A stretch of 64,000 bases of DNA from contig NZ_KB893244.1 in the NCBI RefSeq assembly GCF_000374025.1, positions 124,001 through 188,000 of the forward strand, given 5' to 3'. Made by a program: the position numbers and the translations under genes. The notes under the pieces were generated by a model, which worked only from the letters and a program-made list of their open reading frames with translations, made no database searches and had not been told where the DNA came from. The stretch's first letter is position 1, and every line of letters starts with the position of its first letter. Shown here one piece after another: positions 1 to 64,000 of this stretch. The stretch is from Spirosoma panaciterrae DSM 21099 (GTDB lineage: Bacteria > Bacteroidota > Bacteroidia > Cytophagales > Spirosomataceae).

Positions 1-1005
1 GGGTTTATCGTCCAGCGCATTGGCTAGCGAAAGCGCCTGTTTCATGTAGCGCTCAGCCAGCTTGTAGTCTTTCTGCTCTTCATACACCTGGCCCAGATTG
101 AAATAATCGGTAGCCATAGCGGATTGATTTTCCTGCTTTCTGGAAATAACCAGTGCCTGTTCGATGGCCTGTCGGGCTTCGTCGAACCGTTTGGCTTTTC
201 GTAAAGCCAGCCCCGTATTGACCAGAATATCGGATTGAAGGAGTTCGGATTCTGCTTCTCTGGCGTGGCTACGAGCTGATTTGTAGTAGCTTAGTGCTTT
301 CGCTGGTTGCTCCAGATCGTCGTAGCATTTGCCAATATTTTGTTCGCAAATGGCTATGCCATACGCATTTTTCAAGGCCTGGTTTAGCGTCAGTGCCTGT
401 TTAAAATAGCTGATCGCTTCCTGGGTTCGGTGCATGTCTTTCAACGCCAGGCCAATCCCATTATAGGTATCTTCATTCCGGGGTTGCAGATTGTACTGCT
501 CCTGCATACGGAGCGAACGCAGGTAGACCTCGATTGATTTTTCGAATTGGTGCGCGTTGCGGTAGGCGGTTCCTAGGTTGGTCAGGGCTCTTGCTATCGT
601 ACGGGTATCGAGTTTATACGCTTCGGCAATGGTGTGGGCTTTCCGAAGCGATTCAAGAGTTTGCTGGGGCCTGTTCGACAGGTAATAATTGGAGCCCATA
701 TTGGTATTCGCTCGGTACATACCCCGACCGAAGTTCAGCCGTCGGGCTATCGATTCGGCCAGATGCAGGACTGAGTCGGCCCGGTCATAGTCGGCTTTTT
801 TTCGAGTAAGCTGATTCCCTAATTCATTTAAGGCGATCACATAGTTGGTATCCGTTGGCGTATGCGTGCGCACATAGGTTTCCAGCGAATCCAGTGATTT
901 CGGAACCTGGGCCAGAACGGGGCTAATACCAGCCAGGATCAGACTCAAAATCACTGACAGCAATGAACACGAATGCTTAAGCGGGTTTGTTAGAAAGGAA
1001 AACAT
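1..1005 (-). CDS. TPR-domain sensor histidine kinase, N-terminal part (cut by window edge)
   Basis: The frame is open from an ATG at 1005 down to base 1 (335 codons) and has no stop inside the window. Residues 1-33 form a signal peptide ending in a VLAQ-type site. The rest is a run of tetratricopeptide repeats, readable as units such as AISYFKQALTLNQALKNAYG. It aligns along its whole visible length with the neighbour at 1011-2948 (for example SLRMQEQYN, SDILVNTGLALR and MATDYFNLGQVYE). The missing C-terminus is therefore probably a transmembrane helix plus a HisKA_3/HATPase kinase, which is an inference. The start lies 5 nt after the upstream gene's stop, so the two are probably co-transcribed and translationally coupled. 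The TPR half is expected to be periplasmic. Confidence 0.85.
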   Translation of the reverse strand, partial: MFSFLTNPLKHSCSLLSVILSLILAGISPVLAQVPKSLDSLETYVRTHTPTDTNYVIALNELGNQLTRKKADYDRADSVLHLAESIARRLNFGRGMYRANTNMGSNYYLSNRPQQTLESLRKAHTIAEAYKLDTRTIARALTNLGTAYRNAHQFEKSIEVYLRSLRMQEQYNLQPRNEDTYNGIGLALKDMHRTQEAISYFKQALTLNQALKNAYGIAICEQNIGKCYDDLEQPAKALSYYKSARSHAREAESELLQSDILVNTGLALRKAKRFDEARQAIEQALVISRKQENQSAMATDYFNLGQVYEEQKDYKLAERYMKQALSLANALDDKP

Positions 1006-1010
1006 TCGTT

Positions 1011-2948
1011 TTAACTTAATGAGGTGGTTACAATAAGGCTTGTCCCTTTTTCTGGAACGGAATGGATGGCCAGCGTGCCTCCCATGGCTTCGGCCCGTTG
1101 GCGCATACTGGTCTGCCCCGTGCGCTGGCTTTGCAAAGCTGGGGTAAAGCCTTTGCCATTATCTTCGATAACCACTTGCAGTTCATGTCCTTTGCGTTCG
1201 AACCGCAGCGTAGCCTGGGTAGCCTCTGAATACTTAATCAGGTTGTTAATGGCTTCTTTGCCAATCAGATACAGGTTTCGGCGGACTTCCATTGAGACCG
1301 GAAGCTGATCCAGCGAAGCGTCGCCGATAAAGTTGAAAGCGATGTGTTTTGATTCCATCAGAGGCTGCGCGTACGCCTGCAAACGCAATGCGATGCGTTG
1401 TAAGGAATCGTTGCCGGGATTAATGGTCCAGATGATTTCGTCGATGGATTCCAGAATCTGGCGAGCATCGGTGTAGATTTTCTGCACCATCTTCTGGGCC
1501 GACTCGGGTCGATTCTGGCTGAGTAGCTCGTTGGTATGACCGCTTAGCAGGGAGATGCTGGACAGGGTACTGCCCACTTCGTCGTGAAGATCATGCGCAA
1601 TCTGTTTTCGCAACGTCTGAGCTTCCTGAAGTCGTTTGAGTTTGGAACGGTTGAGCAGCCAGCCACTGACGGATGCCCCCAGTAGCAGCAGCAACAGTCC
1701 ACCTACCAGCAGCGCATTTCGCTGCAATCGTTGCCGGGCCAGTTCTTCATCCCGGAGTTGAGCCTGCTGTCGGAGGAGTTTGATCTGGGCTTCTTTTTTC
1801 TCGGTCTCGTAGCCAGCCACCAGCCGTTGAACTTCGGTACTGGTCCGAATAGTCGTAGCTGAATCGATCTGTTTGTTCTTTTCGAGTTGGAACACGTAGG
1901 CCTGCTGGAAATTTTTCTGACCTCCGTACAGATCGGCCAGTGCCTGGGTATAGTTGGCAATCTGCTCTTTATCGCCCCGTTCGGTCGCCAGCGTCAGGGC
2001 TTTTTTCAGATTGACCTCGGCAGGTTTGTCCTGTTTCAGGTCTTCATAAATACGGCCCAGGTTGAAATATGCTGTAGCCATACTCTCTTTATGGTTCTGA
2101 CTTCGACCAATAGCCAGTGATTGTTCTACGTAAGGAATAGCCTCCTTCGAATGACCGGAGGCATTCAGAGCGAGCCCGATGTTGACCAGAATATCGGCCT
2201 GAAGCAGATCAAATTTTACCTCACGCGCGTGTTGCAGGGCTTTTTTATAGATGGGGATCGACTGGTCGTATCGCTTTAGCTCGTCATAGCAGATTCCCAT
2301 ATTGTTTTCCGTAATGGACATCCCTCTGGGATTATGCTCGGCTTTTGCCAGGGCTAGTCCCTGCCGGTAGTAGGTAAGCGCTTCCGGGTATTTCTTCATG
2401 GCTCGGAGCGCGTTGCCAATACCGCCGTACGTAGTAGCAATGCGGGGTTGGATGTTGTATTGCTCCTGAACGCGAAGGGACTGAAGTCCAATAGCCACCG
2501 CTTTCCCAAACAGGCCAAGTTTTTCGAAAGCAGCCGCTACGTTAGCCATGGCTCCGCAGCGGAAGCGGGGACTGAGTGTATAGCTTTCAGAAGCCGCCAG
2601 GGCTTTCTGAAAATAGGTTAGGGCCAGTTGCGGGTGATCGGTCAGGTAATAGATCGACGCCCGGTTTGTATATGCTTTTGCCAGACCCAGGCCATACTGA
2701 AGTTTGAGCGCCAGTTTTTCGGAAAGTTGCAGAACGGAGTCGGCAGCGGCATATTCAGGATGGGTACTTGAATGGAGTTCGCGGCCCAGAACATTGAGGG
2801 CTATGACATAACTGGTGTCCTGAACCGTATGCGATTTAAGGTAAAGGCGAACAGAATCGAGCGTTTGGGGAACTTGTGCCTTTAGCTGATAAAGAGTAAG
2901 CAGGGTCACAATAAGGATAAGGGAAATTCGGCAGGAGCAGGATTTCAT
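1011..2948 (-). CDS. TPR-domain sensor histidine kinase (NarL/LytS-like HisKA_3 class)
   Basis: This 645-aa protein has a signal sequence at residues 1-24 and periplasmic tetratricopeptide repeats over about 50-360. A coiled-coil stretch rich in E, K, Q and R follows, then one transmembrane helix near 410-432. The kinase core carries the H-box motif HDLHDEVGSTLSS (His near residue 452), an N-box EAINNLIKYSEA and the G-box DNGKGF. The HDLHDE motif places it in the HisKA_3 class, which usually phosphorylates LuxR/NarL-type regulators. No such regulator lies in the window, so the partner is probably beyond base 1. Reading and start are clear. The signal is unknown. The gene directly downstream is a tandem paralogue. 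Confidence 0.93.
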   Translation of the reverse strand: MKSCSCRISLILIVTLLTLYQLKAQVPQTLDSVRLYLKSHTVQDTSYVIALNVLGRELHSSTHPEYAAADSVLQLSEKLALKLQYGLGLAKAYTNRASIYYLTDHPQLALTYFQKALAASESYTLSPRFRCGAMANVAAAFEKLGLFGKAVAIGLQSLRVQEQYNIQPRIATTYGGIGNALRAMKKYPEALTYYRQGLALAKAEHNPRGMSITENNMGICYDELKRYDQSIPIYKKALQHAREVKFDLLQADILVNIGLALNASGHSKEAIPYVEQSLAIGRSQNHKESMATAYFNLGRIYEDLKQDKPAEVNLKKALTLATERGDKEQIANYTQALADLYGGQKNFQQAYVFQLEKNKQIDSATTIRTSTEVQRLVAGYETEKKEAQIKLLRQQAQLRDEELARQRLQRNALLVGGLLLLLLGASVSGWLLNRSKLKRLQEAQTLRKQIAHDLHDEVGSTLSSISLLSGHTNELLSQNRPESAQKMVQKIYTDARQILESIDEIIWTINPGNDSLQRIALRLQAYAQPLMESKHIAFNFIGDASLDQLPVSMEVRRNLYLIGKEAINNLIKYSEATQATLRFERKGHELQVVIEDNGKGFTPALQSQRTGQTSMRQRAEAMGGTLAIHSVPEKGTSLIVTTSLS

Positions 2949-3029
2949 GATAACGAGTTATCGATAATCCTATAAATATCAATCAAATATTGACTACTTT
3001 ATAATGTCTTTAGCAAAAGGTTCTAATGT

Positions 3030-5648
3030 TTAAAGACTTACCTGCATCGATACTTTCACGGCAAAGGGCGTAGCGGCTGGCTGGTTCCGGTAAGTCAGGC
3101 GGTGGAGCGCTTCGATACGGAGTACTTTAAAGACGTTTTCAACGCCATAACCCACCTCTGCATAAGGCACTGAGCCCAATGACCGAATCGGTGGAATTGG
3201 TTTGCCCGTTGCATCGTGCGTGGCCATGAGGGTCCGGTTCTCGTTGCTTAAGTGGCCCCACAACAGTTTGCCCGTCACGAACGAACGCCAGCCCCAGCGC
3301 CGGACCACAGGCAGCCGGTTCGTCAGTAAGCCATCAAATTTGTGCTCAACAGCCAGCGAAACATACCGATCGCTGGTGAATTCGGCATAGTTCATCAAGT
3401 TGAACGCATTGCGGTTGTAAAATGGGGTTTGATTCCCCAGATGCATTTCCAGCAACGGGTAGGGTAGGCGTGAAGGGCTATACCCCGCCCGAACCGTGTA
3501 CTGAGTTTTGCCCCACAAGCCCCAGCGGAGCGCATGATCCCATTGCAATTGCCATTTATGATAGGTACCGATGCGGTTCCCCTGTACCGACGAAGTCCCC
3601 AGGGTATAGCGCAGGGTAACAACGGGAGCCGTTTCGGTGGTCCGTCGACGAATCCGCCGACCCGTTACCCGACGGTTTGGCAATCGGCCTGGCGCATAGC
3701 GGGTTTCCAGAAAAAACTCCCGGCTTTGCAGGGCCGAAGAGGTTGTTTGCGGATAAGGCGATTCAGTCGCTTGATTTACAGCGAATGGGAACAAAAGATT
3801 CATGGAACGCGTGCGGATGCCAGCCGTTTGGGTAAAATCGGGACCCAGATCACGTTGGGCTGTCAGGGCTGTTTCGTGCTGATAATAGGCCTGTCGGTAT
3901 GCACCAAAGCGGCTGGTGATTCGAAAAAACGAGTTGTCGGCAATATCTTCCTGTCGGTAGCCCAGCCGTTCCAACTCATAGCTGTGTTTCAGAGAGAGCA
4001 GAGTTAAGGGCTGGCGCGAAGGAATGAAGTTAACTTCCCAGCCGGTTTTCCAGACTTTATCGCGGGTTCCATAAGCCCCATAGGCCGACAATTGCCAGTG
4101 GTGACTAAAGGCGTTGTTGGTCTGCAACCCAACCCGCAGGCGATTCCCTTCAATGGGATTGTACGCCCAGAGCGAATAAACGGAGCCTAAATCGACACCT
4201 CGAAAAAGAGGCAGGTAACCACCGTTCAGCAGAAACTGCCCAACTTTCATATACGTTCTGACAACGGGCAAATTACGGACGGTATCGAGTAGGGCCCTTG
4301 TTTGGTCGAACGTTACGGATGACGCCGACTGTTCACGCTGGGCAGACCAGTAATCAGCCGGAAACTGGGAACGATCGTCAGCTAACTCGACATCGACCGT
4401 AAAAAAATCGACGGGTTTAGGTTTCCCGACCACTGGCTGCCGAACACTGGTGAGGTAATCAACCGTAGCGCTGAACGTATGCGGTACGAATTCGCCCACC
4501 TGAACCGTCAAGTGAGTGGTTTCGGGGAGCCAGGCTGTGACGGAATCCGAAACCGTCATATATGTTTGATCAATATCGATCTGATTGATAAAATTAATAT
4601 TCGCGACGGAGCCGACATGCGCTTCGATTCGAACCAGGGCATAGCTGGCCGTATCAATCCACATCTTGCCCCGAAAAACAAGATCACGTTCATTTTTAGG
4701 GTCAAACTCAATTCCGTAGCAGGTATGATCACCGACCTGACTGGTATCAGCCAGAAAATAGGAATAGGCCGTTCGCCCGCCAATAGCCAACGGAGAAAGA
4801 AATTCTTTTTTGAACAGGCTCACCTGATTCTTATAAAAATTGAGTGTGTTGAAACCAGCTCCGGTAAACTGAGAAACATAGCTGTCGTCGGTGATGCCCA
4901 CACTGCTGATGTTTGTCTTTTGGATAAGCTCTTTCAGATGCTGAGGCTGTTGACGGGCATAGATATGCGAAACGGTTTCTGACAAAAAAACAGGGAGTTC
5001 CTGGCGTGATTTTTCCTGTTGTTTCTGCTCCAATGCCTGCAGAACAGCGCGAATGGGCTTCCGTTGCCGAAAGCGCTCATCCAGGTTGTTCAGGCGAATG
5101 GCCAACTGGCTATAGGCTTCGTAGTCATAGCCACTCAACTGGCTGAAATCATTTTGCTTTCGGTGAGCCTGTATAGCTCTAAGAACCCGAAAGGCCGGAT
5201 TTTCGCCTGCACGGACCACAACCTCAGCCAACTGCGCGGCACCAGGCACCAGTTCAATCTGAAGCTCACGACCCGAAATAGCAACCGTCCTGGTCTGATA
5301 CCCCAGCGCCGACAGAAGAAGCGAATCGGCGGGTTGCCGCAGCGACAGGTGGAACGTCCCTTCCAGATCGGCCTGCGTACCCACGGCTCTTCCCTTCACA
5401 GCTACCGATGCGAATGGAATCCCCTGCCGGGTAACTGCATCGATTACATGTCCAGAAATTAGTGTGGGTGTAGTGGTCTGGGCTATAGCAGGTGAACTCA
5501 CGATCAGCACGACCCAAAACCAGAGCCGATTAGTGGATGGAATCAAGTTAATGAATATGGGTATAGACGGGATGCCGTAGTGCCCCGTTCGGATTGTAAG
5601 GTGAGGAGATGGCTTCGTTTTCATGTTGTTTACTGTTCTGCTCGGCAA
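3030..5648 (-). CDS. DUF5686 / carboxypeptidase-regulatory-domain outer-membrane protein
   Basis: The protein is 872 aa from the first ATG; the ATG at 5624 (MKTKPSPH) is an alternative start. A hydrophobic export signal (about residues 38-57, ending AIAQ) precedes a carboxypeptidase-D-like regulatory beta-sandwich with a GHVIDAVTRQGIPFASV-type start (about 65-140). The sequence ENPAFRVLRAIQAHRKQND then opens the DUF5686 region. The remainder is rich in alternating hydrophobic strands, as expected for an outer-membrane barrel. Members are common in Bacteroidota and their function is not settled. It may belong to the same minus-strand unit as the downstream kinases, with an 80-nt gap before them. 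The family call is firm, the role unknown. Confidence 0.85.
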   Translation of the reverse strand: MPSRTVNNMKTKPSPHLTIRTGHYGIPSIPIFINLIPSTNRLWFWVVLIVSSPAIAQTTTPTLISGHVIDAVTRQGIPFASVAVKGRAVGTQADLEGTFHLSLRQPADSLLLSALGYQTRTVAISGRELQIELVPGAAQLAEVVVRAGENPAFRVLRAIQAHRKQNDFSQLSGYDYEAYSQLAIRLNNLDERFRQRKPIRAVLQALEQKQQEKSRQELPVFLSETVSHIYARQQPQHLKELIQKTNISSVGITDDSYVSQFTGAGFNTLNFYKNQVSLFKKEFLSPLAIGGRTAYSYFLADTSQVGDHTCYGIEFDPKNERDLVFRGKMWIDTASYALVRIEAHVGSVANINFINQIDIDQTYMTVSDSVTAWLPETTHLTVQVGEFVPHTFSATVDYLTSVRQPVVGKPKPVDFFTVDVELADDRSQFPADYWSAQREQSASSVTFDQTRALLDTVRNLPVVRTYMKVGQFLLNGGYLPLFRGVDLGSVYSLWAYNPIEGNRLRVGLQTNNAFSHHWQLSAYGAYGTRDKVWKTGWEVNFIPSRQPLTLLSLKHSYELERLGYRQEDIADNSFFRITSRFGAYRQAYYQHETALTAQRDLGPDFTQTAGIRTRSMNLLFPFAVNQATESPYPQTTSSALQSREFFLETRYAPGRLPNRRVTGRRIRRRTTETAPVVTLRYTLGTSSVQGNRIGTYHKWQLQWDHALRWGLWGKTQYTVRAGYSPSRLPYPLLEMHLGNQTPFYNRNAFNLMNYAEFTSDRYVSLAVEHKFDGLLTNRLPVVRRWGWRSFVTGKLLWGHLSNENRTLMATHDATGKPIPPIRSLGSVPYAEVGYGVENVFKVLRIEALHRLTYRNQPAATPFAVKVSMQVSL

Positions 5649-6838
5649 AGCTCTGGCAATCAGGCTACACCGGAAAACAGTTGGAACATGAACAGGAGAA
5701 TTTAACCAGTCAAATGGTGAAAAAGCTGTATGAATTGCACATATAAATTAGTCAGTCGGCCCGGAAATCTAGAAGACGCAATGGCTCTTAATTTTGATTT
5801 GGTCTAGAGAAAAGTTGTGTTGAAATTTTAAAAATTAGCACAAAGCAACCTTTTCTTGTGACTTCTCGTAAATAAGTAGCAGATTGTTAGTTGTTTACTG
5901 ATTTTTTGACGCTTTCTAGTATAAATACTTGAAAAAATAATGATTTATTTATCCAATTTTAAAATTAAAATGATTTAATTTGCTTGTGAGTAGAAGCATA
6001 AGTACTAAAAAGTTTACTTTAGTGTTTATGCTGGCGAGATAATGGTAACATAATGATTTTATTTGTTATCACATTTTGTCAGGTATTACTAAATATGTGA
6101 TCAGAAAGGACTCTGGAAGGTGCTAAAGTTCAGAATAACGTATACTAATCTGGATGAATTACCTTGGAATTTGGATAAAAAATACGTGTGGAACGTATGT
6201 TTTTTTAATTTTATTCGATTAGCTTTGGTGTCGCCGTCATTTTTAACGTTACTAATTTTTTGATAGTGGATATACCGAAGTCGAATATGTTTTTTGTTCA
6301 TAAATTGCCTTTTAGGCTCTTTTATTAGTCAATTTGATAGCAATACGGACGAATGGATTGATACAGATAGGATGGGGATTGCTGCCTATTCTATGTTGCA
6401 TTTAATCAAAAGTTCGTATGATTTTCATCAGCAATTGTCTATGCGCCACCATGTTATATTTAATCGATTTTTTAGTTTACTCAGCGTGCATTAATTAGCT
6501 GTGGAAGAAGAGTGTTCAGGAGGATAAGACCCACAGCTTACTCAACAACAATAATTCGGGTAATGGATACCAGAAGGGTGTTTTCTCGTAGAAAGTAATC
6601 GCTGTTCAGAACCCAATCGATACCATACCATCTGCTCGACCCCTTTTGAGCTTCAACAGATCTGAAGGTTAACCACGAGCTTTATTGGAGAACTGAAACC
6701 TGTTGCGAATACAGGTAGGTCGATTTTTGTGCTAAGCCCAGATCAAATGGGACTGAACGGGCGAAGCCGTAAGAATTAGTTAATCTGGGAGGTTCTTCGA
6801 AACAACGTAGCGTTGCCTCTCCATCCCCTTTCCCTTAC
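5649..6838. other. Long AT-rich non-coding leader before the polysaccharide locus
   Basis: About 1.2 kb lies between the divergent DUF5686 gene and the first export gene. The part at 5750-6490 is strongly AT-rich. It holds only two weak overlapping frames of 66 codons (6101-6301 minus, 6294-6494 plus) with no recognisable domain or plausible ribosome site. The part at 6497-6790 has higher GC and several hairpins, listed separately. I see no convincing Bacteroidota promoter (TTTG and TAnnTTTG at the right spacing). Long untranslated leaders before capsule operons are the usual target of UpxY-type antiterminators, and one is encoded at 41655-42191. Confidence 0.6.
6497..6789 (+). promoter_or_regulatory. 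Hairpin-rich probable 5' leader RNA of the polysaccharide operon
   Basis: Three perfect inverted repeats are visible. AGCTGTGG at 6497-6504 pairs with CCACAGCT at 6531-6538. ACCTGT at 6698-6703 pairs with ACAGGT at 6711-6716 across a 7-nt loop. CCCAGAT at 6737-6743 pairs with ATCTGGG at 6783-6789 and encloses a smaller ACGG/CCGT hairpin at 6757-6770. The last stem ends 49 nt before the first start codon. No known riboswitch motif was recognised. A role in transcript elongation control is inferred from position only. Confidence 0.35.
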
Positions 6839-7705
6839 ATGATGCGTGTTGCTTTTTATGGAAGACTAATCCATACGATCATTGTTTGCTGCTCAATTAT
6901 TTTTTTTCTGTCGTCCTGCGCGACGATCAAGCCTCCAGCCCCCAAGTTCGAATATTTCCAAAGTAATGACCCCCGGTTTCCGACCAGTATAGAGACCATT
7001 GCTCCGCAGATCTCCAGAATACAAAAGGGTGATATTCTGGGCATTATTGTCAGCAGCCTGAACAAGGAATCGAACGAGATCATGAACTTTTACAACATCA
7101 GTTCATTGCCGCTCGCCAGCTTTTCACCGGGGGGAGGGGGCTCTAGCGGGGGGGGGAGTACTCAACCAATTGGCTATCCGGTCGATTCGTTAGGCAACGT
7201 GGCTATCCCGCTCATCGGTAAAGTTCGGCTGGATGGATTGACCATCCAGCAGGCCGAAGAGAAAGTGCGGGTGGAGGTGGAGAAAACCTTGAAAGACCCG
7301 GCGGTGAACATCCGGTTTATGAACCATAAATTCACCGTGCTGGGTGAGGTGAAGAATGTGGGTATTTTTAATCTACTCAATGACCACACTACGCTGATCG
7401 ATGCCATCACCGTAGCCGGGGATTTATCTGAATACGCGAAACGAGATAGCATCAAAGTCATTCGCTCCGTGAACGGCAGACGGGAGATAGGAATGGTCAG
7501 TCTGCGTAATCGGGAAGTGTTTACTTCACCGTACTTCTATGTCCGACATGATGACATTATCTACGTAGAACCGACAAAAGATAAAGTATTGCCTTTGCCG
7601 CCACAGGAGCAGATTAAGAACAGCGCCTTTTTTCAACGTGCCCCGCTTATCTTAAGCTTCCTGACAACAACCTTTTCGCTTATTGTACTGCTTTCCAGAC
7701 TTTAA
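6839..7705 (+). CDS. wza: Wza-type polysaccharide export outer-membrane lipoprotein
   Basis: This 288-aa protein has a signal peptide ending in the lipobox LSSC (Cys27). It contains a polysaccharide-export (Poly_export) domain starting near QKGDILGI and a SLBB-like segment (KFTVLGEVKNVGIFNL, about 160-240). The C-terminal hydrophobic helix APLILSFLTTTFSLIVLL may be the membrane-spanning helix of Wza-like channels. A Gly/Ser-rich stretch near residues 97-106 is encoded by long G runs, including G9 at 7148-7156. It is the first gene of the locus and is followed by the tyrosine kinase partner. A second ATG directly follows the first, so either Met could be used. Confidence 0.92.
   Translation: MMRVAFYGRLIHTIIVCCSIIFFLSSCATIKPPAPKFEYFQSNDPRFPTSIETIAPQISRIQKGDILGIIVSSLNKESNEIMNFYNISSLPLASFSPGGGGSSGGGSTQPIGYPVDSLGNVAIPLIGKVRLDGLTIQQAEEKVRVEVEKTLKDPAVNIRFMNHKFTVLGEVKNVGIFNLLNDHTTLIDAITVAGDLSEYAKRDSIKVIRSVNGRREIGMVSLRNREVFTSPYFYVRHDDIIYVEPTKDKVLPLPPQEQIKNSAFFQRAPLILSFLTTTFSLIVLLSRL
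7148..7156 (+). repeat. G9 homopolymer tract inside the export lipoprotein gene
   Basis: Nine consecutive G bases encode three glycines, preceded closely by G6 (7129-7134) and G5 (7136-7140). A slip of one base at any of these tracts would shift the frame at about codon 105 and remove the SLBB part of the protein. Confidence 0.8.
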
Positions 7706-7797
7706 GCCCCACTGATAGCAATCGAACTAAGTCATCTATTCCCCCAAACAATCTGTGATGTGTATCAAACCCCTTGCCTACTCCTATTGGAATACCT

Positions 7798-10173
7798 ATG
7801 AGCAGCGAACAACTATTTAGCGAAGAACAGGAAGAGGATACCGATATTCTGGGGTACGTATTTAAGTACCTCCGGTATTGGTACTGGATTGTGATCGCGC
7901 TGGTTATCAGCTTTGTATACGCTTACGTGTATTTAAAACGCTATACGCCCATTTACCAGGTGAATGCCACGCTTCTCATCAAGGACGAGAAGAAGATGAA
8001 TACCGAAGTTCTCGAAAAACTGGACATGGATGGGCAGAGTAAACTGGTCGAGAACGAAATCGAAGTTTTAAAGTCGAGGGCATTGATCCGGAAAGTCGTC
8101 GACGACCTGAATCTGATCGTATCCTATTGGAAAGAAACCAAGACTCGGGACCGTGAACTCTACAACGAAAGTCCGATTACCCTGAATGCGACGGAGATTA
8201 CCGATTACGCTTACAGCAATCCACTCTACATTAAAATAGGCCCCGACAGCAAGTACCAGTTGTTGGATGGTGATCAGAATGAACTCGGAACGTACTACTA
8301 CAGCCAGCAGGTAAAGTCCAAATACGGAAAGTTCCGGATCTTTGATCGGGATAGTGTGAACAGTACCTTCCCGACCCCCGTAAAAGTAGTTTTCCAAAGC
8401 CGGGATGGGTTGGTGGAAGGGTTGATCGGTGGGCTACAGATCGCCTTGCTAAACCCGAAAAGCAGCCTGATCTCGCTGGGCCTCGAAACGGCTGTACCTG
8501 AGAAAGGAAAAGACATTCTGACAAAGTTGTTGAATGAATATGCCTTTACCTCGCTTGAAGACAAAAACCGGGAAGCCACCAACACCCTGCGGTTCATTGA
8601 GGAACGGCTGAAGCTGGTCACGGCCGAACTGGGTGGGGTTGAACAGAACGTAGAAAACTACCGCCGGACCAAAGGCGTGACTGATCTAAGTTCCGAAGCC
8701 AACCTGTTTTTAGGAAAAGTAGAGGAAAACGATTCCAAGCTGAATGAACTGGATATTCAGTTGAAAGTGCTGGATGGCATCGAGGACTACCTCAATAGTT
8801 CGCAGGTGGGTATTGTGGCCCCGGCTACAATGATGGGCTTTACTGACCCCGTCCTGACGTCCTACATCGATCAACTATCGCAGCTGGAAATTGAGCGGAG
8901 TAAGCTGGCGCAATCGGTTCAGCCGGGAAACCCCTATCTGGAAACGCTGAACAACCAGATGAAGAACGTGAAGCAGGCGATCAAGGAAAACCTGGGCAAC
9001 CGACGGAATAGCCTGAATGTCTCCAAGCGAAGCCTGCTGGAATTGAACAATCGGCTGGAAGGAGCTATTGCATCCATTCCACATAAAGAACGGGAGTTTG
9101 TGGGGATCAAGCGCCAGGCGAATATCAAAGAAGATCTCTACTTGCTGCTGCTGAAAACCCGCGAGGAAACGGCGTTATCGTATGCATCAACGGTTACCGA
9201 TAGCCGGGTGGTCGATGCGCCCTTTTCGACGGGTGGCCCTATCCGACCCGTTCGGAAGAACATTTATCTGATGGCGCTTCTATTTGGTTTAGGAATTCCC
9301 ATCGGTCTGATCGCCATGAAAGAAGCCTTGACAAATACGGTTCAGAATAAGAAAGAAATTGAACGGAAAACGGGACTGAAAGTATTCGGTGAAGTGGGTT
9401 TATTGCCCAAGGAAGAGCAGGGCGAAATCATCGACATTCGGAGTCGAAGCTTTGTGAGTGAGCAATTGCGCATGCTGCGGTCCAACATGCAGTACCTGTT
9501 TCTGGACAAGCAGGACGATATCGGCAGCACCATTCTGGTGACCTCCTCTACCAGTGGCGAAGGCAAAAGCTTTATGACCCTCAACATTGCCGCATCGCTG
9601 GCGCTACTGAACAAAAAAGTGGTCATTCTGGGATTAGACCTACGCAAACCGAAGATCCAGGAATATCTGAAGGTCAGCAATAAAATGGGTATGTCAAATT
9701 ATCTAATTGGTAAAACGAGCCTTGACAGTATTATCCATTCGACCTCGGTTGAAAATCTCTACATGATCCCCAGTGGGCCGATCCCGCCAAACCCCTCTGA
9801 ACTGATCGCCAATGGGCGCCTAAAACACCTAATTGAGGACTTACGCAAATCGTTCGATTATATCATGATCGATACGCCCCCACTCGGTCTGGTTACGGAT
9901 GCTACGTTGCTCGCCCCGTACGTAGACGAATGCTTCTACCTGGTTCGCCACGAAAAAACGCCTAAACTCTACCTGTCGAACATCAAGGAACTGGCGCATA
10001 GAAATCTGTTTAAAACAGTTCATATCATCTTCAACGCGGTCAATTACAAGAACTCCTCCGACTATGGCTATGGATACGGGTATGGGTATGGGTACGGCTA
10101 TGGAAAAGGGGCGTATTATGGTGAAGAAACCTCGAAAAAGAGCTGGATCAACCGACTCCTGTCGAAAGTATAA
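7798..10173 (+). CDS. wzc: Wzc-type chain-length determinant and bacterial tyrosine kinase
   Basis: The ATG at 7798 (MSSEQLFSEEQ) gives 791 aa and is preferred over an upstream in-frame TTG at 7774. A Wzz-type N-terminal segment with a transmembrane helix near residues 25-45 is followed by a long periplasmic helical part with a GNVR region. A second transmembrane helix follows (YLMALLFGLGIPIGL). The cytoplasmic BY-kinase has Walker A TSGEGKS (near 586), Walker A' LGLDLRKP (near 611) and Walker B MIDTPP (near 689). The C-terminus has seven Tyr-Gly pairs plus further Tyr residues, the likely autophosphorylation cluster. It should set polymer length and control export together with the lipoprotein upstream and the PHP phosphatase at 44472. 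Confidence 0.94.
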   Translation: MSSEQLFSEEQEEDTDILGYVFKYLRYWYWIVIALVISFVYAYVYLKRYTPIYQVNATLLIKDEKKMNTEVLEKLDMDGQSKLVENEIEVLKSRALIRKVVDDLNLIVSYWKETKTRDRELYNESPITLNATEITDYAYSNPLYIKIGPDSKYQLLDGDQNELGTYYYSQQVKSKYGKFRIFDRDSVNSTFPTPVKVVFQSRDGLVEGLIGGLQIALLNPKSSLISLGLETAVPEKGKDILTKLLNEYAFTSLEDKNREATNTLRFIEERLKLVTAELGGVEQNVENYRRTKGVTDLSSEANLFLGKVEENDSKLNELDIQLKVLDGIEDYLNSSQVGIVAPATMMGFTDPVLTSYIDQLSQLEIERSKLAQSVQPGNPYLETLNNQMKNVKQAIKENLGNRRNSLNVSKRSLLELNNRLEGAIASIPHKEREFVGIKRQANIKEDLYLLLLKTREETALSYASTVTDSRVVDAPFSTGGPIRPVRKNIYLMALLFGLGIPIGLIAMKEALTNTVQNKKEIERKTGLKVFGEVGLLPKEEQGEIIDIRSRSFVSEQLRMLRSNMQYLFLDKQDDIGSTILVTSSTSGEGKSFMTLNIAASLALLNKKVVILGLDLRKPKIQEYLKVSNKMGMSNYLIGKTSLDSIIHSTSVENLYMIPSGPIPPNPSELIANGRLKHLIEDLRKSFDYIMIDTPPLGLVTDATLLAPYVDECFYLVRHEKTPKLYLSNIKELAHRNLFKTVHIIFNAVNYKNSSDYGYGYGYGYGYGYGKGAYYGEETSKKSWINRLLSKV
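10063..10104 (+). repeat. Hexameric TAY-GGN repeat encoding the (Tyr-Gly)7 tail of the kinase
   Basis: Seven tandem six-base units encode Tyr-Gly pairs with mixed third positions. Gain or loss of units would change the number of phosphorylatable tyrosines without shifting the frame. Confidence 0.8.
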
Positions 10174-10212
10174 GCAGTATCATCCACATCCGTTCGTTTT
10201 ATAAATACTTAT

Positions 10213-11487
10213 ATGATGAGTCGACCAGAAGCCGTTTCGATTGGCGTAATCGGATTAGGGTATGTAGGGCTGCCCTTAGCCGTTGAATTCGGAAAAAAAT
10301 ACCCGGTTTTTGGCTTTGATGTCAATAAAGAGCGGATTCGGCAACTGGCCGAAGGGTATGATGCCACGCTGGAAACAGCGAGAGAGGAAATCTGCTCGGC
10401 AAAGCATCTGACGTTCACCCACGATATCGAGCTATTACGGTCCTGCACCGTCTATATTGTCACCGTACCGACCCCCATCGATAGCTTCAAAAAGCCCGAT
10501 CTGAGCTTTTTAGTAAAGGCCTCGGCGGCCGTTGGGAAACTTCTGAAAAAAGGCGATACGGTCATTTACGAATCGACGGTTTATCCGGGCTGTACGGAAG
10601 AAGATTGCGTGCCTGTGCTGGAAAAGTGCAGCAAACTTACCTACAACAAAGACTTCTTCTGTGGCTACTCACCCGAGCGGATCAATCCGGGCGATAAAGA
10701 GCGAACACTGACCCGGATTCTGAAAATTACGTCGGGTTCGACCGAGGAAACGGCCGATTTTGTCGATCGTTTGTATGGCTCCATCATCGAAGCGGGCACC
10801 TATCGGGCGCCGTCGATTAAAGTAGCCGAAGCTGCTAAAGCCATTGAAAATGCCCAGCGCGACATCAACATCTCGTTTGTGAACGAACTGGCGCTAATGT
10901 TCGACCGGATGGGCATCGATACCAACGACGTGCTGGATGCGGCTGGTACCAAATGGAACTTCCTGAAATTTAAACCGGGACTGGTCGGCGGGCATTGCAT
11001 CGGCGTTGACCCCTATTACTTAGTGCATAAAGCCCAAAGTCTTGGCTATTATCCCCAGGTTATTGCGTCTGGTCGGCTGGTGAACGACGGCATGGGCATG
11101 TTTGTCGCAAAGAAAATTCTGAAGCGACTCATTGCCAACGGGCTACAGATTCAGTCGAGTCGGGTACTTATTCTGGGCGTCACTTTCAAGGAAAACTGCC
11201 CCGATACGCGCAATACCAAGGTAGTCGATATTTACCACGAGCTTATCGATTTTGGGATTGGGGTAGATGTTTACGATCCCTGGGCCTCTCCGCAGGATGT
11301 GCAGGAGGAATATGGTATAGAACTGGCCGATACGATAGAGGGGCAGCAATACGACGGGATTATTCTGGCAGTGGCCCACCGGCAGTTTTTTGAATTGAAC
11401 ATTGACGGGTTAAAAAGAGATGCGAAATCCATTGTGTTCGATGTGAAATCCATCTTCGATAAGAAGCTGGTCGACATTCGGCTATAA
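10213..11487 (+). CDS. UDP-N-acetylhexosamine 6-dehydrogenase (WbpO/TviB type)
   Basis: This 424-aa nucleotide-sugar dehydrogenase has the NAD-binding motif GVIGLGYVGLPLAVEFG at residues 11-27. The central domain contains VYPGCTEEDCVPVLE, and the catalytic Cys262 lies in GGHCIGVDPYYLVHKAQ. A C-terminal UDP-binding domain completes the usual three-domain layout. The Cys motif and the GYSPERINPGDKE segment resemble the WbpO/TviB branch, which oxidises UDP-GalNAc or UDP-GlcNAc to the uronic acid. It can feed the WbpB-E-D-I route encoded nearby and, with the 4-epimerase at 16050, UDP-GalNAcA. Which substrate dominates cannot be told from sequence. ATG at 10213 or 10216 could be the start. Confidence 0.93.
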   Translation: MMSRPEAVSIGVIGLGYVGLPLAVEFGKKYPVFGFDVNKERIRQLAEGYDATLETAREEICSAKHLTFTHDIELLRSCTVYIVTVPTPIDSFKKPDLSFLVKASAAVGKLLKKGDTVIYESTVYPGCTEEDCVPVLEKCSKLTYNKDFFCGYSPERINPGDKERTLTRILKITSGSTEETADFVDRLYGSIIEAGTYRAPSIKVAEAAKAIENAQRDINISFVNELALMFDRMGIDTNDVLDAAGTKWNFLKFKPGLVGGHCIGVDPYYLVHKAQSLGYYPQVIASGRLVNDGMGMFVAKKILKRLIANGLQIQSSRVLILGVTFKENCPDTRNTKVVDIYHELIDFGIGVDVYDPWASPQDVQEEYGIELADTIEGQQYDGIILAVAHRQFFELNIDGLKRDAKSIVFDVKSIFDKKLVDIRL

Positions 11488-11585
11488 GCACAACCGCTTC
11501 TCAGTTAACCCCTTACCTATAGTCTTGAAACGTTTTCCTGCAGTATGCATTTCGCCTATCTAACGCCTATTGATCAACCTTTACC

Positions 11586-12686
11586 ATGTCGCTCACACAA
11601 CTTACCGTTCAGGAAGGCTCACTGGCCGGTGATTCCAGCCGCCCGCTCGATCAGCCCGCCATCATCTCGCCCCGACGCGACAGCATCCACCAGAAACTGC
11701 CCGATGGTTTACTGACCATTGCGCAGAAAGAGGCCTGGCATTGTACCCGTTTAGACGACATTATCCAGCATAAGCTCGATCAGACGGTTGCTCATGTATA
11801 CATTGACGACATACTGCTGAAAGCCCACGACCCGAACCAGGTTTTCGAAACCATTCGGACCAAACTAATCGACAATACCTATTTCGCATTTCGCATCGTA
11901 ACGGCCGAAAACATAAAAACGAGCATTCAGCAGCGCATTTCCTACGGTTTCTTTACGCTCTATTACCCCTTCCATTTTTTATCCAGACGGGTACTCCCGA
12001 AACTCAAGGGCTTTCGTAAACTATGCCGGTTGCTGGCCATCCCGGTCGACATCTCGAAAGCTGAAATCATCGGTCGGTTGATTTACAAAGGATTTGACAT
12101 TGTTAAGCTGGTCGAAACGGCTCAGGATACGCTGATCATTGCCAAAGCGAACACGGGCGTCAATCCCAGCCAGCATAAACCAGCCTCCAACGAAGGGTTC
12201 CTGTTTCGGATGCAGCGGGTTGGCAAACTGGGCGTTCCGATCACCGTCTATAAATTCCGCTCCATGCACCCCTATGCCGAGTATGTGCAGGAATACCTGC
12301 ATCGGACCAATGGACTGGATGCGGGCGGCAAGTTTAAAAATGACTTTCGGGTAAGCACGGGCGGGCGCGTATTGCGGAAATACTGGCTCGACGAATTGCC
12401 CATGCTATATAACCTGGTGAAAGGCGACATTAAACTGATTGGGGTTCGACCCATCAGCGAGCATTATTTCAGCCTGTATCCCACTCAGGTACAACAGATT
12501 CGGAAGAAGCATAAGCCGGGGTTACTACCGCCGTTTTATGCCGATATGCCCAATACGTTCGAGGAAATCGTTCAGTCGGAACTGACGTATCTGGAAGCCT
12601 ACGAAAAAGCGCCCTGGCAAACCGATCTGGCCTATTTGCTGAAGATCCTGAAAAATATCGTCGTTCATAAAGCGCGCAGCAAATAA
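11586..12686 (+). CDS. Initiating sugar transferase (polyprenyl-phosphate glycosyl-1-phosphate transferase)
   Basis: The C-terminal half (about residues 200-366) is a bacterial sugar transferase domain with RVGKLGVPITVYKFRSMHP (FRSM at 224-227), RKYWLDELPMLYNLVKGD and IGVRPISE, the hallmarks of WcaJ/WbaP-type enzymes. These place the first sugar phosphate on undecaprenyl phosphate at the inner face of the membrane. The first 190 residues have no clear transmembrane bundle. A segment around YYPFHFLSRRVLPKL could be the re-entrant membrane helix, a layout I associate with Bacteroidota members. It is the only initiating transferase seen in the locus. Confidence 0.9.
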   Translation: MSLTQLTVQEGSLAGDSSRPLDQPAIISPRRDSIHQKLPDGLLTIAQKEAWHCTRLDDIIQHKLDQTVAHVYIDDILLKAHDPNQVFETIRTKLIDNTYFAFRIVTAENIKTSIQQRISYGFFTLYYPFHFLSRRVLPKLKGFRKLCRLLAIPVDISKAEIIGRLIYKGFDIVKLVETAQDTLIIAKANTGVNPSQHKPASNEGFLFRMQRVGKLGVPITVYKFRSMHPYAEYVQEYLHRTNGLDAGGKFKNDFRVSTGGRVLRKYWLDELPMLYNLVKGDIKLIGVRPISEHYFSLYPTQVQQIRKKHKPGLLPPFYADMPNTFEEIVQSELTYLEAYEKAPWQTDLAYLLKILKNIVVHKARSK

Positions 12687-12688
12687 GA

Positions 12689-12709
12689 CCCCTAAAGCCG
12701 CTGAAGGGG
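12689..12709 (+). terminator. Weak hairpin after the sugar transferase gene
   Basis: CCCCT at 12689-12693 pairs with AGGGG at 12705-12709 directly after the stop codon, followed by a mixed T/A stretch rather than a clean T run. It may be a weak terminator or attenuator. The short stem keeps confidence low. Confidence 0.3.
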
Positions 12710-12730
12710 ACTTATTAATTATAATCTAAA

Positions 12731-12816
12731 TTTTGTCATCCCGACGTAGGAGGGATCTTCGGAGGCTAGTTACTATCTCCTTCCTCAGAGATCCCTCCTG
12801 CGTCGGGATGACAAAA
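12731..12816. repeat. Palindromic intergenic element, copy A
   Basis: Arms of 28 bp beginning TTTTGTCATCCCGACG and ending in its reverse complement are paired with one T/C difference, which would still form a G-U pair in RNA. They flank a loop of about 30 nt. The same consensus (GTCATCCCGACG, AGGAGGGATCTTCGG) recurs at 14148 and 14900. The gap holds no gene. Confidence 0.85.
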
Positions 12817-12907
12817 AACAAAAGCTTTAAAGGGTAGTGTATTTAGTTCGAGCGAGGGTAATGACTTCTTTAGACGGTTTAGGGCTTTCGACACAGTTTG
12901 CAACAGC

Positions 12908-14065
12908 ATGACTCCTGCTCTGCCTTTACCCGGAATTGTTGCCCCCATCCAGATGGTTGATTTGAAGAATCAGTATCTGAGAATCAAACCCGCCATCGAT
13001 GCGGCCATTCAGGAATGTCTGGATACGACGGCCTTTATCAAAGGACCGCAGGTAGGGGCTTTTGAACAGCGACTGGCGCAGTATCTGGATGTGAAGCATG
13101 TGATTTCCTGCGCCAACGGAACCGACGCCCTTCAACTGGGGATGATGGCGCTGGACCTGCGACCGGGCGATGAGGTCATTGTACCCGCTTTTACCTACGT
13201 AGCCACGGCCGAAGTCATCGCCTTACTGGGCCTCAAACCCGTGATGGTGGATGTAGACCCGGCCACGTTTACCCTTACGCGGGAAAGTATCGAAAAGGCC
13301 CTTTCGCCACGAACCCGGCTGGTAGTACCCGTGCACCTGTTTGGACAATGTGCAGATATGGCGGAGATCACCTCCGTTTGTCAGCAGCATGGGCTGGCCA
13401 TAATCGAGGATACAGCCCAGGCGGTAGGAGCAACCTACACCTTTCGGGACGGAACCACAAAGGCCGCAGGCGCAATGGGTGATCTGGGTACAACTTCGTT
13501 CTTCCCCTCCAAAAACCTCGGCTGTTTTGGCGATGGGGGAGCGGTATACACCAATCAGGATGAACTGGCGCATAAAGTGAAGATGATCGGGAATCATGGA
13601 CAGGCCCGAAAGTATGTCCACGAAACGATTGGTGTGAATTCGCGCCTGGACACCATTCAGGCAGCTATTTTACTCGAAAAACTGAAGCATCTGGACAGTT
13701 ATACCCAAGCCCGTCAGCAGGTAGCCCGTCGGTACGACGAAGCCTTCCGGAACGTGGAGGCCATCCAGACGCCATACCGAAACCCGGATTCAACCCACGT
13801 CTTTCATCAATACACGCTGAAAGTGCCAGCCAATAAGCGGGATGGGCTGAAAGCGTATTTAAGCGAGAAGAAAATACCCAGCATGATCTATTACCCAATT
13901 CCTTTGAACGCCCAGAAAGCCTATCAGGGCGTCGGGCGCGTGGTGGGCGATTTATCGGTAACGCAGGATTTATGCCAACGGGTGATCTCCCTCCCGATGC
14001 ATACCGAATTGTCGGACGATCAGATCACGTATATCACCGAAACAGTCATTGACTATTTCGCTTGA
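12908..14065 (+). CDS. wbpE: PLP-dependent sugar aminotransferase (WbpE-like, DegT/DnrJ/EryC1 family)
   Basis: This 385-aa protein is a typical DegT/DnrJ/EryC1/StrS aminotransferase. It has NGTDALQLGMMAL near 80, the cofactor-contacting EDTAQAVGA (about 164-172) and the Schiff-base lysine K202 in FFPSKNLGCFGDGG. The C-terminal GVNSRLDTIQAAIL and PIPLNAQKAY segments also fit. In the Wbp route this enzyme aminates the 3-keto sugar made by WbpB. The companion wbpD-like and wbpB-like genes follow immediately, which supports the specific call. The ATG at 12908 is used, though the Met in IQMVDLKNQ at 12953 resembles the usual family start. Palindromic elements lie on both sides. Confidence 0.9.
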   Translation: MTPALPLPGIVAPIQMVDLKNQYLRIKPAIDAAIQECLDTTAFIKGPQVGAFEQRLAQYLDVKHVISCANGTDALQLGMMALDLRPGDEVIVPAFTYVATAEVIALLGLKPVMVDVDPATFTLTRESIEKALSPRTRLVVPVHLFGQCADMAEITSVCQQHGLAIIEDTAQAVGATYTFRDGTTKAAGAMGDLGTTSFFPSKNLGCFGDGGAVYTNQDELAHKVKMIGNHGQARKYVHETIGVNSRLDTIQAAILLEKLKHLDSYTQARQQVARRYDEAFRNVEAIQTPYRNPDSTHVFHQYTLKVPANKRDGLKAYLSEKKIPSMIYYPIPLNAQKAYQGVGRVVGDLSVTQDLCQRVISLPMHTELSDDQITYITETVIDYFA

Positions 14066-14147
14066 GGAAGGAAGAAACTATTTGTCATTCCGCCGATAGG
14101 AAGCAGATAATGCATTCTGGACGATTGAGCTACAGAAGAAGAAACTG

Positions 14148-14235
14148 TTTGTCATTCCGACGAAAGGAGGAATCTTCGGAAACAGACTATTTAATGGAAC
14201 CTTCCGAAGATCCCTCCTTTCGTCGGGATGACAAA
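14148..14235. repeat. Palindromic intergenic element, copy B
   Basis: The left arm (TTTGTCATTCCGACGAAAGG...) and the right arm (...CCTTTCGTCGGGATGACAAA) pair over about 33 bp with few mismatches. A partial second left arm (GAAGAAACTATTTGTCATTCCG) lies just upstream, around 14071-14092, and duplicates the sequence leading into copy B. Together they fill most of the gap between the aminotransferase and acetyltransferase genes. Confidence 0.85.
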
Positions 14236-14263
14236 AAAACATTCTTAAAATACGCCTGATTCG

Positions 14264-14839
14264 TTGAGCTCCGTTTTTATACATCCCTCGGCTATTGTTG
14301 ATGATGGCTGTCAGATTGGTGAGGGCACGAAAATCTGGCATTTCTCGCACATCATGCCCGGATGCGTGATTGGGAATGGGTGTAACATAGGCCAGAATGT
14401 GGTGATCTCCCCACAGGTCGTGCTGGGCAATAACGTGAAGGTCCAAAACAACGTGTCGATCTATACGGGCGTAACCTGCGCTGATGATGTGTTTTTGGGG
14501 CCGTCGATGGTATTTACGAATGTGATTAACCCCCGAAGCGCCATTGTCCGAAAAGATCAGTATCAGCAAACGCACGTTGGTAAAGGAGCCAGTATCGGTG
14601 CCAATGCCACCATCGTATGCGGGCACGACATTGGTGAATATGCCTTTATTGGCGCGGGGGCAGTAGTCACCAAATCTGTTCCGCCTTATGCGCTGGTAGT
14701 CGGGAACCCGGCCCGGCAACTCGGCTGGATCAGTGAATACGGTCATCGACTCACCTTCGACGAGCAAGGGGTAGCCCAATGCCCTGAAAGTGGAGATACC
14801 TACCAACTAGTAGACGGTACAATTCATAAAGGGCTATAG
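14264..14839 (+). CDS. wbpD: WbpD-like sugar 3-N-acetyltransferase (left-handed beta-helix)
   Basis: This 191-aa protein begins at a TTG codon ([14 protein letters not shown]). The family start aligns here and no ATG exists until about codon 30, so a non-ATG start is likely. Hexapeptide repeats run through [39 protein letters not shown] and [20 protein letters not shown]. The order and the KIWHFSHI signature match WbpD/WlbB enzymes, which acetylate the 3-amino group of UDP-GlcNAc(3NH2)A using acetyl-CoA. It sits between the WbpE-like and WbpB-like genes, as expected for one pathway, with repeat elements on both flanks. Confidence 0.9.
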
Positions 14840-14899
14840 AGTTTTAAGCATACTCAGATTTAAGCCCCTACTTTACCTGGCATCTATTGGAAATGACAG

Positions 14900-14987
14900 T
14901 TTTTGTCATCCCGACGCAGGAGGGATCTTTGGTCACTATTAATTATCTCCTTACCCGAAGGTCCCTCGTTCCTCGGGATGACAAAAA
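14900..14987. repeat. Palindromic intergenic element, copy C
   Basis: The left arm TTTTTGTCATCCCGACGC and right arm CTCGGGATGACAAAAA pair at the ends. The inner parts are more diverged than in copies A and B. The element occupies the gap between the WbpD-like and WbpB-like genes. Confidence 0.8.
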
Positions 14988-15031
14988 CATAGTAGTTTAG
15001 CTTCTACAGTCTACTTACCGCTCCTTCCTCT

Positions 15032-16000
15032 ATGAAAACATTTGCCCTCATCGGTGCTGCCGGTTTTATAGCCCCCCGCCACCTGAAAGCCATAAAAGAA
15101 ACCGGAAACCGACTCGTAACGGCCTTCGATAAGTTCGACTCGGTGGGCGTAATGGATAGCTTCTTTCCCGAAGCCGATTTCTTCACGGAGTTCGAGCGGT
15201 TTGACCGGCATGTTGACAAAAAACGACGGGAAGGCGATCCGATTCAGTACGTCAGCATCTGTAGCCCAAACTACCTGCACGACGCCCACATTCGGTTTGG
15301 ACTGCGAAGTGGGGCCGATGTGATCTGCGAAAAACCGCTGGTGCTGAATCCCTGGAACATTGACGGACTGGCTGAAATGGAGAAAGAAACGGGTAAACGG
15401 GTCCACAACATCCTTCAACTTCGGTTGCACCCCAGTATCGTAGCCCTGAAAAACCGCATTGCCAACAGCCCAGCCGATAAAGTGTATGATGTAGACTTGG
15501 CTTATATCACCTCGCGGGGCAAATGGTATAACATCAGTTGGAAAGGCGATACCACCAAATCGGGTGGTGTGGCAACCAACATCGGTGTCCACTTCTTCGA
15601 TATGCTGACCTGGATTTTTGGCAAAGTGAAGAAAAACGTCGTGCATGTACGCGAGGAGAATACAGCCGCTGGATTTCTGGAACTGGAACGGGCCAATGTG
15701 CGCTGGTTTCTGAGTACCGAATATGAGTCCCTGCCCGAAGCGGTTAAACTGGCGGGTAAACGAACCTACCGTTCCCTGCAAATGGAAGGCGAAGAAATCG
15801 AGTTCAGTGACGGCTTTACCGATCTCCATACCCGAAGCTACGAGCACATTCTGTCCGGGAGTGGCTTTGGCCTGCTGGAAGCTTATCCCTCCATCGAAAT
15901 CGTTCACTACATCCGGAATGCTAAACTAAGTGCAAAAACGAGTGATTATCATCCTTTAGTTAAGTCTACTTTAAGTCACCTGGACCTGCTTAATGAGTAG
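15032..16000 (+). CDS. wbpB: WbpB/WlbA-like UDP-GlcNAcA 3-dehydrogenase (Gfo/Idh/MocA family)
   Basis: This 322-aa protein has an N-terminal Rossmann fold starting FALIGAAGFIAPRHLKAIKE. That signature is typical of WbpB/WlbA, which oxidise C3 of UDP-GlcNAcA with NAD and 2-oxoglutarate recycling. The EKPLVLNPWN motif contains the conserved EKP lysine. TKSGGVATNIGVHFFDML carries the conserved His of the substrate domain. Together with the dehydrogenase at 10213, WbpE at 12908, WbpD at 14264 and WbpI at 40385, it completes a route to a 2,3-diacetamido-2,3-dideoxy-uronic acid. The start is unambiguous. Confidence 0.92.
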   Translation: MKTFALIGAAGFIAPRHLKAIKETGNRLVTAFDKFDSVGVMDSFFPEADFFTEFERFDRHVDKKRREGDPIQYVSICSPNYLHDAHIRFGLRSGADVICEKPLVLNPWNIDGLAEMEKETGKRVHNILQLRLHPSIVALKNRIANSPADKVYDVDLAYITSRGKWYNISWKGDTTKSGGVATNIGVHFFDMLTWIFGKVKKNVVHVREENTAAGFLELERANVRWFLSTEYESLPEAVKLAGKRTYRSLQMEGEEIEFSDGFTDLHTRSYEHILSGSGFGLLEAYPSIEIVHYIRNAKLSAKTSDYHPLVKSTLSHLDLLNE

Positions 16001-16049
16001 TGTTTAAATGACTTTATACGTGTAAACTAAATTCAGTAGACAAACAACT

Positions 16050-17060
16050 TTGATGATGATTCGATATAAAACCATATTGGTAACAGGAGGAGCCGGTTTT
16101 ATTGGGTCTAACTTGTGTGAAGCCCTATTAGCGAAAGACAATAAGGTTATATGCCTGGATAATTTTTCTATAGGTAAGCGAGAGAATATCGATGGGTTTT
16201 TGAACCATCCTGATTTCAGCCTCATTGAAGGGGATATTCGAAACCTTGCTGATTGCCGAAACGCTGTCAAGGGGGTTGATTTTGTATTGCATCAGGCTGC
16301 TTTAGGATCAGTGCCCCGCTCAATTGCTGATCCTATTGCGACTAACTCCGTCAATGTTACAGGCTTTTTGAATATGCTGGTAGCTGCGAAGGACGCCGGA
16401 GCTAAGCGTTTTGTATACGCCTGTAGCTCATCAACCTATGGCGACTCGACGGTAATGCCTAAAAGAGAAGACGTAATTGGAAAGCCGCTATCACCCTACG
16501 CGGTGACGAAATATGTTAATGAACTTTATGCGGATGTATTTCATAAAACGTACGGGTTCAATACAATAGGATTGAGGTATTTCAATGTATTTGGGAAAAG
16601 ACAGGACCCCAACGGACCCTATGCAGCCGTGATACCTAAATTTATTACGCAGTTGATGAAGTATGAAGCACCTGTAATTAATGGTGACGGCGAACATTCG
16701 CGGGATTTTACATACGTGGCCAATGTCGTGCAAGCGAATCTTCTTGCTTTAACTTGTGAGCAGGAGAGTTTAAATACGATCTATAACATAGCGTATGGCG
16801 GGCGCATTACACTGAATGAGTTAGTGAGACATCTCAAAAATCAACTAGCTGATTACGATGCCGCCATCGCCAATATTGGCGTGATACATGGAAGTAATCG
16901 TTTAGGAGATATTCCTCATTCATTTGCTTCCATTGAAAAAGCAAAGCGTAATTTACATTATGAGCCTGCCTATACTGTAGAAGCGGGCTTGAAACAAACC
17001 GTGGAGTGGTACTGGCAACAACAATCAAAATTGGTAGAGGCTGGTAAAGGGGTACTTTAA
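16050..17060 (+). CDS. UDP-GlcNAc/UDP-GalNAc 4-epimerase (WbpP/TviC-type extended SDR)
   Basis: This 336-aa extended short-chain dehydrogenase has NAD motif GGAGFIGS (residues 12-19), the SSSTYGD segment and catalytic Tyr150/Lys154 in SPYAVTKYVNE. The RYFNVFGKRQDPNGPYAAVIP segment is typical of the WbpP/WbgU/TviC group, which interconverts UDP-GlcNAc and UDP-GalNAc or their acids. It follows the WbpB-like gene by 49 nt. With the WbpO/TviB-type dehydrogenase it could supply UDP-GalNAcA. Three Met codons in a row leave the exact start open. GC is slightly lower than in the genes before it. Confidence 0.9.
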   Translation: MMMIRYKTILVTGGAGFIGSNLCEALLAKDNKVICLDNFSIGKRENIDGFLNHPDFSLIEGDIRNLADCRNAVKGVDFVLHQAALGSVPRSIADPIATNSVNVTGFLNMLVAAKDAGAKRFVYACSSSTYGDSTVMPKREDVIGKPLSPYAVTKYVNELYADVFHKTYGFNTIGLRYFNVFGKRQDPNGPYAAVIPKFITQLMKYEAPVINGDGEHSRDFTYVANVVQANLLALTCEQESLNTIYNIAYGGRITLNELVRHLKNQLADYDAAIANIGVIHGSNRLGDIPHSFASIEKAKRNLHYEPAYTVEAGLKQTVEWYWQQQSKLVEAGKGVL

Positions 17061-17079
17061 ACTATAGTATTTTTTATAA

Positions 17080-17931
17080 ATGGTTGCCCAGAAAACAGAA
17101 TACGAAAATTCTATAGTACCCAAAGACAAGCTATTTGATTTACGATTACAAGAAATCTGGAATTATCGGGATCTTTTGGTCTTGTTTGTAAGAAGAGATT
17201 TCGTCGCCAAATACAAGCAGACCATTCTGGGGCCCGTGTGGTTTTTTATCCAGCCAATTTTCCAGACGGCGGTAATGGCTATTGTCTTTGGTGGAATGGC
17301 TAGACTGTCGACCGATGGCGTACCACCCATTCTGTTTTACCTGGCAGGCGTTACAGCCTGGAATTACTTTTCCAACTGCCTGCGGGCAACATCGAACACA
17401 TTTACTGCTAATGCGAACCTGTTTGGAAAAGTGTATTTTCCAAGAGCGGTAACTCCCTTATCTATTGTGATCAGTAACCTAATCCAATTTGGGATTGGGA
17501 TGGTGCTCTTCCTGCTTATTTATATCTTTTTTGTCATTACAGGAACAGCATTGCATCCCAGTATCACCCTACTTCTCTTGCCCTTGCTGATCGTTGTAAT
17601 GGGCTTTATGGGGCTAGGGCTCGGTATGCTCGTATCCGCCATGACCACCCGGTACCGGGATTTACAGTATCTGGTCGAATTTGGTGTGCAACTACTAATG
17701 TATGCTACCCCGGTGATCATTCCGTTATCGGCTATACCGGCTAAATACAAACCCATCATGCTGGTTAACCCCATGACGGGCGTGATCGAAACATTTAAGT
17801 ATGGTTTTTTCGGAGCGGGTACGTTTTCATGGCCGCTACTCAGCTATTCAATCGGATTTACTGTCATCGTATTTTTGATTGGGTTGGCTATCTTTAATAA
17901 AACTGAGAAAAACTTTATGGATACGGTGTAA
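17080..17931 (+). CDS. wzm: ABC-2 type polysaccharide exporter permease (Wzm)
   Basis: This 283-aa protein has a cytoplasmic N-terminus with the family segment DLVLFVRRDFVAKYKQT-like around residues 30-50 (LLVLFVRRDFVAKYKQ), then GPVWFFIQP. About six transmembrane helices follow, ending in NKTEKNFMDTV. This is the O-antigen/capsule ABC permease family. It pairs with the ATPase directly downstream (21-nt gap) and would move the finished polyprenyl-linked glycan across the inner membrane. No Wzx-type flippase was recognised in the locus, so this is the likely translocation route. Confidence 0.94.
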   Translation: MVAQKTEYENSIVPKDKLFDLRLQEIWNYRDLLVLFVRRDFVAKYKQTILGPVWFFIQPIFQTAVMAIVFGGMARLSTDGVPPILFYLAGVTAWNYFSNCLRATSNTFTANANLFGKVYFPRAVTPLSIVISNLIQFGIGMVLFLLIYIFFVITGTALHPSITLLLLPLLIVVMGFMGLGLGMLVSAMTTRYRDLQYLVEFGVQLLMYATPVIIPLSAIPAKYKPIMLVNPMTGVIETFKYGFFGAGTFSWPLLSYSIGFTVIVFLIGLAIFNKTEKNFMDTV

Positions 17932-17952
17932 ACCTATCCTGAAATTGCCTGT

Positions 17953-19233
17953 ATGAAGCCGATTATTCGCGTTGAAAACCTATCCAAACAGTATCGCCTG
18001 GGCGCTATTGGGACCAAAACGATCCGGGAGGATGTGCAACGATGGTGGCATCGTATTCAGGGTAAGGAAGACCCATATCTGAAAATTGGTGAAACGAACG
18101 ACCGGAGTAGTAAAGGGAATAGCGACTATGTGTGGGCGCTAAGAGACATTAATTTTGAGGTAATGCCCGGCGAGGTACTGGGTATTATTGGCAAAAATGG
18201 AGCAGGTAAATCAACACTACTAAAAATTCTTTCCAAAGTTACGGGGCCAACCACGGGACGCATTGACTTTAATGGCCGAATTGGAAGTTTACTGGAAGTT
18301 GGAACTGGCTTTCATCCTGACTTAACAGGGCGAGAGAATATATTTCTGAATGGTGCCATCCTGGGCATGACAAAACGTGAAATTCGGTCAAAACTAGATG
18401 AAATTATTGATTTCTCGGGTTGTGAACGGTATATAGATACCCCAGTTAAAAGGTATTCAAGTGGGATGACAGTGCGGTTAGGATTTGCAGTCGCAGCTCA
18501 CCTAGACCCAGAAATTCTAATAGTAGATGAAGTATTGGCCGTCGGGGATGATGAGTTCCAGAAAAAAGCTCTCGGCAAAATGCAAGAAATTAGTAAGAAC
18601 GAAGGGCGTACTGTTTTATTTGTTAGCCACAACATGATAAGTATTAAAAAACTATGTAATAGTGGCCTATTTTTAGAAAATGGTAATGTTTTAATGAGGG
18701 ATTCAATATCTAAAGTAGTAAATACTTATGAATATAAAAGTGCATCAATAGGTGAGATTGACCTAAGCTTAAGAAGTGATAGGAAAGGTTCTGGTAAAAT
18801 AAAAGTTATGAGTTGTAATTTATTGAATCGTTTTAATTATAAAACAACTAACATAGATTGCGGAGAAGTATTTTTGTTAGACTTGTCAGTAAAAAGTAAT
18901 TTAATGGAAACTAAATCGAAAAATATTGAAATAGCTGTTAATATTTGCCATATTGGAGGAGATAGGATAATACAATTAAGTAATCGCTTTTTAGGGCAAA
19001 ATATTTATTTAAATTCAGAGTTAACCAGAATACAATTTAGAATTGATAAATTTCCGTTGAACCCTGGTAAATATGCAATAAGAATATTTATTGCAAATAG
19101 TATAGAAATATTTGATTGGATAGATAATGTTTTAATTTTAAATGTTGAAGATGGAGATTTCTTTAAATCAGGATTTGTTGAGAATAGCTCAGTCTTTTTT
19201 GTTGATCATTCTATCAATATTATTAATAACTAA
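17953..19233 (+). CDS. wzt: ABC polysaccharide exporter ATPase with C-terminal recognition domain (Wzt)
   Basis: The 426-aa protein has an ATPase domain (residues 1 to about 250) with Walker A GKNGAGKST (about 80-88), signature YSSGMTVRLGFA (near 168) and Walker B ILIVDEVLAVGD. A C-terminal beta-sandwich-like Wzt_C segment (about 265-426) is the part known in O9a/O8-type exporters to bind the finished polymer end. The base composition changes abruptly near 18600. Sampled 60-base lines fall from about 55% GC at 18001 to about 30% at 18601, so the recognition domain matches the AT-rich genes downstream and not its own ATPase half. This suggests recombination within the gene. Confidence 0.94.
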   Translation: MKPIIRVENLSKQYRLGAIGTKTIREDVQRWWHRIQGKEDPYLKIGETNDRSSKGNSDYVWALRDINFEVMPGEVLGIIGKNGAGKSTLLKILSKVTGPTTGRIDFNGRIGSLLEVGTGFHPDLTGRENIFLNGAILGMTKREIRSKLDEIIDFSGCERYIDTPVKRYSSGMTVRLGFAVAAHLDPEILIVDEVLAVGDDEFQKKALGKMQEISKNEGRTVLFVSHNMISIKKLCNSGLFLENGNVLMRDSISKVVNTYEYKSASIGEIDLSLRSDRKGSGKIKVMSCNLLNRFNYKTTNIDCGEVFLLDLSVKSNLMETKSKNIEIAVNICHIGGDRIIQLSNRFLGQNIYLNSELTRIQFRIDKFPLNPGKYAIRIFIANSIEIFDWIDNVLILNVEDGDFFKSGFVENSSVFFVDHSINIINN

Positions 19234-19239
19234 TATAAA

Positions 19240-19887
19240 ATGAGAAGGAATAATGAAATAACAATTTTAGATTTTGACGCTGGTAACTTAAATGTATTAG
19301 TGAAAAAATTAGGAGATTTTGGCTTTAAAGCTCAGTATACAAATCAGATATCAAAACTTTCGGATGCAAATTTTTTATTAATTCCAGGTGTTGGTCATTT
19401 TAGAACAGCAATGAATAATTTAAAACGGAATAACATAATTGATATATTAAATAAAAAGGCTTTACTTGATAAAATCCCTATCATAGGTATATGTTTAGGA
19501 ATGCAATTATTTTCAAACTATAGTGAAGAAGGTAATTGTGAAGGGTTAGGATGGATTAGTGCAGAAACTAGGCTATTAAAATATAATGATAAAAGAATTA
19601 AAGTGCCACATATAGGTTGGAATAAAATTATTCCAACTCATAATAATAATTTTTATTCCTCCAATGAAATAAATCATGAATATTATTTTATACATTCATA
19701 CTATGTAAAGTGTAATCATGAAGAAAATGTATTAAGTTTTTCAAATTATGGAAATACTTTATTCTGTTCTTCTATTTTATATGATAATATTCTAGGCTTT
19801 CAATTCCATCCGGAAAAGAGCCAAAGAAAAGGTATGGAAATGCTTGTCAAAGCAATTAATTTTCAGATGGAAAAATATGCATTATAG
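19240..19887 (+). CDS. hisH: HisH-like glutamine amidotransferase for sugar acetamidino formation
   Basis: This 215-aa class I glutamine amidotransferase has nucleophile Cys85 in GICLGMQLF, and the His190/Glu192 pair in QFHPEKS. The LLIPGVGHFRTAM oxyanion segment is also present. It is HisH-like, but there are no other histidine genes here. It overlaps a HisF-like gene and is followed by a WbpG homologue, which is the hisH2-hisF2-wbpG arrangement of Pseudomonas O-antigen clusters. Its expected role is to release ammonia from glutamine and pass it through the HisF-like partner to the sugar amidotransferase. The gene is strongly AT-rich. Confidence 0.9.
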   Translation: MRRNNEITILDFDAGNLNVLVKKLGDFGFKAQYTNQISKLSDANFLLIPGVGHFRTAMNNLKRNNIIDILNKKALLDKIPIIGICLGMQLFSNYSEEGNCEGLGWISAETRLLKYNDKRIKVPHIGWNKIIPTHNNNFYSSNEINHEYYFIHSYYVKCNHEENVLSFSNYGNTLFCSSILYDNILGFQFHPEKSQRKGMEMLVKAINFQMEKYAL

Positions 19888-20617
19888 AGTTATTCCAACA
19901 TTATTATATAAAAACGATGGCCTTTATAAAGGCCATCGTTTTAAAAACCATGTCTATTTAGGTGATCCACAGAATGCTATAAGGATTTTTTCTGAAAAAG
20001 AAGTAGATGAATTAGTTTTGTTTGATATAAATGCAACTTTAGAGCAAAAGAAGCCTAATATTCAGTTCATTAATCGAGTTGCCGAAGAATGCTATATGCC
20101 ATTTGCAATAGGAGGTGGGATAAATAATTTAGATACAATACGTGATGTTTTAAGAGCAGGTGCAGAAAAGGTTATATTAAATACTAAAGCAGTTTCTGAC
20201 CCACAATTTATTAAGTTTGCAAGTGAGGAATATGGTAGGACTAGTATCGTAGTGGCCTTAGACTATAGGAAAAATTTCTTTGGAAAGAATATTGTGTACA
20301 CATATTCAGGAACTAGAAAAACTAGGTACGAATTAATTGATTTTGTTCGTATTGCTGAAGACATGGGGGCTGGGGAGCTTATACTAACATCGATTGATAG
20401 AGATGGGACAAGATCAGGGATAGATTTAGAAACTATTAAAAAAGTAAAAGATACTTTATCAATTCCTATAATAGCGTCTGGCGGGGTTGGTAATAGTGTA
20501 CACATAGAAGAAGCAGTTAAATTCGCAGATGTTTCAGCAGTAGCTGTTGGTACTTATTTTGTATTAAAAGGCAATCATAACTCGGTATTAATTACTTACC
20601 CAAAAGATTGGAAATGA
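19877..20617 (+). CDS. hisF: HisF-like ammonia-channel protein (sugar-modification paralogue)
   Basis: The ATG at 19877 (MHYRVIPTLLYKND) gives 246 aa and overlaps the hisH stop by 11 nt. It is a HisF-type beta/alpha barrel with AIGGGINNLDT, DRDGTRSGIDLE and IPIIASGGVGN phosphate-binding loops. In true HisF the first strand reads IPCLDVKDG with a catalytic Asp. Here the aligned residue is Leu10 (IPTLLYKND), while the second catalytic Asp is kept as Asp129 (VVALDYRK). Loss of one catalytic Asp argues against imidazole-glycerol-phosphate synthesis and fits a role as an ammonia conduit for WbpG. A perfect 32-bp palindrome lies within codons 12-22. Confidence 0.9.
   Translation: MHYRVIPTLLYKNDGLYKGHRFKNHVYLGDPQNAIRIFSEKEVDELVLFDINATLEQKKPNIQFINRVAEECYMPFAIGGGINNLDTIRDVLRAGAEKVILNTKAVSDPQFIKFASEEYGRTSIVVALDYRKNFFGKNIVYTYSGTRKTRYELIDFVRIAEDMGAGELILTSIDRDGTRSGIDLETIKKVKDTLSIPIIASGGVGNSVHIEEAVKFADVSAVAVGTYFVLKGNHNSVLITYPKDWK
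19911..19942. repeat. Perfect 32-bp palindrome inside the start of the hisF-like gene
   Basis: The half-site AAAACGATGGCCTTTA (19911-19926) is followed directly by its exact reverse complement (19927-19942). The transcript could form a hairpin of about 14 bp ending in TTTT, which resembles an intrinsic terminator inside the coding region, 24 nt after the hisH stop. Confidence 0.9.
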
Positions 20618-21771
20618 ATAATAACTATAGAATTTGTAATCAGTGTGTAATGGATACTTCAGATAATTATATAGTATTTGATGATAATGGTGTATGTAAT
20701 CATTGTCATAATTATGATTTAGTAGTTACAAATAATGTGATTCCCAAAGCCCAAAGGCAAGAGAAGATAGCTCACTTAATTAATAAAATAAAGCTGAGTG
20801 GTAAAGGCAATAAATATGATTGTATCGCAGGGCTTAGCGGTGGAATGGACAGTTCATATGTAATTTATTTAGCAAAAAAATTAGGGCTTCGAACATTAAT
20901 AGTTCATTTTGATAACGGTTGGGATTCTGAACTGGCAATAAAAAATATAGAAAATATTATTAATTATACAGGGTTTGACTATTACAACTACATTGTTGAT
21001 TGGGAAGAATTTAAAGATTTACAATTGTCTTACTTTAAAGCATCTGTTGTAGATGTAGAAATACCAACAGATATGGGTATATTCTCATTAATACCTAAAG
21101 TAGCAATTAAGTATAATATTAAATACATAATTTATGGGACTAATATTGAAACTGAAACAACAATGGGTACGGGCTGGAATTATACTAAAATGGACAGAGC
21201 TAATTTAGAAGCTATTCACAGAAAATATGGAACGAAAGAACTTAGAACTTTTCCAAACTATACATCATTTGATCAGTTACTTTTTAAAATAAAAGGTATA
21301 AAGCAAGTTAATATATTAAATTATGCCGAAACAAATTACGACGAAATAGCTAAAGTATTGTACAATGAATTTAAATGGAAAAACTACCCTGTTAAACATG
21401 GAGAGTCTATTTTTACAAAATTTTACCAATCCTATTACTTACCAAAAAAATTTGGAATCGACAAAAGAAGAGCCCATTTATCAGATTTAATAAACTCAGG
21501 ACAGAAAGAAAGACAACAGGCTTTAGAAATCTTGTCCAAAACCGTATATAGTTCTTTAAGTGAAGAAGAATATGAATATAAATATGTAATAAGAAAATTG
21601 GGGTTAACAGAAGAACAGTTTACTGATATAATGGAACGCCCTATAAATAAGCATGCTGATTTTTCTACAAATCAGCCGGTTAACAATATAACCGATAGAG
21701 TATTTTTAAAGATAAAAGATACAAAGATTCTAACTGCTATTCTTGGTAAAATATATAGAATATTTTCATAA
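20614..21771 (+). CDS. wbpG: WbpG-like N-acetyl sugar amidotransferase
   Basis: The ATG at 20614 overlaps the hisF stop as ATGA, giving 385 aa. An N-terminal zinc-site pattern CNQC (8-11) and CNHC (28-31) precedes a PP-loop ATP pyrophosphatase motif GLSGGMDSS (73-81). This combination is characteristic of WbpG-family N-acetyl sugar amidotransferases, which adenylate the 3-acetamido group and replace its oxygen with ammonia supplied by HisH/HisF. The product would be the acetamidino derivative of the diacetamido-uronic acid. The tight overlap of the three genes supports a complex. The gene is AT-rich. Confidence 0.92.
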   Translation: MNNNYRICNQCVMDTSDNYIVFDDNGVCNHCHNYDLVVTNNVIPKAQRQEKIAHLINKIKLSGKGNKYDCIAGLSGGMDSSYVIYLAKKLGLRTLIVHFDNGWDSELAIKNIENIINYTGFDYYNYIVDWEEFKDLQLSYFKASVVDVEIPTDMGIFSLIPKVAIKYNIKYIIYGTNIETETTMGTGWNYTKMDRANLEAIHRKYGTKELRTFPNYTSFDQLLFKIKGIKQVNILNYAETNYDEIAKVLYNEFKWKNYPVKHGESIFTKFYQSYYLPKKFGIDKRRAHLSDLINSGQKERQQALEILSKTVYSSLSEEEYEYKYVIRKLGLTEEQFTDIMERPINKHADFSTNQPVNNITDRVFLKIKDTKILTAILGKIYRIFS

Positions 21772-21822
21772 GCAAAGAACGATGTCAATTTTTCCTATCA
21801 AGCTGAAAGCTATCCTTAATAT

Positions 21823-22962
21823 ATGAATAATAAATTAAAGATTTTTAAGGCTTTTCCGGCATATAAAAGCTATTTGTCTAGTTTTTACCAAAAAAGAGGC
21901 AAATTAGAAATAGAACCATTTAATATTCAGAAGAAAGAGTTAATTGATGATGCATTTCCATGGATATTCTCTTGGTCTACAAATAATTTAGATGAAGATA
22001 TAGAAATATTTGAAACTGTACATAATTCTGAAAGCCTTCAGAAAAGTTGGAATGTAAAAAAAAAATATAGTGAGAAGTGGCAGCAAGAAATATTAATAGA
22101 CCAAATAAAAGCCTTTCAGCCTAATATTTGTATTATTTATCCACCAGATTTATTTAACAGTGAATTACTATATGAAATTAGAAGAGCTGTAAAGCATGAA
22201 ATAATTATTGCTGGTTACGATGGGATGAACCGTGAGAATGAAAAATTATATAAAGGTTATGACTTAATAATAACATGTTCAGACTTTATTAGCCAATATT
22301 ATAATATAAAAGGATTTTTAACTTATTCATTGGATTTTAGTTTTGATGATTCGATATTAAGTAGACTTAAGAAAACTAATAAAAAATTTAATTTAAGTTT
22401 CACAGGTTCTATTTATAATAATATTCATGATGATAGATATAAATTGATAAAATATTTGCTTACACGGACAGATGTTAATATTAGATCAGAATTTAATTAT
22501 GGAATTAACAACAGTTTAATATCAAAAGGGCAGCTGAAAAGATTAATAAAGAATAGAGATTTTGCAAACTATTGGGCTTTATGGCGTATACAGGAAAAGA
22601 ACCTAGGCCCTGTTTACGGACTTGATATGTATCAATTCTTAAAAGAATCTAAAGTTTGTTTAAATATGCATGGTGATCTTATAAAATTTGCTGCTAATGT
22701 TAGATTATATGAAATAACTGGAATTGGTTCCTGTATGATAACTGATTGGAAAAGCAATATCTCTACGTTATTTGAGCCAGACAAAGAAGTTATGACGTAT
22801 AGCTCATTTGAAGAGGCATATGACAAATCGAAATTTTTAATAAAGAATAATCAATATAGAGAGAATATGGCATTAGCTGCTCAGAAAAGAACATTAGAGA
22901 ATTATACTTATAGAAAACGCATGCCTGTTCTTTTTGAATTTTTAAAAAAACTATATAAATAG
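21823..22962 (+). CDS. CgeB-like glycosyltransferase
   Basis: This 379-aa protein has no signal peptide. Its C-terminal part (about 260-370) matches the CgeB/glycosyltransferase group 1_2 pattern: GLDMYQFLKESKVCLNMHGD, NVRLYEITGIGSCMITDW, then a repeated-hit region ending in NYTYRKRM. This is a GT-B fold type of nucleotide-sugar transferase. Donor and acceptor are unknown. A run of ten A bases at 22056-22065 encodes a Lys repeat. It follows the wbpG-like gene after 51 nt and is similarly AT-rich. Confidence 0.75.
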   Translation: MNNKLKIFKAFPAYKSYLSSFYQKRGKLEIEPFNIQKKELIDDAFPWIFSWSTNNLDEDIEIFETVHNSESLQKSWNVKKKYSEKWQQEILIDQIKAFQPNICIIYPPDLFNSELLYEIRRAVKHEIIIAGYDGMNRENEKLYKGYDLIITCSDFISQYYNIKGFLTYSLDFSFDDSILSRLKKTNKKFNLSFTGSIYNNIHDDRYKLIKYLLTRTDVNIRSEFNYGINNSLISKGQLKRLIKNRDFANYWALWRIQEKNLGPVYGLDMYQFLKESKVCLNMHGDLIKFAANVRLYEITGIGSCMITDWKSNISTLFEPDKEVMTYSSFEEAYDKSKFLIKNNQYRENMALAAQKRTLENYTYRKRMPVLFEFLKKLYK

Positions 22963-22985
22963 CTTTATAAAAGAATAAATTTGTT

Positions 22986-23648
22986 ATGGCAAAAACGATA
23001 AGAGCTTGGTTTTACAGATTTATTAAATATATTATACCAGAAATTAATATTTTAAAAAAAAATATACATTGGAATGAATTTGTAGATTATAAAGGTTTTT
23101 GTACTATAGATGAAAACGTTAAAATAAATTCGCCATATAATTTACAAAGTGTTACTATAGGTTCTTACACATATATAGATAGGAATTCATATATTTCAAA
23201 TACAGAAATTGGAAAGTTTTGTTCAATTGGTCCTAATTTAGTGTGTGGTTGGGGGATACATCCGACTAATGGAATTAGCACATCCCCTATGTTTTATTCA
23301 ACTAAGAAACAAAACGGGCTGACACTTTCTCCACGAGATAAAATTATAGAGAGGAAAAAAATTGTAATTGAGAATGATGTTTTTATTGGAGCTAATGTAA
23401 CTATTCTTGATGGTGTTACAATTGGGAATGGAGCTATAATTGGTGCTGGAGCAGTTGTATCAAAAAATATTCCACCCTATGCTATAGCTATAGGGGTACC
23501 CATTAATATTATTAAATTTAGATTTAGTGAAGATCATATTAAAGCTTTGTTAGAAATTCAATGGTGGAATTTTTCAATTGAAAAACTTAAACAAATAGAG
23601 GAGTTTTTTTTTGATCTAGATCAGTTTATTGAAAAATTTGATCAATAG
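22986..23648 (+). CDS. CatB-like hexapeptide O-acetyltransferase
   Basis: The 220-aa protein has a short N-terminal helical part, then hexapeptide repeats (VTIGSYTYIDRNSYISNTEIGKFCSIGPN in two pieces). A loop with GIHPTNGISTSPMFY carries the likely active-site His. The helix closes with VFIGANVTILDGVTIGNG and GAGAVVSKNIPPYAI. This is the xenobiotic-acyltransferase (CatB) type, which often O-acetylates capsule or O-antigen sugars. The C-terminal tail KALLEIQWWNFSIEKL is typical. The following glycosyltransferase gene overlaps its 3' end by 20 nt. Confidence 0.85.
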   Translation: MAKTIRAWFYRFIKYIIPEINILKKNIHWNEFVDYKGFCTIDENVKINSPYNLQSVTIGSYTYIDRNSYISNTEIGKFCSIGPNLVCGWGIHPTNGISTSPMFYSTKKQNGLTLSPRDKIIERKKIVIENDVFIGANVTILDGVTIGNGAIIGAGAVVSKNIPPYAIAIGVPINIIKFRFSEDHIKALLEIQWWNFSIEKLKQIEEFFFDLDQFIEKFDQ

Positions 23649-24468
23649 TCTTTCTATAATTACTGTTAATCTAAATAATGCTGAAGGTCTGCGAAAGACT
23701 ATTGAAAGTGTTTTAGTACAAAGTTTTATAAATTTTGAATATATTATTATTGACGGTGGAAGTACAGATTCTAGTATCGACGTAATTCAATATTATAGCA
23801 ACTCTATCCATTATTGGGTAAGCGAAAAAGATAATGGTATATACCATGCTATGAATAAAGGCATTCTTAGTGCCAAGGGTGAGTATCTCCTTTTTCTAAA
23901 CTCTGGTGATTATCTTTACACTACCAATACTCTTTCAGATGTTTTTTCTATCTACCACACTGAGGATTTTTTATGTGGAAGTTCTGTGATAAGTAAAGAT
24001 GATAAAGTCATTCATGTTACGAATCCGCCCGAAGTGCACACATTTTTAGCGTATTATAGAGCTACTATTTCTCATCAGGCAACTTTTATTAAGAGGTATT
24101 TGTTTAATCTATATGGGCTTTATAGAGAAGATTTTCGTTATAATTCAGACTGGGAATTTTGGATACGTACTATAATTCTACAAAATTGCTCAACTAGAAA
24201 GCTTTCAGTTGTTATTTGTAACTATGACCTTAATGGTGTATCTTCTATAAATAGTGAGTCTGAAGAATATAAAAGAGAAGTACAAGAGGTTTTGAGTATA
24301 CCTTTACTTCAAAAATTTGTACCTGATTATGAATCTCAATGGCAAAAGAAGAGAGAAATGGCTCCCCTTTATTGGGTTAAATCTAAAAAAGTACTATTTA
24401 AGCTAATCTCGTTTTTATACAAACTAGCTGGATACTATAATAAAGTAAAAAATAAGATATATTATTGA
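23629..24468 (+). CDS. Family 2 glycosyltransferase
   Basis: A TTG start at 23629 (or 23638) inside the end of the acetyltransferase gene gives up to 279 aa. No ATG lies near the conserved start SLSIITVNLNNAEGL, so a non-ATG start is likely. GT-A features are the IDGGSTDSS donor motif, DNGIYHAMNKG and LNSGD (DxD equivalent). It is closely similar in layout to the gene at 29394 (WVSEKDNGIYHAMNKGI versus WVSEPDRGIYHAMNKGI), so the two are paralogues. It probably adds one sugar of the repeat unit. Confidence 0.88.
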   Translation: MKNLINSLSIITVNLNNAEGLRKTIESVLVQSFINFEYIIIDGGSTDSSIDVIQYYSNSIHYWVSEKDNGIYHAMNKGILSAKGEYLLFLNSGDYLYTTNTLSDVFSIYHTEDFLCGSSVISKDDKVIHVTNPPEVHTFLAYYRATISHQATFIKRYLFNLYGLYREDFRYNSDWEFWIRTIILQNCSTRKLSVVICNYDLNGVSSINSESEEYKREVQEVLSIPLLQKFVPDYESQWQKKREMAPLYWVKSKKVLFKLISFLYKLAGYYNKVKNKIYY

Positions 24469-24496
24469 GAATATCATTTTATATTAAATTAATATA

Positions 24497-25627
24497 ATGA
24501 AAATATTATTTATTACCCATTATTCTTCAATGTATGGTGCTAATAAATCTCTATGCAGTCTGCTACTAGATTTGCGTAGTACATATAAGCTTACTCCTCT
24601 AGTTTTATTACCTAGTCATGGCGCTATTTGCGAATTTCTTGAAAAGCATCAAATTGAATATATAGTTTCTCCTTTCTATTGGTGGGTTAATTCTGAACGT
24701 GGAGTTTATAAGTGTTTATTAAACATACGCAAACAAATTGTTAATTATTACCGAATTAACGCCATTTTAGCCATGTTAGAAGACTACAATATAGGTGCAG
24801 TCTACTCTAATTCAATTGTTATTAATCTAGGTTACTTTATTAGTTCTCGATTAAATTGTCCACATATATGGCATTTTCGAGAAAGTATGGATTCTTACAA
24901 TTTTAAATTTTCCCTTGGCAAGCGTTTTGCTGCCTTTTTTTTTATTTATTCCGCCCAAAAATATATACTTATCTCTGATTACCTCATGAGATATTATAGC
25001 CCTTTATTGCCACATGATAGAGTCATAAGAATTTACAATGGCTTGTCATTAAATTGCAGTGTTCCCTCTTTTACCAAAATGACGAATATGAACATAGCCG
25101 TAGTTGGTGTTATATCTTCTCAGAAGAATCAAATGGACATTTTACGCGCTAGTTTATTATTAAGACATAGGGGGTACGCAAATTTTACTCTTCACTTTAT
25201 TGGTACTGCACAAAGTAGTTATTTAACACAGATAAAAACCTTTTTAAAGGAAAATAATTTAGATAGCTTTTGTCAGTTTCATGGACATGTATCAAATGTC
25301 CATGCTTTATTAGACTCTATGCATTTAGGTATAGTTACCTCGCGAGATGAAGCTTTTGGACGGGTCAGTATAGAATATATGTTACACAGTATGCCTGTAA
25401 TTGCTAGTAATTCAGGCGCTAATCCGGAATTAATCAAGATGGGTGAGAACGGCTTCTTATATGAATTATTTAATTCTACTGAACTGGCAAATTATATTGA
25501 ATACTTTTTAAATAACAGCGAGTCTATGAGAAAAATGGGTATTCAAGCTCGGAAATTTGCTGAGGCCAATTTTTCTCAGGAGCAGAATTCTCGTAATGTT
25601 TACGAAGTAATTTGCAGTGTATTATAA
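24497..25627 (+). CDS. Family 4 glycosyltransferase
   Basis: This 376-aa GT-B protein has an N-terminal KILFITHYSSMYGANKSL segment, the glycine/asparagine-rich start of family 4 enzymes that act on cell-surface glycans. The C-terminal domain has AVVGVISSQKNQMDIL, a nucleotide-binding region, and the EX7E-type motif EAFGRVSIEYMLHSMPVIAS. The acceptor is unknown. It sits between a family 2 transferase and an AsnB homologue, all in the AT-rich block. Confidence 0.88.
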   Translation: MKILFITHYSSMYGANKSLCSLLLDLRSTYKLTPLVLLPSHGAICEFLEKHQIEYIVSPFYWWVNSERGVYKCLLNIRKQIVNYYRINAILAMLEDYNIGAVYSNSIVINLGYFISSRLNCPHIWHFRESMDSYNFKFSLGKRFAAFFFIYSAQKYILISDYLMRYYSPLLPHDRVIRIYNGLSLNCSVPSFTKMTNMNIAVVGVISSQKNQMDILRASLLLRHRGYANFTLHFIGTAQSSYLTQIKTFLKENNLDSFCQFHGHVSNVHALLDSMHLGIVTSRDEAFGRVSIEYMLHSMPVIASNSGANPELIKMGENGFLYELFNSTELANYIEYFLNNSESMRKMGIQARKFAEANFSQEQNSRNVYEVICSVL

Positions 25628-25651
25628 TCAATAGCTATAATTAATATAATA

Positions 25652-27448
25652 ATGTGTGGCATTTCTGCTGTATATCGTTATGAAAGTTTGCTTGATGCGG
25701 ACATACTAAAAATGACCGCAATGAACCAAGAGATGTACTATCGGGGACCAGATGATGAAGGGGTATGGAATGATACACATTGTGCAATGGCTCAAGTTAG
25801 ACTCTCTATTATAGGGTTAACTAAAGGGAAACAACCATTATTTAATGAGGATAAAACTTTAGTTCTAATTTGTAATGGAGAAATTTACAATTATCTTGAA
25901 ATACGTAATAATTTATTAAGTAAAGGTCATGTATTTAGCTCAGATAGTGACTCCGAAACTATTTTACATCTGTATGAAGAATATGGTACTGATTGTCTGA
26001 AACATCTTCGAGGCATGTTTGCTTTCTGTCTTTGGGACTCTCAAAAGCAACAACTTTTTGTCGCTAGAGATCGTATTGGTGAAAAATTACTTTATTATGC
26101 TCATGTACCGGGTGGTGTAGTGTGCAGTAGTGAGCTCAAAGCAATTTTAAAGAATTACATTCATCAACCACAAGTTTTGTTAGAACAACTAGCAGCTCCC
26201 ATACGTTACACAGCTCCAACAAGTAAAAGTGATACATATATTGATCAGATTAAACGGATTGAGCCTGGGCAATATCTAATTATAAATAAAACTGGTATTC
26301 AAAAACATAGGTATTGGAAACGGGATCATACTGATCGATTTATGGGTGGCTTAGCTGAGGCCAAAGAAGAAACGCTACGTCTTATGCGCGAGTCTGTAGA
26401 TATGTGCTTGCGTAGCGATGTTCCTGTGGCAGTTATGCTTAGTGGTGGAATAGATTCCAGTGCTATAGCTGCTTTGGCCAAAGAGAAGGGTCGAGAAGTG
26501 CATACTATAACCGCTGGCTATAAAGGTAATCATAGTGTTGATGAACGAGAAGTAGCTAAACGCTTTGCAAAGGAGCAAGGGTTTATTTATCATGAGGTTG
26601 AGCTTGATGAGTCAGATTTTAAAAATTGTTTCAATGAATTTACAGAGCATATAGACGAACCTATTACTGATAGTGCTGCTCTGGCTCAATGGGCATTATA
26701 TAAGAAAGTAAAAAGTTTAGGCTTTAAAGTACTGTTAGGCGGTATGGGAGGGGATGAGTTATTTTATGGATATCCCTACTGGAATAAACTCGCTGAATCT
26801 TTACGTTTACATCGACAGCACCAGGCTTTATTCCCCTGGAAAGGTTATAATAAGAAGAAGAAATATTTAGAATTTATATTAAAAAATTGGAAATATATAT
26901 TGTACGCAGGACATCCACTAAAAATTGCTGATAGCTCTATATGCTATTGGATGCATGCAGATTATAAAAAGTTTGCTGATAAAGCCTATTTTTTATATGG
27001 AGATCAAAACCATTCTTTCTCAGACGTAAACCTATACCAGGCATTTGGAAATACAGAACCTGGTAAAGAGATAGACATAGTTTATGATTTTAGTTTTGAT
27101 AATATCATGACCATGGCCTATTTATATCTTGCTGATCGAGAAGGTATGGGTAATTCAATTGAAATTCGCTCTCCCCTGCTTGATTATAAATTAGTAGAAT
27201 TTGTTTCTTCTCTCCCAGTTGAAATTAAATATAACTCAGATAATCCAAAGTACTTCCTTAAAGAGGTTCTAAGGGGAATTGTTCCAGATTATATACTTGA
27301 TGCCCCTAAAAAAGGGTTTACACCACCCAACGACTTTATCAAAGAGGTGGTCAATAGTTATCAATACAAATCTATCAAATCAGACTACAAGTTTTACAAT
27401 TCAATATTAGCTGATAGAGTATTATCCCTATACATTAATAAAAAATAA
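25652..27448 (+). CDS. asnB: Asparagine synthase-like amidotransferase (AsnB family)
   Basis: This 598-aa protein begins MCGISAVYRY, so Cys2 is the glutaminase nucleophile. The N-terminal domain has YRGPDDEG and NGEIYNYLE. The synthetase domain has the PP-loop VMLSGGIDSSAIAAL (near 263-277). In polysaccharide clusters AsnB homologues such as WbpS are thought to amidate uronic-acid carboxyls rather than make free asparagine. With the uronic-acid pathway encoded here, that is a reasonable inference. Ordinary asparagine synthesis is the alternative. The glycosyltransferase that follows starts 4 nt after the stop. Confidence 0.9.
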   Translation: MCGISAVYRYESLLDADILKMTAMNQEMYYRGPDDEGVWNDTHCAMAQVRLSIIGLTKGKQPLFNEDKTLVLICNGEIYNYLEIRNNLLSKGHVFSSDSDSETILHLYEEYGTDCLKHLRGMFAFCLWDSQKQQLFVARDRIGEKLLYYAHVPGGVVCSSELKAILKNYIHQPQVLLEQLAAPIRYTAPTSKSDTYIDQIKRIEPGQYLIINKTGIQKHRYWKRDHTDRFMGGLAEAKEETLRLMRESVDMCLRSDVPVAVMLSGGIDSSAIAALAKEKGREVHTITAGYKGNHSVDEREVAKRFAKEQGFIYHEVELDESDFKNCFNEFTEHIDEPITDSAALAQWALYKKVKSLGFKVLLGGMGGDELFYGYPYWNKLAESLRLHRQHQALFPWKGYNKKKKYLEFILKNWKYILYAGHPLKIADSSICYWMHADYKKFADKAYFLYGDQNHSFSDVNLYQAFGNTEPGKEIDIVYDFSFDNIMTMAYLYLADREGMGNSIEIRSPLLDYKLVEFVSSLPVEIKYNSDNPKYFLKEVLRGIVPDYILDAPKKGFTPPNDFIKEVVNSYQYKSIKSDYKFYNSILADRVLSLYINKK

Positions 27449-27452
27449 GACA

Positions 27453-28418
27453 TTGGCCCTCCTCTCTCCTATAATACTTTTTGTATATAATAGGCCCTGG
27501 CATACAGAGCAAACACTAAGAGCACTTCAACAAAATGACCTCGCTGGTGAAAGTACATTATATATATATGCCGATGGACCGAAAGCGAATGCTGATGAAG
27601 AAAATTTAAAATCTATTGAAGATGTCAGAGCTATAATTCACGCTAAGCAATGGTGCAAAAACGTAGTTGTTATTGAATCGGATCAAAACAAAGGGTTGGC
27701 TGAATCAATAAAATCAGGCGTAACAGAAGTAATCCAGAAACATCAGAAAGCTATAGTAATGGAAGATGATCTTATTAGTTCTCCTGCCTTTCTGACGTAT
27801 ATGAATAATGCACTTGATTTCTATGAAGATCGTAAATCTGTTTTTTCAATAAGTGGATATTGCTTACCACCAACCAAAATGCCTTTTCCAGTTGACTATA
27901 CTTATGATGTATTTGTAAGTTTAAGAAATTCATCTTGGGGATGGGCTACGTGGGTAGATAGATGGAATCAGGTTGATTGGGAAGTAAAATCATATGCAGA
28001 AATGCAAAACAATAAATTTATCCAAGAAGCCTTTAATCGAGGAGGGGATGATGTATATGAAATGCTTCACTTACAGCAAGAAGGTAAACTCAATATATGG
28101 TCAATCCAGTTTACGTTGGCACATTTTGCAAATCATGCTATCTCCATTGTACCTACTAAATCATTTATCAATAATATTGGATTAGATGGGAGTGGTGAGA
28201 ATTCGGGAACACATTTAAATTTAAAACATGAAGTATTGAATAAAAAAAGGGAATACAAATTCCTTAATATTTTATATGAAGATAAGCGTATCGTAAATAT
28301 TTTTTATAGTGCTTATTGTAGAAAGAAAAGACCTTTGTGGCAGAAAATAATAAATAGAGCTAACCTGATTGTCAGCTTAAAGCCGCCATTCCTTATAAAA
28401 GGAAAAATATACAATTAG
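27453..28418 (+). CDS. GNT-I-like glycosyltransferase
   Basis: The likely start is TTG at 27453 (ALLSPIILFVYNRP), since the conserved N-terminus begins there and no ATG is near. The 321-aa protein has SPIILFVYNRPWHTEQTL, a donor segment LYIYADGPK, and an acidic EDDL motif (VMEDDLISSPAFLTYMNNAL) like the DxD of GNT-I type enzymes. SSWGWATWVDRWNQVDW follows. These proteins are frequent in Bacteroidota surface-glycan loci. The sugar transferred is unknown. Confidence 0.8.
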   Translation: MALLSPIILFVYNRPWHTEQTLRALQQNDLAGESTLYIYADGPKANADEENLKSIEDVRAIIHAKQWCKNVVVIESDQNKGLAESIKSGVTEVIQKHQKAIVMEDDLISSPAFLTYMNNALDFYEDRKSVFSISGYCLPPTKMPFPVDYTYDVFVSLRNSSWGWATWVDRWNQVDWEVKSYAEMQNNKFIQEAFNRGGDDVYEMLHLQQEGKLNIWSIQFTLAHFANHAISIVPTKSFINNIGLDGSGENSGTHLNLKHEVLNKKREYKFLNILYEDKRIVNIFYSAYCRKKRPLWQKIINRANLIVSLKPPFLIKGKIYN

Positions 28419-28467
28419 TACTAATGTAGTGTTAACCCAGGAGTAAATTATTGTACGCCTTATTAGT

Positions 28468-29373
28468 ATGCAAACTAAACGAAATAGAACAATTAAGATT
28501 TTTTTTATGAAATTGATAAAAAAGATCAACTTGCTTCCAATTGTAAATTTTAGATTGAAAATAATTTATGACGACAAAAGTGTTTACATTCCTATAATTA
28601 AAGGTATTGGATATGCTAACTTATTTTTAGCGCCAAACTGGTTAACAGAATTAACTAGACATCTTTTGGCAATTGAATACGGCGCTTTTATAGACGTAGG
28701 AGTGAATGTGGGGCAAACACTAATAGCTATAAAAACAATCGATAAACGGATTAATTATATTGGTTTTGAGCCAAATGTTATTTGCTGTTCCTATTTAAAT
28801 GAATTAATTGCTATAAATAATTACCAAAAGACTGATGTTTATAATTTAGCTCTAAATGATAAAATGCAACATCTTTTATTGGAGTTAAATTATGAAACAG
28901 ATTCCAGAGCATCTATTGTTCCTCAGCTTAGACCTAATTTCTTTTCAAAAAAACAGCGCATTTTAGCACTTACATTCGACGAACTTCAATTAAAAGAAAA
29001 AATATCAATTATTAAGATTGATGTTGAAGGGGCTGAATATGAGGTTATTAAAGGAATGGAAAGAGCTATAACTGATAATCAACCTTTTATTTTTTGCGAG
29101 GTTTTGGACATTCATAGCACTGAAGCTGAAGCGTTTACTCGTGAGAAAGTGAAAAGCTTATGCACAATGCTTAGCTCGTTAAATTATGGTATTGCCCAAT
29201 TAGAGCAGTCGACTAATAAAGGTAAGATTGTTAATTATGTGCTATTAGATGAAATTGATGTTAAGCAATGGACTAAAGAAAGTTCTAAATTTAACGATTA
29301 TATTTTTTATCCTCTTTTTAAAAAAGAATCTTTAGAGTTAATTCTACAAAACCTTTTGCATGAAAATGTTTAA
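28468..29373 (+). CDS. FkbM-family methyltransferase
   Basis: This 301-aa protein has an AdoMet-binding segment FIDVGVNVGQTLIAIK (about residues 75-90) and the FkbM signature IIKIDVEGAEYEVIKG (near 185-200). The family methylates hydroxyl groups of sugars or other small acceptors. In ABC-dependent pathways a terminal methyl group can stop chain growth and be recognised by Wzt. That is a possible role, given the Wzt with a recognition domain upstream, but it is an inference. An internal ATG at 28507 is an alternative start. Confidence 0.87.
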   Translation: MQTKRNRTIKIFFMKLIKKINLLPIVNFRLKIIYDDKSVYIPIIKGIGYANLFLAPNWLTELTRHLLAIEYGAFIDVGVNVGQTLIAIKTIDKRINYIGFEPNVICCSYLNELIAINNYQKTDVYNLALNDKMQHLLLELNYETDSRASIVPQLRPNFFSKKQRILALTFDELQLKEKISIIKIDVEGAEYEVIKGMERAITDNQPFIFCEVLDIHSTEAEAFTREKVKSLCTMLSSLNYGIAQLEQSTNKGKIVNYVLLDEIDVKQWTKESSKFNDYIFYPLFKKESLELILQNLLHENV

Positions 29374-29393
29374 TCAGAATTGTTTAGTTCTTA

Positions 29394-30194
29394 ATGAAAC
29401 TCTCAATTATAACTATTAACTTTAATAATAAAGAGGGTTTAGCTAAAACTATTAAGAGTGTCATAACACAAACTACGTCTGAAATAGAATATTTGGTTAT
29501 TGATGGTGGTTCTTCTGATGGTAGCATAGAAATAATAGAGGAATATCAGGATCGAATAAATTACTGGGTTAGTGAGCCAGATCGAGGAATATACCACGCT
29601 ATGAACAAAGGAATTGCGAAAGCGCAGGGAGAGTACTGTCAGTTTCTGAATTCAGGAGACTCGCTTGTATCTCCTGATACAACCTCGCTTATGCTAAGCC
29701 AGCTAAATAGCAGCAGTATCGTTTACGGAAATCTGATCAAGCATTGGTCTAACGGCCGCACTTATCGTAATACCTCAATTGCGGTAGACTCACTTTTTAC
29801 CTTCTACAGCGGTACACTCAACCATGCTTGTACTTATCTTAAACGTTCTCTTTTTGATATCTATGGTCGCTATGATGAATCCCTCAAAATCGTGGCAGAT
29901 TGGAAATTTTATTTAATTGCCATTGGCATGAACGGAGAGACTGTGCAGTACATTGATGTTGATGTAGTCAACTTCGATATGGGTGGCATTAGCAATCAGC
30001 AAAAAAGTATAGAGAAGGCAGAGCGAAGCATGGTGTTGCAGGAAGTTCTGCCTGCCAATCTCCTACGAGATTTCGAACGTTATTACAAGCCTATCAGACA
30101 ATACCAGCGGATAGCCCGTTATAACTGGGCGCAGAAGATGTTATGGTTTTTGGACAGACTTCTGTTTCAATGGGAAAAATTTAGTAAGGACTAA
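29394..30194 (+). CDS. Family 2 glycosyltransferase, paralogue of the one at 23629
   Basis: This 266-aa GT-A enzyme starts MKLSIITINFNNKEGL and has VIDGGSSDGS, DRGIYHAMNKGIAKAQGEY and LNSGDSL. It matches the enzyme at 23629 through most of the catalytic domain. Composition changes inside this gene too: the first 200 bases are AT-rich like the preceding block, while a sampled line at 29701 has about 45% GC, like the next few genes. This may mark another exchange point within the locus. Confidence 0.9.
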   Translation: MKLSIITINFNNKEGLAKTIKSVITQTTSEIEYLVIDGGSSDGSIEIIEEYQDRINYWVSEPDRGIYHAMNKGIAKAQGEYCQFLNSGDSLVSPDTTSLMLSQLNSSSIVYGNLIKHWSNGRTYRNTSIAVDSLFTFYSGTLNHACTYLKRSLFDIYGRYDESLKIVADWKFYLIAIGMNGETVQYIDVDVVNFDMGGISNQQKSIEKAERSMVLQEVLPANLLRDFERYYKPIRQYQRIARYNWAQKMLWFLDRLLFQWEKFSKD

Positions 30195-30198
30195 TGGT

Positions 30199-31170
30199 AT
30201 GATAGAACAGAATATCATGTTCTCAGTCATCATACCACTTTACAACAAAGCTTCGTACATTCAACTAGCGGTGGAATCTGTACTGAAGCAGACATATGTA
30301 GACTTCGAGCTAATCATTGTCAACGATGGCTCTTCGGATGATAGCCTGAATGTAGTGCAGTCTTTTCGGGATTCCCGATTGCGTATAATAAGCCAAAAAA
30401 ATCAGGGAGTATCAGCCTCACGCAACAATGGCGTCTTGATGGCGCAGCACGAATATATTGCTTTTCTGGATGGGGACGACTGGTGGGATCCTACATTCCT
30501 GGAGAAGATGGCGGTTCTCATTGTTTCCCATCCAGCTGCTGGAATTTATGGGTGCCAGTATTTTTGGGTAAAAAATGGTAAGCAGAAATGTTCAATAAAT
30601 CATGAACCATCTGGATTTGCTGGTTACTTTGATTATTTCGTTGGTTATATGTATGCTTGGTGGATGCCGCTAACGTCTATTTCTGTAGTGATTCGTAAAT
30701 CGGTGTTCGAGGAAATGCGGGGTTTTAAAACGAACCTGAAATTCGGAGAGGACTTCGACTTATGGGTTCGAATTGCACTCGCGTACCCTGTTGCTTATCT
30801 TAATGAACCGCTGGCATTTTACAATCAGGACGTTATTCCTGCAGATAGGGCGCTGGGAGGCAAGCGTTGGCGTTTGCAAGAACATTTTCTGTTTAACCTG
30901 GAATTCCTTCGCGAAGCTGAGCAGACTAATCCGATCTTAAAAAGATTGTTAGATGGACTAAAGGTGCGGGGACTATTGAAGTTTTATCTGCGAAATGATT
31001 ACTCTCCTGAAGTGGCGGCTATTTTAGAGCAGGTAGATTTCAGTAAGCAGCCACGCTATTATCAACGGATATATACCTGGCCAAAATCGCTAATAAAGCT
31101 GTACTTTCGAGGGAAAAAAGTTGGTTCAAATGCGAAACAATCCTTGAGAAAATCGTTAAAAAGTCCATGA
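30199..31170 (+). CDS. Family 2 glycosyltransferase
   Basis: This 323-aa GT-A enzyme has FSVIIPLYNKASYIQLAVES, IIVNDGSSDDSL and AFLDGDDWWDP, with the DGDD metal-binding DxD. The GEDFDLWVRIAL segment is typical of the catalytic base region. It starts 4 nt after the previous gene, at MIEQNIMFSV or at the internal Met, and overlaps the next gene as ATGA. It lies in the intermediate-GC sub-block 29.6-32.3 kb. The sugar is unknown. Confidence 0.9.
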   Translation: MIEQNIMFSVIIPLYNKASYIQLAVESVLKQTYVDFELIIVNDGSSDDSLNVVQSFRDSRLRIISQKNQGVSASRNNGVLMAQHEYIAFLDGDDWWDPTFLEKMAVLIVSHPAAGIYGCQYFWVKNGKQKCSINHEPSGFAGYFDYFVGYMYAWWMPLTSISVVIRKSVFEEMRGFKTNLKFGEDFDLWVRIALAYPVAYLNEPLAFYNQDVIPADRALGGKRWRLQEHFLFNLEFLREAEQTNPILKRLLDGLKVRGLLKFYLRNDYSPEVAAILEQVDFSKQPRYYQRIYTWPKSLIKLYFRGKKVGSNAKQSLRKSLKSP

Positions 31171-32273
31171 AGATTGCTCACCTCATGGGATCGCTTAACC
31201 GGGGAGGTGCAGAAACCCTTGCCCTGGATATGTTTCGTAATTCGGCTCATGCGGGTTTGAATATGATACTTATTCACCGCAAAGGGGGGACTTTAGCTGC
31301 TGATTTTCGAAATTCGGGAGTGGAAACGATTGAGTTAGTACTCAAATCACCCGTTGATGTGAGTTATTTGTTTCGGCTACGAAAAAAGATAAAGGATAAA
31401 AAAATTACTATACTGCATGCTCATCAGGTTATTGATGCAGTGTATGCGATCTTAGCCACAGTGGGCATGCCCGCTAGAGTTATCCTTAGTCTCCATGGTC
31501 ATGGAGTGGCTGACGATAAACTGTCAGCCGCACTTCGCCGACTAGCTATTACGTATGCCGACCGGGTGATCTTTGTCAGCAAAAGCCAGCGTGAACACTA
31601 TCTTAGGCGTTTCGGAGATATACGAAAGAGCCTGGTCTGTTTCAATGGTCTGGACTTTAGCAAATTTAACGTCAAGCCAGACCAATCGTTGCGTAAGGAA
31701 CTAGGAATTCCAATGGATTATTTGTTGATGGGATCAGTAGGTAATTTCTCCTCTGGACGTGACCAACAGACAATTTGTCGATTTTTGACCTTGCTTAAAC
31801 GGGAAGCAATCCCGTTTCATTTTGTTTTTATTGGGGCCGCTTCCAAATCTGAACCTGAATTTTTCCAGCAGTGCGTTGACTACTGTCAAACGCATGGGTT
31901 GTCTCAGCAAGTAACTTTTATGGGGAGCCGGTCGGACGTTCCAGCCATATTGCCAGCGCTCGATGCATTTATTTATTCAACCGCGCATGATACATTTGGC
32001 ATTGCCGTAGTCGAAGCCATTGCGAGTGGAACCCCTGTGTTTGTTAATGATTGGGAAGTAATGAAAGAAGTAACGCAGGAGGGAAACTGGGCTACCTTGT
32101 ATACATCAAGAGATGAATCAGACCTCCTAAAAAAGTTTATTGACTTCTATCAAAACCAGATTAAGTACCGCGAACGCGCTCAGCAGAATAGTCTGGCTGT
32201 AAAAGAAAATTACTCGATCCAGAAATATCTACAACGTCTGAGTACGATCTATACATCTCTATTAAATACTTAG
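31167..32273 (+). CDS. Family 4 glycosyltransferase
   Basis: This 368-aa GT-B protein begins MKIAHLMGSLNRGGAETLAL, the classical family 4 acceptor-side glycine-rich start. The C-terminal half has GSVGNFSSGRDQQTI and the EX7E region ending EAIASGTPVFVND. The ATG overlaps the stop of the preceding glycosyltransferase, indicating translational coupling. The donor is likely a UDP- or GDP-sugar, and specificity cannot be read from sequence. Confidence 0.92.
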   Translation: MKIAHLMGSLNRGGAETLALDMFRNSAHAGLNMILIHRKGGTLAADFRNSGVETIELVLKSPVDVSYLFRLRKKIKDKKITILHAHQVIDAVYAILATVGMPARVILSLHGHGVADDKLSAALRRLAITYADRVIFVSKSQREHYLRRFGDIRKSLVCFNGLDFSKFNVKPDQSLRKELGIPMDYLLMGSVGNFSSGRDQQTICRFLTLLKREAIPFHFVFIGAASKSEPEFFQQCVDYCQTHGLSQQVTFMGSRSDVPAILPALDAFIYSTAHDTFGIAVVEAIASGTPVFVNDWEVMKEVTQEGNWATLYTSRDESDLLKKFIDFYQNQIKYRERAQQNSLAVKENYSIQKYLQRLSTIYTSLLNT

Positions 32274-32277
32274 AGTT

Positions 32278-33693
32278 ATGACGACATTTCTGCCTAAATA
32301 TTTTACAAGAAAAGCTATTATTTTATATGTACTACTACTAATAATCTGTTCAGGAGCACTTGTACAAAATATTCTTCCATTTCGTTGGGTAATGTTTGGC
32401 ATAGTGGAGGTATTTAGCTTCTTTTATTTTTCTAATCTGCTTACGAAAAGGTGGGGTGCATTTACACCAATACTTTTTAAGCGAAAGCTTTTCCGAACAG
32501 CGCTAACGATTCGCATGCTATATGCGGTATTCATATTTGTTTTTTATACAATAACGACTGGTAAACCTTTTGAGTTTGGAGCTGCTGATTCAGTAGGCTA
32601 CCATGAAGAAGCGATCTGGCTTATTGACTTGCTCCAAAATAATCAGTTGCCTATTTATCTGGAATACATTAAAGGGAATTATTCAGATTTAGGCTATGTG
32701 GTGTATTTGACGGCAGTCTACTCATTGGTAGGAGTCAATATTTTTTTAGTGCGTCTGATCAAAGCAGTTCTCGGTGCTCTAACCTGTGTATTAGTATACA
32801 AGTTGTGCGTTCGTAATTTCGGAGAAAATGCGGGAAGAATAGCGGGTATTCTGGCATTACTCTCGCCCAATCTGATTTATTATTGTGGCTTACATGTGAA
32901 AGAGACTGAAATGGTATTTCTTACCGTGTTTTTTCTAGAACGAGCTGACCTGCTTATCCGGCAACAGAAATTTAATACCATTATTCTCACCACGACGATT
33001 ATATTAGGATTGTCCCTGTTTTTCTTTCGCACAGTGCTGGGTGCAACAGCTATGACTTCACTAGTAATTGGCTTTTTATTATATTCCAGTCAGAGTGTTA
33101 GAATTACCTTACCAAGAAAAATAGCTTTTGGGGTCATTATGATAGGAATTGGTTTATTTTTACAGGGTAGCAGGATTGAAGCAGAAATAACTCGCTATTG
33201 GGGCGACCGAGACACTAATCAACGAGCCTCAATGATTGCCCGTTCTGAAAGCCCCATAGGCAATAGTTTAGCTAAATACGGTCAAACTGCCATATTTGCC
33301 CCCCTAATTTTAATAGCCCCCTTTCCTACACTTATAAATATTGAAACTCAGCAGAATCAAATGTTGCTTAATGGAGGATATTATACGCGAAATATTTATG
33401 TATTTTTCCTTATTATCGGATTACTGACACTTTGGAAACGTAGACAAAGTCGACAACATATGCTTCTCCTTTCCTTTTTGTTCAGCTACTTGACAGTATT
33501 GGCTTTAAGTAAGTTCGCTCTTGCTGAGCGTTTTCATATGCCGATTTTGCCAGTAATAATCATACTAGCCGCTTTTGGTGTTACACAACTTGATCGAAAA
33601 CACATCAAGTTTTATCAACCTTATCTTGCTCTGGTAGCACTTATTATTTTAGCCTGGAATATTTTCAAGATTGCCGGTCGAAGTGGTTTATAA
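32278..33693 (+). CDS. Polytopic membrane protein, GT-C glycosyltransferase or Wzy-like polymerase
   Basis: This 471-aa protein has about ten to twelve hydrophobic helices. An early extracytoplasmic loop contains FEFGAADSVGYHEEA, an acidic motif resembling the catalytic loop of GT-C/ArnT-like enzymes. Tyr/Asp-rich loops (YYCGLHVKETEMVF, RYWGDRDTNQRAS) follow. It sits among glycosyltransferases, 4 nt after one of them. A polymerase (Wzy) function is the alternative. Because export appears to be ABC-type, a lipid-linked-sugar-dependent transferase seems slightly more likely. I cannot decide between them. Confidence 0.65.
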   Translation: MTTFLPKYFTRKAIILYVLLLIICSGALVQNILPFRWVMFGIVEVFSFFYFSNLLTKRWGAFTPILFKRKLFRTALTIRMLYAVFIFVFYTITTGKPFEFGAADSVGYHEEAIWLIDLLQNNQLPIYLEYIKGNYSDLGYVVYLTAVYSLVGVNIFLVRLIKAVLGALTCVLVYKLCVRNFGENAGRIAGILALLSPNLIYYCGLHVKETEMVFLTVFFLERADLLIRQQKFNTIILTTTIILGLSLFFFRTVLGATAMTSLVIGFLLYSSQSVRITLPRKIAFGVIMIGIGLFLQGSRIEAEITRYWGDRDTNQRASMIARSESPIGNSLAKYGQTAIFAPLILIAPFPTLINIETQQNQMLLNGGYYTRNIYVFFLIIGLLTLWKRRQSRQHMLLLSFLFSYLTVLALSKFALAERFHMPILPVIIILAAFGVTQLDRKHIKFYQPYLALVALIILAWNIFKIAGRSGL

Positions 33694-33708
33694 TAAAGAA
33701 CACAATAG

Positions 33709-34641
33709 ATGAAAGTGCTTTTTGTCAGTAGTGGGAATAAAAAAGACGGCATTTCTCCTATTATTCTAAACCAGGGTGAAGCCATTCGGCGTGAGGGTGT
33801 AGATATTGACTATTTCACAGTGGCTGGCAAAGGGTGGTGGGGTTATATAAGCCATTGGTTGCCGCTAATAAATGTACTTCGGCACAATCAGTACGACTTA
33901 ATTCATGCTCATTATTCGCTCTGCGGATTCTTGGCCACATTAGCGGCACCCACTGGAATTCCTATAATCGTCTCGTTAATGGGCACATTTCGAAAAAATA
34001 CGGGTAAATACTACTTAGTCCGTTTTCTTGCAAAGTACCGTTGGCAGGAGGTCATTGTGAAATCAGAGCGCATGCGCGGACAGATTGGCCTGTTTACTGC
34101 TCATTTAATTCCCAATGGTGTTGAAATTGAAAAATTTAATCTACCTCTGTCCCGAGTTCAATTAAGGGAAGAACTAGGCTTGGCTAAAGATAGAAAAATA
34201 GTAATTTTTGTCTCAGATCCTGAACGGATTGAGAAGAATTTCCCACTCTGCCGAGCATCAATCGATGCCATAAATCGCAGTGATATAGACCTAATCCCAG
34301 TTTTTAATAAGCCGCACGAGGAAGTGGTAAAATATATGCTGGCCGCAAATGTACTGATGCTAACCTCCTTATCTGAAGGCTCGCCCAACGTCATCAAAGA
34401 AGCCATGGCTGCTAATTGCCCTATTGTATGTACTAATGTTGGCGATGTAGCTTATTTGCTCTCAGGGCTTAAAGGCGCTTTTATCTCTACTAAGTTTGAT
34501 GAAAATGAGCTTTCTACATTAGTAGAAAGAGCTTTATTAATAAATAATACAGAAGGTTTAAAGCGAATAAAATATTTACAGATAGATAGTATTAGTATAG
34601 CTAAAAAAATTGTTGGATTATATAAAAATAATATTCAATAA
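33709..34641 (+). CDS. Family 4 glycosyltransferase
   Basis: This 310-aa GT-B protein has KVLFVSSGNKKDGISPIILNQ at the start and LIHAHYSLCGFLA in the N-terminal domain. The donor-binding domain shows VIFVSDPERIEKNF and an EX7E-like region, SEGSPNVIKEAMAANCPIV. It is shorter than most family members but looks complete. It follows the membrane protein by 15 nt. The AT content rises again at its 3' end, where the second strongly AT-rich part of the locus begins. Confidence 0.88.
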   Translation: MKVLFVSSGNKKDGISPIILNQGEAIRREGVDIDYFTVAGKGWWGYISHWLPLINVLRHNQYDLIHAHYSLCGFLATLAAPTGIPIIVSLMGTFRKNTGKYYLVRFLAKYRWQEVIVKSERMRGQIGLFTAHLIPNGVEIEKFNLPLSRVQLREELGLAKDRKIVIFVSDPERIEKNFPLCRASIDAINRSDIDLIPVFNKPHEEVVKYMLAANVLMLTSLSEGSPNVIKEAMAANCPIVCTNVGDVAYLLSGLKGAFISTKFDENELSTLVERALLINNTEGLKRIKYLQIDSISIAKKIVGLYKNNIQ

Positions 34642-34728
34642 ATCTGATTGAAAATTTATTGAGTTCTTGAGTTATATGATAAAAACAAATAGTTAAAAAA
34701 TAATTAAGAATAGTTATTTCAATTAGTT

Positions 34729-35184
34729 ATGTTTAAAATAATACTAAGCCTTGGATATGCTGGAGATTTTAATGTTATACGAAGTAAAATGTCGAATAGA
34801 TTCATAAGGCGTCTACTTTACCCTATTTATAAAGTATTTCTGATCAATCATGGTAGTTATATCCCCTTAGGGTGTAAAATAGAAGGACCTATAAAATTCG
34901 TTCATCTACAGGGTATTTTTATATCAAGTAATTCTCAGATTGGGAAAAACTGTACAATATATCAACACGTTACAATTGGCTCAAATAGAGTAAATACTTC
35001 AAAAAAATTTGGGTCTCCTAGTATAGGTGATAATTGCATTATTGGAGCCGGGGCTAAGATAGTGGGAGGGATAGTAATTGGGAATAATGTTCGGATTGGC
35101 GCGGGATGCGTAGTAATAGAAGATATACCTGATAACTGCACAGTGGTATCACATAAGCCACGTATCATAAGAAGAGAAATTTAA
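34729..35184 (+). CDS. Serine-acetyltransferase-like hexapeptide acyltransferase
   Basis: This 151-aa protein has an N-terminal helical part (FIRRLLYPIYKVFLINH) and a short left-handed beta helix: IPLGCKIEGPIKFVHLQG, ISSNSQIGKNCTIYQHVTIG, PSIGDNCIIGAGAKIVGG and IGNNVRIGAGCVV. The His in YQHVTIG is the usual catalytic base of CysE-like enzymes. Short CysE-like proteins in polysaccharide loci acetylate sugars. It is separated from the previous gene by 87 AT-rich bases. Confidence 0.82.
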   Translation: MFKIILSLGYAGDFNVIRSKMSNRFIRRLLYPIYKVFLINHGSYIPLGCKIEGPIKFVHLQGIFISSNSQIGKNCTIYQHVTIGSNRVNTSKKFGSPSIGDNCIIGAGAKIVGGIVIGNNVRIGAGCVVIEDIPDNCTVVSHKPRIIRREI

Positions 35185-35196
35185 TCTTTACTTTCT

Positions 35197-36531
35197 GTGC
35201 TAAGAAACCATTTTATACAGGAGAATATCTTTTTACCTCTTAGTGATGTGGTAACGGGACAATCAGTAAGTAAACACCTAAAATTCCTGCAAAAAAGCAA
35301 GTATTGGAGTCGAGAACAATTAGATGTATTTCAGCATAATAGATTAAAATTATTAGTCAAGCATGCTTATGCACATGTGCCTTTTTATCGTGATCTTTTT
35401 GATGATTTGAGGTTGTTGCCGGAGGATATACAAACCAAATATGATTTACTTAAACTACCCGTCACTTCAAAATCAACTCTCAAAAAAGAGGGTATTGAGC
35501 GATTTACTTCGCAAGCTTACCCCAAAAAGTTAATTAAAAGCCGTGCTTCGAGTGGATCGACTGGAGAGCCTTTACATTATCTGTCGACAAAGGAAAGTTA
35601 TTCTGTAAATCTAGCTGCCATTTTACGTGGGTGGTTTGATATGGGTTTTCAACTTGGTGACAAATACGTTAAACTGAGTGGCAATCAGAGAAAATCAATT
35701 ATCAAAAAAATTCAGGATGCAGTAAGCAGTAACCGATACATTTCAGTGGATCCAATGAACGATGAAACTTTTCGATCTGTACTGGAAATCTTTGAAGACT
35801 ACCAACCAGCCTTTATTCGCTGCTATCCTGACCTACTACTCTTTTTAGCCAACTACAAGATGGCACATCCTGAATACATGTTTTCCCCAAAAGCAATCGC
35901 AACCACCGGAAATATGTTGTTTCCTGAGGTAAGAGCTAAAATTGAATCTGCATTTGGTTGTAAGATATTTGATTCATACAGCTGTGAGGGGAATTCTTGT
36001 GTATTTGAATGTCCTACTCACACTTGTTATCACTCTGCCGAAGAATATGGAATCACGGAGGTACTTGATTCCAATGGTACACTTATTAAGTCAGGAATAG
36101 GTCGATTGATAACTACAGATCTTTGGAATTTAGCCTACCCCTTTATCCGATACGACACTCAAGATTTAGTTGAAGTAGATGAAACACCTTGTGCTTGTGG
36201 GCGCAGCCATTTGCGAATTAATAAAATTATTGGACGTGAAAATGAAACATTGATAATGCCTAATGGAAAGAACTTTATTGTCCACCAGTTTACAATTTTT
36301 TTTAGCTCTAATGAAAACCTAAAAAGATCTATTGAGCAATTTCAAGTGATCAAAACTAAGACTAATGAGGTTTGTTTTAATCTAATTGTAAATGAGGCAT
36401 ACAATTTGGACATTCAAAATTATTTGATCAATTATTGGGCAAAAGAATTTGGTTCAAATGTTTTTGTCAACACTGTAGATGCCATTCCTTTGCTTTGTAA
36501 TAATAAGCGTCGATTTATTATAAACGAATAA
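35197..36531 (+). CDS. PaaK/CapK-like adenylate-forming enzyme
   Basis: A GTG start at 35197 gives 444 aa. No ATG lies near the conserved N-terminal helix. The protein has the phenylacetate-CoA-ligase-type segment VKHAYAHVPFYRDLF, the nucleotide P-loop RASSGSTGEPLHY, SYSCEGNS, and a Cys-rich zinc-like pair ending CACGRSHLRINKIIGRENE. CapK-type members occur in capsule loci across Bacteroidota. Their substrates are mostly unknown, and activation of an acyl group or amino acid for sugar decoration is plausible. It is followed by a FemAB-like acyltransferase, which could use such an activated group. Confidence 0.85.
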   Translation: MLRNHFIQENIFLPLSDVVTGQSVSKHLKFLQKSKYWSREQLDVFQHNRLKLLVKHAYAHVPFYRDLFDDLRLLPEDIQTKYDLLKLPVTSKSTLKKEGIERFTSQAYPKKLIKSRASSGSTGEPLHYLSTKESYSVNLAAILRGWFDMGFQLGDKYVKLSGNQRKSIIKKIQDAVSSNRYISVDPMNDETFRSVLEIFEDYQPAFIRCYPDLLLFLANYKMAHPEYMFSPKAIATTGNMLFPEVRAKIESAFGCKIFDSYSCEGNSCVFECPTHTCYHSAEEYGITEVLDSNGTLIKSGIGRLITTDLWNLAYPFIRYDTQDLVEVDETPCACGRSHLRINKIIGRENETLIMPNGKNFIVHQFTIFFSSNENLKRSIEQFQVIKTKTNEVCFNLIVNEAYNLDIQNYLINYWAKEFGSNVFVNTVDAIPLLCNNKRRFIINE

Positions 36532-36554
36532 ATTTCATTCCTCTACAAAAAAAT

Positions 36555-37589
36555 ATGAAGATTGATATTATAAATTCTAACTTAACTAAAAACTGCCAAA
36601 TTCAAATAAATGATTTCTTATTAAAATATGGCTCCGCAACTACATTCTTTCAGTCGCCTTCCTATTTTATGGCCTGCTTACAAACTACCAATAAGAAGCC
36701 TACGTATATTTTGTTGTATTCTGATGATGATAAGTTGATAGGAGTACTCTTATATGTACGACAGAACTTTATTCGGTTGCCGCTTGCTAAATTTATGTCT
36801 AGTCGAGATATTATAATTGGAGGTCCAGTCGTTAAAGAGGATAATTCTTTAGCACTTATAAGAATATTAGACGTTTATATTAAACAGAGGTTTTTACCTA
36901 TTTACTCTGAGTTTAGAAATCTGTTTGACCAATCAAAAAATAAAGAAATATTTGCTAAAAAGAACATAGTATTTGAAGAACATTTAAATATTCTTGTTGA
37001 TATTTCTAAGGATGAAGAAAGTTTGAGAAAATCTTTGAAGACAAATGCTAAGAGGAATATTCAAAAATCAATTAAAGAAGGATGTGAGTTTAGTGAAGAT
37101 ACTACTATATCCTCATTAAAAGATAGCTACAAAATACTAAAAGAAGTATATGAGAGAGCGAAGTTGCCACTACCAAGTTTAGTCTATTTTGAAAATATGT
37201 TAAATTGTTCAACAAGAGGAAATGAACTAAAGAACTTTAAAGTAAAATATAATAATGAAACAATTGCATGCATGTTATGTGTGGTTTCAAATAATATGAT
37301 CTATGAGTACTATACAGGGGCATTTCAAAATTACTTTGATAAGTACCCCAATTACTTACTAACATGGGAGATATTTATGTGGGGTAAGAAACATAATATT
37401 AATACTTTTGACTTTGGTGGAGCTGGTAAGCCTAATATCCCATATGGAGTTAGAGAGTATAAACTTAAATTTGGAGGTGAGTTAATTAATTATGGAAGAT
37501 TTACGCGGATCAACTACCCATTAGCTTATAAAATATCCGTACGTTCATTTAATCTTTTAAGACGTATAATAAATAAAATATATAAATAA
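36555..37589 (+). CDS. FemAB/GNAT-like acyltransferase
   Basis: This 344-aa protein has the two-lobed FemAB-like layout. SLKTNAKRNIQKSIKEGCEF lies in the middle, and FDFGGAGKPNIPYGV with YKLKFGGE lies near the end, the typical FemAB signature. Such proteins transfer aminoacyl or acyl groups to sugars or peptides. Placement directly after a PaaK/CapK-like activating enzyme suggests a two-enzyme decoration step, which is an inference. The gene is strongly AT-rich. Confidence 0.8.
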   Translation: MKIDIINSNLTKNCQIQINDFLLKYGSATTFFQSPSYFMACLQTTNKKPTYILLYSDDDKLIGVLLYVRQNFIRLPLAKFMSSRDIIIGGPVVKEDNSLALIRILDVYIKQRFLPIYSEFRNLFDQSKNKEIFAKKNIVFEEHLNILVDISKDEESLRKSLKTNAKRNIQKSIKEGCEFSEDTTISSLKDSYKILKEVYERAKLPLPSLVYFENMLNCSTRGNELKNFKVKYNNETIACMLCVVSNNMIYEYYTGAFQNYFDKYPNYLLTWEIFMWGKKHNINTFDFGGAGKPNIPYGVREYKLKFGGELINYGRFTRINYPLAYKISVRSFNLLRRIINKIYK

Positions 37590-37612
37590 GACTAAAGAAT
37601 ATCTTCCATAAT

Positions 37613-38104
37613 ATGTCCTACGGTAATCTAAATAATTACAATACGAATTTTCTTGATAAAGTTTTGATTAAAATTTATCGTTGGATTGCTTCGTCTTTTC
37701 CCCTAAATAAAGTTAGAATTTGGGCACTTAGAGGCTGTGGGTTCTCGATAGGAAAGGATGTTTACCTTGGTCCTGATTTTTTAATTTCAATGATGAATTC
37801 AAATAGTTCATGTAGTCTGGTAATCAATGATAGAGTTGCAATTGGGCCTCGAGTTACTATAGTGTTGGCCTCAGACGCAAATTGGTCTCATTTAACTACT
37901 TACTATTCGCCAATTAAAGGTAAAGTGATTTTAGGTGCCGACTGCTGGCTCGGAACTGGTTGTATTATCCTTCCAAATGTCTCTATTGGATCATGCTCGG
38001 TAGTTGCTGCTGGGGCTGTGGTGACAAAAGATGTGCCAGATTATCACGTAGTTGCAGGGGTACCTGCTAAAACTATCAAAATAATAGATAAATTAGCTTT
38101 ATGA
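37613..38104 (+). CDS. WcaF-like hexapeptide acetyltransferase
   Basis: This 163-aa protein has RIWALRGCGFSIGKDVYLGPDFLI-type repeats (GCGFSIGKDVYLGPDF), then INDRVAIGPRVTIVLASDAN and LGADCWLGTGCIILPNVSIG. It ends with GAVVTKDVPDYHVVAGVPAK, the standard end of maltose/galactoside-O-acetyltransferase-like enzymes. It is probably an O-acetyltransferase acting on a repeat-unit sugar. Its stop overlaps the next start as ATGA. Confidence 0.85.
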   Translation: MSYGNLNNYNTNFLDKVLIKIYRWIASSFPLNKVRIWALRGCGFSIGKDVYLGPDFLISMMNSNSSCSLVINDRVAIGPRVTIVLASDANWSHLTTYYSPIKGKVILGADCWLGTGCIILPNVSIGSCSVVAAGAVVTKDVPDYHVVAGVPAKTIKIIDKLAL

Positions 38105-39186
38105 GATTTCTATTCGCGTTAGGTCATCCAGCTCATTTTCATCTTTATAAATATACCATTTCAGAACTATTAAATGAAGGCCATTCTGTTAAAATTGTTA
38201 TTAGTGATAAAGATATTTTACGAAAATTACTCTTAGACGAGAAATATGAATTTGAAGTTGTAGCAGCCTTAGATATAAAGAATGGTTTATTTTTTAAAGG
38301 TAAAAAGTTGTTCAAATCAACGGCTAAGTTATTCTCTATTTGCCGGCTGTATAAACCAGATATATTAATTGGATGCCTTACTCAAATAAGCTGGGTAGGC
38401 TTTTTATTAAGAATTCCCAGTATATTTAATGCTGAGGATGATATGACATACACCTTTTTACAAGGTATTATTACATACCCTTTTATTTCAACTATTCTTG
38501 CACCTATCCCTACAAAAGTTGGTATTTTTTCCTTTAAAAAAATTGGATATGCCGGTTATCATAAATTAGCCTATTTACATCCAAATAGGTTTCAAAGTAA
38601 TTCAGAATTAGTGACAAATACTGTAGGCCATAAGCCTTATATACTTTTTCGTTTGGTGAGCTTAAATGCATATCATGACGTTAATGCTAAAGGTATTTCT
38701 GAAGAAACTTTGAAGAAACTTATAATTCTTTTCAAAAAATATAATATATTTATTTCTTCTGAAAAACCTTTAAAATCTGATTTTCAAAAATTTAAATTAA
38801 AAATAAATGAGAAGAATATACATCACTTTTTAGACAATGCTTCGTTTTTTATTGGAGATAGCCAGAGTATGACTGTTGAAGCAGCTCTCTTAGGAACTCC
38901 TAATATTAAGTATAATAGTTTCTTTGGCAGGATTAGTGTTTTAGAAGAGCTTGAAAATGTTCATGGCCTTACAAAAGGTCTACCACCTGATGAGGATCTA
39001 TTGTTCAAGACCATAAATGAATATATTGATGACTCTCAAATTCATAGTAGATATGAAGAACAAAGACAAATAATGTTATCTAGTAAAATTGATGTGACAG
39101 CTTTTTTTCTCTGGTTCTACAAAAACTACCCCATCAGTAAAAAAATAATGAAGGATAATCCTGATTATCAATATAATTTCCGTTAA
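38101..39186 (+). CDS. DUF354 protein (GT-B-like)
   Basis: This 361-aa protein begins MRFLFALGHPAHFHLYKYTI, the DUF354 start, with a conserved His-rich N-terminal motif. DSQSMTVEAALLGTPNIKYN in the C-terminal half resembles the donor site of GT-B enzymes and 2-epimerases. The family is frequent in archaeal and bacterial surface-glycan loci without an assigned reaction. It overlaps its neighbours at both ends (ATGA before, TAATG after), which argues for co-expression with the acetyltransferase and deacetylase-like genes. Confidence 0.82.
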   Translation: MRFLFALGHPAHFHLYKYTISELLNEGHSVKIVISDKDILRKLLLDEKYEFEVVAALDIKNGLFFKGKKLFKSTAKLFSICRLYKPDILIGCLTQISWVGFLLRIPSIFNAEDDMTYTFLQGIITYPFISTILAPIPTKVGIFSFKKIGYAGYHKLAYLHPNRFQSNSELVTNTVGHKPYILFRLVSLNAYHDVNAKGISEETLKKLIILFKKYNIFISSEKPLKSDFQKFKLKINEKNIHHFLDNASFFIGDSQSMTVEAALLGTPNIKYNSFFGRISVLEELENVHGLTKGLPPDEDLLFKTINEYIDDSQIHSRYEEQRQIMLSSKIDVTAFFLWFYKNYPISKKIMKDNPDYQYNFR

Positions 39187-39941
39187 TGGACTTTACTGTA
39201 ACTAAATATACCGAATTTTTGGATTCGATACGTTCTGGTAGTTATTCGTTTCAATCGTTTAGTGAGTCTTTAGCACATATATCAAACAAGTCCATCATTC
39301 TCAGACATGATGTAGACCTGCTTCCAAGTAATTCGCTGGTGTTTGCTAAAATTCAGCGTGACCGAGGAATTAAAGGCGTATATTATTTTCGGGCTGTTCC
39401 TGAAAGTTGGAATGAGTATATAATTAAGGGAATTTCAGAATTAGGCCATGAAATTGGTTACCATTATGAATGCCTGACGACTTGCAATGGAAATTTGAGC
39501 CTTGCTATAAAAGATTTTGAGAAAAATTTAACGGCTCTTCGAAAATTAGCTCCAGTATCGACCATTTGTATGCATGGAAGCCCGATGTCAAAATATGACT
39601 CGAAGGACTTATGGAAAACGTATTCCTACCGCGATTTTGGCATACTGGGCGAGCCCTATTTTGACATTGACTTTGGCAAAGTAGCGTATTTCACCGATAC
39701 GGGACGACGGTGGGATGGTGAAAAAGTGAGTGTTCGAGATAAAGTTGATTCAACGTTTGGACATAGGTTTCGCACAACCGATGAGATTATTGCCGCCCTT
39801 CGCAGTAACGAATTGCCAGATCAAATGATGTTTACGTTCCATCCGCAGCGTTGGAATGATGATCCATGGCAATGGACTAAAGAATTGATCAGCCAGAATG
39901 TGAAAAATCTGGTAAAACAATACTTCTTCATTAAAGAATGA
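39186..39941 (+). CDS. Polysaccharide-deacetylase-like protein
   Basis: This 251-aa protein shows ILRHDVDLLPSNSL (the HDVD metal and catalytic motif of NodB-like deacetylases), LGHEIGYHYEC (the second His motif), ICMHGSPMSKYD and a late TFHPQRW. It is probably a cytoplasmic or peripheral enzyme, as no signal peptide is visible. Composition changes inside the gene: sampled lines are 33-43% GC up to about 39600 and 48-52% after it. The right edge of the AT-rich block therefore falls in this coding sequence. Confidence 0.85.
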   Translation: MDFTVTKYTEFLDSIRSGSYSFQSFSESLAHISNKSIILRHDVDLLPSNSLVFAKIQRDRGIKGVYYFRAVPESWNEYIIKGISELGHEIGYHYECLTTCNGNLSLAIKDFEKNLTALRKLAPVSTICMHGSPMSKYDSKDLWKTYSYRDFGILGEPYFDIDFGKVAYFTDTGRRWDGEKVSVRDKVDSTFGHRFRTTDEIIAALRSNELPDQMMFTFHPQRWNDDPWQWTKELISQNVKNLVKQYFFIKE

Positions 39942-39957
39942 GCCGCCAGAAAGCTAG

Positions 39958-40371
39958 ATGACTTTAGATAAGCACCAATCGCTCTATAAAAAACTGGCGA
40001 TAGTTTATACTGTTTTGATTCTGTTACTGGTGACACTGCCTATTAATGGAGAAGACCAGTTTCTGGGAAAGCTGAACGACAATTACGTATTGCAGATACG
40101 CTACGATTACATTTCGCATGCGGTTCTGTTTATTCCCTGGATCATACTCGTCTGGTGGGGGTGGGCAATCGCTACGACACCTAAAAGTAAACAACTCGCC
40201 GTAGGGGTAGGAGGTCTCTCTTTCGCCATTTTCTGCGAATACCTACAACTGCCGCTGACCTACCGGACATTCAATATTAATGATCTTTTGGCTAATTCAC
40301 TTGGTATAGGTCTGGGGCTCCTGTTTCTCTGGCTCTGGGAGAAAGCAGGAATGAACACGCAAAAAGGCTAA
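39958..40371 (+). CDS. VanZ-family membrane protein
   Basis: This 137-aa protein has four hydrophobic helices: LAIVYTVLILLLVTLP, YISHAVLFIPWIILVWW, LAVGVGGLSFAIFCEY and LANSLGIGLGLLFLWLW. The VanZ pattern DYISHAVLF, then EYLQLP and NINDLLANSLG, is clear. The biochemical role of the family is not settled. It separates the mosaic block from the wbpI-like gene and has backbone-like composition. Confidence 0.85.
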   Translation: MTLDKHQSLYKKLAIVYTVLILLLVTLPINGEDQFLGKLNDNYVLQIRYDYISHAVLFIPWIILVWWGWAIATTPKSKQLAVGVGGLSFAIFCEYLQLPLTYRTFNINDLLANSLGIGLGLLFLWLWEKAGMNTQKG

Positions 40372-40384
40372 CCCAGGACACGGC

Positions 40385-41536
40385 ATGATCAAATTGCTCA
40401 CCATTATTGGGGCCCGCCCGCAAATTATCAAAGCATCGGCCATCAGTCGGGCTATTCGCGACCAGTATAAAGACCGTATACAGGAAGTTATTGTCCATAC
40501 GGGTCAGCACTATGATCGGCAAATGTCGGAGGTGTTTTTTGAGGAATTACAGATTCCGAAGCCTGATTATAACCTACAAGTAGGGTCGGGGCCACATGGG
40601 GTTCAGACGGCTAAAATGATCACCGGTATCGAAGAGATATTGGTTGCTGAACAACCCGATTATCTTATTATTTACGGCGATACAAACTCAACCTTAGCGG
40701 GTGCCATTGCGGCTTCCAAGACCTCGGTGCCTATTGTGCACATTGAAGCGGGGCTGCGTTCGTACAACAAAAAAATGCCCGAGGAAATCAACCGGATTGT
40801 AAGCGATCATACGGCAACGTACCTGTTTCCTCCTACACAAACCGGGGTTGCTAATTTAGTGAAGGAAGGGTTTCGAACTGATAACTCACCTCCCTATACG
40901 ATCGATAATCCGGCTGTCTTCAATGTGGGCGATATTATGTATGATAATAGCCTGTATTTCTCCAGTATTGCCGCCGAAAAAACAGCGATTCTGGAGCAGT
41001 TACAGCTAACGCCCGGATCGTTTGTGCTGGCAACAGTCCACCGGAATGCCAATACGGATGATGCCGATCGGCTCAATGCTATTTTTCAGGCGCTTCAAAC
41101 TCTCTCTGTAACGCATTCGGTCGATGTCGTGCTGCCATTGCATCCGCGTACCGTAAAGCAGATTGAGGCTTTACTGGCTCCAGACTTGCAGGAGGCTATT
41201 CGGGCCAATCAGCGGATGCGGTTGATACCACCTGCTTCATTTCTGGAAATGACCCAACTGGAGCAACAGGCCAGACTGATCATTACGGATTCGGGAGGTG
41301 TACAGAAAGAAGCGTACTTCTATAAAAAACCGTGTATTATTCTGCGGGCCGAAACCGAATGGGTCGAGATTGTTGAGCAGGGGGCTGCCCGGCTCTGTGA
41401 TGCCGATGCTCAGCAAATTCTGGAAGCCTACGATCAGTTTGATACGACTGCCCCTGTTGTATTCAAACCTGTGTACGGAGATGGGGATGCCGCCACTGAA
41501 ATTATTAATATTTTAGTGAGTAATTATCATAAATGA
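40385..41536 (+). CDS. wbpI: WbpI-like UDP-sugar 2-epimerase (non-hydrolysing)
   Basis: This 383-aa protein has the 2-epimerase start LTIIGARPQIIKASAISRAI, then VHTGQHYDRQMSEVFFEEL, IPKPDYNLQVGSG, YGDTNSTLAGAIAASK and HIEAGLRSYNKKMPEEINR. TDSGGVQKEAYFYKKPC marks the nucleotide site. WecB (UDP-GlcNAc 2-epimerase) shares the fold. The GARPQxIKA start and IPKPDYNL segment are closer to WbpI, which converts UDP-GlcNAc(3NAc)A to UDP-ManNAc(3NAc)A. All earlier steps of that route are encoded in the same locus, which supports WbpI. The gene is 24 kb from them but has the same GC-rich backbone composition. Confidence 0.9.
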   Translation: MIKLLTIIGARPQIIKASAISRAIRDQYKDRIQEVIVHTGQHYDRQMSEVFFEELQIPKPDYNLQVGSGPHGVQTAKMITGIEEILVAEQPDYLIIYGDTNSTLAGAIAASKTSVPIVHIEAGLRSYNKKMPEEINRIVSDHTATYLFPPTQTGVANLVKEGFRTDNSPPYTIDNPAVFNVGDIMYDNSLYFSSIAAEKTAILEQLQLTPGSFVLATVHRNANTDDADRLNAIFQALQTLSVTHSVDVVLPLHPRTVKQIEALLAPDLQEAIRANQRMRLIPPASFLEMTQLEQQARLIITDSGGVQKEAYFYKKPCIILRAETEWVEIVEQGAARLCDADAQQILEAYDQFDTTAPVVFKPVYGDGDAATEIINILVSNYHK

Positions 41537-41654
41537 GAACATTTAGTATATTTAATGCTTCTTTTTAACTCGCCTGTAACAACGGGTGTTATGGTTGACT
41601 TAATCTTTTCACTTTCTCTCTACTTTCTTGTGAAAACTACTCAATTGAATTATC

Positions 41655-42191
41655 ATGCCCTGGTTTGTACTCTACACCAAATCCAGATCGGAGAAGCTTG
41701 TCGCTCGAGGTCTGATTCAGAAAGGTATCCAAGTCTATTGCCCCCTCCGAAAAGTTAAACGCAAATGGTCCGATCGATTCAAGATCGTAGAAGAGCCGTT
41801 ATTTCGTTCGTATTGCTTTGTTCATCTGGAAGAGAATGAGCGGGCCAGCGTATTCGGTGTACCTGGGGTGGTCGGGTATTTACATTGGCTTAAGAAACCA
41901 GCCATTGTGAAACCCAAAGAAATTGACCTGATCCGGGATATGCTGAACGACTTTGATCATGATTCGTTGGAAGTCGTGAATTTCGATGCGGCTGATCGGC
42001 TCAAAATTACCTCCGGAGCCTTTATGGATCAGGAAGGCGAGGTAGTATCGGCCAATGGCAAACGATTGATGATCAAGCTCGATTCGCTCAGTATGTTCAT
42101 TGCCATTGATATTAGTAAAACCAAGGTTGAAAAGATAAAAACGAGCAAATTGTTCGCTCTGGCGATGCAAAAATTACAGCCCGTTTATTAA
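41655..42191 (+). CDS. UpxY-type NusG-like transcription antiterminator
   Basis: This 178-aa protein has a NusG N-terminal domain beginning MPWFVLYTKSRSEKLVARGL, with PLFRSYCFVHLEENE and VVGYLHWLKKPA. A C-terminal KOW-type segment includes AFMDQEGEVVSANGKRLMIKL. Such specialised NusG proteins let polymerase read through long capsule operons by acting on the 5' leader, as UpxY does in Bacteroides. There they are usually first in the operon. Here the gene is near the end of the biosynthetic block, after a 118-nt gap, so it may have its own promoter. Confidence 0.9.
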   Translation: MPWFVLYTKSRSEKLVARGLIQKGIQVYCPLRKVKRKWSDRFKIVEEPLFRSYCFVHLEENERASVFGVPGVVGYLHWLKKPAIVKPKEIDLIRDMLNDFDHDSLEVVNFDAADRLKITSGAFMDQEGEVVSANGKRLMIKLDSLSMFIAIDISKTKVEKIKTSKLFALAMQKLQPVY

Positions 42192-42227
42192 CTGATCGGC
42201 CCTTCTTTTTCTTTTTGGTTCTTCTGT

Positions 42228-43706
42228 ATGCCTAAAACTATACGGCTATTGTATGCTGCATCGGTCTGTCTGCTGATGAGTCAGATAACCTATGCTCAGA
42301 CTGTTCGTCAAAAAATACGCTATGAGGTAGAGGCTGGTACGTATCTGTCGACGACAGAAAGTAACCCATTCTGGATACGCTCGAACCAGTACGGCGAGGT
42401 GCCGTTGGAGTCGAACGGCTTTACCCTTAGAGCGCAAGCCAAAAAAGAGTATGAACCGTTGATCTACCGAAAAAAAGGAACGGGGAAGTTTTCGTATGGC
42501 TACGGAATCAGAGCCGTTTTGAATGCCGGTAAAGTCAATCAGGTTCTACTCGCAGAGCTTTATGGTAAAGTGCGCTATGGCGCGTTTGAGTTCTCGGCTG
42601 GCCGACGACGTGAAGTTATAGGGCTGGTCGATTCCTCACTTAGTGCAGGCTCGTACATCTGGTCGGGCAATGCGCTGCCCATGCCTAAAGTTGAACTGTC
42701 CATTCCCAACTTCACACCTATACTTAAAAATGGGTTGATTGCTGTGAAAGGTAATTATGCACATGGCTGGTTTGGTACAGATGATTCGGTTAAAAATTAT
42801 TACTTACACCAAAAAAGCCTTTACGTTCGTCTGGGTAAACCCAGTTGGCGTTTTAAGTTCTATGGTGGCTTCAATCATCAGGTGCAATGGGGCGGCAGCC
42901 TCTTATATCCGCGTGTTAGTAATGGGAAAATAATAACTGAATATGGAACGGACTGGGAAAGTTATCTATTTGTTGTGAGCGGTAAGTCTTTATATACGCT
43001 GGATACGCTTGTCATCCAAAATGGAAGCGCATCGGCAGAGGGAGGGAACCGGGTTGGTAACCACTTGGGAACGATCGATGTAGGATTAGAGTACGAGACG
43101 GATCAATACAAATGGTTTATCTATAAACAGTCAATTTATGAGGCAGGGGCATTGTTTTATTTGAATAATATTTCCGATGGTCTACATGGCCTTTCTTTTA
43201 CGCGCAAACAGGCTTCCAGTGGAGTTCTTAAAATTATAATCGAGTATTTACAAACTTCGAACCAAGGGGGGCCGTTTACATCTGCTCGATCGACTATTGC
43301 TCAGTTGCGGGGGGCGGAAGATTACTTCAATAACGGACGCTATATTGATGGCTGGGTGTATAAGGGACAGACAATCGGTACACCATTTATTATGCCTTTA
43401 CGCTATACTACTGGCTTGCCACAAACACTGGATAAAAACCCAAATCGTATTGTAAATAATCGCGTTAACGCCGTTACTATAGGTGTAAAAAGCCGGATTA
43501 GGCAGATCGATCTGTTGACTCGACTTTCGTTTAGCCATAATCTAGGTAATTATAATATACCATTGGACTATACACAGACATCAATTCAGCAACAAATTAG
43601 TGCTCCCGTTAAAAGATATACATTTACCGCTAATCTGGCCTACGATAACGCGGGTGTGCTTAAGGAAAATGTCGGCTTAAGTTTACTGGTAAAACGTTCT
43701 TTCTAA
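42228..43706 (+). CDS. Wzi-family capsule assembly outer-membrane protein
   Basis: This 492-aa protein has a signal peptide (residues 1-24, ending TYAQ) and a barrel-like pattern of alternating strands. Recognisable family pieces are ESNPFWIRSNQYGEVPLE near the start, then EFSAGRRREVIGL and KGNYAHGWFG. Wzi-type proteins sit in the outer membrane and anchor or order capsule at the surface. It follows the antiterminator by 36 nt. Its presence argues that the polymer is a surface-attached capsule or exopolysaccharide. Confidence 0.87.
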   Translation: MPKTIRLLYAASVCLLMSQITYAQTVRQKIRYEVEAGTYLSTTESNPFWIRSNQYGEVPLESNGFTLRAQAKKEYEPLIYRKKGTGKFSYGYGIRAVLNAGKVNQVLLAELYGKVRYGAFEFSAGRRREVIGLVDSSLSAGSYIWSGNALPMPKVELSIPNFTPILKNGLIAVKGNYAHGWFGTDDSVKNYYLHQKSLYVRLGKPSWRFKFYGGFNHQVQWGGSLLYPRVSNGKIITEYGTDWESYLFVVSGKSLYTLDTLVIQNGSASAEGGNRVGNHLGTIDVGLEYETDQYKWFIYKQSIYEAGALFYLNNISDGLHGLSFTRKQASSGVLKIIIEYLQTSNQGGPFTSARSTIAQLRGAEDYFNNGRYIDGWVYKGQTIGTPFIMPLRYTTGLPQTLDKNPNRIVNNRVNAVTIGVKSRIRQIDLLTRLSFSHNLGNYNIPLDYTQTSIQQQISAPVKRYTFTANLAYDNAGVLKENVGLSLLVKRSF

Positions 43707-43764
43707 CCGTATTTCAGGTATGTTCCCGACTCTATTTCTGGGCCATGTTGCAGGAAGATTCTGT

Positions 43765-44367
43765 ATGAAGTTTATCCTCATTTTTTCAATCGTACTGGCG
43801 GCCATGCCTACCCTGGCGTATACTGGCCCTAGTCAGGGTGTCATGCCAACGGATACAATCATTCCGGCCAAAGTAGATTCGATCGATCTGCTGGTTGCCC
43901 GAAGAAAGCTTCTTACAACCTTGGTTTACAAGAACGGTGAACGGTTATCTAACACGGCTGTCGTTAGCCTATTACAATCGACACCCAGAGCGCTGACTCG
44001 ATTTCGTTGGGGGAACCGATTAAAACCTGTTGGACCAGTCGTTTCATTAGCAGGGCTCATAATTGGCTATATGGGCCTTAAAGGGGATGAGCTAACCGCA
44101 ACAATAAAGGGTAAACGAACGGCTACCAATCCCAGACCGCCTGATGAGCAGGTTACCTACATCAAGCGAAGTTTGCCTAAAACGTTGGCCGGATTGGGGC
44201 TTTTCGTGGGTGGTTTGTGTCTGATAGAACTTGCGAATGACTATACCGCTAGCTCCATTACGATCTATAACGCCAAACCGGGCCCTATCAAAACATTGTC
44301 GCAGGTGAATCGAGTGAACTTAGGCGTAACGACAACCGGAAATATTGGTCTGGAAGCGCATTTTTGA
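43765..44367 (+). CDS. Hypothetical exported membrane protein
   Basis: An ATG at 43765 gives 200 aa beginning MKFILIFSIVLAAMPTLAYT, a good signal peptide. An upstream ATG at 43720 would add 15 unlikely residues. Two further hydrophobic segments occur (VGPVVSLAGLIIGYMGL and LPKTLAGLGLFVGGLCLIEL). No family was recognised. It lies between the Wzi-like and phosphatase genes of the locus and is probably an accessory of capsule assembly, by position only. Confidence 0.75.
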   Translation: MKFILIFSIVLAAMPTLAYTGPSQGVMPTDTIIPAKVDSIDLLVARRKLLTTLVYKNGERLSNTAVVSLLQSTPRALTRFRWGNRLKPVGPVVSLAGLIIGYMGLKGDELTATIKGKRTATNPRPPDEQVTYIKRSLPKTLAGLGLFVGGLCLIELANDYTASSITIYNAKPGPIKTLSQVNRVNLGVTTTGNIGLEAHF

Positions 44368-44471
44368 TAGATACGTTCCCGAATCTTGCCACGGAAGGAT
44401 AGGAGGATGATTGTGATAACTGCTAAAGGTAATGTAGGTTTGTAATCTGTTGCCCGTACACTGATTGTCTC

Positions 44472-45236
44472 ATGCCTACATCCTCGATCTGGCACCGGCT
44501 AATTTCCGGTTTTAAAGAATCTGCTCCTGCTAACACAGCCATGTGTTTCTGGGAGGTGGATGTGCATTCGCATTTGGTGCCCGGTGTCGATGATGGCGTG
44601 AAAGACCCTGAGCAGGCGTTGACATGCCTCAAACAATTGGTTGAATGGGGGATTCGGAAAGTGATTACAACCCCCCACATCAGTGGCGACTGGTATCCGA
44701 ACAAACCGGCTGATCTTCGGCAGGGGCTTATCGATTTACAGATCCTGATCGATCAGAACGAATTACCCCTTACCATCGAACTGGCAGCGGAGTATCTGGT
44801 CGATGATTTTTTCTTCGATCTGCTGCAAAAAGAAGAACTATTGAGTTTTGGCCCCCGAAAATATCTGCTGATTGAAACAGGTTGGGCGTGGGCGCCGGCG
44901 CAGATCGACGATATTTTATTCCGTATCCAAACGCATGGGTATACCCCTGTTCTGGCCCACCCCGAACGCTATAAATACTTCCACGAGAACCGGAAGGGGC
45001 TACTACACCTGCGTGAAATAGGCTGTTTGTTCCAGCTTAACTGGATGTCGCTGATCGGTCGGTATGGGGTGGAGTGCCAGAAACAGGCCCGCTTTTTAGT
45101 CAATCAAAAGGTTATAGACTTTATCGGGAGTGATCTACACCAGCCAAAAGACCTTAAAGACATGGCACGTTTGCTCTATTCGAACGAATTACAATTGCTG
45201 CAAAATCAACCCCTTCTTAACAATACCCTTTTCTAG
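44472..45236 (+). CDS. PHP-type tyrosine-protein phosphatase (CpsB/YwqE family)
   Basis: This 254-aa protein has the PHP metal motifs DVHSHLVPGVDDG (near 29-41), ITTPHISGDWYP, AAEYLVDD, LAHPERY and IGSDLH. This is the CpsB/YwqE class, manganese-dependent phosphatases that dephosphorylate BY-kinases. It is therefore the likely partner of the Wzc-type kinase at 7798, setting its phosphorylation cycle and export activity. A second Met (MCFWEVDVHSH) is an alternative start. It closes the polysaccharide locus. Confidence 0.92.
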   Translation: MPTSSIWHRLISGFKESAPANTAMCFWEVDVHSHLVPGVDDGVKDPEQALTCLKQLVEWGIRKVITTPHISGDWYPNKPADLRQGLIDLQILIDQNELPLTIELAAEYLVDDFFFDLLQKEELLSFGPRKYLLIETGWAWAPAQIDDILFRIQTHGYTPVLAHPERYKYFHENRKGLLHLREIGCLFQLNWMSLIGRYGVECQKQARFLVNQKVIDFIGSDLHQPKDLKDMARLLYSNELQLLQNQPLLNNTLF

Positions 45237-45685
45237 CTTTCCTATTTTGCCCCACGGTTCTTACGGGGCTGGTCTGAGTCTGAAAAATCTCTTCTCTGTA
45301 AACGGCTTAGAACCCCAAAATTCCTTCTAATTTCTAATTGTAAGTGTGCCGTACAGTATTGCCCAACTATATAAATTGATTTAACAAAACGAATTTGTAG
45401 CCAGAAAAATGGCAGTGCAATACGCTACCGTCCAATAAATATCGCCCTGTAGCGCGAAAAGGTGGTTTCCTAAACGTATTTAAAGAATATAGATTCAGAA
45501 TAGCACTATTCATATATTTCATAAGGCTATAGTTGGATGTATAGTAAATATATGTTTTCAATATCCTATGAATACTTAACTTATTGTTAATTTTAAAATA
45601 TTGTCTATGAGTGGATTGTGAATTGCTCAGGCCAAACATTTTATTTGGTGAGTTGTCCTTTTTTTGGATAACGTCAACAACGCCT
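45237..45685. other. AT-rich intergenic region after the polysaccharide locus
   Basis: About 450 bp without a credible gene. A short GCCCC/GGGGC hairpin (about 45249-45269) follows the phosphatase stop but lacks a T run. An open frame on the minus strand has no recognisable product. It presumably holds the promoter of the sigma factor gene, which I could not place. Confidence 0.5.
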
Positions 45686-46225
45686 ATGAAAGAGAGCATT
45701 GCAGTCAATAAAAGCCACCTTCTCGCTACCCACAACGACGCCTTTGATGTTCTGTATAAAAAATATGTAAAGAAGGTTTTTCAGAAATGTCTATCGGTAA
45801 CCCAAAATGTAGATGCAGCCGAAGATTGTACACAGGATATTTTTCTGAAAGCTTTTACGAATCTGAAAGCCTTCCGAAACCAGTCGCAACTGTCAACCTG
45901 GTTATATTCCATTGCCCACAACTACTGTCTGGATCGGATTCGGCTGGATAAGCGCCTGGTCACAGAACGCATGTCGCCGGAGGTAGATGCCGAAATGGAT
46001 GATACTGATCCAGAGGAGTCAATAAATGAACAGAAGCTTCTTTTACAGGCTTTACTTCAGCAGCTACCCGCCGAGGAAGTTAAGTTGCTTCGCCTGCGAT
46101 ATGAACAAAACTTAAGTATTAGCCAACTGAGCCGTCGTTTAGAGCTTTCAGAAAGTGCCATAAAAATGCGGCTAAAACGAAGCCGGGAAAAAATACGGGC
46201 CCTTGCCAGGGCTAGTCTGGAATAA
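45686..46225 (+). CDS. ECF RNA polymerase sigma factor
   Basis: The ATG at 45686 (MKESIAVNKSHLLATHND) gives 179 aa. Upstream in-frame codons give an unlikely extension. Region 2 is visible as FDVLYKKYVKKVFQKCL, EDCTQDIFLKAFTNLKAF and STWLYSIAHNYCLDRIR. Region 4 is visible as LPAEEVKLLRLRYEQNLS with the helix-turn-helix ISQLSRRLELSESAIKMRL. No anti-sigma gene is adjacent. The gene follows the polysaccharide locus and may regulate it or something outside the window. Confidence 0.9.
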   Translation: MKESIAVNKSHLLATHNDAFDVLYKKYVKKVFQKCLSVTQNVDAAEDCTQDIFLKAFTNLKAFRNQSQLSTWLYSIAHNYCLDRIRLDKRLVTERMSPEVDAEMDDTDPEESINEQKLLLQALLQQLPAEEVKLLRLRYEQNLSISQLSRRLELSESAIKMRLKRSREKIRALARASLE

Positions 46226-46246
46226 TATCTACGCTCATTTAGGTAA

Positions 46247-46843
46247 TCAGATGTGGTGCTTGTTGAGTATTCGTCTTACTTTTTCTGCCCAGATTGCATA
46301 GGCTGTATCCGTTAAATGAACCCCATCGGTCGTGTACTCAGGCCGTAACTGGTCGGGTATCGATAAATGCCTGTTTAGGTCTAAAAAATCAAGGCTCTGA
46401 TGGGCGCAAACTTGTTGTAATTGATCGTTCAATCGGGCCACCCTAGTGTTAATGCCCTGCCAGTCGCTTCGCCACGTGTACGAATGGGCTGCCCGTGGAG
46501 ATAGATACAATAAGCTAGTAATCACAGGAATTACATGGCTCGATTGCCAGTAACTGATCAGGTTTTGATAGCCGGCCAATAGGTGTTTGCTATCCCGATG
46601 AGGGAGGTCGTTAATTCCGCCCTCCAGAAAGATTATTTTTGCTGTCGAAGTTGGTAAAGCCTGAGCACGTTGGAAAATACCTTCGAGCGAATCGCCACTG
46701 ACTCCCCGGTTCAAAATATCTTTTCTCCCTACTAGTTTGTTCCAGTTCCCCAGTCTGATCAACGAGTCACCCAGCATGATTACCGAGGTATGTTTTGGCT
46801 CGGGTTCCAGGAGACGGGAAATGTATCGAACGTAACGTTTCAT
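46247..46843 (-). CDS. SGNH/GDSL-family hydrolase
   Basis: From the ATG at 46843 (MKRYVRYISRLLEPEP) the protein is 198 aa. Block I is MLGDSLIRLGNW with the nucleophile Ser. Block III is GGINDLPHRDSKHLL and block V is TTDGVHLTDTAYAIW with the catalytic Asp and His. No signal peptide is seen. Such enzymes are esterases, some of which deacetylate glycans. It converges with the sigma factor gene and has a terminator-like hairpin near its 5' side. An upstream ATG at 46906 would add an implausible extension crossing toward that hairpin. Confidence 0.88.
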   Translation of the reverse strand: MKRYVRYISRLLEPEPKHTSVIMLGDSLIRLGNWNKLVGRKDILNRGVSGDSLEGIFQRAQALPTSTAKIIFLEGGINDLPHRDSKHLLAGYQNLISYWQSSHVIPVITSLLYLSPRAAHSYTWRSDWQGINTRVARLNDQLQQVCAHQSLDFLDLNRHLSIPDQLRPEYTTDGVHLTDTAYAIWAEKVRRILNKHHI

Positions 46844-46910
46844 AACCACTTCAGACGAGCAAATATAGAGAAACTGGTTGCCATCTATACAGTAGTTGGT
46901 AAACATAAAA

Positions 46911-46936
46911 GCCTGGTGGGATGACCAGGCTTTTTC
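46911..46936 (+). terminator. Rho-independent terminator-like hairpin (bidirectional look)
   Basis: GCCTGG (46911-46916) pairs with CCAGGC (46925-46930), followed by five T on the plus strand and preceded by four A, giving TTTT on the minus strand. On the minus strand it could end transcripts from the remnant at 46979. On the plus strand no gene obviously needs it except read-through from the sigma factor. Confidence 0.6.
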
Positions 46937-46978
46937 ATTTCATACGTTGAGTAAATCAGGTAAAATCTATATCTAAAG

Positions 46979-47197
46979 CTACAGACCGTAGCGAACGACT
47001 AGCTCTAAAGGCAGATGCCTAACCAATCTATATCTGAAATGATGCCATTTTAAACGAATCCTTAATAAGGGATTGATATTCAGGTAGATAGTATTTTTTG
47101 AAATTGGGATTCTTGCCAACAGTGCCGTATGAATGAGGTATTGTTTCCCCGTTTTGTGGGTGAGTTGACACAAATCAAGGCCAAAAGAATTGAACAA
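46979..47197 (-). pseudogene. Possible 3' remnant of an outer-membrane barrel protein
   Basis: A minus-strand frame of 72 codons has no ATG start, and a TAG stop lies about 10 codons further upstream in the same frame. The translation alternates charged/polar and hydrophobic residues (YLIHTALLARIPISKNTIYL, LKWHHFRYRLVRHLPLEL), as in the last strands of a beta-barrel. It may be the tail of a decayed gene or a small protein. Composition is otherwise unremarkable. Confidence 0.3.
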
Positions 47198-47242
47198 ATA
47201 GGAGGTGATAATTGTACATAAGGCATACTATCCTAAAACGAC

Positions 47243-47677
47243 ATGCCTGCCAAGCTGCCTATACTTCTGGTGGACGATGACTCCCAACTTGCTGAAATTC
47301 TGAACCGGGCGGCCATCCAGGTGTTTCCTATGGCTCATTTTATTCAGATCAGTAGTATTGCTGAAGCTGTTGCCAATCTGGAAGCCTTGAAAGAGCACGG
47401 GCCTCGATTAGTTTTACTGGATATTGACCTGAAAGATAAGCAAACAGGCTTCGATTTTTTAACCAGGCTCCGCGCACACCCTCAGGGAAAGATGGTGCCT
47501 GTGGTCATGCTATCCGTAAATAGCGATGAGCAGGCAGCAGAAGAAGCATACGCCTTGGGTGCCAATGCCTTTACGCTGAAACCCGATACGTATGCCGACT
47601 GGAAAAAATACGTGAAGCTACTGAAGTTATACTGGTTCGAAACGGTAACGATACCCAAAATCTGGCTGAAGCCGTAA
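47243..47677 (+). CDS. Single-domain response regulator (receiver)
   Basis: This 144-aa receiver has acidic cluster D11-D13 (LLVDDDSQ), phospho-acceptor Asp60 (LVLLDIDLKD), the conserved Ser in VVMLSVNS and the Lys in TLKPDTY. All switch residues are present. There is no output domain, so it probably works as a phosphorelay intermediate or by protein contact. It converges with a second receiver at 47688, with 10 nt between their ends. No kinase gene is adjacent. Confidence 0.9.
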   Translation: MPAKLPILLVDDDSQLAEILNRAAIQVFPMAHFIQISSIAEAVANLEALKEHGPRLVLLDIDLKDKQTGFDFLTRLRAHPQGKMVPVVMLSVNSDEQAAEEAYALGANAFTLKPDTYADWKKYVKLLKLYWFETVTIPKIWLKP

Positions 47678-47687
47678 AGGTTTATCG

Positions 47688-48125
47688 TCAGAAATCGGTA
47701 TCCATGAACCGATTGGGGTGTAAGCAGTTCGACCAGTAGGCCACGATGGCCTTTAGTTGATCTTCGAGTTCGGCTACGGTTTGCTTCTTCTCGAAAAAAC
47801 CCTGTATGGTCAACTCATAAGCCTCCTCAACCAGGTGTTTGTAAACGGGGTGAGTAAAAAATATGAATGGAATGGCCCGCATTCGCAACTGACTGTCTTC
47901 TTTGATCTGCCGTCGTAATTCCAGGCCATTCATCACATTCATACTGACCTCTGAGATGATCAGAAACGGCCGGTCGTGGGTGGTTCGCAGGTATTCGATG
48001 GCTTGTCGGCCATCTGTGAAAAAGATTACGGGACAATTGGGAGCAATTTTTTGCAGCAATGGCTTAAATAGCACTTGGTCGTCGTCATCATCGTCAATAA
48101 AGATAATCGGATTATTACTTTCCAT
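47688..48125 (-). CDS. Receiver-domain protein with Glu in place of the phospho-Asp
   Basis: This 145-aa receiver fold begins IIFIDDDDDDQVLF (acidic cluster near 11-16). At the phosphorylation site, where relatives read LLDINMPVMNG, it has ISEVSMNVMNG, so Asp is replaced by Glu59 (codon GAG checked on the minus strand). The conserved Thr (FIFFTHP) and Lys (GFFEKK) are kept. Glu at this place can imitate the phosphorylated state in some receivers, so it may be locked active. It has no output domain. Confidence 0.88.
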   Translation of the reverse strand: MESNNPIIFIDDDDDDQVLFKPLLQKIAPNCPVIFFTDGRQAIEYLRTTHDRPFLIISEVSMNVMNGLELRRQIKEDSQLRMRAIPFIFFTHPVYKHLVEEAYELTIQGFFEKKQTVAELEDQLKAIVAYWSNCLHPNRFMDTDF

Positions 48126-48520
48126 CTGGTTTATTCAGGTATGTCAAACTTTGTGAATAGTACAACCTGAAAAAGGCCTAAAATGATTGAAAGACGCCTT
48201 AAAACGCGTGTGTATTCTGGTAGCTTCCGCTCTATAAGATACTGTGGGAATATGGGAACATGTACTGAGTCTCTTCTGGGCTACACCTGAATCGTGCTTT
48301 GCATTTCTGATCTGGATGCTCATAATCAGCAGGTATTTCTTAAATGAAACGAGACTGTTAAAGAATGCAACAGGAGTGTTAGTGTAAGCCTGTCGCAATA
48401 CCGTACTTGCCAGTGCATTACATCAGTATTTGTAGGACAGCAAGCCAGAAGAATTTTGATTAATGCCGCCAGACGATTTGATGAGGAAGTAAGAGGTGAT
48501 GAATTAAACGGACGGTAGTT
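48126..48520. other. Intergenic region without recognised features
   Basis: About 395 bp between the minus-strand receiver gene and the plus-strand LytTR-like gene, so it must carry at least one promoter for each direction. I see no convincing promoter pair, repeat or coding frame. Confidence 0.5.
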
Positions 48521-48769
48521 ATGAACCCATTTGTGCCAATACGTACCAGTGAACGAACCAATCTGGTTAACATCGATCATATAAAAAAATTGGAGCCCAT
48601 CGAAGGGGGGCAAAAGACGCTGGTTGTGCTGCGGAGTGGAAGCCAGCTAAGGGCACTGATACCCTATAAGCGGTTGGTCAATCTGCTTCACTATCGAACT
48701 TCGCAGGACAATATTCATAGCCCATCAGCCAATTCTGTAAGACCTCTGGGGCCGCAGCAGTCGCTTTAG
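48521..48769 (+). CDS. Small LytTR-like DNA-binding domain protein
   Basis: This 82-aa protein contains RTSERTNLVNIDHIKKLEPI, then KTLVVLRSGSQLRALIPYKRL. The beta-strand order and the VNIDHIKKLE start resemble a minimal LytTR domain; a FlbD-like fold is an alternative. A Ser/Pro-rich tail follows. There is no receiver domain, but two stand-alone receivers are encoded just upstream, so it could be the separated output partner, which is an inference. The start is ATG. Confidence 0.6.
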   Translation: MNPFVPIRTSERTNLVNIDHIKKLEPIEGGQKTLVVLRSGSQLRALIPYKRLVNLLHYRTSQDNIHSPSANSVRPLGPQQSL

Positions 48770-48927
48770 TCGATTCAATAAAACGCTTCTGCTGGTTAAG
48801 ACGAACAGGCTACAACCCTGAAAAAGCGGCTTTCAGCCCCCAAAATTGGGTATTCAGCAAAATAAACTAGGAAGACTGCATAAAGGGCTTAACATTTGTC
48901 CATACAGTTTATCTCGGTAGAAGTTTT

Positions 48928-49170
48928 ATGTACGAGACTGAAACGCACCAGTTATTAACCCAATTGCAGACTATTTATTGGGATTTGATGGAAATAGGGC
49001 CTGTTGACCGGAATCCTTATTACCGCTCACGGATCGATGCCCTTGAGCGTGCCCATCAGCGCGTGAGTCATGATATTGAGGATTGCCAGCAAATTCTTGA
49101 TGAGTTTGCATCTGAACTGGCTATTACCCGTGGTGCCCTCACCGAGCTGGTTAGTGGTAAGCGTAATTGA
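48928..49170 (+). CDS. Small hypothetical helical protein
   Basis: This 80-aa protein begins MYETETHQLLTQLQTIYWDL and is predicted mostly helical with heptad-like spacing (LERAHQRVSHDIEDCQQIL). The clean ATG and even codon use support a real gene. No family was recognised. It could be a small coiled-coil dimer and lies 158 nt after the LytTR-like gene. Confidence 0.55.
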   Translation: MYETETHQLLTQLQTIYWDLMEIGPVDRNPYYRSRIDALERAHQRVSHDIEDCQQILDEFASELAITRGALTELVSGKRN

Positions 49171-49727
49171 TGCGTAATGGAAACCCTATGAGTTACGTGG
49201 GTTAGGGCGAAATACTCATGTTTTAATACTTCGGTACGGTTAGTACCAGTGGGCTGCTCATCGTCGTCTGATGGAGTGGCTTCGAGGTCATTTTCTGCTT
49301 GATTCCTCAACCAATCCAACAACGTCTGGTCGATAATACGGGTGAAGACGACAGGCTCCTCGCCAGCGAGCTTTTGGTGCCGATAGGGCCATCAGCATCG
49401 AATGAATGGAGTAGGGTTAAGCGGCAATTATTTCCCCAATACCAGAAACCTGAACTCCCGATTCGGGATAGGCGGTAGGGAAATGGGCTTTGGGGGTCGA
49501 CTTCCTCTCATTCAATCAATAGTACCTTGGCCCGTTGATCAAGCTAAGTATCGACCGTTTCCTTCTTACTATCCGATGTAGACTACCAGTTATCAGACGG
49601 CAGTTGATAACGCCTTGGGCGGTCTGCTACTTTTGCTTCCGCAGGCACCCGCAGCCGGGCAATTACACCGACTGTTTACGGCGCTGACCTTCATTCTTTT
49701 TAATCAAAACCAATAAAAACAACAATC
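49171..49727. other. Intergenic region, possibly decayed coding sequence
   Basis: About 560 bp of normal GC without an intact gene. Short plus-strand stretches stay open (around 49320-49478 and 49616-49716), but they have no start, are broken by stops and match no family I recognise. A decayed gene is possible. I see no terminator. Confidence 0.4.
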
Positions 49728-50108
49728 ATGAACACCCTTCCTAATTCGGTCAATCGTGTTTCGTTACTGGACAATTACGTAGCCGTGCTGAAAAAGTATA
49801 ACGATTTTAACGGACGCGCCCGCCGTAGCGAATATTGGTACTTCTTTCTGGTAAATGTGCTCGTTACACAGGGTCTTAATTTTATCAATATCCTGATTTT
49901 CAATGGGTCGGGCTTGGTTGGGGGCCTGCTTATGCTGCTGAACCTGGCTATTTTGGTTCCTTCAGTAGCTGTAGCCATTCGTCGGATGCACGATGTAGGA
50001 AAAAGTGGCTGGTATGCGCTGATTCCGGTATACAACCTGATTCTGGCTTGCACCGAAGGGAGTAAAGGTCGTAACGAATACGGTAACGATCCCAAACAGA
50101 ACGATTAG
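49728..50108 (+). CDS. DUF805 membrane protein
   Basis: This 126-aa protein has the DUF805 start NYVAVLKKYNDFNGRARRSE followed by YWYFFLVNVL. Three to four transmembrane helices follow, then VAIRRMHDVGKSGWYALIPV, the family hallmark, and a short polar tail with EGSKGRNEYGNDP. Function is unknown for the family, which is widespread. It is followed by another membrane gene after 55 nt. Confidence 0.92.
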   Translation: MNTLPNSVNRVSLLDNYVAVLKKYNDFNGRARRSEYWYFFLVNVLVTQGLNFINILIFNGSGLVGGLLMLLNLAILVPSVAVAIRRMHDVGKSGWYALIPVYNLILACTEGSKGRNEYGNDPKQND

Positions 50109-50163
50109 CCTGCTTCCATAAACAACGCATTCGTTTCTCTGTTAGCGTATATTCGGTACCGTT

Positions 50164-50661
50164 ATGCACTACACGACCATCTATGATCTCTGGGCTCAGC
50201 CATTGATTAACTGGCGTTCTCTGGTATTACCGTTCGGACTGGCAGCGGCAGCTCTGGTCGCGGCCTATTTCAGTCGACCGGGTTCTGGCCGTACGGGTTT
50301 GCTGATTTTTTCGGTAGCTGCCGTTGTGGTGTCGGTTGGGATACCCTCTTTCGACCAATACCTGTTAAAGCGCCACAAACCGCTTACCGCCGAAGGGCCA
50401 ATTGTAGGGTATTGGGAAAAGGAATGGGTTGAACGCAGAGATGGGAAGAATAACTCGTATAGCTACGAAGCGTTTCAGGTCGATACCGTTTCGTTTGGCT
50501 ACTACCGCAATGTGGGTATGGCGGGTTTTCACAATGGCGAAACTGAGCGGGTGCCTTTACACGATGGCTTATTTGTCCGTATTCAGTATGTGCCCGAACG
50601 ACAACTTGACGACGGTCGCATCATCAACCGCATCGTAAAGCTGGAGATCAGTCAGAAATAG
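50164..50661 (+). CDS. Hypothetical membrane protein
   Basis: This 165-aa protein has two hydrophobic helices in the first 60 residues (SLVLPFGLAAAALVAAYF and GLLIFSVAAVVVSVGI) and a soluble C-terminal part rich in aromatic strands (SFGYYRNVGMAGFHNGE). No family was recognised. It may form an operon with the DUF805 gene. It ends against an inverted repeat shared with the converging gene. Confidence 0.75.
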   Translation: MHYTTIYDLWAQPLINWRSLVLPFGLAAAALVAAYFSRPGSGRTGLLIFSVAAVVVSVGIPSFDQYLLKRHKPLTAEGPIVGYWEKEWVERRDGKNNSYSYEAFQVDTVSFGYYRNVGMAGFHNGETERVPLHDGLFVRIQYVPERQLDDGRIINRIVKLEISQK

Positions 50662-50724
50662 ACCACAGATGGGCAGGATAATTATGATCTGTAGGCGTCA
50701 TAATCATCCTGCTCATCTGTGGTC
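50661..50724. repeat. 27-bp inverted repeat between converging genes
   Basis: Arms 50661-50687 (starts GACCACAGATG) and 50698-50724 (ends CATCTGTGGTC) pair with two mismatches around a 10-nt loop. The position between two converging genes suggests a two-way terminator, but there is no T run. The CATCCTGCTCATCTGTGGTC wording also resembles common dispersed intergenic repeats. Confidence 0.75.
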
Positions 50725-50739
50725 TATAGAGTCATGGCA

Positions 50740-52110
50740 TTACTTCAGAAACACCTCGTCATTATCGGTCATGAACATGCGGGTGCTTTCAGTATAGGTG
50801 CCGCCAGTAGGCGATTTATATTTCAGATCGACGTAAAACGCCCGGTAACCAGAAGCCGGGTAGGCCTCGCTTACCGATACAGTGCCAGTATGATTGATGC
50901 CTAAGGATTTACCTTCCCACTTCTCATCCTGAAAAATCATATCGGTAGAGTTGGCCGACCAGACCGTCACGTCTTCCAATTTGTCGGAGGTCGATTTGAT
51001 GGTCAGATTGACGCCGGTTTTGGTTGGGGTTACGGTCCACTGGCAGGCAGGATAGGGCTGTTTGGTCAGGGTTGTTCCAAAAAAGGCATTCAGGGCTTCG
51101 AGGGCCTGTCGTTTATCGCCCAGGTCATGGCCTACATTGGGCACATAATGGATGTAATTTTCGCCCGGAATCTGACCGATGTAATGTTTTACGGCATCCA
51201 CCGTCCAGTATTCGTCATTAGTGCCCATAAACAGCATTTTGGGCATCGTTAGCTTTTTTCGATACGAATAGGGGTCGATCATTTCCGTAACGGCGCTGCC
51301 TTCCTTGCTGTGGACGGTCTGCGGAATACCGAGCTTTACATAATCTTCGATCTGTTCGCTGTATTTATTCCAGATCTTCATCTGGTAATCCAGATTGACG
51401 GGCATGTTCAGAACATCGATGACCATAGGGGCAATGGCCGCTACCCGTTTATCGCTGGCACCGGTCAGCCAGGTAGTCCAGCCCCGTTTGGAAGCGCCCG
51501 ACACCACGAAACGATTGACATCCTGGTGTACCGTTTGTTTGGCAAATTCCTGTATGGCATCCATTGCCCGGACGGCGCTTTTGACCATCGGAAACAGGAG
51601 CGGCCAACTATAATCGCCATCTTTCTTGTACTGATGCAGCGTATACGAAATCAGCGCATCTTCTTTCAGGTTATCGTATAGCGGCTGATTGGGTGTTTGC
51701 CGAAGCACGGCTACAATGGCGTTGTTTTTGGTAGCTAACTGGCTGATGGCCCGGTTGAAGGTATCCTCCCGTTTGTTCCAGTTGGGTTCACCCTCCTTGT
51801 TGACCGCACCCCCTGTAATAAACAGCAACGCCCCATCGTGTTTGACCTCCTTCGGAACTAGGATCGATAATTGGTGTTTCCAGGTATATTCCCGCCATTT
51901 CTGGGAGGTAAGAAGGACTTCGTAGGCGGTTATGTCGCCATAGCTATAGGTGTCTTTAACCTCCCATTTAAACGACTGGTCGCCATTGTGCAGGTACGCA
52001 TCCAGCGCGGTCGAGGGGGTAATGCCATCGTTGGGTTTCGGCAGGACAAAGGCAAAAAGGGCACTAATCAGGCCAACAACGGCGACGATTTTAAGCAGAT
52101 ACGGGTTCAT
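50740..52110 (-). CDS. PqaA-like alpha/beta hydrolase (PhoPQ-activated protein family)
   Basis: This 456-aa protein has an N-terminal membrane or signal segment (LLKIVAVVGLISALFAFVL). It then follows the PhoPQ-activated pathogenicity-related family: ALLFITGGAVNKEG, the nucleophile-type elbow VVSGASKRGWTTWL, MLFMGTNDEYWTVD and HYVPNVGHDLG carrying the likely Asp/His of an alpha/beta hydrolase. The substrate is unknown in the family. It is the last gene of the minus-strand run with the ceramidase-like, SusD and SusC genes, 90 nt downstream of the ceramidase-like stop. Confidence 0.9.
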   Translation of the reverse strand: MNPYLLKIVAVVGLISALFAFVLPKPNDGITPSTALDAYLHNGDQSFKWEVKDTYSYGDITAYEVLLTSQKWREYTWKHQLSILVPKEVKHDGALLFITGGAVNKEGEPNWNKREDTFNRAISQLATKNNAIVAVLRQTPNQPLYDNLKEDALISYTLHQYKKDGDYSWPLLFPMVKSAVRAMDAIQEFAKQTVHQDVNRFVVSGASKRGWTTWLTGASDKRVAAIAPMVIDVLNMPVNLDYQMKIWNKYSEQIEDYVKLGIPQTVHSKEGSAVTEMIDPYSYRKKLTMPKMLFMGTNDEYWTVDAVKHYIGQIPGENYIHYVPNVGHDLGDKRQALEALNAFFGTTLTKQPYPACQWTVTPTKTGVNLTIKSTSDKLEDVTVWSANSTDMIFQDEKWEGKSLGINHTGTVSVSEAYPASGYRAFYVDLKYKSPTGGTYTESTRMFMTDNDEVFLK

Positions 52111-52200
52111 TAGGTTTTTGTGGTTAATTGAAGGGTTCTTTTAAACGTTGCCGCCTTGGTAGCAGGTCGTGAAAAGAGATGAAAAGTTGATCGGTTTGTG

Positions 52201-53469
52201 TTAGTTAGCTCCGTCGGCTTTAGGCGAATTCGCAATGAGTTTCATGGCTTCGGCCATATAAATCTCGGCTGTATTTTCGCCAAGGCTGGTACGACTGATG
52301 TACTGGTATCGTTTAAAACTATTGAAGTCGACGCGGGTCAGCATATACCCAAAAGCATCGTTAGTCAACCCGAGCAGAAAAGGCACTTTGGTGTGCATTT
52401 GGCGCTTAAGATAGTACCCAATGTTTGGCAAAGCCTCGCCGGGGATCGTCAGCACCTGGGCGGTACCGATGTTGAGCAGGTTGACCTGAGCAACTACCTT
52501 ATCGCCGGGAGCTACCTCGTACTGAAGCGGGGATTTTTTGACGATGTATTTCATAACGTCCGATTCGATGGGTAACGTAACGGGTTGCATGGCGCAAAAC
52601 AACGATGGGTTCGACTGAGATTCGGCCGGGGCAATAATCCGAAGGGCTTCGTCGGCCAAAAGTTCGCCAATGCGGATGCATTCGTCCCAGGTGTTGGCTT
52701 CTTTTCCCCCATCCCGACGGTTGTCGGCTGTGACCATCCCACCTTGCGCCCCGTTGACAAACACCGCTATGCCACCGGCTTTCGACTCGATACGGTCACA
52801 TAGGGGACCACACAGATCGGGGCTTAAGATTCCCCGGCCCGACCCGATGATTTCGGGATGAATGGCATAGTTGACCAGGGTAACGATGGGTTTCCCTACT
52901 TGCGGGCCGGTCGTGGCTATGGCCTGAATAACGCCACAACGCGGATCGTACAGGTCAGGGGCGTAGTAATTGTAGGCGATTTGCCCTTTCGCTTCATCGA
53001 CGGCAACTTTCAATGTAGCCGGAGCCAGCTTCGAAACGGCTTCATTGACCGCATCGGCTATGGCGTGTACGCATTGGTCGAGGTAAGTAAGGTCGGCAAA
53101 CGATTCGCCTTTTTCGTTGGGGAAGCCGTAAGCGTCAGGCCCACTGTGCGTATGTGTACAACCGATCAGGATGTTCTGGGGTAGAATGCCCTTGATCAGT
53201 GCTCTCGACTTATTGCCCAGTACCGACGGCCATCCCAGATTATCGACGCTGACGATGGCAATGCGGGTGCCTCCTTTTTCAAAAACACAAGCTCTGACAT
53301 ACAGTTCGCCTTTCTTTTCGGTTGCTTTTTTGGGGGTACCAATGCCGCCCGAAACGGGTAGTAATGGATTCGGAGTGATGAGCCTGACAGCCGCTCCTGC
53401 CTTAAAGGACTGAGCCGAAACTAGCTGAGAAACGACCGATAGAAACGTGGCGAGTAGTAAGGTTCTCAT
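52201..53469 (-). CDS. Neutral/alkaline ceramidase-like exported protein
   Basis: This 422-aa protein has a signal peptide (residues 1-19, ending VSAQ). It shows the neutral ceramidase N-terminal domain pattern: SFKAGAAVRLITPNPLLPVSG, RIAIVSVDNLGWP and IGCTHTHSGPDAYG with the zinc-binding His pair. NYAIHPEIIGSG and FVNGAQGGMVTADN follow. Family enzymes cleave ceramide amide bonds, but distant members in PUL-like loci may act on other substrates. A strong hairpin lies 10 nt upstream of the start, after the SusD gene, so expression may differ from SusC/SusD. Confidence 0.85.
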   Translation of the reverse strand: MRTLLLATFLSVVSQLVSAQSFKAGAAVRLITPNPLLPVSGGIGTPKKATEKKGELYVRACVFEKGGTRIAIVSVDNLGWPSVLGNKSRALIKGILPQNILIGCTHTHSGPDAYGFPNEKGESFADLTYLDQCVHAIADAVNEAVSKLAPATLKVAVDEAKGQIAYNYYAPDLYDPRCGVIQAIATTGPQVGKPIVTLVNYAIHPEIIGSGRGILSPDLCGPLCDRIESKAGGIAVFVNGAQGGMVTADNRRDGGKEANTWDECIRIGELLADEALRIIAPAESQSNPSLFCAMQPVTLPIESDVMKYIVKKSPLQYEVAPGDKVVAQVNLLNIGTAQVLTIPGEALPNIGYYLKRQMHTKVPFLLGLTNDAFGYMLTRVDFNSFKRYQYISRTSLGENTAEIYMAEAMKLIANSPKADGAN

Positions 53470-53479
53470 GCCGATAAAG

Positions 53480-53512
53480 AACTTCCCGAAAGAGCTGAGC
53501 TTTCGGGAAGTT
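53480..53512 (-). promoter_or_regulatory. Perfect 13-bp hairpin between susD-like and ceramidase-like genes
   Basis: AACTTCCCGAAAG (53480-53492) and its exact complement (53500-53512) flank a 7-nt loop. On the minus-strand transcript the hairpin ends 10 nt before the ceramidase-like start codon and is followed by only a weak T-rich stretch. It could limit read-through, stabilise the upstream mRNA or shield the ribosome site. Confidence 0.75.
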
Positions 53513-53543
53513 GTTAAGAGGAATAATAGGTTCCGCGATGGAC

Positions 53544-55193
53544 TTACCAGGGTTTGCCGGTTCCCTGAATTACCCAGGGCTTCGACCAGGGGCTATTTTT
53601 GCCATCGGACTGTGAATTGGCCGTTACTTCCAGTTTGTCGAGGGCAACTCCCGAGTTGGTCTTATTCAGGTTCAACTCATCGCGCATGTAATAGAATCGT
53701 ACGGGCAGCACTTTTCGTTTGGCAACCGGGCCAGCCTGGAGAGCTGGTAAGCCCGTCCGGCGATAATCAAACCAGGCTTCGGTAGCGCTCGTCCAACTGG
53801 CAATCCATTTTTGACTGATGATCTGATTCAGGGTCCCGTCGTAAGCTACCCCTTTCTGAGTAATAAAGGTGGCGTAGCTGCTGGTAAGTCCCCAGGCTGT
53901 CAGAGAGGCTTTTACGCCGTTTTCGTACCGGGTTTTGGCATCGCCGGCAGCCCAGCCTTTCTGCGCTGCTTCAGCCAGAATGAAGTTTACTTCAGCCGCC
54001 GATACCAGTCGGGATTTTAGCAGCGTGCCTTTAGCCTGCGTGTAAATTTCGTTGAGGTATGATACATGCGGGTTGACCGAGGTTTGTCCTGGAGTTGGGT
54101 TAAAATTATACGCCGATGGTAACTGTGAACTACTAGGCGGAATACCGACGTAATTTGGGTCTGTATCGATGGGCGTGTTGCCGACTTTATCAGGTGACAG
54201 ATACCGGACCCCACTAACGATTTTATCGGTTCCGGCTGGTAGTGTAGCATCGACCTTCAGCGGAATTTCTACTTTTTTCGCCCAGACGGCCAGCCGTGGA
54301 TCGTTGGTAGGCTGCATGGCTTTCAGCAAGGTAGAGCACATTTTAATCCGACGGTAGTTACTGCCACTAATATCAAAAACGGAGTTTGACGGCCAGGCAT
54401 CGCCTGAGTTGTTGCCGACAAATGCCATCGTTGCATCAAAAGAAGCATCGTCGATGATGGGATACTGAGTAGGGTTAGCTACGATCTTTTCGATACCGGA
54501 TTTTGCTACGTCGGGTTGTTTGGTCGAAATACGCATCAAATAGCGGAGCTTGAGCGAATTGGCCAGCCGCTGCCATTTGGTCGGATCGCCCGCATAGTAT
54601 ACATCCGCACTTTCAACGATACTGCTGTAAGAAGCTTTGGGCTTCGAAAGTAAGGTACTGGCTTTATCCAGATCGGCCAGAATACCTGAGTAAATAACAT
54701 CCTGGCTGTCGTATTTAGGAGCAATGTTGTCGATTCCGCCCGCTTCCCCTTTCAGGGCATTGGTATAGGGAGCATCGCCCCACAGGTCGGTAATCAGCCC
54801 GAACAGCATGGATTTCATGACCAGCGCAACACCCTGTTGAAATTCCATGTTCAGCGCAACGGCTCGCTGATAAACCAGGTCGTTGTTCCGCAACTGATCG
54901 TAATAGGACGTCCAGCTTTGATCACCACCCCAATCGTAGTCGTTATGACCGCTAAACCAGGCGTCTTTCTGCGTGTGTTGAACAACCCCGGCAATATCCT
55001 GAAAGCCAAGGTTGGTATAGAGTTTCGCTGTTTCGGTCAGAACAGTTGGCATGACCAGATTCGGGTTTACCGTCTCGGGTTGAACACCGTTGGGGTTAAT
55101 GTTCAATTGGGTGAGGTCCTTACAGGCATAGAGGAAGAACAAACCCAAAACCAGAGCCAGGCTGGCAGTGATTTTTTGGAAGATAGTTTTCAT
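53544..55193 (-). CDS. SusD/RagB-like nutrient-binding lipoprotein (SusD_2 type)
   Basis: This 549-aa protein is a lipoprotein by its lipobox LYAC (Cys24), followed by KDLTQLNINPNGVQPETVNP, typical of the SusD-like_2 group. Central helices are TPR-like, and the C-terminal part contains EVNFILAEAAQKGWAAGDA. Together with the SusC-like channel encoded just upstream in the operon it would form an outer-membrane uptake complex, acting as the lid over the channel. Ligands range from glycans to peptides. The neighbouring ceramidase-like and PqaA-like enzymes suggest a non-glycan or lipid-linked target, which is an inference. Confidence 0.93.
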   Translation of the reverse strand: MKTIFQKITASLALVLGLFFLYACKDLTQLNINPNGVQPETVNPNLVMPTVLTETAKLYTNLGFQDIAGVVQHTQKDAWFSGHNDYDWGGDQSWTSYYDQLRNNDLVYQRAVALNMEFQQGVALVMKSMLFGLITDLWGDAPYTNALKGEAGGIDNIAPKYDSQDVIYSGILADLDKASTLLSKPKASYSSIVESADVYYAGDPTKWQRLANSLKLRYLMRISTKQPDVAKSGIEKIVANPTQYPIIDDASFDATMAFVGNNSGDAWPSNSVFDISGSNYRRIKMCSTLLKAMQPTNDPRLAVWAKKVEIPLKVDATLPAGTDKIVSGVRYLSPDKVGNTPIDTDPNYVGIPPSSSQLPSAYNFNPTPGQTSVNPHVSYLNEIYTQAKGTLLKSRLVSAAEVNFILAEAAQKGWAAGDAKTRYENGVKASLTAWGLTSSYATFITQKGVAYDGTLNQIISQKWIASWTSATEAWFDYRRTGLPALQAGPVAKRKVLPVRFYYMRDELNLNKTNSGVALDKLEVTANSQSDGKNSPWSKPWVIQGTGKPW

Positions 55194-55224
55194 GACAGAA
55201 TCGTTAAAATGTCGTCATTATACG

Positions 55225-55324
55225 AGTCAATGGCTTCAGGTCACTTGTGGTCATTGATAGTCATTCATTGTTAGTAATTTAATAATGACTACTAATGACA
55301 ATGAATAACCTGAAGCCAATGACT
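55225..55324. repeat. Large imperfect inverted repeat between susC-like and susD-like genes
   Basis: Outer arms of 17 bp (55225-55241 and 55308-55324, AGTCA/TTGGCTTCAGGT) differ at one base. Inner arms ATTCATTGT (55263-55271) and ACAATGAAT (55298-55306) are perfect. The roughly 100-bp structure fills most of the 136-bp gap and would fold in the mRNA. It may adjust the SusC to SusD ratio or be a small mobile repeat. Confidence 0.7.
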
Positions 55325-55329
55325 ATTTT

Positions 55330-58300
55330 TTAGAATGTAAGGCCAAGTTTAAAACCAACGGGAATTACCCAGGGAGTTACGTTGTAACGCTCGATCCCTT
55401 GTTTGAACTGTGTACCCGCCTGTGTGCCCGCCTGCGGCTGGAAAGCCATCTCAGGGTCGACGTTGATTTTGGCGGCAGTCCACAGAATAATGTTCCGGCT
55501 ATAGATCGAGAAGTTCGCATTTTGCAGACCGATCGATTTCACGAAACGGGCGGGAATGTCGTAACCGAGCGAGATTTCACGCAGTTTGACAAACGACGCA
55601 TCGAAGGTAGCAGCCCGGGTAAATGACCAGGGATAATTGTCGCCGTATGGAATGATCTTAGTACCTGCTCCGCCGAGGTTTTCCGTATACCCGGTAATGT
55701 TCCCATTGGCATCGTATTGGGCAATAACCCCTGGATTGAATACCCCGTAGGCGTAGGTTTTGCCGCCGAACTCAAACGGATATCCACCATATTCGGCCGT
55801 TGGCCCACCCACGATTGGGAAATAGTTGCCGTGAATTTTGATATACTGATCGGCATTATCGACCAACCAGTTGCGAAGGGCATCACCCGAACGGCCACCT
55901 GGGTTGATCAGGTTGTCGAGGAAGCGCTGCGACCGTAAATCAGACTCCATGTACCGATAGGTTTGTGACACGAAGTCACCACCTGCCCGCCAATCGAGTG
56001 ACAGATTGAGGGTAAAGCCTTTGTAGGAAAGCGAGCTTTGAGCCCCCAGAATGAAGTTAGGGTTGAAGTTGCCAATTTTGTTCTTGACGGTGGAGGCACT
56101 TCTGCTCTGCCATGACCCATCATTATCCAGAATTGGGTAGCCGTAATAAGGCGATTTAGGATCGGTAACGGTGATGATTTCAGCATCGTAAATATCACCA
56201 ACTTTGTCGCCCACATACGTCCAGGCACCGCCCTTAGCATCCGTCCAAAGAGTATAGTAGGGGATACCTTCTGCCAGTTCTTTAATGCGGGTAACATTCT
56301 TGGTGAAGTTCGTGGTCAGATCCCAGCGTAAGCCACCTTTGTCGATGATTGTTCCGCCCAGTGATAATTCAACGCCTTTGCTCTCTAACAGACCTGCGTT
56401 GATATTCTTGGTTGTAAAGCCGCTGGATGGGGCAATCTGCGATGGCAGAATCTGGTTCCGGTTCTCCGATACATAATACGTTCCTGAGAAACGGAGTCGG
56501 TTGCGGAACATATTGTAGTCGATCCCAACTTCATACGAGGTCGCTATCTCTGGTTTTAAATCAGGAAGCAGAATACTCCCCGATTTGCTCAACCGAGTTA
56601 CGCCATTCCAGGCACCGGCATCGGCCAGGGTAGGATAGAGGCTGTAGGGGTTGGCATCGTTACCTACCTGAGCTACACCCGCCCGAAGTTTAAACAGATC
56701 GACGGTCGAAGGCATATGCACCATCTCGTTCAGCAACAGGCTCAGCGAAGCTGATGGGTAGAAGTACGAGCGGTTGTTGACTGGAAGTGTACTAGCCCAG
56801 TCGTTTCGGGCCGTTACATCCAGGTAAATCATGTCCTTGAAGCCGAAGTTGGCCGTACCATACACGCTGTAGATAGCTTTTTTGTACAGGTAGTTGCTGT
56901 AGTTGATATTGGCCGTAGCAATGTTCTGGATCGTGTACAAGCCTGGGATAATCAGTCCTGCGCCGTTTTTGCTGCTGGTGTTGATATCTGTCGATTGCGA
57001 ATACCGATTGTTTCCCCCGGCCGATACAACCACACTGAGCGCATTGAAGCGTTTCGTGTAGGTGGCCAGGAAATCAACGTTGCGTTCGTAGCGTTTCAAG
57101 TTGATCAGGCCATAGGCACCGTTGGGTTCACCCGTGTAGCTTTTCGCGATTTTGGTTTCGCGCTGTTCGTTGTAGGTATCGAGCGCATAGCGGCCCATCA
57201 GTTTGATTTCGGGGGTAATTTGCCATTCGGCTTTCATGTTTCCGAATACCCGATCACGCACAAAACTGTTGTTGACTTCATTGGCCAGAAACCAGGGGTT
57301 GTTGTAGTTTCCGATACTTTGCGATTTCTGCTGGAGGCCTTCCTTGCCGGGCACCCAGTAGTCGCGCAGGTCGTTGATGTCGATATGCGAACCAACGGCA
57401 TACGCCCACTGCAAAGGATTGGTACCCCGTTCGCCAGCGGGTCGGTTGTTGGAATTGCTGCGGCTAAAGTCAAGGTTAGTACTTAGCGTCAACTTATTGT
57501 TTAAGCGGACGGCTGTATTAATAGCCAGCGTATTCTTGAACAGATCCGAATTGGGTACAATACCCCGGCTGCTCATGTTCGAGTACGAAAGCCGGTAGGT
57601 AACCTTATCGTTGTTGTTCGATATCGACACCCCATTCGTACTGGTAATACCCGTCCGAACGAAATCACGGATGTTGTTCGGGTGCGACACCAGCGGAGTC
57701 GGAATAGGCTTCCCGTCCGTACCAATCGGACTATTCCACTGAATAGCGTTATAGCCTTTATCCAGCTCTGGTCCTACACCACCCGACGAACTTTCGTCGA
57801 TCTGGAGGATACCGCCCGGATAGGGGTTAGAATCGGGCGTAAATGGTAGAATACCCGTAGCGAATTTGGTACCCATTTTCAGATACTTGTACGGCTGATC
57901 GAAAACGGTATTCGACGAAACATTTACCGTCATTTTCTGCGATTTCGACCCGCTTTTTGTCGTGATCAGTACCACGCCGTTGGCTGCTCGGGAACCGTAC
58001 AGAGCGGCTGCGCTGGGACCTTTGAGGATGGAAATATTTTCTACGTCTTCCGGGTTAATATCCGAAATAGCGTTCCCGTAGTCGACCCGGTTGTCGTTAC
58101 CGATCTGGCTGACGTTGTTTAGCGAGTTTGCAATAGGAACACCATCCACAACGAACAAAGGTTGGTTGTCGTTGTTAAGCGATTTGGCGCCCCGAATAAT
58201 CATGCTGACCGATGAACCTGAAGGCCCTGTCGAACTGATTTGTACACCCGGAACGCGGCCTGCCAGCGAATTCAATACGTTTTCCTGAGCTATCCGGCTC

Positions 58301-58731
58301 AGGTCTTTACCCTGTACTTCGCCCACGGCATATCCCAGCGAACGGGCTTCCCGCTTGATACCCAGCGCCGTTACGACGACTTCGCCCAGCACTTCGTTGT
58401 TTTCGACCAGAGATACATCGATTACCGATTTGTTTCCGACCGATATTTCCTGAGTTTTATGCCCAATGAACGAGAACACAAGGACAGCGTTATCGTTATT
58501 GACTGTAATGGCGTATTTACCCGATTGATCGGTAACAGTTCCCAACTGAGTCCCTTTAATCAGGACGTTGGCTCCGGCAACGGGCTGGCTGGTTGTTGCC
58601 AGGGTCACCGTTCCCGTAATGGTTTTGGCCGGTTTGTTTTTGGCCAGCGCGTGCATGCAGCATGCTCCTATCAGCAACGTGATGGTCAGAGAATGCCTCA
58701 GAATCAACTGAAAAGTAGAATGTGTGTTCAT
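55330..58731 (-). CDS. SusC/RagA-family TonB-linked outer-membrane transporter
   Basis: This 1133-aa protein has a signal peptide (residues 1-30). A carboxypeptidase-regulatory-like domain (TITGTVTLATTSQPVAGANV, about 36-115) is followed by a TonB-box-like segment (GEVVVTALGIKREAR). The plug has NVLNSLAGRVPGVQISS and PLFVVDGVPIANS, then ISILKGPSAAALYGSRAANG. A 22-stranded barrel ends VIPVGFKLGLTF with terminal Phe. No STN signalling domain precedes the regulatory domain, so direct FecR-type signalling is unlikely. It works with the SusD-like lipoprotein to import a specific nutrient. Confidence 0.95.
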   Translation of the reverse strand: MNTHSTFQLILRHSLTITLLIGACCMHALAKNKPAKTITGTVTLATTSQPVAGANVLIKGTQLGTVTDQSGKYAITVNNDNAVLVFSFIGHKTQEISVGNKSVIDVSLVENNEVLGEVVVTALGIKREARSLGYAVGEVQGKDLSRIAQENVLNSLAGRVPGVQISSTGPSGSSVSMIIRGAKSLNNDNQPLFVVDGVPIANSLNNVSQIGNDNRVDYGNAISDINPEDVENISILKGPSAAALYGSRAANGVVLITTKSGSKSQKMTVNVSSNTVFDQPYKYLKMGTKFATGILPFTPDSNPYPGGILQIDESSSGGVGPELDKGYNAIQWNSPIGTDGKPIPTPLVSHPNNIRDFVRTGITSTNGVSISNNNDKVTYRLSYSNMSSRGIVPNSDLFKNTLAINTAVRLNNKLTLSTNLDFSRSNSNNRPAGERGTNPLQWAYAVGSHIDINDLRDYWVPGKEGLQQKSQSIGNYNNPWFLANEVNNSFVRDRVFGNMKAEWQITPEIKLMGRYALDTYNEQRETKIAKSYTGEPNGAYGLINLKRYERNVDFLATYTKRFNALSVVVSAGGNNRYSQSTDINTSSKNGAGLIIPGLYTIQNIATANINYSNYLYKKAIYSVYGTANFGFKDMIYLDVTARNDWASTLPVNNRSYFYPSASLSLLLNEMVHMPSTVDLFKLRAGVAQVGNDANPYSLYPTLADAGAWNGVTRLSKSGSILLPDLKPEIATSYEVGIDYNMFRNRLRFSGTYYVSENRNQILPSQIAPSSGFTTKNINAGLLESKGVELSLGGTIIDKGGLRWDLTTNFTKNVTRIKELAEGIPYYTLWTDAKGGAWTYVGDKVGDIYDAEIITVTDPKSPYYGYPILDNDGSWQSRSASTVKNKIGNFNPNFILGAQSSLSYKGFTLNLSLDWRAGGDFVSQTYRYMESDLRSQRFLDNLINPGGRSGDALRNWLVDNADQYIKIHGNYFPIVGGPTAEYGGYPFEFGGKTYAYGVFNPGVIAQYDANGNITGYTENLGGAGTKIIPYGDNYPWSFTRAATFDASFVKLREISLGYDIPARFVKSIGLQNANFSIYSRNIILWTAAKINVDPEMAFQPQAGTQAGTQFKQGIERYNVTPWVIPVGFKLGLTF

Positions 58732-58804
58732 GCGTGTTCAGTTATGAGGGGTTCAATAAAAAACATGGTGAAAAATTAGGACGACCGATTGAACGATTTC
58801 CAGT

Positions 58805-59008
58805 TCAGTCTGAACTAGTTGACGTATCGGTATCCGGGCTTGGGTTTTGTTGGGTTATGAGTTGATTAAAATAGGTTTCCAGTACGTCTGAATAGGCTTG
58901 TCGTGCCTGATCATCATGCAGACCGGCCAGAAATTCATCCAGTTCCGCTCTCGACAGTTTATTGTTGAGTAGCTGTTTGATTAGATAGCGGCTGCCCTGA
59001 TTAGCCAT
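58805..59008 (-). CDS. Short FecR N-terminal-like (anti-sigma) protein
   Basis: This 67-aa protein begins MANQGSRYLIKQLLNNKLSR, then AELDEFLAGLHDDQARQAYSD. The helical pattern resembles the cytoplasmic N-terminus of FecR-type anti-sigma factors, but the transmembrane helix and periplasmic part are missing. A Ser/Thr/Asp-rich tail follows. It lies between the ECF sigma gene and the SusC-like gene, where a full FecR is usual. It may be a soluble sigma-binding remnant or an unrelated small helical protein. Confidence 0.55.
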   Translation of the reverse strand: MANQGSRYLIKQLLNNKLSRAELDEFLAGLHDDQARQAYSDVLETYFNQLITQQNPSPDTDTSTSSD

Positions 59009-59143
59009 AGCCCTTCCGTTCGACAGTTTGTCAGTAGTACTCAGAAAAACGGCGAAAAGACTATCAGGACGTTCTGTATTTTTTGGAAAAGAGAGGGAGG
59101 AACAGATTTGTTAATTGGACCGGCTGCCAGGGTAAGGGGGATT

Positions 59144-59689
59144 TCAAAGGAGAGCAAAGTCAATTTTTTCCCGAAGGAGCTGTTTGGCTTTCACAAGCTG
59201 ATTTTTGACGGTGTTTTTTGAAATGTTTAGCAATTCAGCAATTTCCTGATACGATTTGCCGTCTTCCACATTCATGCGTAAGATCAGTTTACGCTTTTCG
59301 GAAAGTGCACCGACGGCAGACTGAACCAGATTGAATTGGGCTTCCTGGTTCTCCGGTGAGTCCTCATGGGTTTCCTGCATGCGCTCCAGATACCGTTGTT
59401 TCAGACACTGCGCTTTTTCAACCTGCTTCAGATAATCGAAGGCCTGGTTTCTCAGACAGGTAAACAAGTAGGAGTTAAAATTAAGGCTGGGGTTAATGGT
59501 CGATCGACGTTCCCAAATCTTAATAAAAACATCATGGACCATATTTTCGGCTTCTTCCTGGTCTTTCAAAATTGACAGGCAAAAACGGAGAGAAGGGGTA
59601 CGATAGTGTTTGTATAGTTTGGCAAAGGCTGCCTGATCGCCAAGAACAACCTTGCTTAAAATAGAATCGATGGAATAATTGACAGCCAT
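59144..59689 (-). CDS. ECF RNA polymerase sigma factor (Bacteroidota FecI-like)
   Basis: The ATG at 59689 (MAVNYSIDSILSKVVLGD) gives 181 aa. A longer frame starting at 59803 adds an unlikely leader. Region 2 shows AFAKLYKHYRTPSLRFCL, AENMVHDVFIKIWERR and YLFTCLRNQAFDYLKQ. Region 4 shows LRMNVEDGKSYQEIAELLNISKNTVKNQL. It probably drives the adjacent SusC/SusD operon on the same strand. A perfect 11-bp inverted repeat lies about 120-160 nt upstream of its start. Confidence 0.92.
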   Translation of the reverse strand: MAVNYSIDSILSKVVLGDQAAFAKLYKHYRTPSLRFCLSILKDQEEAENMVHDVFIKIWERRSTINPSLNFNSYLFTCLRNQAFDYLKQVEKAQCLKQRYLERMQETHEDSPENQEAQFNLVQSAVGALSEKRKLILRMNVEDGKSYQEIAELLNISKNTVKNQLVKAKQLLREKIDFALL

Positions 59690-60199
59690 AGGTAGAAAAG
59701 TAAGGTGGGTAATAGGCGACAAACCAGAAAACAACCGTGATTGAATGGTCTGTAGAATTTTTATAACTAATTTAAGTTGAATTGCCGAATAAAATTTTGA
59801 CAATATTCACCAAAGGATTTGTCTATAAAAGTTTACAAATCCTTTATAATCTCTTAATATACCCCATCGAAGCCAAATTATATTTGGATTCTGCGCCACT
59901 ATCGAGACAAATATAGAAGAGTACATTTTAAAAGAATTTCGCACTTTGCGTAAAATAACCGTCAATTTGCGCAGTCTATTTTAATTCCGCCAACCAAGGC
60001 CATACAGGTGTCTGTCAAGGGCTTAGTAAGCTATCACTGGAAGTAATGCAACAGGGTAAAGGCAAGAGATTGGGTGGGTGGGCTGATGTATAGGTATCAT
60101 TTTTTTCATACGGTTCTAGTAGCCTAATGACTCAGAAAGCCCGTATAACTGATAGATGTGCCACTTTTGCCCAATGCGGCTGGCTTCTCCTGACTGTAA
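59690..60199. other. Divergent intergenic region between sigma factor and propeller genes
   Basis: About 510 bp that must contain the outward promoters for both divergent units. The half nearer the sigma gene is AT-rich and carries the inverted repeat listed separately. Short frames here have no recognisable product. No promoter consensus was convincing. Confidence 0.5.
59812..59845. promoter_or_regulatory. Perfect 11-bp inverted repeat, possible operator
   Basis: AAAGGATTTGT (59812-59822) and ACAAATCCTTT (59835-59845) are exact complements with a 12-nt spacer, giving half-site centres about two helical turns apart. It lies between divergent transcription units and upstream of the sigma factor gene, as a dimer-binding operator would. 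It could equally act as a hairpin. Confidence 0.5.
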
Positions 60200-62464
60200 A
60201 TGAACGTGTATTTAGCCTATCGATATTGGTTTGCGGTATGTGCCATAAGTGTGGTCTGCTGGCTAAGCTATGCCTGTCGATCGGGGGTGGTAACTCACCA
60301 GGATACGAATAGCCGATATCAGGACCATGTCTTCGACCAGGAATACCATGAGGCTTATCCGTTGCTGGTAAATGGTCAGCCGATAGCCATACGTCGAATC
60401 GCAGTCGCCACTGATTCAACGGTCTGGGTAGCATCAGAAGCAGGTGTTTTTCAGAAGAAAGCCGGGTATACAGACTGGGCGCATGTCGATTCTTCTAGTG
60501 GTAGCGGTCCGGCCTATGCGGTTGCCGTCGACGAGCAGACAACCGTTTGGGTTGGCCTGTGGAACGGTCTGTTTCTGTACCGAAACCAGCGACTCGAACA
60601 GATTAACGGGCCTGCCGGACCGATTTCAGCGCTTTGCCCAGCTCAGGAAGGCGTATATGCGTTGGGCCCTTCGGGCGTGTGGCTGGTCAATAAACAGGGA
60701 TGCCAGAAAAAGACCTATTCACTGCCCCGGTCCATTCGTCGGGCGATATCGGATAAACAAGGGGGACTTTGGATAGCTACCGATGTGGGGCTTTATCATA
60801 TTCGTGGAAGCCAAACCCGGATTTTTCAGCGACCCGATGAACTGCTAAGTGCTTCGATTCGGGGTATAGCCCTGGATTCGAGTCAAGGTGTTTGGGTCGC
60901 TGGATTAGGTGGCGTAACGATTCTGGGGCAGGATAAACCCAGGCAGACTCTGGAACCCAGACAGGGTATCCCGTCGAGCTATGTCAATTGCATCAGTCGG
61001 GGACCGGATGGCCGGATGTGGGTGGGTACAGATGTGGGCGTGGTCAGATACAGCGCCGATGGTAGTCATTCATTGCGGTTTTCCCGGCGGTGGCTGCTCG
61101 ATGATCAGGTAGAAGACATTGCATTCGATAGCCAAGGGACGGCCTGGGTGGCTACGGCTGGCGGAGTAAGCGCGATCAGACGGCGACCCATGACGTTGGC
61201 ACAGAAGCAGGACTATTTCTACGATGTACTCATGAAAAGGCATATCCGAACGCCCTGGATTGCCGGACAATGTCGACTTAAGCAGCCGGGTGATACGAGC
61301 ACTTGGGAGCCAGACGATGACGATAATGATGGCGAGTATACCGGCAATTACCTGGCGATGGAAGCGTTTCGATACGCGGCTACGCATAACCCTGACGCGA
61401 AGGCAAAAGCAAAAAAAGCATTCGATTTTCTGAAGCTCCTTCAGGAGGTAACGGGAACGGACGGCTTTTTTGCGCGTACAATCGTGCCCGCCAACTGGAC
61501 GCGGGTGGACGATACCAATCGGACATATACCGCGCAGGAGCAGGCCGACGAACGGGTGAAAGAGCCTCGGTTTAAACCCGTTGAGGTACGCTGGCGGAAA
61601 TCGAAGGATGGGAAATGGCTCTGGAAAGGTGATACCAGCAGCGATGAGGTATGCGGGCATATGATGGGCTATTATTTCTATTACGAGCTAGTGGCCGACG
61701 AAGCCGAGAAAGCTGTGGTTCGTGCCCATGTGGCTCGGCTGGTCGACCACCTGATTGCGCATAATTTTACCCTGGTAGATGTCGACGGCAAGCATACCCG
61801 TTGGGGCGTCTGGTCGCCCGACTTGCTAAACCGCGACCCCGACTGGGCACCCGACCGGGCGCAGAATTCGATGGAGTTGCTGGCCTTCCTGAAACTGGCC
61901 TATTACATGACCGGGAAGCCAGTTTACGAGCAGCAGTATCGGAATCTAATCGATAAAGAAGGGTATCTGGAAAATATGGCGCATATCAAAGACCAGAATC
62001 CGGCCTGGTTCATCTATTTCGATGTGATGCTGGCGGCCTATGTGTATCCCATTCTGGTACGTTGCGAAAAAGACCCCAAACTTCGGGAATTCTATGAAGC
62101 GCATATGGACCAATGGCTCCAGCAACGGAAGGGCGATAAGAATCCTCTTATCAATTTCCTGTACTGTTACGCTCGAAATAAACGGGTTGAACTGACTGCG
62201 TCGGTAGCGTTTCTGGTCGATACGCCACTCGATTTGGTAAACTGGACGGTCGATCATACCAAACGAGAAGATGTTCGGATTGTGCGTACGCCGGTGCTCG
62301 ACGAATGGCAGGTAAATGAACTGCCCCCCGCCAGCATACGGACCGTAGTACGCTGGGACAAAAACCCCTGGGCGGCTGTGAATGGTACGCCCGATATCGA
62401 ACGGGAGCCTGTGTTCTGGCTACTGCCGTACTGGATGGGGAGATACCTGAAAATGATTCAATAA
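60200..62464 (+). CDS. Lipoprotein with regulator-type beta-propeller and all-helical C-terminal domain
   Basis: This 754-aa protein has a lipobox LSYAC (Cys26). Residues about 60-330 carry repeated propeller blades of the two-component-regulator type (VWVASEAGVFQ, VWVGLWNGLFLY, LWIATDVGLYHI, MWVGTDVGVVRY, AWVATAGGVSAI). The C-terminal part (about 335-754) is rich in helices with EPDDDDNDGEYTGNYLAMEA, LWKGDTSSDEVCGHMMGYY and YLENMAHIKDQNPAWFIY. It resembles an alpha/alpha toroid of carbohydrate-active enzymes, but no family was recognised. There is no kinase domain. Extracytoplasmic binding or hydrolysis of a glycan is an inference. Confidence 0.8.
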   Translation: MNVYLAYRYWFAVCAISVVCWLSYACRSGVVTHQDTNSRYQDHVFDQEYHEAYPLLVNGQPIAIRRIAVATDSTVWVASEAGVFQKKAGYTDWAHVDSSSGSGPAYAVAVDEQTTVWVGLWNGLFLYRNQRLEQINGPAGPISALCPAQEGVYALGPSGVWLVNKQGCQKKTYSLPRSIRRAISDKQGGLWIATDVGLYHIRGSQTRIFQRPDELLSASIRGIALDSSQGVWVAGLGGVTILGQDKPRQTLEPRQGIPSSYVNCISRGPDGRMWVGTDVGVVRYSADGSHSLRFSRRWLLDDQVEDIAFDSQGTAWVATAGGVSAIRRRPMTLAQKQDYFYDVLMKRHIRTPWIAGQCRLKQPGDTSTWEPDDDDNDGEYTGNYLAMEAFRYAATHNPDAKAKAKKAFDFLKLLQEVTGTDGFFARTIVPANWTRVDDTNRTYTAQEQADERVKEPRFKPVEVRWRKSKDGKWLWKGDTSSDEVCGHMMGYYFYYELVADEAEKAVVRAHVARLVDHLIAHNFTLVDVDGKHTRWGVWSPDLLNRDPDWAPDRAQNSMELLAFLKLAYYMTGKPVYEQQYRNLIDKEGYLENMAHIKDQNPAWFIYFDVMLAAYVYPILVRCEKDPKLREFYEAHMDQWLQQRKGDKNPLINFLYCYARNKRVELTASVAFLVDTPLDLVNWTVDHTKREDVRIVRTPVLDEWQVNELPPASIRTVVRWDKNPWAAVNGTPDIEREPVFWLLPYWMGRYLKMIQ

Positions 62465-62485
62465 TCGGTTGAAAAACAAATTTTT

Positions 62486-64000
62486 ATGTGCTTAGAGATA
62501 ATTCGTAAATGCCTGGCTGGTGTTGTGCTGGGGGTATCGTTGGGAGTGCTGGCTAGTGCCCAGTCCGTGTATCAGGACAAACCATTTCTTCAGGATTATA
62601 GCATAAAATATTATGTCGATAAACCGGAGGCCAGTTTATCAGGGCTTGCCTGCGACCGAAATGGGGTGATTCAATTGCTCACGGCCAACGGGCTCGCGCG
62701 CCCATCCGGGGGAGAGTTTTTAGTAGCCGGTAAGGTTCTCCCCGATCAGACGTATCGGCCAATGGGTGATATGAAACTGTCTGCGCTTGGAACCTACGAT
62801 CATCAGCTTGTATACCTCGATAATCGGGCGGTGCTGAGCAATGCCTGGGCCGGAAAGCTTTTTTCGGAACATCAACTCCCGCAGGCCCGGCTGTTTGCGG
62901 GTGGGGCCGATTTTGCGTTTCTGGTTTCGGATGGGAAAGCACTGCATCTGGTAAAAGGGAAAGAAATCCGCTGGAAAGGAGCTATGCCTGATGATGAAGC
63001 GATACAGATTCGCTATCAGCCTGGAGTCGACCAGTTCTGGGTATTGGGTAAAAAAGCCCTCTACACTCTTTCGGGAAAGGCGCCCAAACTGGCTAAAGTG
63101 CTGGATGGCGCCAATTTTACGGCCTTCGATCTGGCATCGAAAGGGACTAAAGTTGTGATTGGAACCACCGACGGGTACCTGGAAGTTGACGCGGTCGGAA
63201 AGAAACCGATAGGTACTGTTCATCGCAAACTGCCGGTAACGAATATTACGTCCGTTGCAGAAGTGAATGGGAAACTCTGGTTCGGTTCCGATCAGGGGGC
63301 CTTTTCGCTGCGCCCCGATGGTAAGTTCGACTATTACAACGGTGAACGCTGGTTGCCGGGTAATCAGGTTACACAGATTGCGGCTGGTCCCGCCAATTCG
63401 GTCCTGATTCTGACAACAGCCGGTCTGGCTAAGATCGAATCGAAAGGGATGACACTGGCCGAGAAAGCCCAGTTCTATGATCGGCAGGTGCGGACCCGGC
63501 ATATTCGCAATGGATTCAATGCATCGCTGGTTCGGATGGAAAAAGGGGTTCTGGAAAGTGGCTATATGGAAGATTCGGATAATGATGGCCTCTGGACGTC
63601 GATGTATCTGGCCGGTGAAATTTTCCGGTATGCCGTCACGAAAGATAAAGAAGCGCTGCAAAACTGCCGGGAATCGCTCGACGCGATGGAACGGCTGTAT
63701 ACCGTAACGCCAGTTCCGGGATTTCCGGCTCGCTCGTTCGAACGGGCTGGTTACATCAGTAAATTGCATGATGTCGAACGCTGGCAACACTCTCCTCAAC
63801 CCGGCTGGGACTGGAAATCGACCACCAGTAGCGACGAAGTGATCGGGCACATTTTTGCCTTCGGTGCCATGGCTGAGCTCGTCGATGACAAAGACCTGAA
63901 AAGCCGCTCCATAACCTTGATCGACACCCTCATGAGTCACATCATCAGCCATGATATGTACCTGATCGATTTTGATGGAAAACCAACCATGTGGGGACGC
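62486..64000 (+). CDS. Second propeller plus helical-domain protein (cut by window edge)
   Basis: An ATG at 62486 opens a plus-strand frame of 505 codons that runs off the window without a stop. A signal peptide ends near VLASAQ. Degenerate propeller repeats follow (LWFGSDQGAFSLRPDG). The helical domain then parallels the upstream gene: MTLAEKAQFYDRQVRTRHIR against MTLAQKQDYFYDVLMKRHIR, SDNDGLWTSMYLAGEIFRYA against DNDGEYTGNYLAMEAFRYAA, and DWKSTTSSDEVIGHIFAFG against LWKGDTSSDEVCGHMMGYY. A tandem duplication is therefore clear. A 410-codon open frame on the other strand is its shadow. Confidence 0.85.
   Translation, partial: MCLEIIRKCLAGVVLGVSLGVLASAQSVYQDKPFLQDYSIKYYVDKPEASLSGLACDRNGVIQLLTANGLARPSGGEFLVAGKVLPDQTYRPMGDMKLSALGTYDHQLVYLDNRAVLSNAWAGKLFSEHQLPQARLFAGGADFAFLVSDGKALHLVKGKEIRWKGAMPDDEAIQIRYQPGVDQFWVLGKKALYTLSGKAPKLAKVLDGANFTAFDLASKGTKVVIGTTDGYLEVDAVGKKPIGTVHRKLPVTNITSVAEVNGKLWFGSDQGAFSLRPDGKFDYYNGERWLPGNQVTQIAAGPANSVLILTTAGLAKIESKGMTLAEKAQFYDRQVRTRHIRNGFNASLVRMEKGVLESGYMEDSDNDGLWTSMYLAGEIFRYAVTKDKEALQNCRESLDAMERLYTVTPVPGFPARSFERAGYISKLHDVERWQHSPQPGWDWKSTTSSDEVIGHIFAFGAMAELVDDKDLKSRSITLIDTLMSHIISHDMYLIDFDGKPTMWGR

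Follow-up and report, generated by a model that had tools for sequence, protein, structure and literature searches.

Wzt as a probable hinge between a conserved transporter backbone and an exchangeable cap-and-reader cassette in a Spirosoma polysaccharide locus

Our results suggest that the transporter gene wzt divides a surface-polysaccharide locus of Spirosoma into two parts with separate histories. The window (the whole stretch of 64,000 nucleotides that was analysed) appears to carry about 21 kb of foreign DNA that begins and ends within flank genes. We consider it likely that wzt is a hinge joining a replaceable cassette to a conserved backbone, made up of wzm and the ATPase domain, and that the C-terminal domain of Wzt (C-domain) and its neighbours are swapped as a pair of chain cap and cap reader. 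The natural joint replacement of the C-domain with two or three neighbouring genes, seen in a comparison of two relatives (G004 and G005), appears to be new: no report of a natural exchange of the Wzt domain was found in titles and abstract openings of the open-licence literature, including that on Spirosoma.

Results

The locus and its transporter

Judged by its gene content, the locus is probably an ABC-transporter-dependent surface-polysaccharide locus with a role in export (Table 1). Adjoining wzm (PF01061) and wzt (PF00005) genes are present. The C-terminal module of Wzt matches PF14524 at residues 275-409 (E 2.5e-14, above cut-off), and residues 283-399 are all-beta in the predicted structure. 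Among the 30 proteins encoded between 15032 and 44367, four of which match no Pfam family, there is no Pfam match to a Wzx flippase, a Wzy polymerase or a kinase family. An FkbM methyltransferase (28468-29373) is present, at a distance from wzt. All three subunits of the predicted acetamidino-sugar module are present: WbuX (TIGR03573, 284.1 bits, cut-off 203.2), HisH (TIGR01855, 198 bits, cut-off 105.4) and HisF2, whose match is just below the cut-off (NF038364, 307.5 against 310). For the open reading frame that we continue to call deacetylase-like, after the preliminary description of this DNA, there is no Pfam or NCBIfam match.

Table 1. Genes and junctions of the locus, in window positions; percentages are identities unless marked as GC
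Feature	Position	Strand	Basis
Outer-membrane polysaccharide export protein (Poly_export/SLBB, Wza-like), upstream	6839..7705	+	Pfam
Wzz/GNVR/AAA_31 protein (chain-length and tyrosine-kinase type), upstream	7774..10173	+	Pfam
Initiating sugar-phosphate transferase (Bac_transf), left flank	11586..12686	+	Pfam; 95% to G001
DegT aminotransferase, left flank	12908..14065	+	Pfam; 89% to G001
GFO/IDH/MocA oxidoreductase, left flank	15032..16000	+	Pfam; 98% to G001
wzm, ABC-2 membrane subunit	17080..17931	+	PF01061; 88% to G001
wzt codons 1-210, backbone-type ATPase domain	17953..18582	+	GC 44%; nucleotide identity 0.67-0.90 per 10 codons to three relatives
Left junction	18575..18644	.	GC change-point interval; identity to relatives falls from codon 211
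wzt 3' part (H-loop, linker helix, Wzt_C carbohydrate-binding domain; Pfam 275-409)	18614..19233	+	25% GC
HisH-, HisF2- and WbuX-like genes (19240-19887, 19844-20617, 20608-21771), predicted acetamidino-sugar module	19240..21771	+	Profile matches
AT-rich sugar genes: Glyco_trans_1_2 protein, hexapeptide transferase, GT2, Glycos_transf_1, asparagine-synthase-like, 321-aa protein without Pfam match, FkbM methyltransferase (28468-29373)	21823..29373	+	Pfam
Inner genes: two GT2, two Glycos_transf_1-type, PMT_2-like (below cut-off), FemAB, DUF354; also two hexapeptide transferases and acyl-CoA-ligase-like protein (35197-36531)	29394..39186	+	Pfam; comparison with G001
Deacetylase-like gene, mosaic	39186..39941	+	First third foreign, remainder backbone
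Right junction	39287..39597	.	GC change-point interval over 38101-41536; nucleotide identity to G001 at least 0.77 from 39426
VanZ-like protein, right flank	39958..40371	+	89% to G001
UDP-GlcNAc 2-epimerase family, right flank	40385..41536	+	85% to G001
UpxY-family antiterminator (NusG-like), right flank	41655..42191	+	96% to G001
Wzi-like capsule assembly protein, right flank	42228..43706	+	73% to G004

Both ends of the block lie inside genes

Within wzt, the maximum-likelihood GC change point is at 18614 (interval 18575-18644, 2 log-likelihood units), where GC falls from 44.5% to 25.5% (gain 25.6). The fall that the preliminary description reported is there, but not from its level of 55%: the ATPase part has 42-48% GC in 200-bp windows, which bears out that this half matches the backbone (wzm 43.8%). 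The junction lies at about codon 211-221, ahead of VLFVSHN (221-227). It had been placed at the domain border, a position that we reject, since the drop in identity, the alignment of an ATPase-only solved construct of a related Wzt (as far as residue 259) and the predicted linker helix (252-264) all put the junction earlier. It is within the ATPase domain, 30-50 residues short of the border.

On the right, the GC change point over 38101-41536 is at 39532 (39287-39597; 30.7% to 46.4%, gain 43.4), and DNA identity to G001 puts the junction at about 39426-39545, within ORF 39186-39941. A GC rise near 39600 inside the deacetylase-like gene had indeed been described. Over 39186-41536 the change point is at 40115 (39528-40199) with a gain of 8.7, and in the ORF taken alone the gain is just 2.3. 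Identity to G001 is sharper than composition at this junction.

The inner block compared with relatives

We compared the ten wzt loci that scored best within the genus, as 40-kb stretches (one is shorter at a contig end, and the G007 locus entered the gene-order comparison in part). Eight flank proteins are 77-98% identical between the window and its nearest relative, G001, and 65-87% between G001 and G004. For nine inner genes the relation is reversed, with 32-51% between the window and G001 and 54-80% between G001 and G004. This reversal argues for a foreign block in the window. One of the inner genes, 30199-31170, is nearly equally divergent in both comparisons (G001-G004 54%, window-G001 51%). 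The three HisH/HisF2/WbuX genes, also among the nine, sit at a different position in G001. The comparison leaves out 22986-23648, whose partner in relatives is a left-flank hexapeptide transferase, as well as the genes at 23629, 25652, 27453, 28468 and 31167, which have no consistent orthologue set (window-G001 36-49% where given).

High flank identity, low inner identity and abrupt junctions together form the pattern of flank-mediated exchange. Homologous recombination in shared flanks should leave its two ends within conserved flank genes, and this is where they are, which supports the earlier proposal that recognition domain and repeat-unit genes are exchanged together by this route. The check proposed with it, that relatives should resemble the window on either side of the two junctions and differ from it inside, also proved right, except that the inner content is partly made up of the same genes at low identity. 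Strictly unrelated content inside is rejected, because several inner genes are distant orthologues: seven of them (29394, 30199, 31167, 32278, 33709, 36555 and 38101) are collinear with G001 at 32-51% identity. A similar full-length wzt together with the same inner genes, the pattern that the preliminary description held against exchange, occurs at G116, G124, G099 and G132 and at G014 and G019; it was not found for the window. GC is uneven within the block, with genes at 26-35% as far as 29373 and at 29-44% thereafter.

Searches of 390 order-level genomes with the C-domain and with the 35197-36531 protein found no close donor. The C-domain was matched in 17 genomes including its own, the other 16 being 24-32% identical and all of different families, and none of the window's +1 to +5 genes (counted downstream from wzt) was found in the 3.4-3.5-kb loci of these 16. 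The 35197-36531 protein was matched in 23 genomes including its own, at 24-32% in the others. Among plasmids, there was no megablast match for 15032-19233.

A smaller replacement between two relatives

G004 and G005 are 93.4% identical in nucleotide sequence up to nucleotide 692 of wzt. Past this point there is no blastn match of at least 100 nucleotides for 2.6 and 3.1 kb, followed by 93.0% identity again over 21.7 kb. The replaced contents are an FkbM protein (just over cut-off) and a GT2 in G004, and a TylF, a Methyltransf_23 and a GT2 protein in G005. The two genomes thus appear to differ by a replacement of the C-domain and two or three genes (methyltransferases and a glycosyltransferase), a clean small-scale swap seen in this one pair. 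The replacement ends on the right at an inner 310-aa gene that is at least 57% identical in ten loci, G004 counted. Beyond the 21.7 kb, G005 is without the usual right flank and the two loci differ there too. The left junction fell in the H-loop segment of the ATPase in seven of eight compared pairs. Exchange hence also occurs at a smaller scale than had been proposed.

Co-variation of the C-domain with its neighbours

For a broader view we assembled 111 loci, of which 83 were kept after removal of 18 without an intact wzm-wzt pair and 10 duplicates of the same locus. Matches to wzm were found in 35 of 222 family genomes, and from these the set took the loci above 41% identity other than the contig-end fragments in G206 and G160; it also drew on the best 80 of 374 relatives from a named collection. 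Across the 83 loci, C-domain similarity co-varies with that of the +1/+2 genes given ATPase identity (partial r 0.498, permutation p 0.001), also with +4 to +9 controlled (0.435, p 0.002). Under like controls the values are 0.10 for +4-6 and 0.04 for +7-9. A gene among the first six is common to 32 of the 35 pairs with a C-domain similarity of at least 0.3 and to 125 of the 3141 pairs below 0.1; the similar pairs also share genes at +4-6 (18/35) and at +7-9 (15/35). The coupling is incomplete. At an ATPase identity of at least 0.85, four of 19 pairs with similar C-domains are without similar +1/+2 genes, and such genes are found in 6 of 264 dissimilar and 0 of 10 intermediate pairs.

Composition gives a similar picture. 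In the 72 of 83 loci used for the GC3 correlations, the C-domain tracks the first downstream genes (r 0.755 with +1-3 given the ATPase) and the ATPase tracks wzm (r 0.806 given the C-domain). The C-domain with wzm given the ATPase yields r -0.16 (p 0.19), the ATPase with +1-3 given the C-domain r 0.37 (p 0.001).

By Pfam, the +1 neighbours (n=81) include FkbM (16), Methyltransf_11 (11) and TylF (6), while at +6 (n=71) FkbM and Methyltransf_24 are each found twice. These tallies cover the 25 commonest families, and one protein may match several; they are the independent count, the profile count by position being biased by profiles seeded from +1 genes. Methyltransferase class agrees weakly with the C-domain (p 0.005 overall, 0.055 for distant pairs). 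The window is an exception: a methyltransferase adjoins wzt in many relatives, HisH/HisF2/WbuX in the window. There is also no close relative of the window C-domain against which to test the pairing. Cross-phylum pairs were not counted as proof, because metagenome bins may carry wrong taxon labels (that of L150 reads Bifidobacterium breve).

Discussion

How could reader and signal be exchanged together? On the left, homologous recombination would take place near the H-loop, where the conserved part of the ATPase ends, and on the right in a conserved gene. Where the exchange extends to the deacetylase-like gene, as comparison shows for the window, about 21 kb are replaced; where it stops at the inner 310-aa gene, as in G004/G005, only the C-domain and two or three genes are. 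The C-domain would read the chain at its non-reducing end, which the adjoining genes, often including a methyltransferase, would make or decorate. Together they would form a cap-and-reader module, given the established principle that chain ends are recognised by the Wzt domain. A single crossover could then exchange reader and signal at once and preserve export. The motor would tolerate the swap because the recipient keeps its own ATPase motifs up to what we take to be Walker B, and the segment that we presume to be the H-loop is nearly identical across donors.

The main rival is purely mechanical: adjacent genes move together, and C-domain and neighbours would co-travel between the same conserved recombination anchors without any functional pairing of cap and reader. 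The junctions do lie in conserved sequence (the H-loop segment and the 310-aa anchor gene), and the +4-6 genes also co-vary before the controls (partial r 0.28). In G126, three other genes stand between wzt and a 430-aa gene that is +1 in relatives; G126 has retained that gene, but also the next two, as linkage would have it. We nevertheless regard linkage by itself as somewhat unlikely. With unrelated C-domains (3141 pairs), matches number 7 at +1/+2 against 66 at +4-6 and 79 at +7-9; some pairs, such as G016 and Flavobacterium sedimenticola L123, have the C-domain and the +1 gene in common and no similarity of at least 0.1 at +4 to +9; and methyltransferases are abundant at +1, not at +6.

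One could also argue that the window block is an old divergent allele held in the species group by balanced polymorphism instead of an import from another family. The seven inner genes in G001 order would fit an allele of the same locus type. This reading seems rather unlikely to us, as the block is AT-rich, unlike the backbone, and a search of 390 genomes from the order found its C-domain type in no other family member. Alternatively, there might have been no exchange at all, the C-domain having diverged fast in place under diversifying selection and the GC fall reflecting AT drift of surface-sugar genes. Such genes are commonly AT-rich, and GC3 drops from ATPase to C-domain in 74 of the 83 loci. 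We think this account very improbable. Between edges of 93% identity, the G004/G005 replacement differs in gene number and families; the window has a sharp left change point; and C-domain GC3 follows the neighbours, not wzm. Gradual AT drift is rejected on the change point and the replacement.

A swapped pair of cap and reader, our preferred reading, offers a way for a lock and key of two parts to change with no unfit intermediate, because both parts lie in one exchangeable piece whose left edge is inside the transporter gene. If this is true, cap chemistry should be predictable from the gene adjoining wzt, and G004/G005 are a natural swap pair for testing Wzt specificity. Typing by full-length wzt calls for caution, since it can blend two histories. 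More tentatively, the C-domain and one to three adjoining genes could be a portable module of end tag and reader, in which one exchange, bounded on the left by the H-loop segment, changes tag chemistry and export gate and leaves repeat unit and motor intact; it is possible, if by no means assured, that Bacteroidota widely vary their surfaces in this way.

Comparison with known systems

Bench work on O8/O9a (Cuthbertson 2005) reportedly put specificity in the C-terminal domain of Wzt, and a census by Mann, Kimber and Whitfield (2019, doi 10.1093/glycob/cwz066) is said, by its title, to relate terminator chemistry to modules on ABC transporters. The Aquifex aeolicus WzmWzt (PDB 8dku, 7k2t, 6amx) is the best match in sequence and fold, with both domains matched for 8dku and 7k2t. 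Identity is, however, 32% and the whole-chain TM-score about 0.5, so the relative placement of the domains in the window Wzt model may differ; the C-domain alone matches the A. aeolicus crystal structure 6o14 only weakly (E 0.096).

According to PMC11231755, the C-terminal module of Wzt recognises the terminal moiety, and export is limited to terminated chains. The window shares with the E. coli O9a and Klebsiella O3/O5/O12 systems, in which a carbohydrate-binding module reads a terminal cap, a Wzm-Wzt pair with a beta-rich C-terminal Wzt module. Unlike in those systems, no WbdD-type or Kdo terminator was found among the window locus genes, and reader and neighbouring genes appear to have been replaced together in nature. 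PMC4872527 describes the transfer of a whole LPS cluster, wzm and wzt included. Like serotype-switching cassettes for O-antigen or capsule, the locus has conserved flanks, a divergent middle and junctions in flank genes. It differs from them in that one junction lies within the ATPase gene of the transporter and that a smaller sub-cassette appears to be exchanged as well.

Identity of the block to relatives

Sequence comparison indicates that the 64-kb window, part of an 8.13-Mb genome, is the carrier of a foreign allele. Among the genomes compared, the closest relative for the flanks is G001: four left-flank proteins are 95, 89, 98 and 88% identical between the two, and four right-flank proteins 77, 89, 85 and 96%. 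Nine inner genes (reciprocal best hits) are 32–51% identical between the window and G001, whereas G001 and another relative, G004, share 54–80%. The expected pattern of high identity outside and different content between was recovered. For one inner gene the two values nearly coincide (51% between the window and G001, 54% between G001 and G004). Three of the nine, the HisH/HisF2/WbuX trio, are at a different position in G001. A protein far to the right finds its match (85%) in G001 some 53 kb downstream of wzt. The acyl-CoA-ligase-like protein within the sugar cassette is below every model cut-off; a search of 390 genomes of the order found 24–32% relatives in 22 other genomes and none of the same family. 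Our genus-level search covered 36 genomes, the window's own included.

Features of the window (nucleotides unless residues are stated)
Feature	Position	Remark
Epimerase gene	16050–17060	between oxidoreductase and wzm
wzt	17953–19233	426 aa
wzt ATPase domain	residues 63–194	Pfam
Wzt_C	residues 275–409	Pfam
HisH/HisF2/WbuX trio	19240–21771	26–33% GC
Inner gene, nearly equally divergent	30199–31170	
Acyl-CoA-ligase-like protein	35197–36531	
Deacetylase-like gene	39186–39941	
Protein with 85% match in G001	60200–62464	

Position of the junctions

GC content falls inside wzt, as the preliminary description had stated, with a change point at 18614 (interval 18575–18644; 44.5 to 25.5%). Amino-acid content alone is insufficient to explain this fall, because third-position GC drops too, from 0.20–0.55 per 20 codons through codon 220 to 0.05–0.29 beyond. 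The third-position drop is strong yet not unique, since it ranks 11th among 83 loci. The rise described near 39600 is found at 39532 (39287–39597; 30.7 to 46.4%) over 38101–41536, but is less stable with a narrower range: it shifts to 40115 when 39186–41536 alone is analysed, and the deacetylase-like ORF by itself gives a small gain (2.3). Identity locates the right breakpoint within this gene, as proposed. The gene is a mosaic, with identity to G001 of 0.47–0.67 through 39425 and 0.77–0.92 thereafter; the G001–G004 comparison has no corresponding step (0.55–0.82 throughout).

The left junction is not at the domain border of wzt, where it had been placed, but inside the ATPase, 30–50 residues short of it. 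DNA identity of the window to G001, G004 and G014 per ten codons is 0.67–0.90 to codon 210 and 0.57–0.63 at codons 211–220, and falls generally from 231. In seven of eight pairs compared the blastn match stops at wzt nt 681–731; in the eighth (G014–G019) it spans the whole of wzt and the next two genes. The ATPase-only construct of A. aeolicus Wzt (solved structure) can be aligned as far as residue 259, and a predicted model (mean pLDDT 83.7) has a linker helix at 252–264 and an all-beta domain at 283–399; these, with the ends of identity and match, place the crossover in the ATPase. Mean column identity of Wzt across the 83 loci is 0.80 at 221–230, 0.42 at 231–240 and 0.07–0.25 per block from 261. 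The crossover precedes the H-loop in the window and lies just past it in G004 and G005. Upstream of wzm, the epimerase has TviC as its best NCBIfam model, far below cut-off; among the four relatives compared, none gave a reciprocal best hit.

A small exchange

The single-contig genomes G004 and G005 are 93.4% identical from 5 kb upstream through wzt nt 692. Beyond it, no blastn match of at least 100 nt is found over 2.6 kb in one and 3.1 kb in the other, and identity returns inside a 310-aa gene, near its codon 6 (93.0% across 21.7 kb). The replaced part comprises the Wzt C-domain, an FkbM methyltransferase (slightly over cut-off) and a GT2 in G004, and the C-domain, a TylF methyltransferase, a Methyltransf_23 and a GT2 in G005. 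This pair is our one example of a clean small-scale swap. The 310-aa gene occurs at 57% identity or more in ten loci, G004 included, at +2 to +10 downstream of wzt, so that it can act as right anchor for a module that varies from one to nine genes. It is preceded by an FkbM-cluster gene and a GT2 in G202, by these and one further gene in G014, and by FkbM only in G035a and G199.

Past the 21.7 kb, G005 lacks the usual right flank: after WbuX (L045, joined locus from about 30470) opposite-strand genes stand in place of the FemAB-to-antiterminator flank. The HisF-like gene of G004 appears as a shortened frame of 115 aa (L043:8108–8794; joined locus 28108–28794) matching the C-terminal 105 residues; that of G005 has 255 aa. 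In a second locus class (G035b, G021; L054, L056) an UpxY/NusG-like antiterminator lies immediately upstream of wzm, not downstream of the cassette.

Co-variation of the C-domain with its neighbours

We assembled 111 loci, of which 93 had wzm and wzt and 83 remained after duplicate removal. Given ATPase identity, C-domain similarity correlates with that of the +1/+2 genes (partial r = 0.498), the +4–6 genes (0.284) and the +7–9 genes (0.269; permutation p 0.001 each). With ATPase, +4–6 and +7–9 all controlled, 0.435 (p 0.002) remains for +1/+2; like controls leave 0.10 for +4–6 and 0.04 for +7–9. The 35 pairs with C-domain similarity of at least 0.3, which form nine clusters, have a common gene at +1/+2 in 24 cases, at +4–6 in 18 and at +7–9 in 15, versus 7, 66 and 79 of 3141 pairs below 0.1; for any of the first six genes the counts are 32/35 and 125/3141. 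GC3 (72 of the 83 loci with complete data; p-values ignore relatedness) agrees, linking the C-domain with the +1–3 genes given ATPase (r 0.755) and, given C-domain, the ATPase with wzm (0.806). Between C-domain and wzm, given ATPase, the value is −0.16 (p 0.19); between ATPase and +1–3, given C-domain, it is a weaker 0.37.

Counting against a reader–writer pairing (see below), mechanical linkage between the same anchors accounts for at least part of this co-variation, and the coupling has exceptions. At ATPase identity of at least 0.85, 4 of 19 similar-C-domain pairs lack similar +1/+2 genes, 6 of 264 dissimilar pairs still have them, and none of 10 intermediate pairs has common first genes. 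Some exceptions vanish on counting more downstream genes, but later genes are then common too. The match between C-domain and methyltransferase class is weak after close pairs are dropped (p 0.055).

Four loci (L083 in G124, L081 in G116, L084 in G099, L086 in G132) have a +1 protein of 426–430 aa, in L084 inside a 738-aa frame; the single one scanned (L083) gave no hit in Pfam. In G126, whose C-domain is similar, a 52–53% identical gene occupies +4. For wzm, identity reaches 72% in L095 and L098, from two bins with the label Desulfobacteraceae/Desulfobacterales, and 55% in L150, from a bin assigned to Bifidobacterium breve; the cause is either transfer or mis-binning.

Genes beside wzt and a possible end tag

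Methyltransferases are commoner beside wzt than at the place tested further downstream, as follows from Pfam tallies (25 commonest families; one protein may match several). At +1 (n = 81) the counts are 16 for FkbM, 11 each for Methyltransf_11 and its relatives, 6 for TylF, 8 for hexapeptide transferases and 6 for GT2; at +2 (n = 78) GT2 25, Methyltransf_23 9 and FkbM 4; at +6 (n = 71) GT2 25, FkbM 2 and Methyltransf_24 2. The window is an exception, with HisH/HisF2/WbuX genes (predicted acetamidino-sugar) adjoining wzt. The relatives' distant copy is further right, at +16 to +28 (+8 and +9 in L113); in Spirosoma relatives the trio is 32–47% identical, near the right end and of about 45–53% GC, a position at which the window has no copy.

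According to PMC11231755, the Wzt module of Klebsiella prototypes recognises the chain's terminal moiety, and export is limited to terminated chains. From this rule, the methyltransferase enrichment and the co-exchange, we infer, beyond the observed junctions, replacements and co-variation, that the C-domain and its adjoining genes are most likely reader and writer of an end tag. Methyltransferases would act on the chain end, and the domain would read that end. An acetamidino sugar is one candidate for the window's end tag; alternatively, that role could fall to the FkbM gene at 28468.

In the open-licence literature searched we found no natural exchange that combines a junction within wzt's ATPase half with a sub-cassette comprising reader and neighbouring enzymes. 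The specificity of the C-terminal domain of Wzt is already known, and cassette exchange via flanks is of a known kind.
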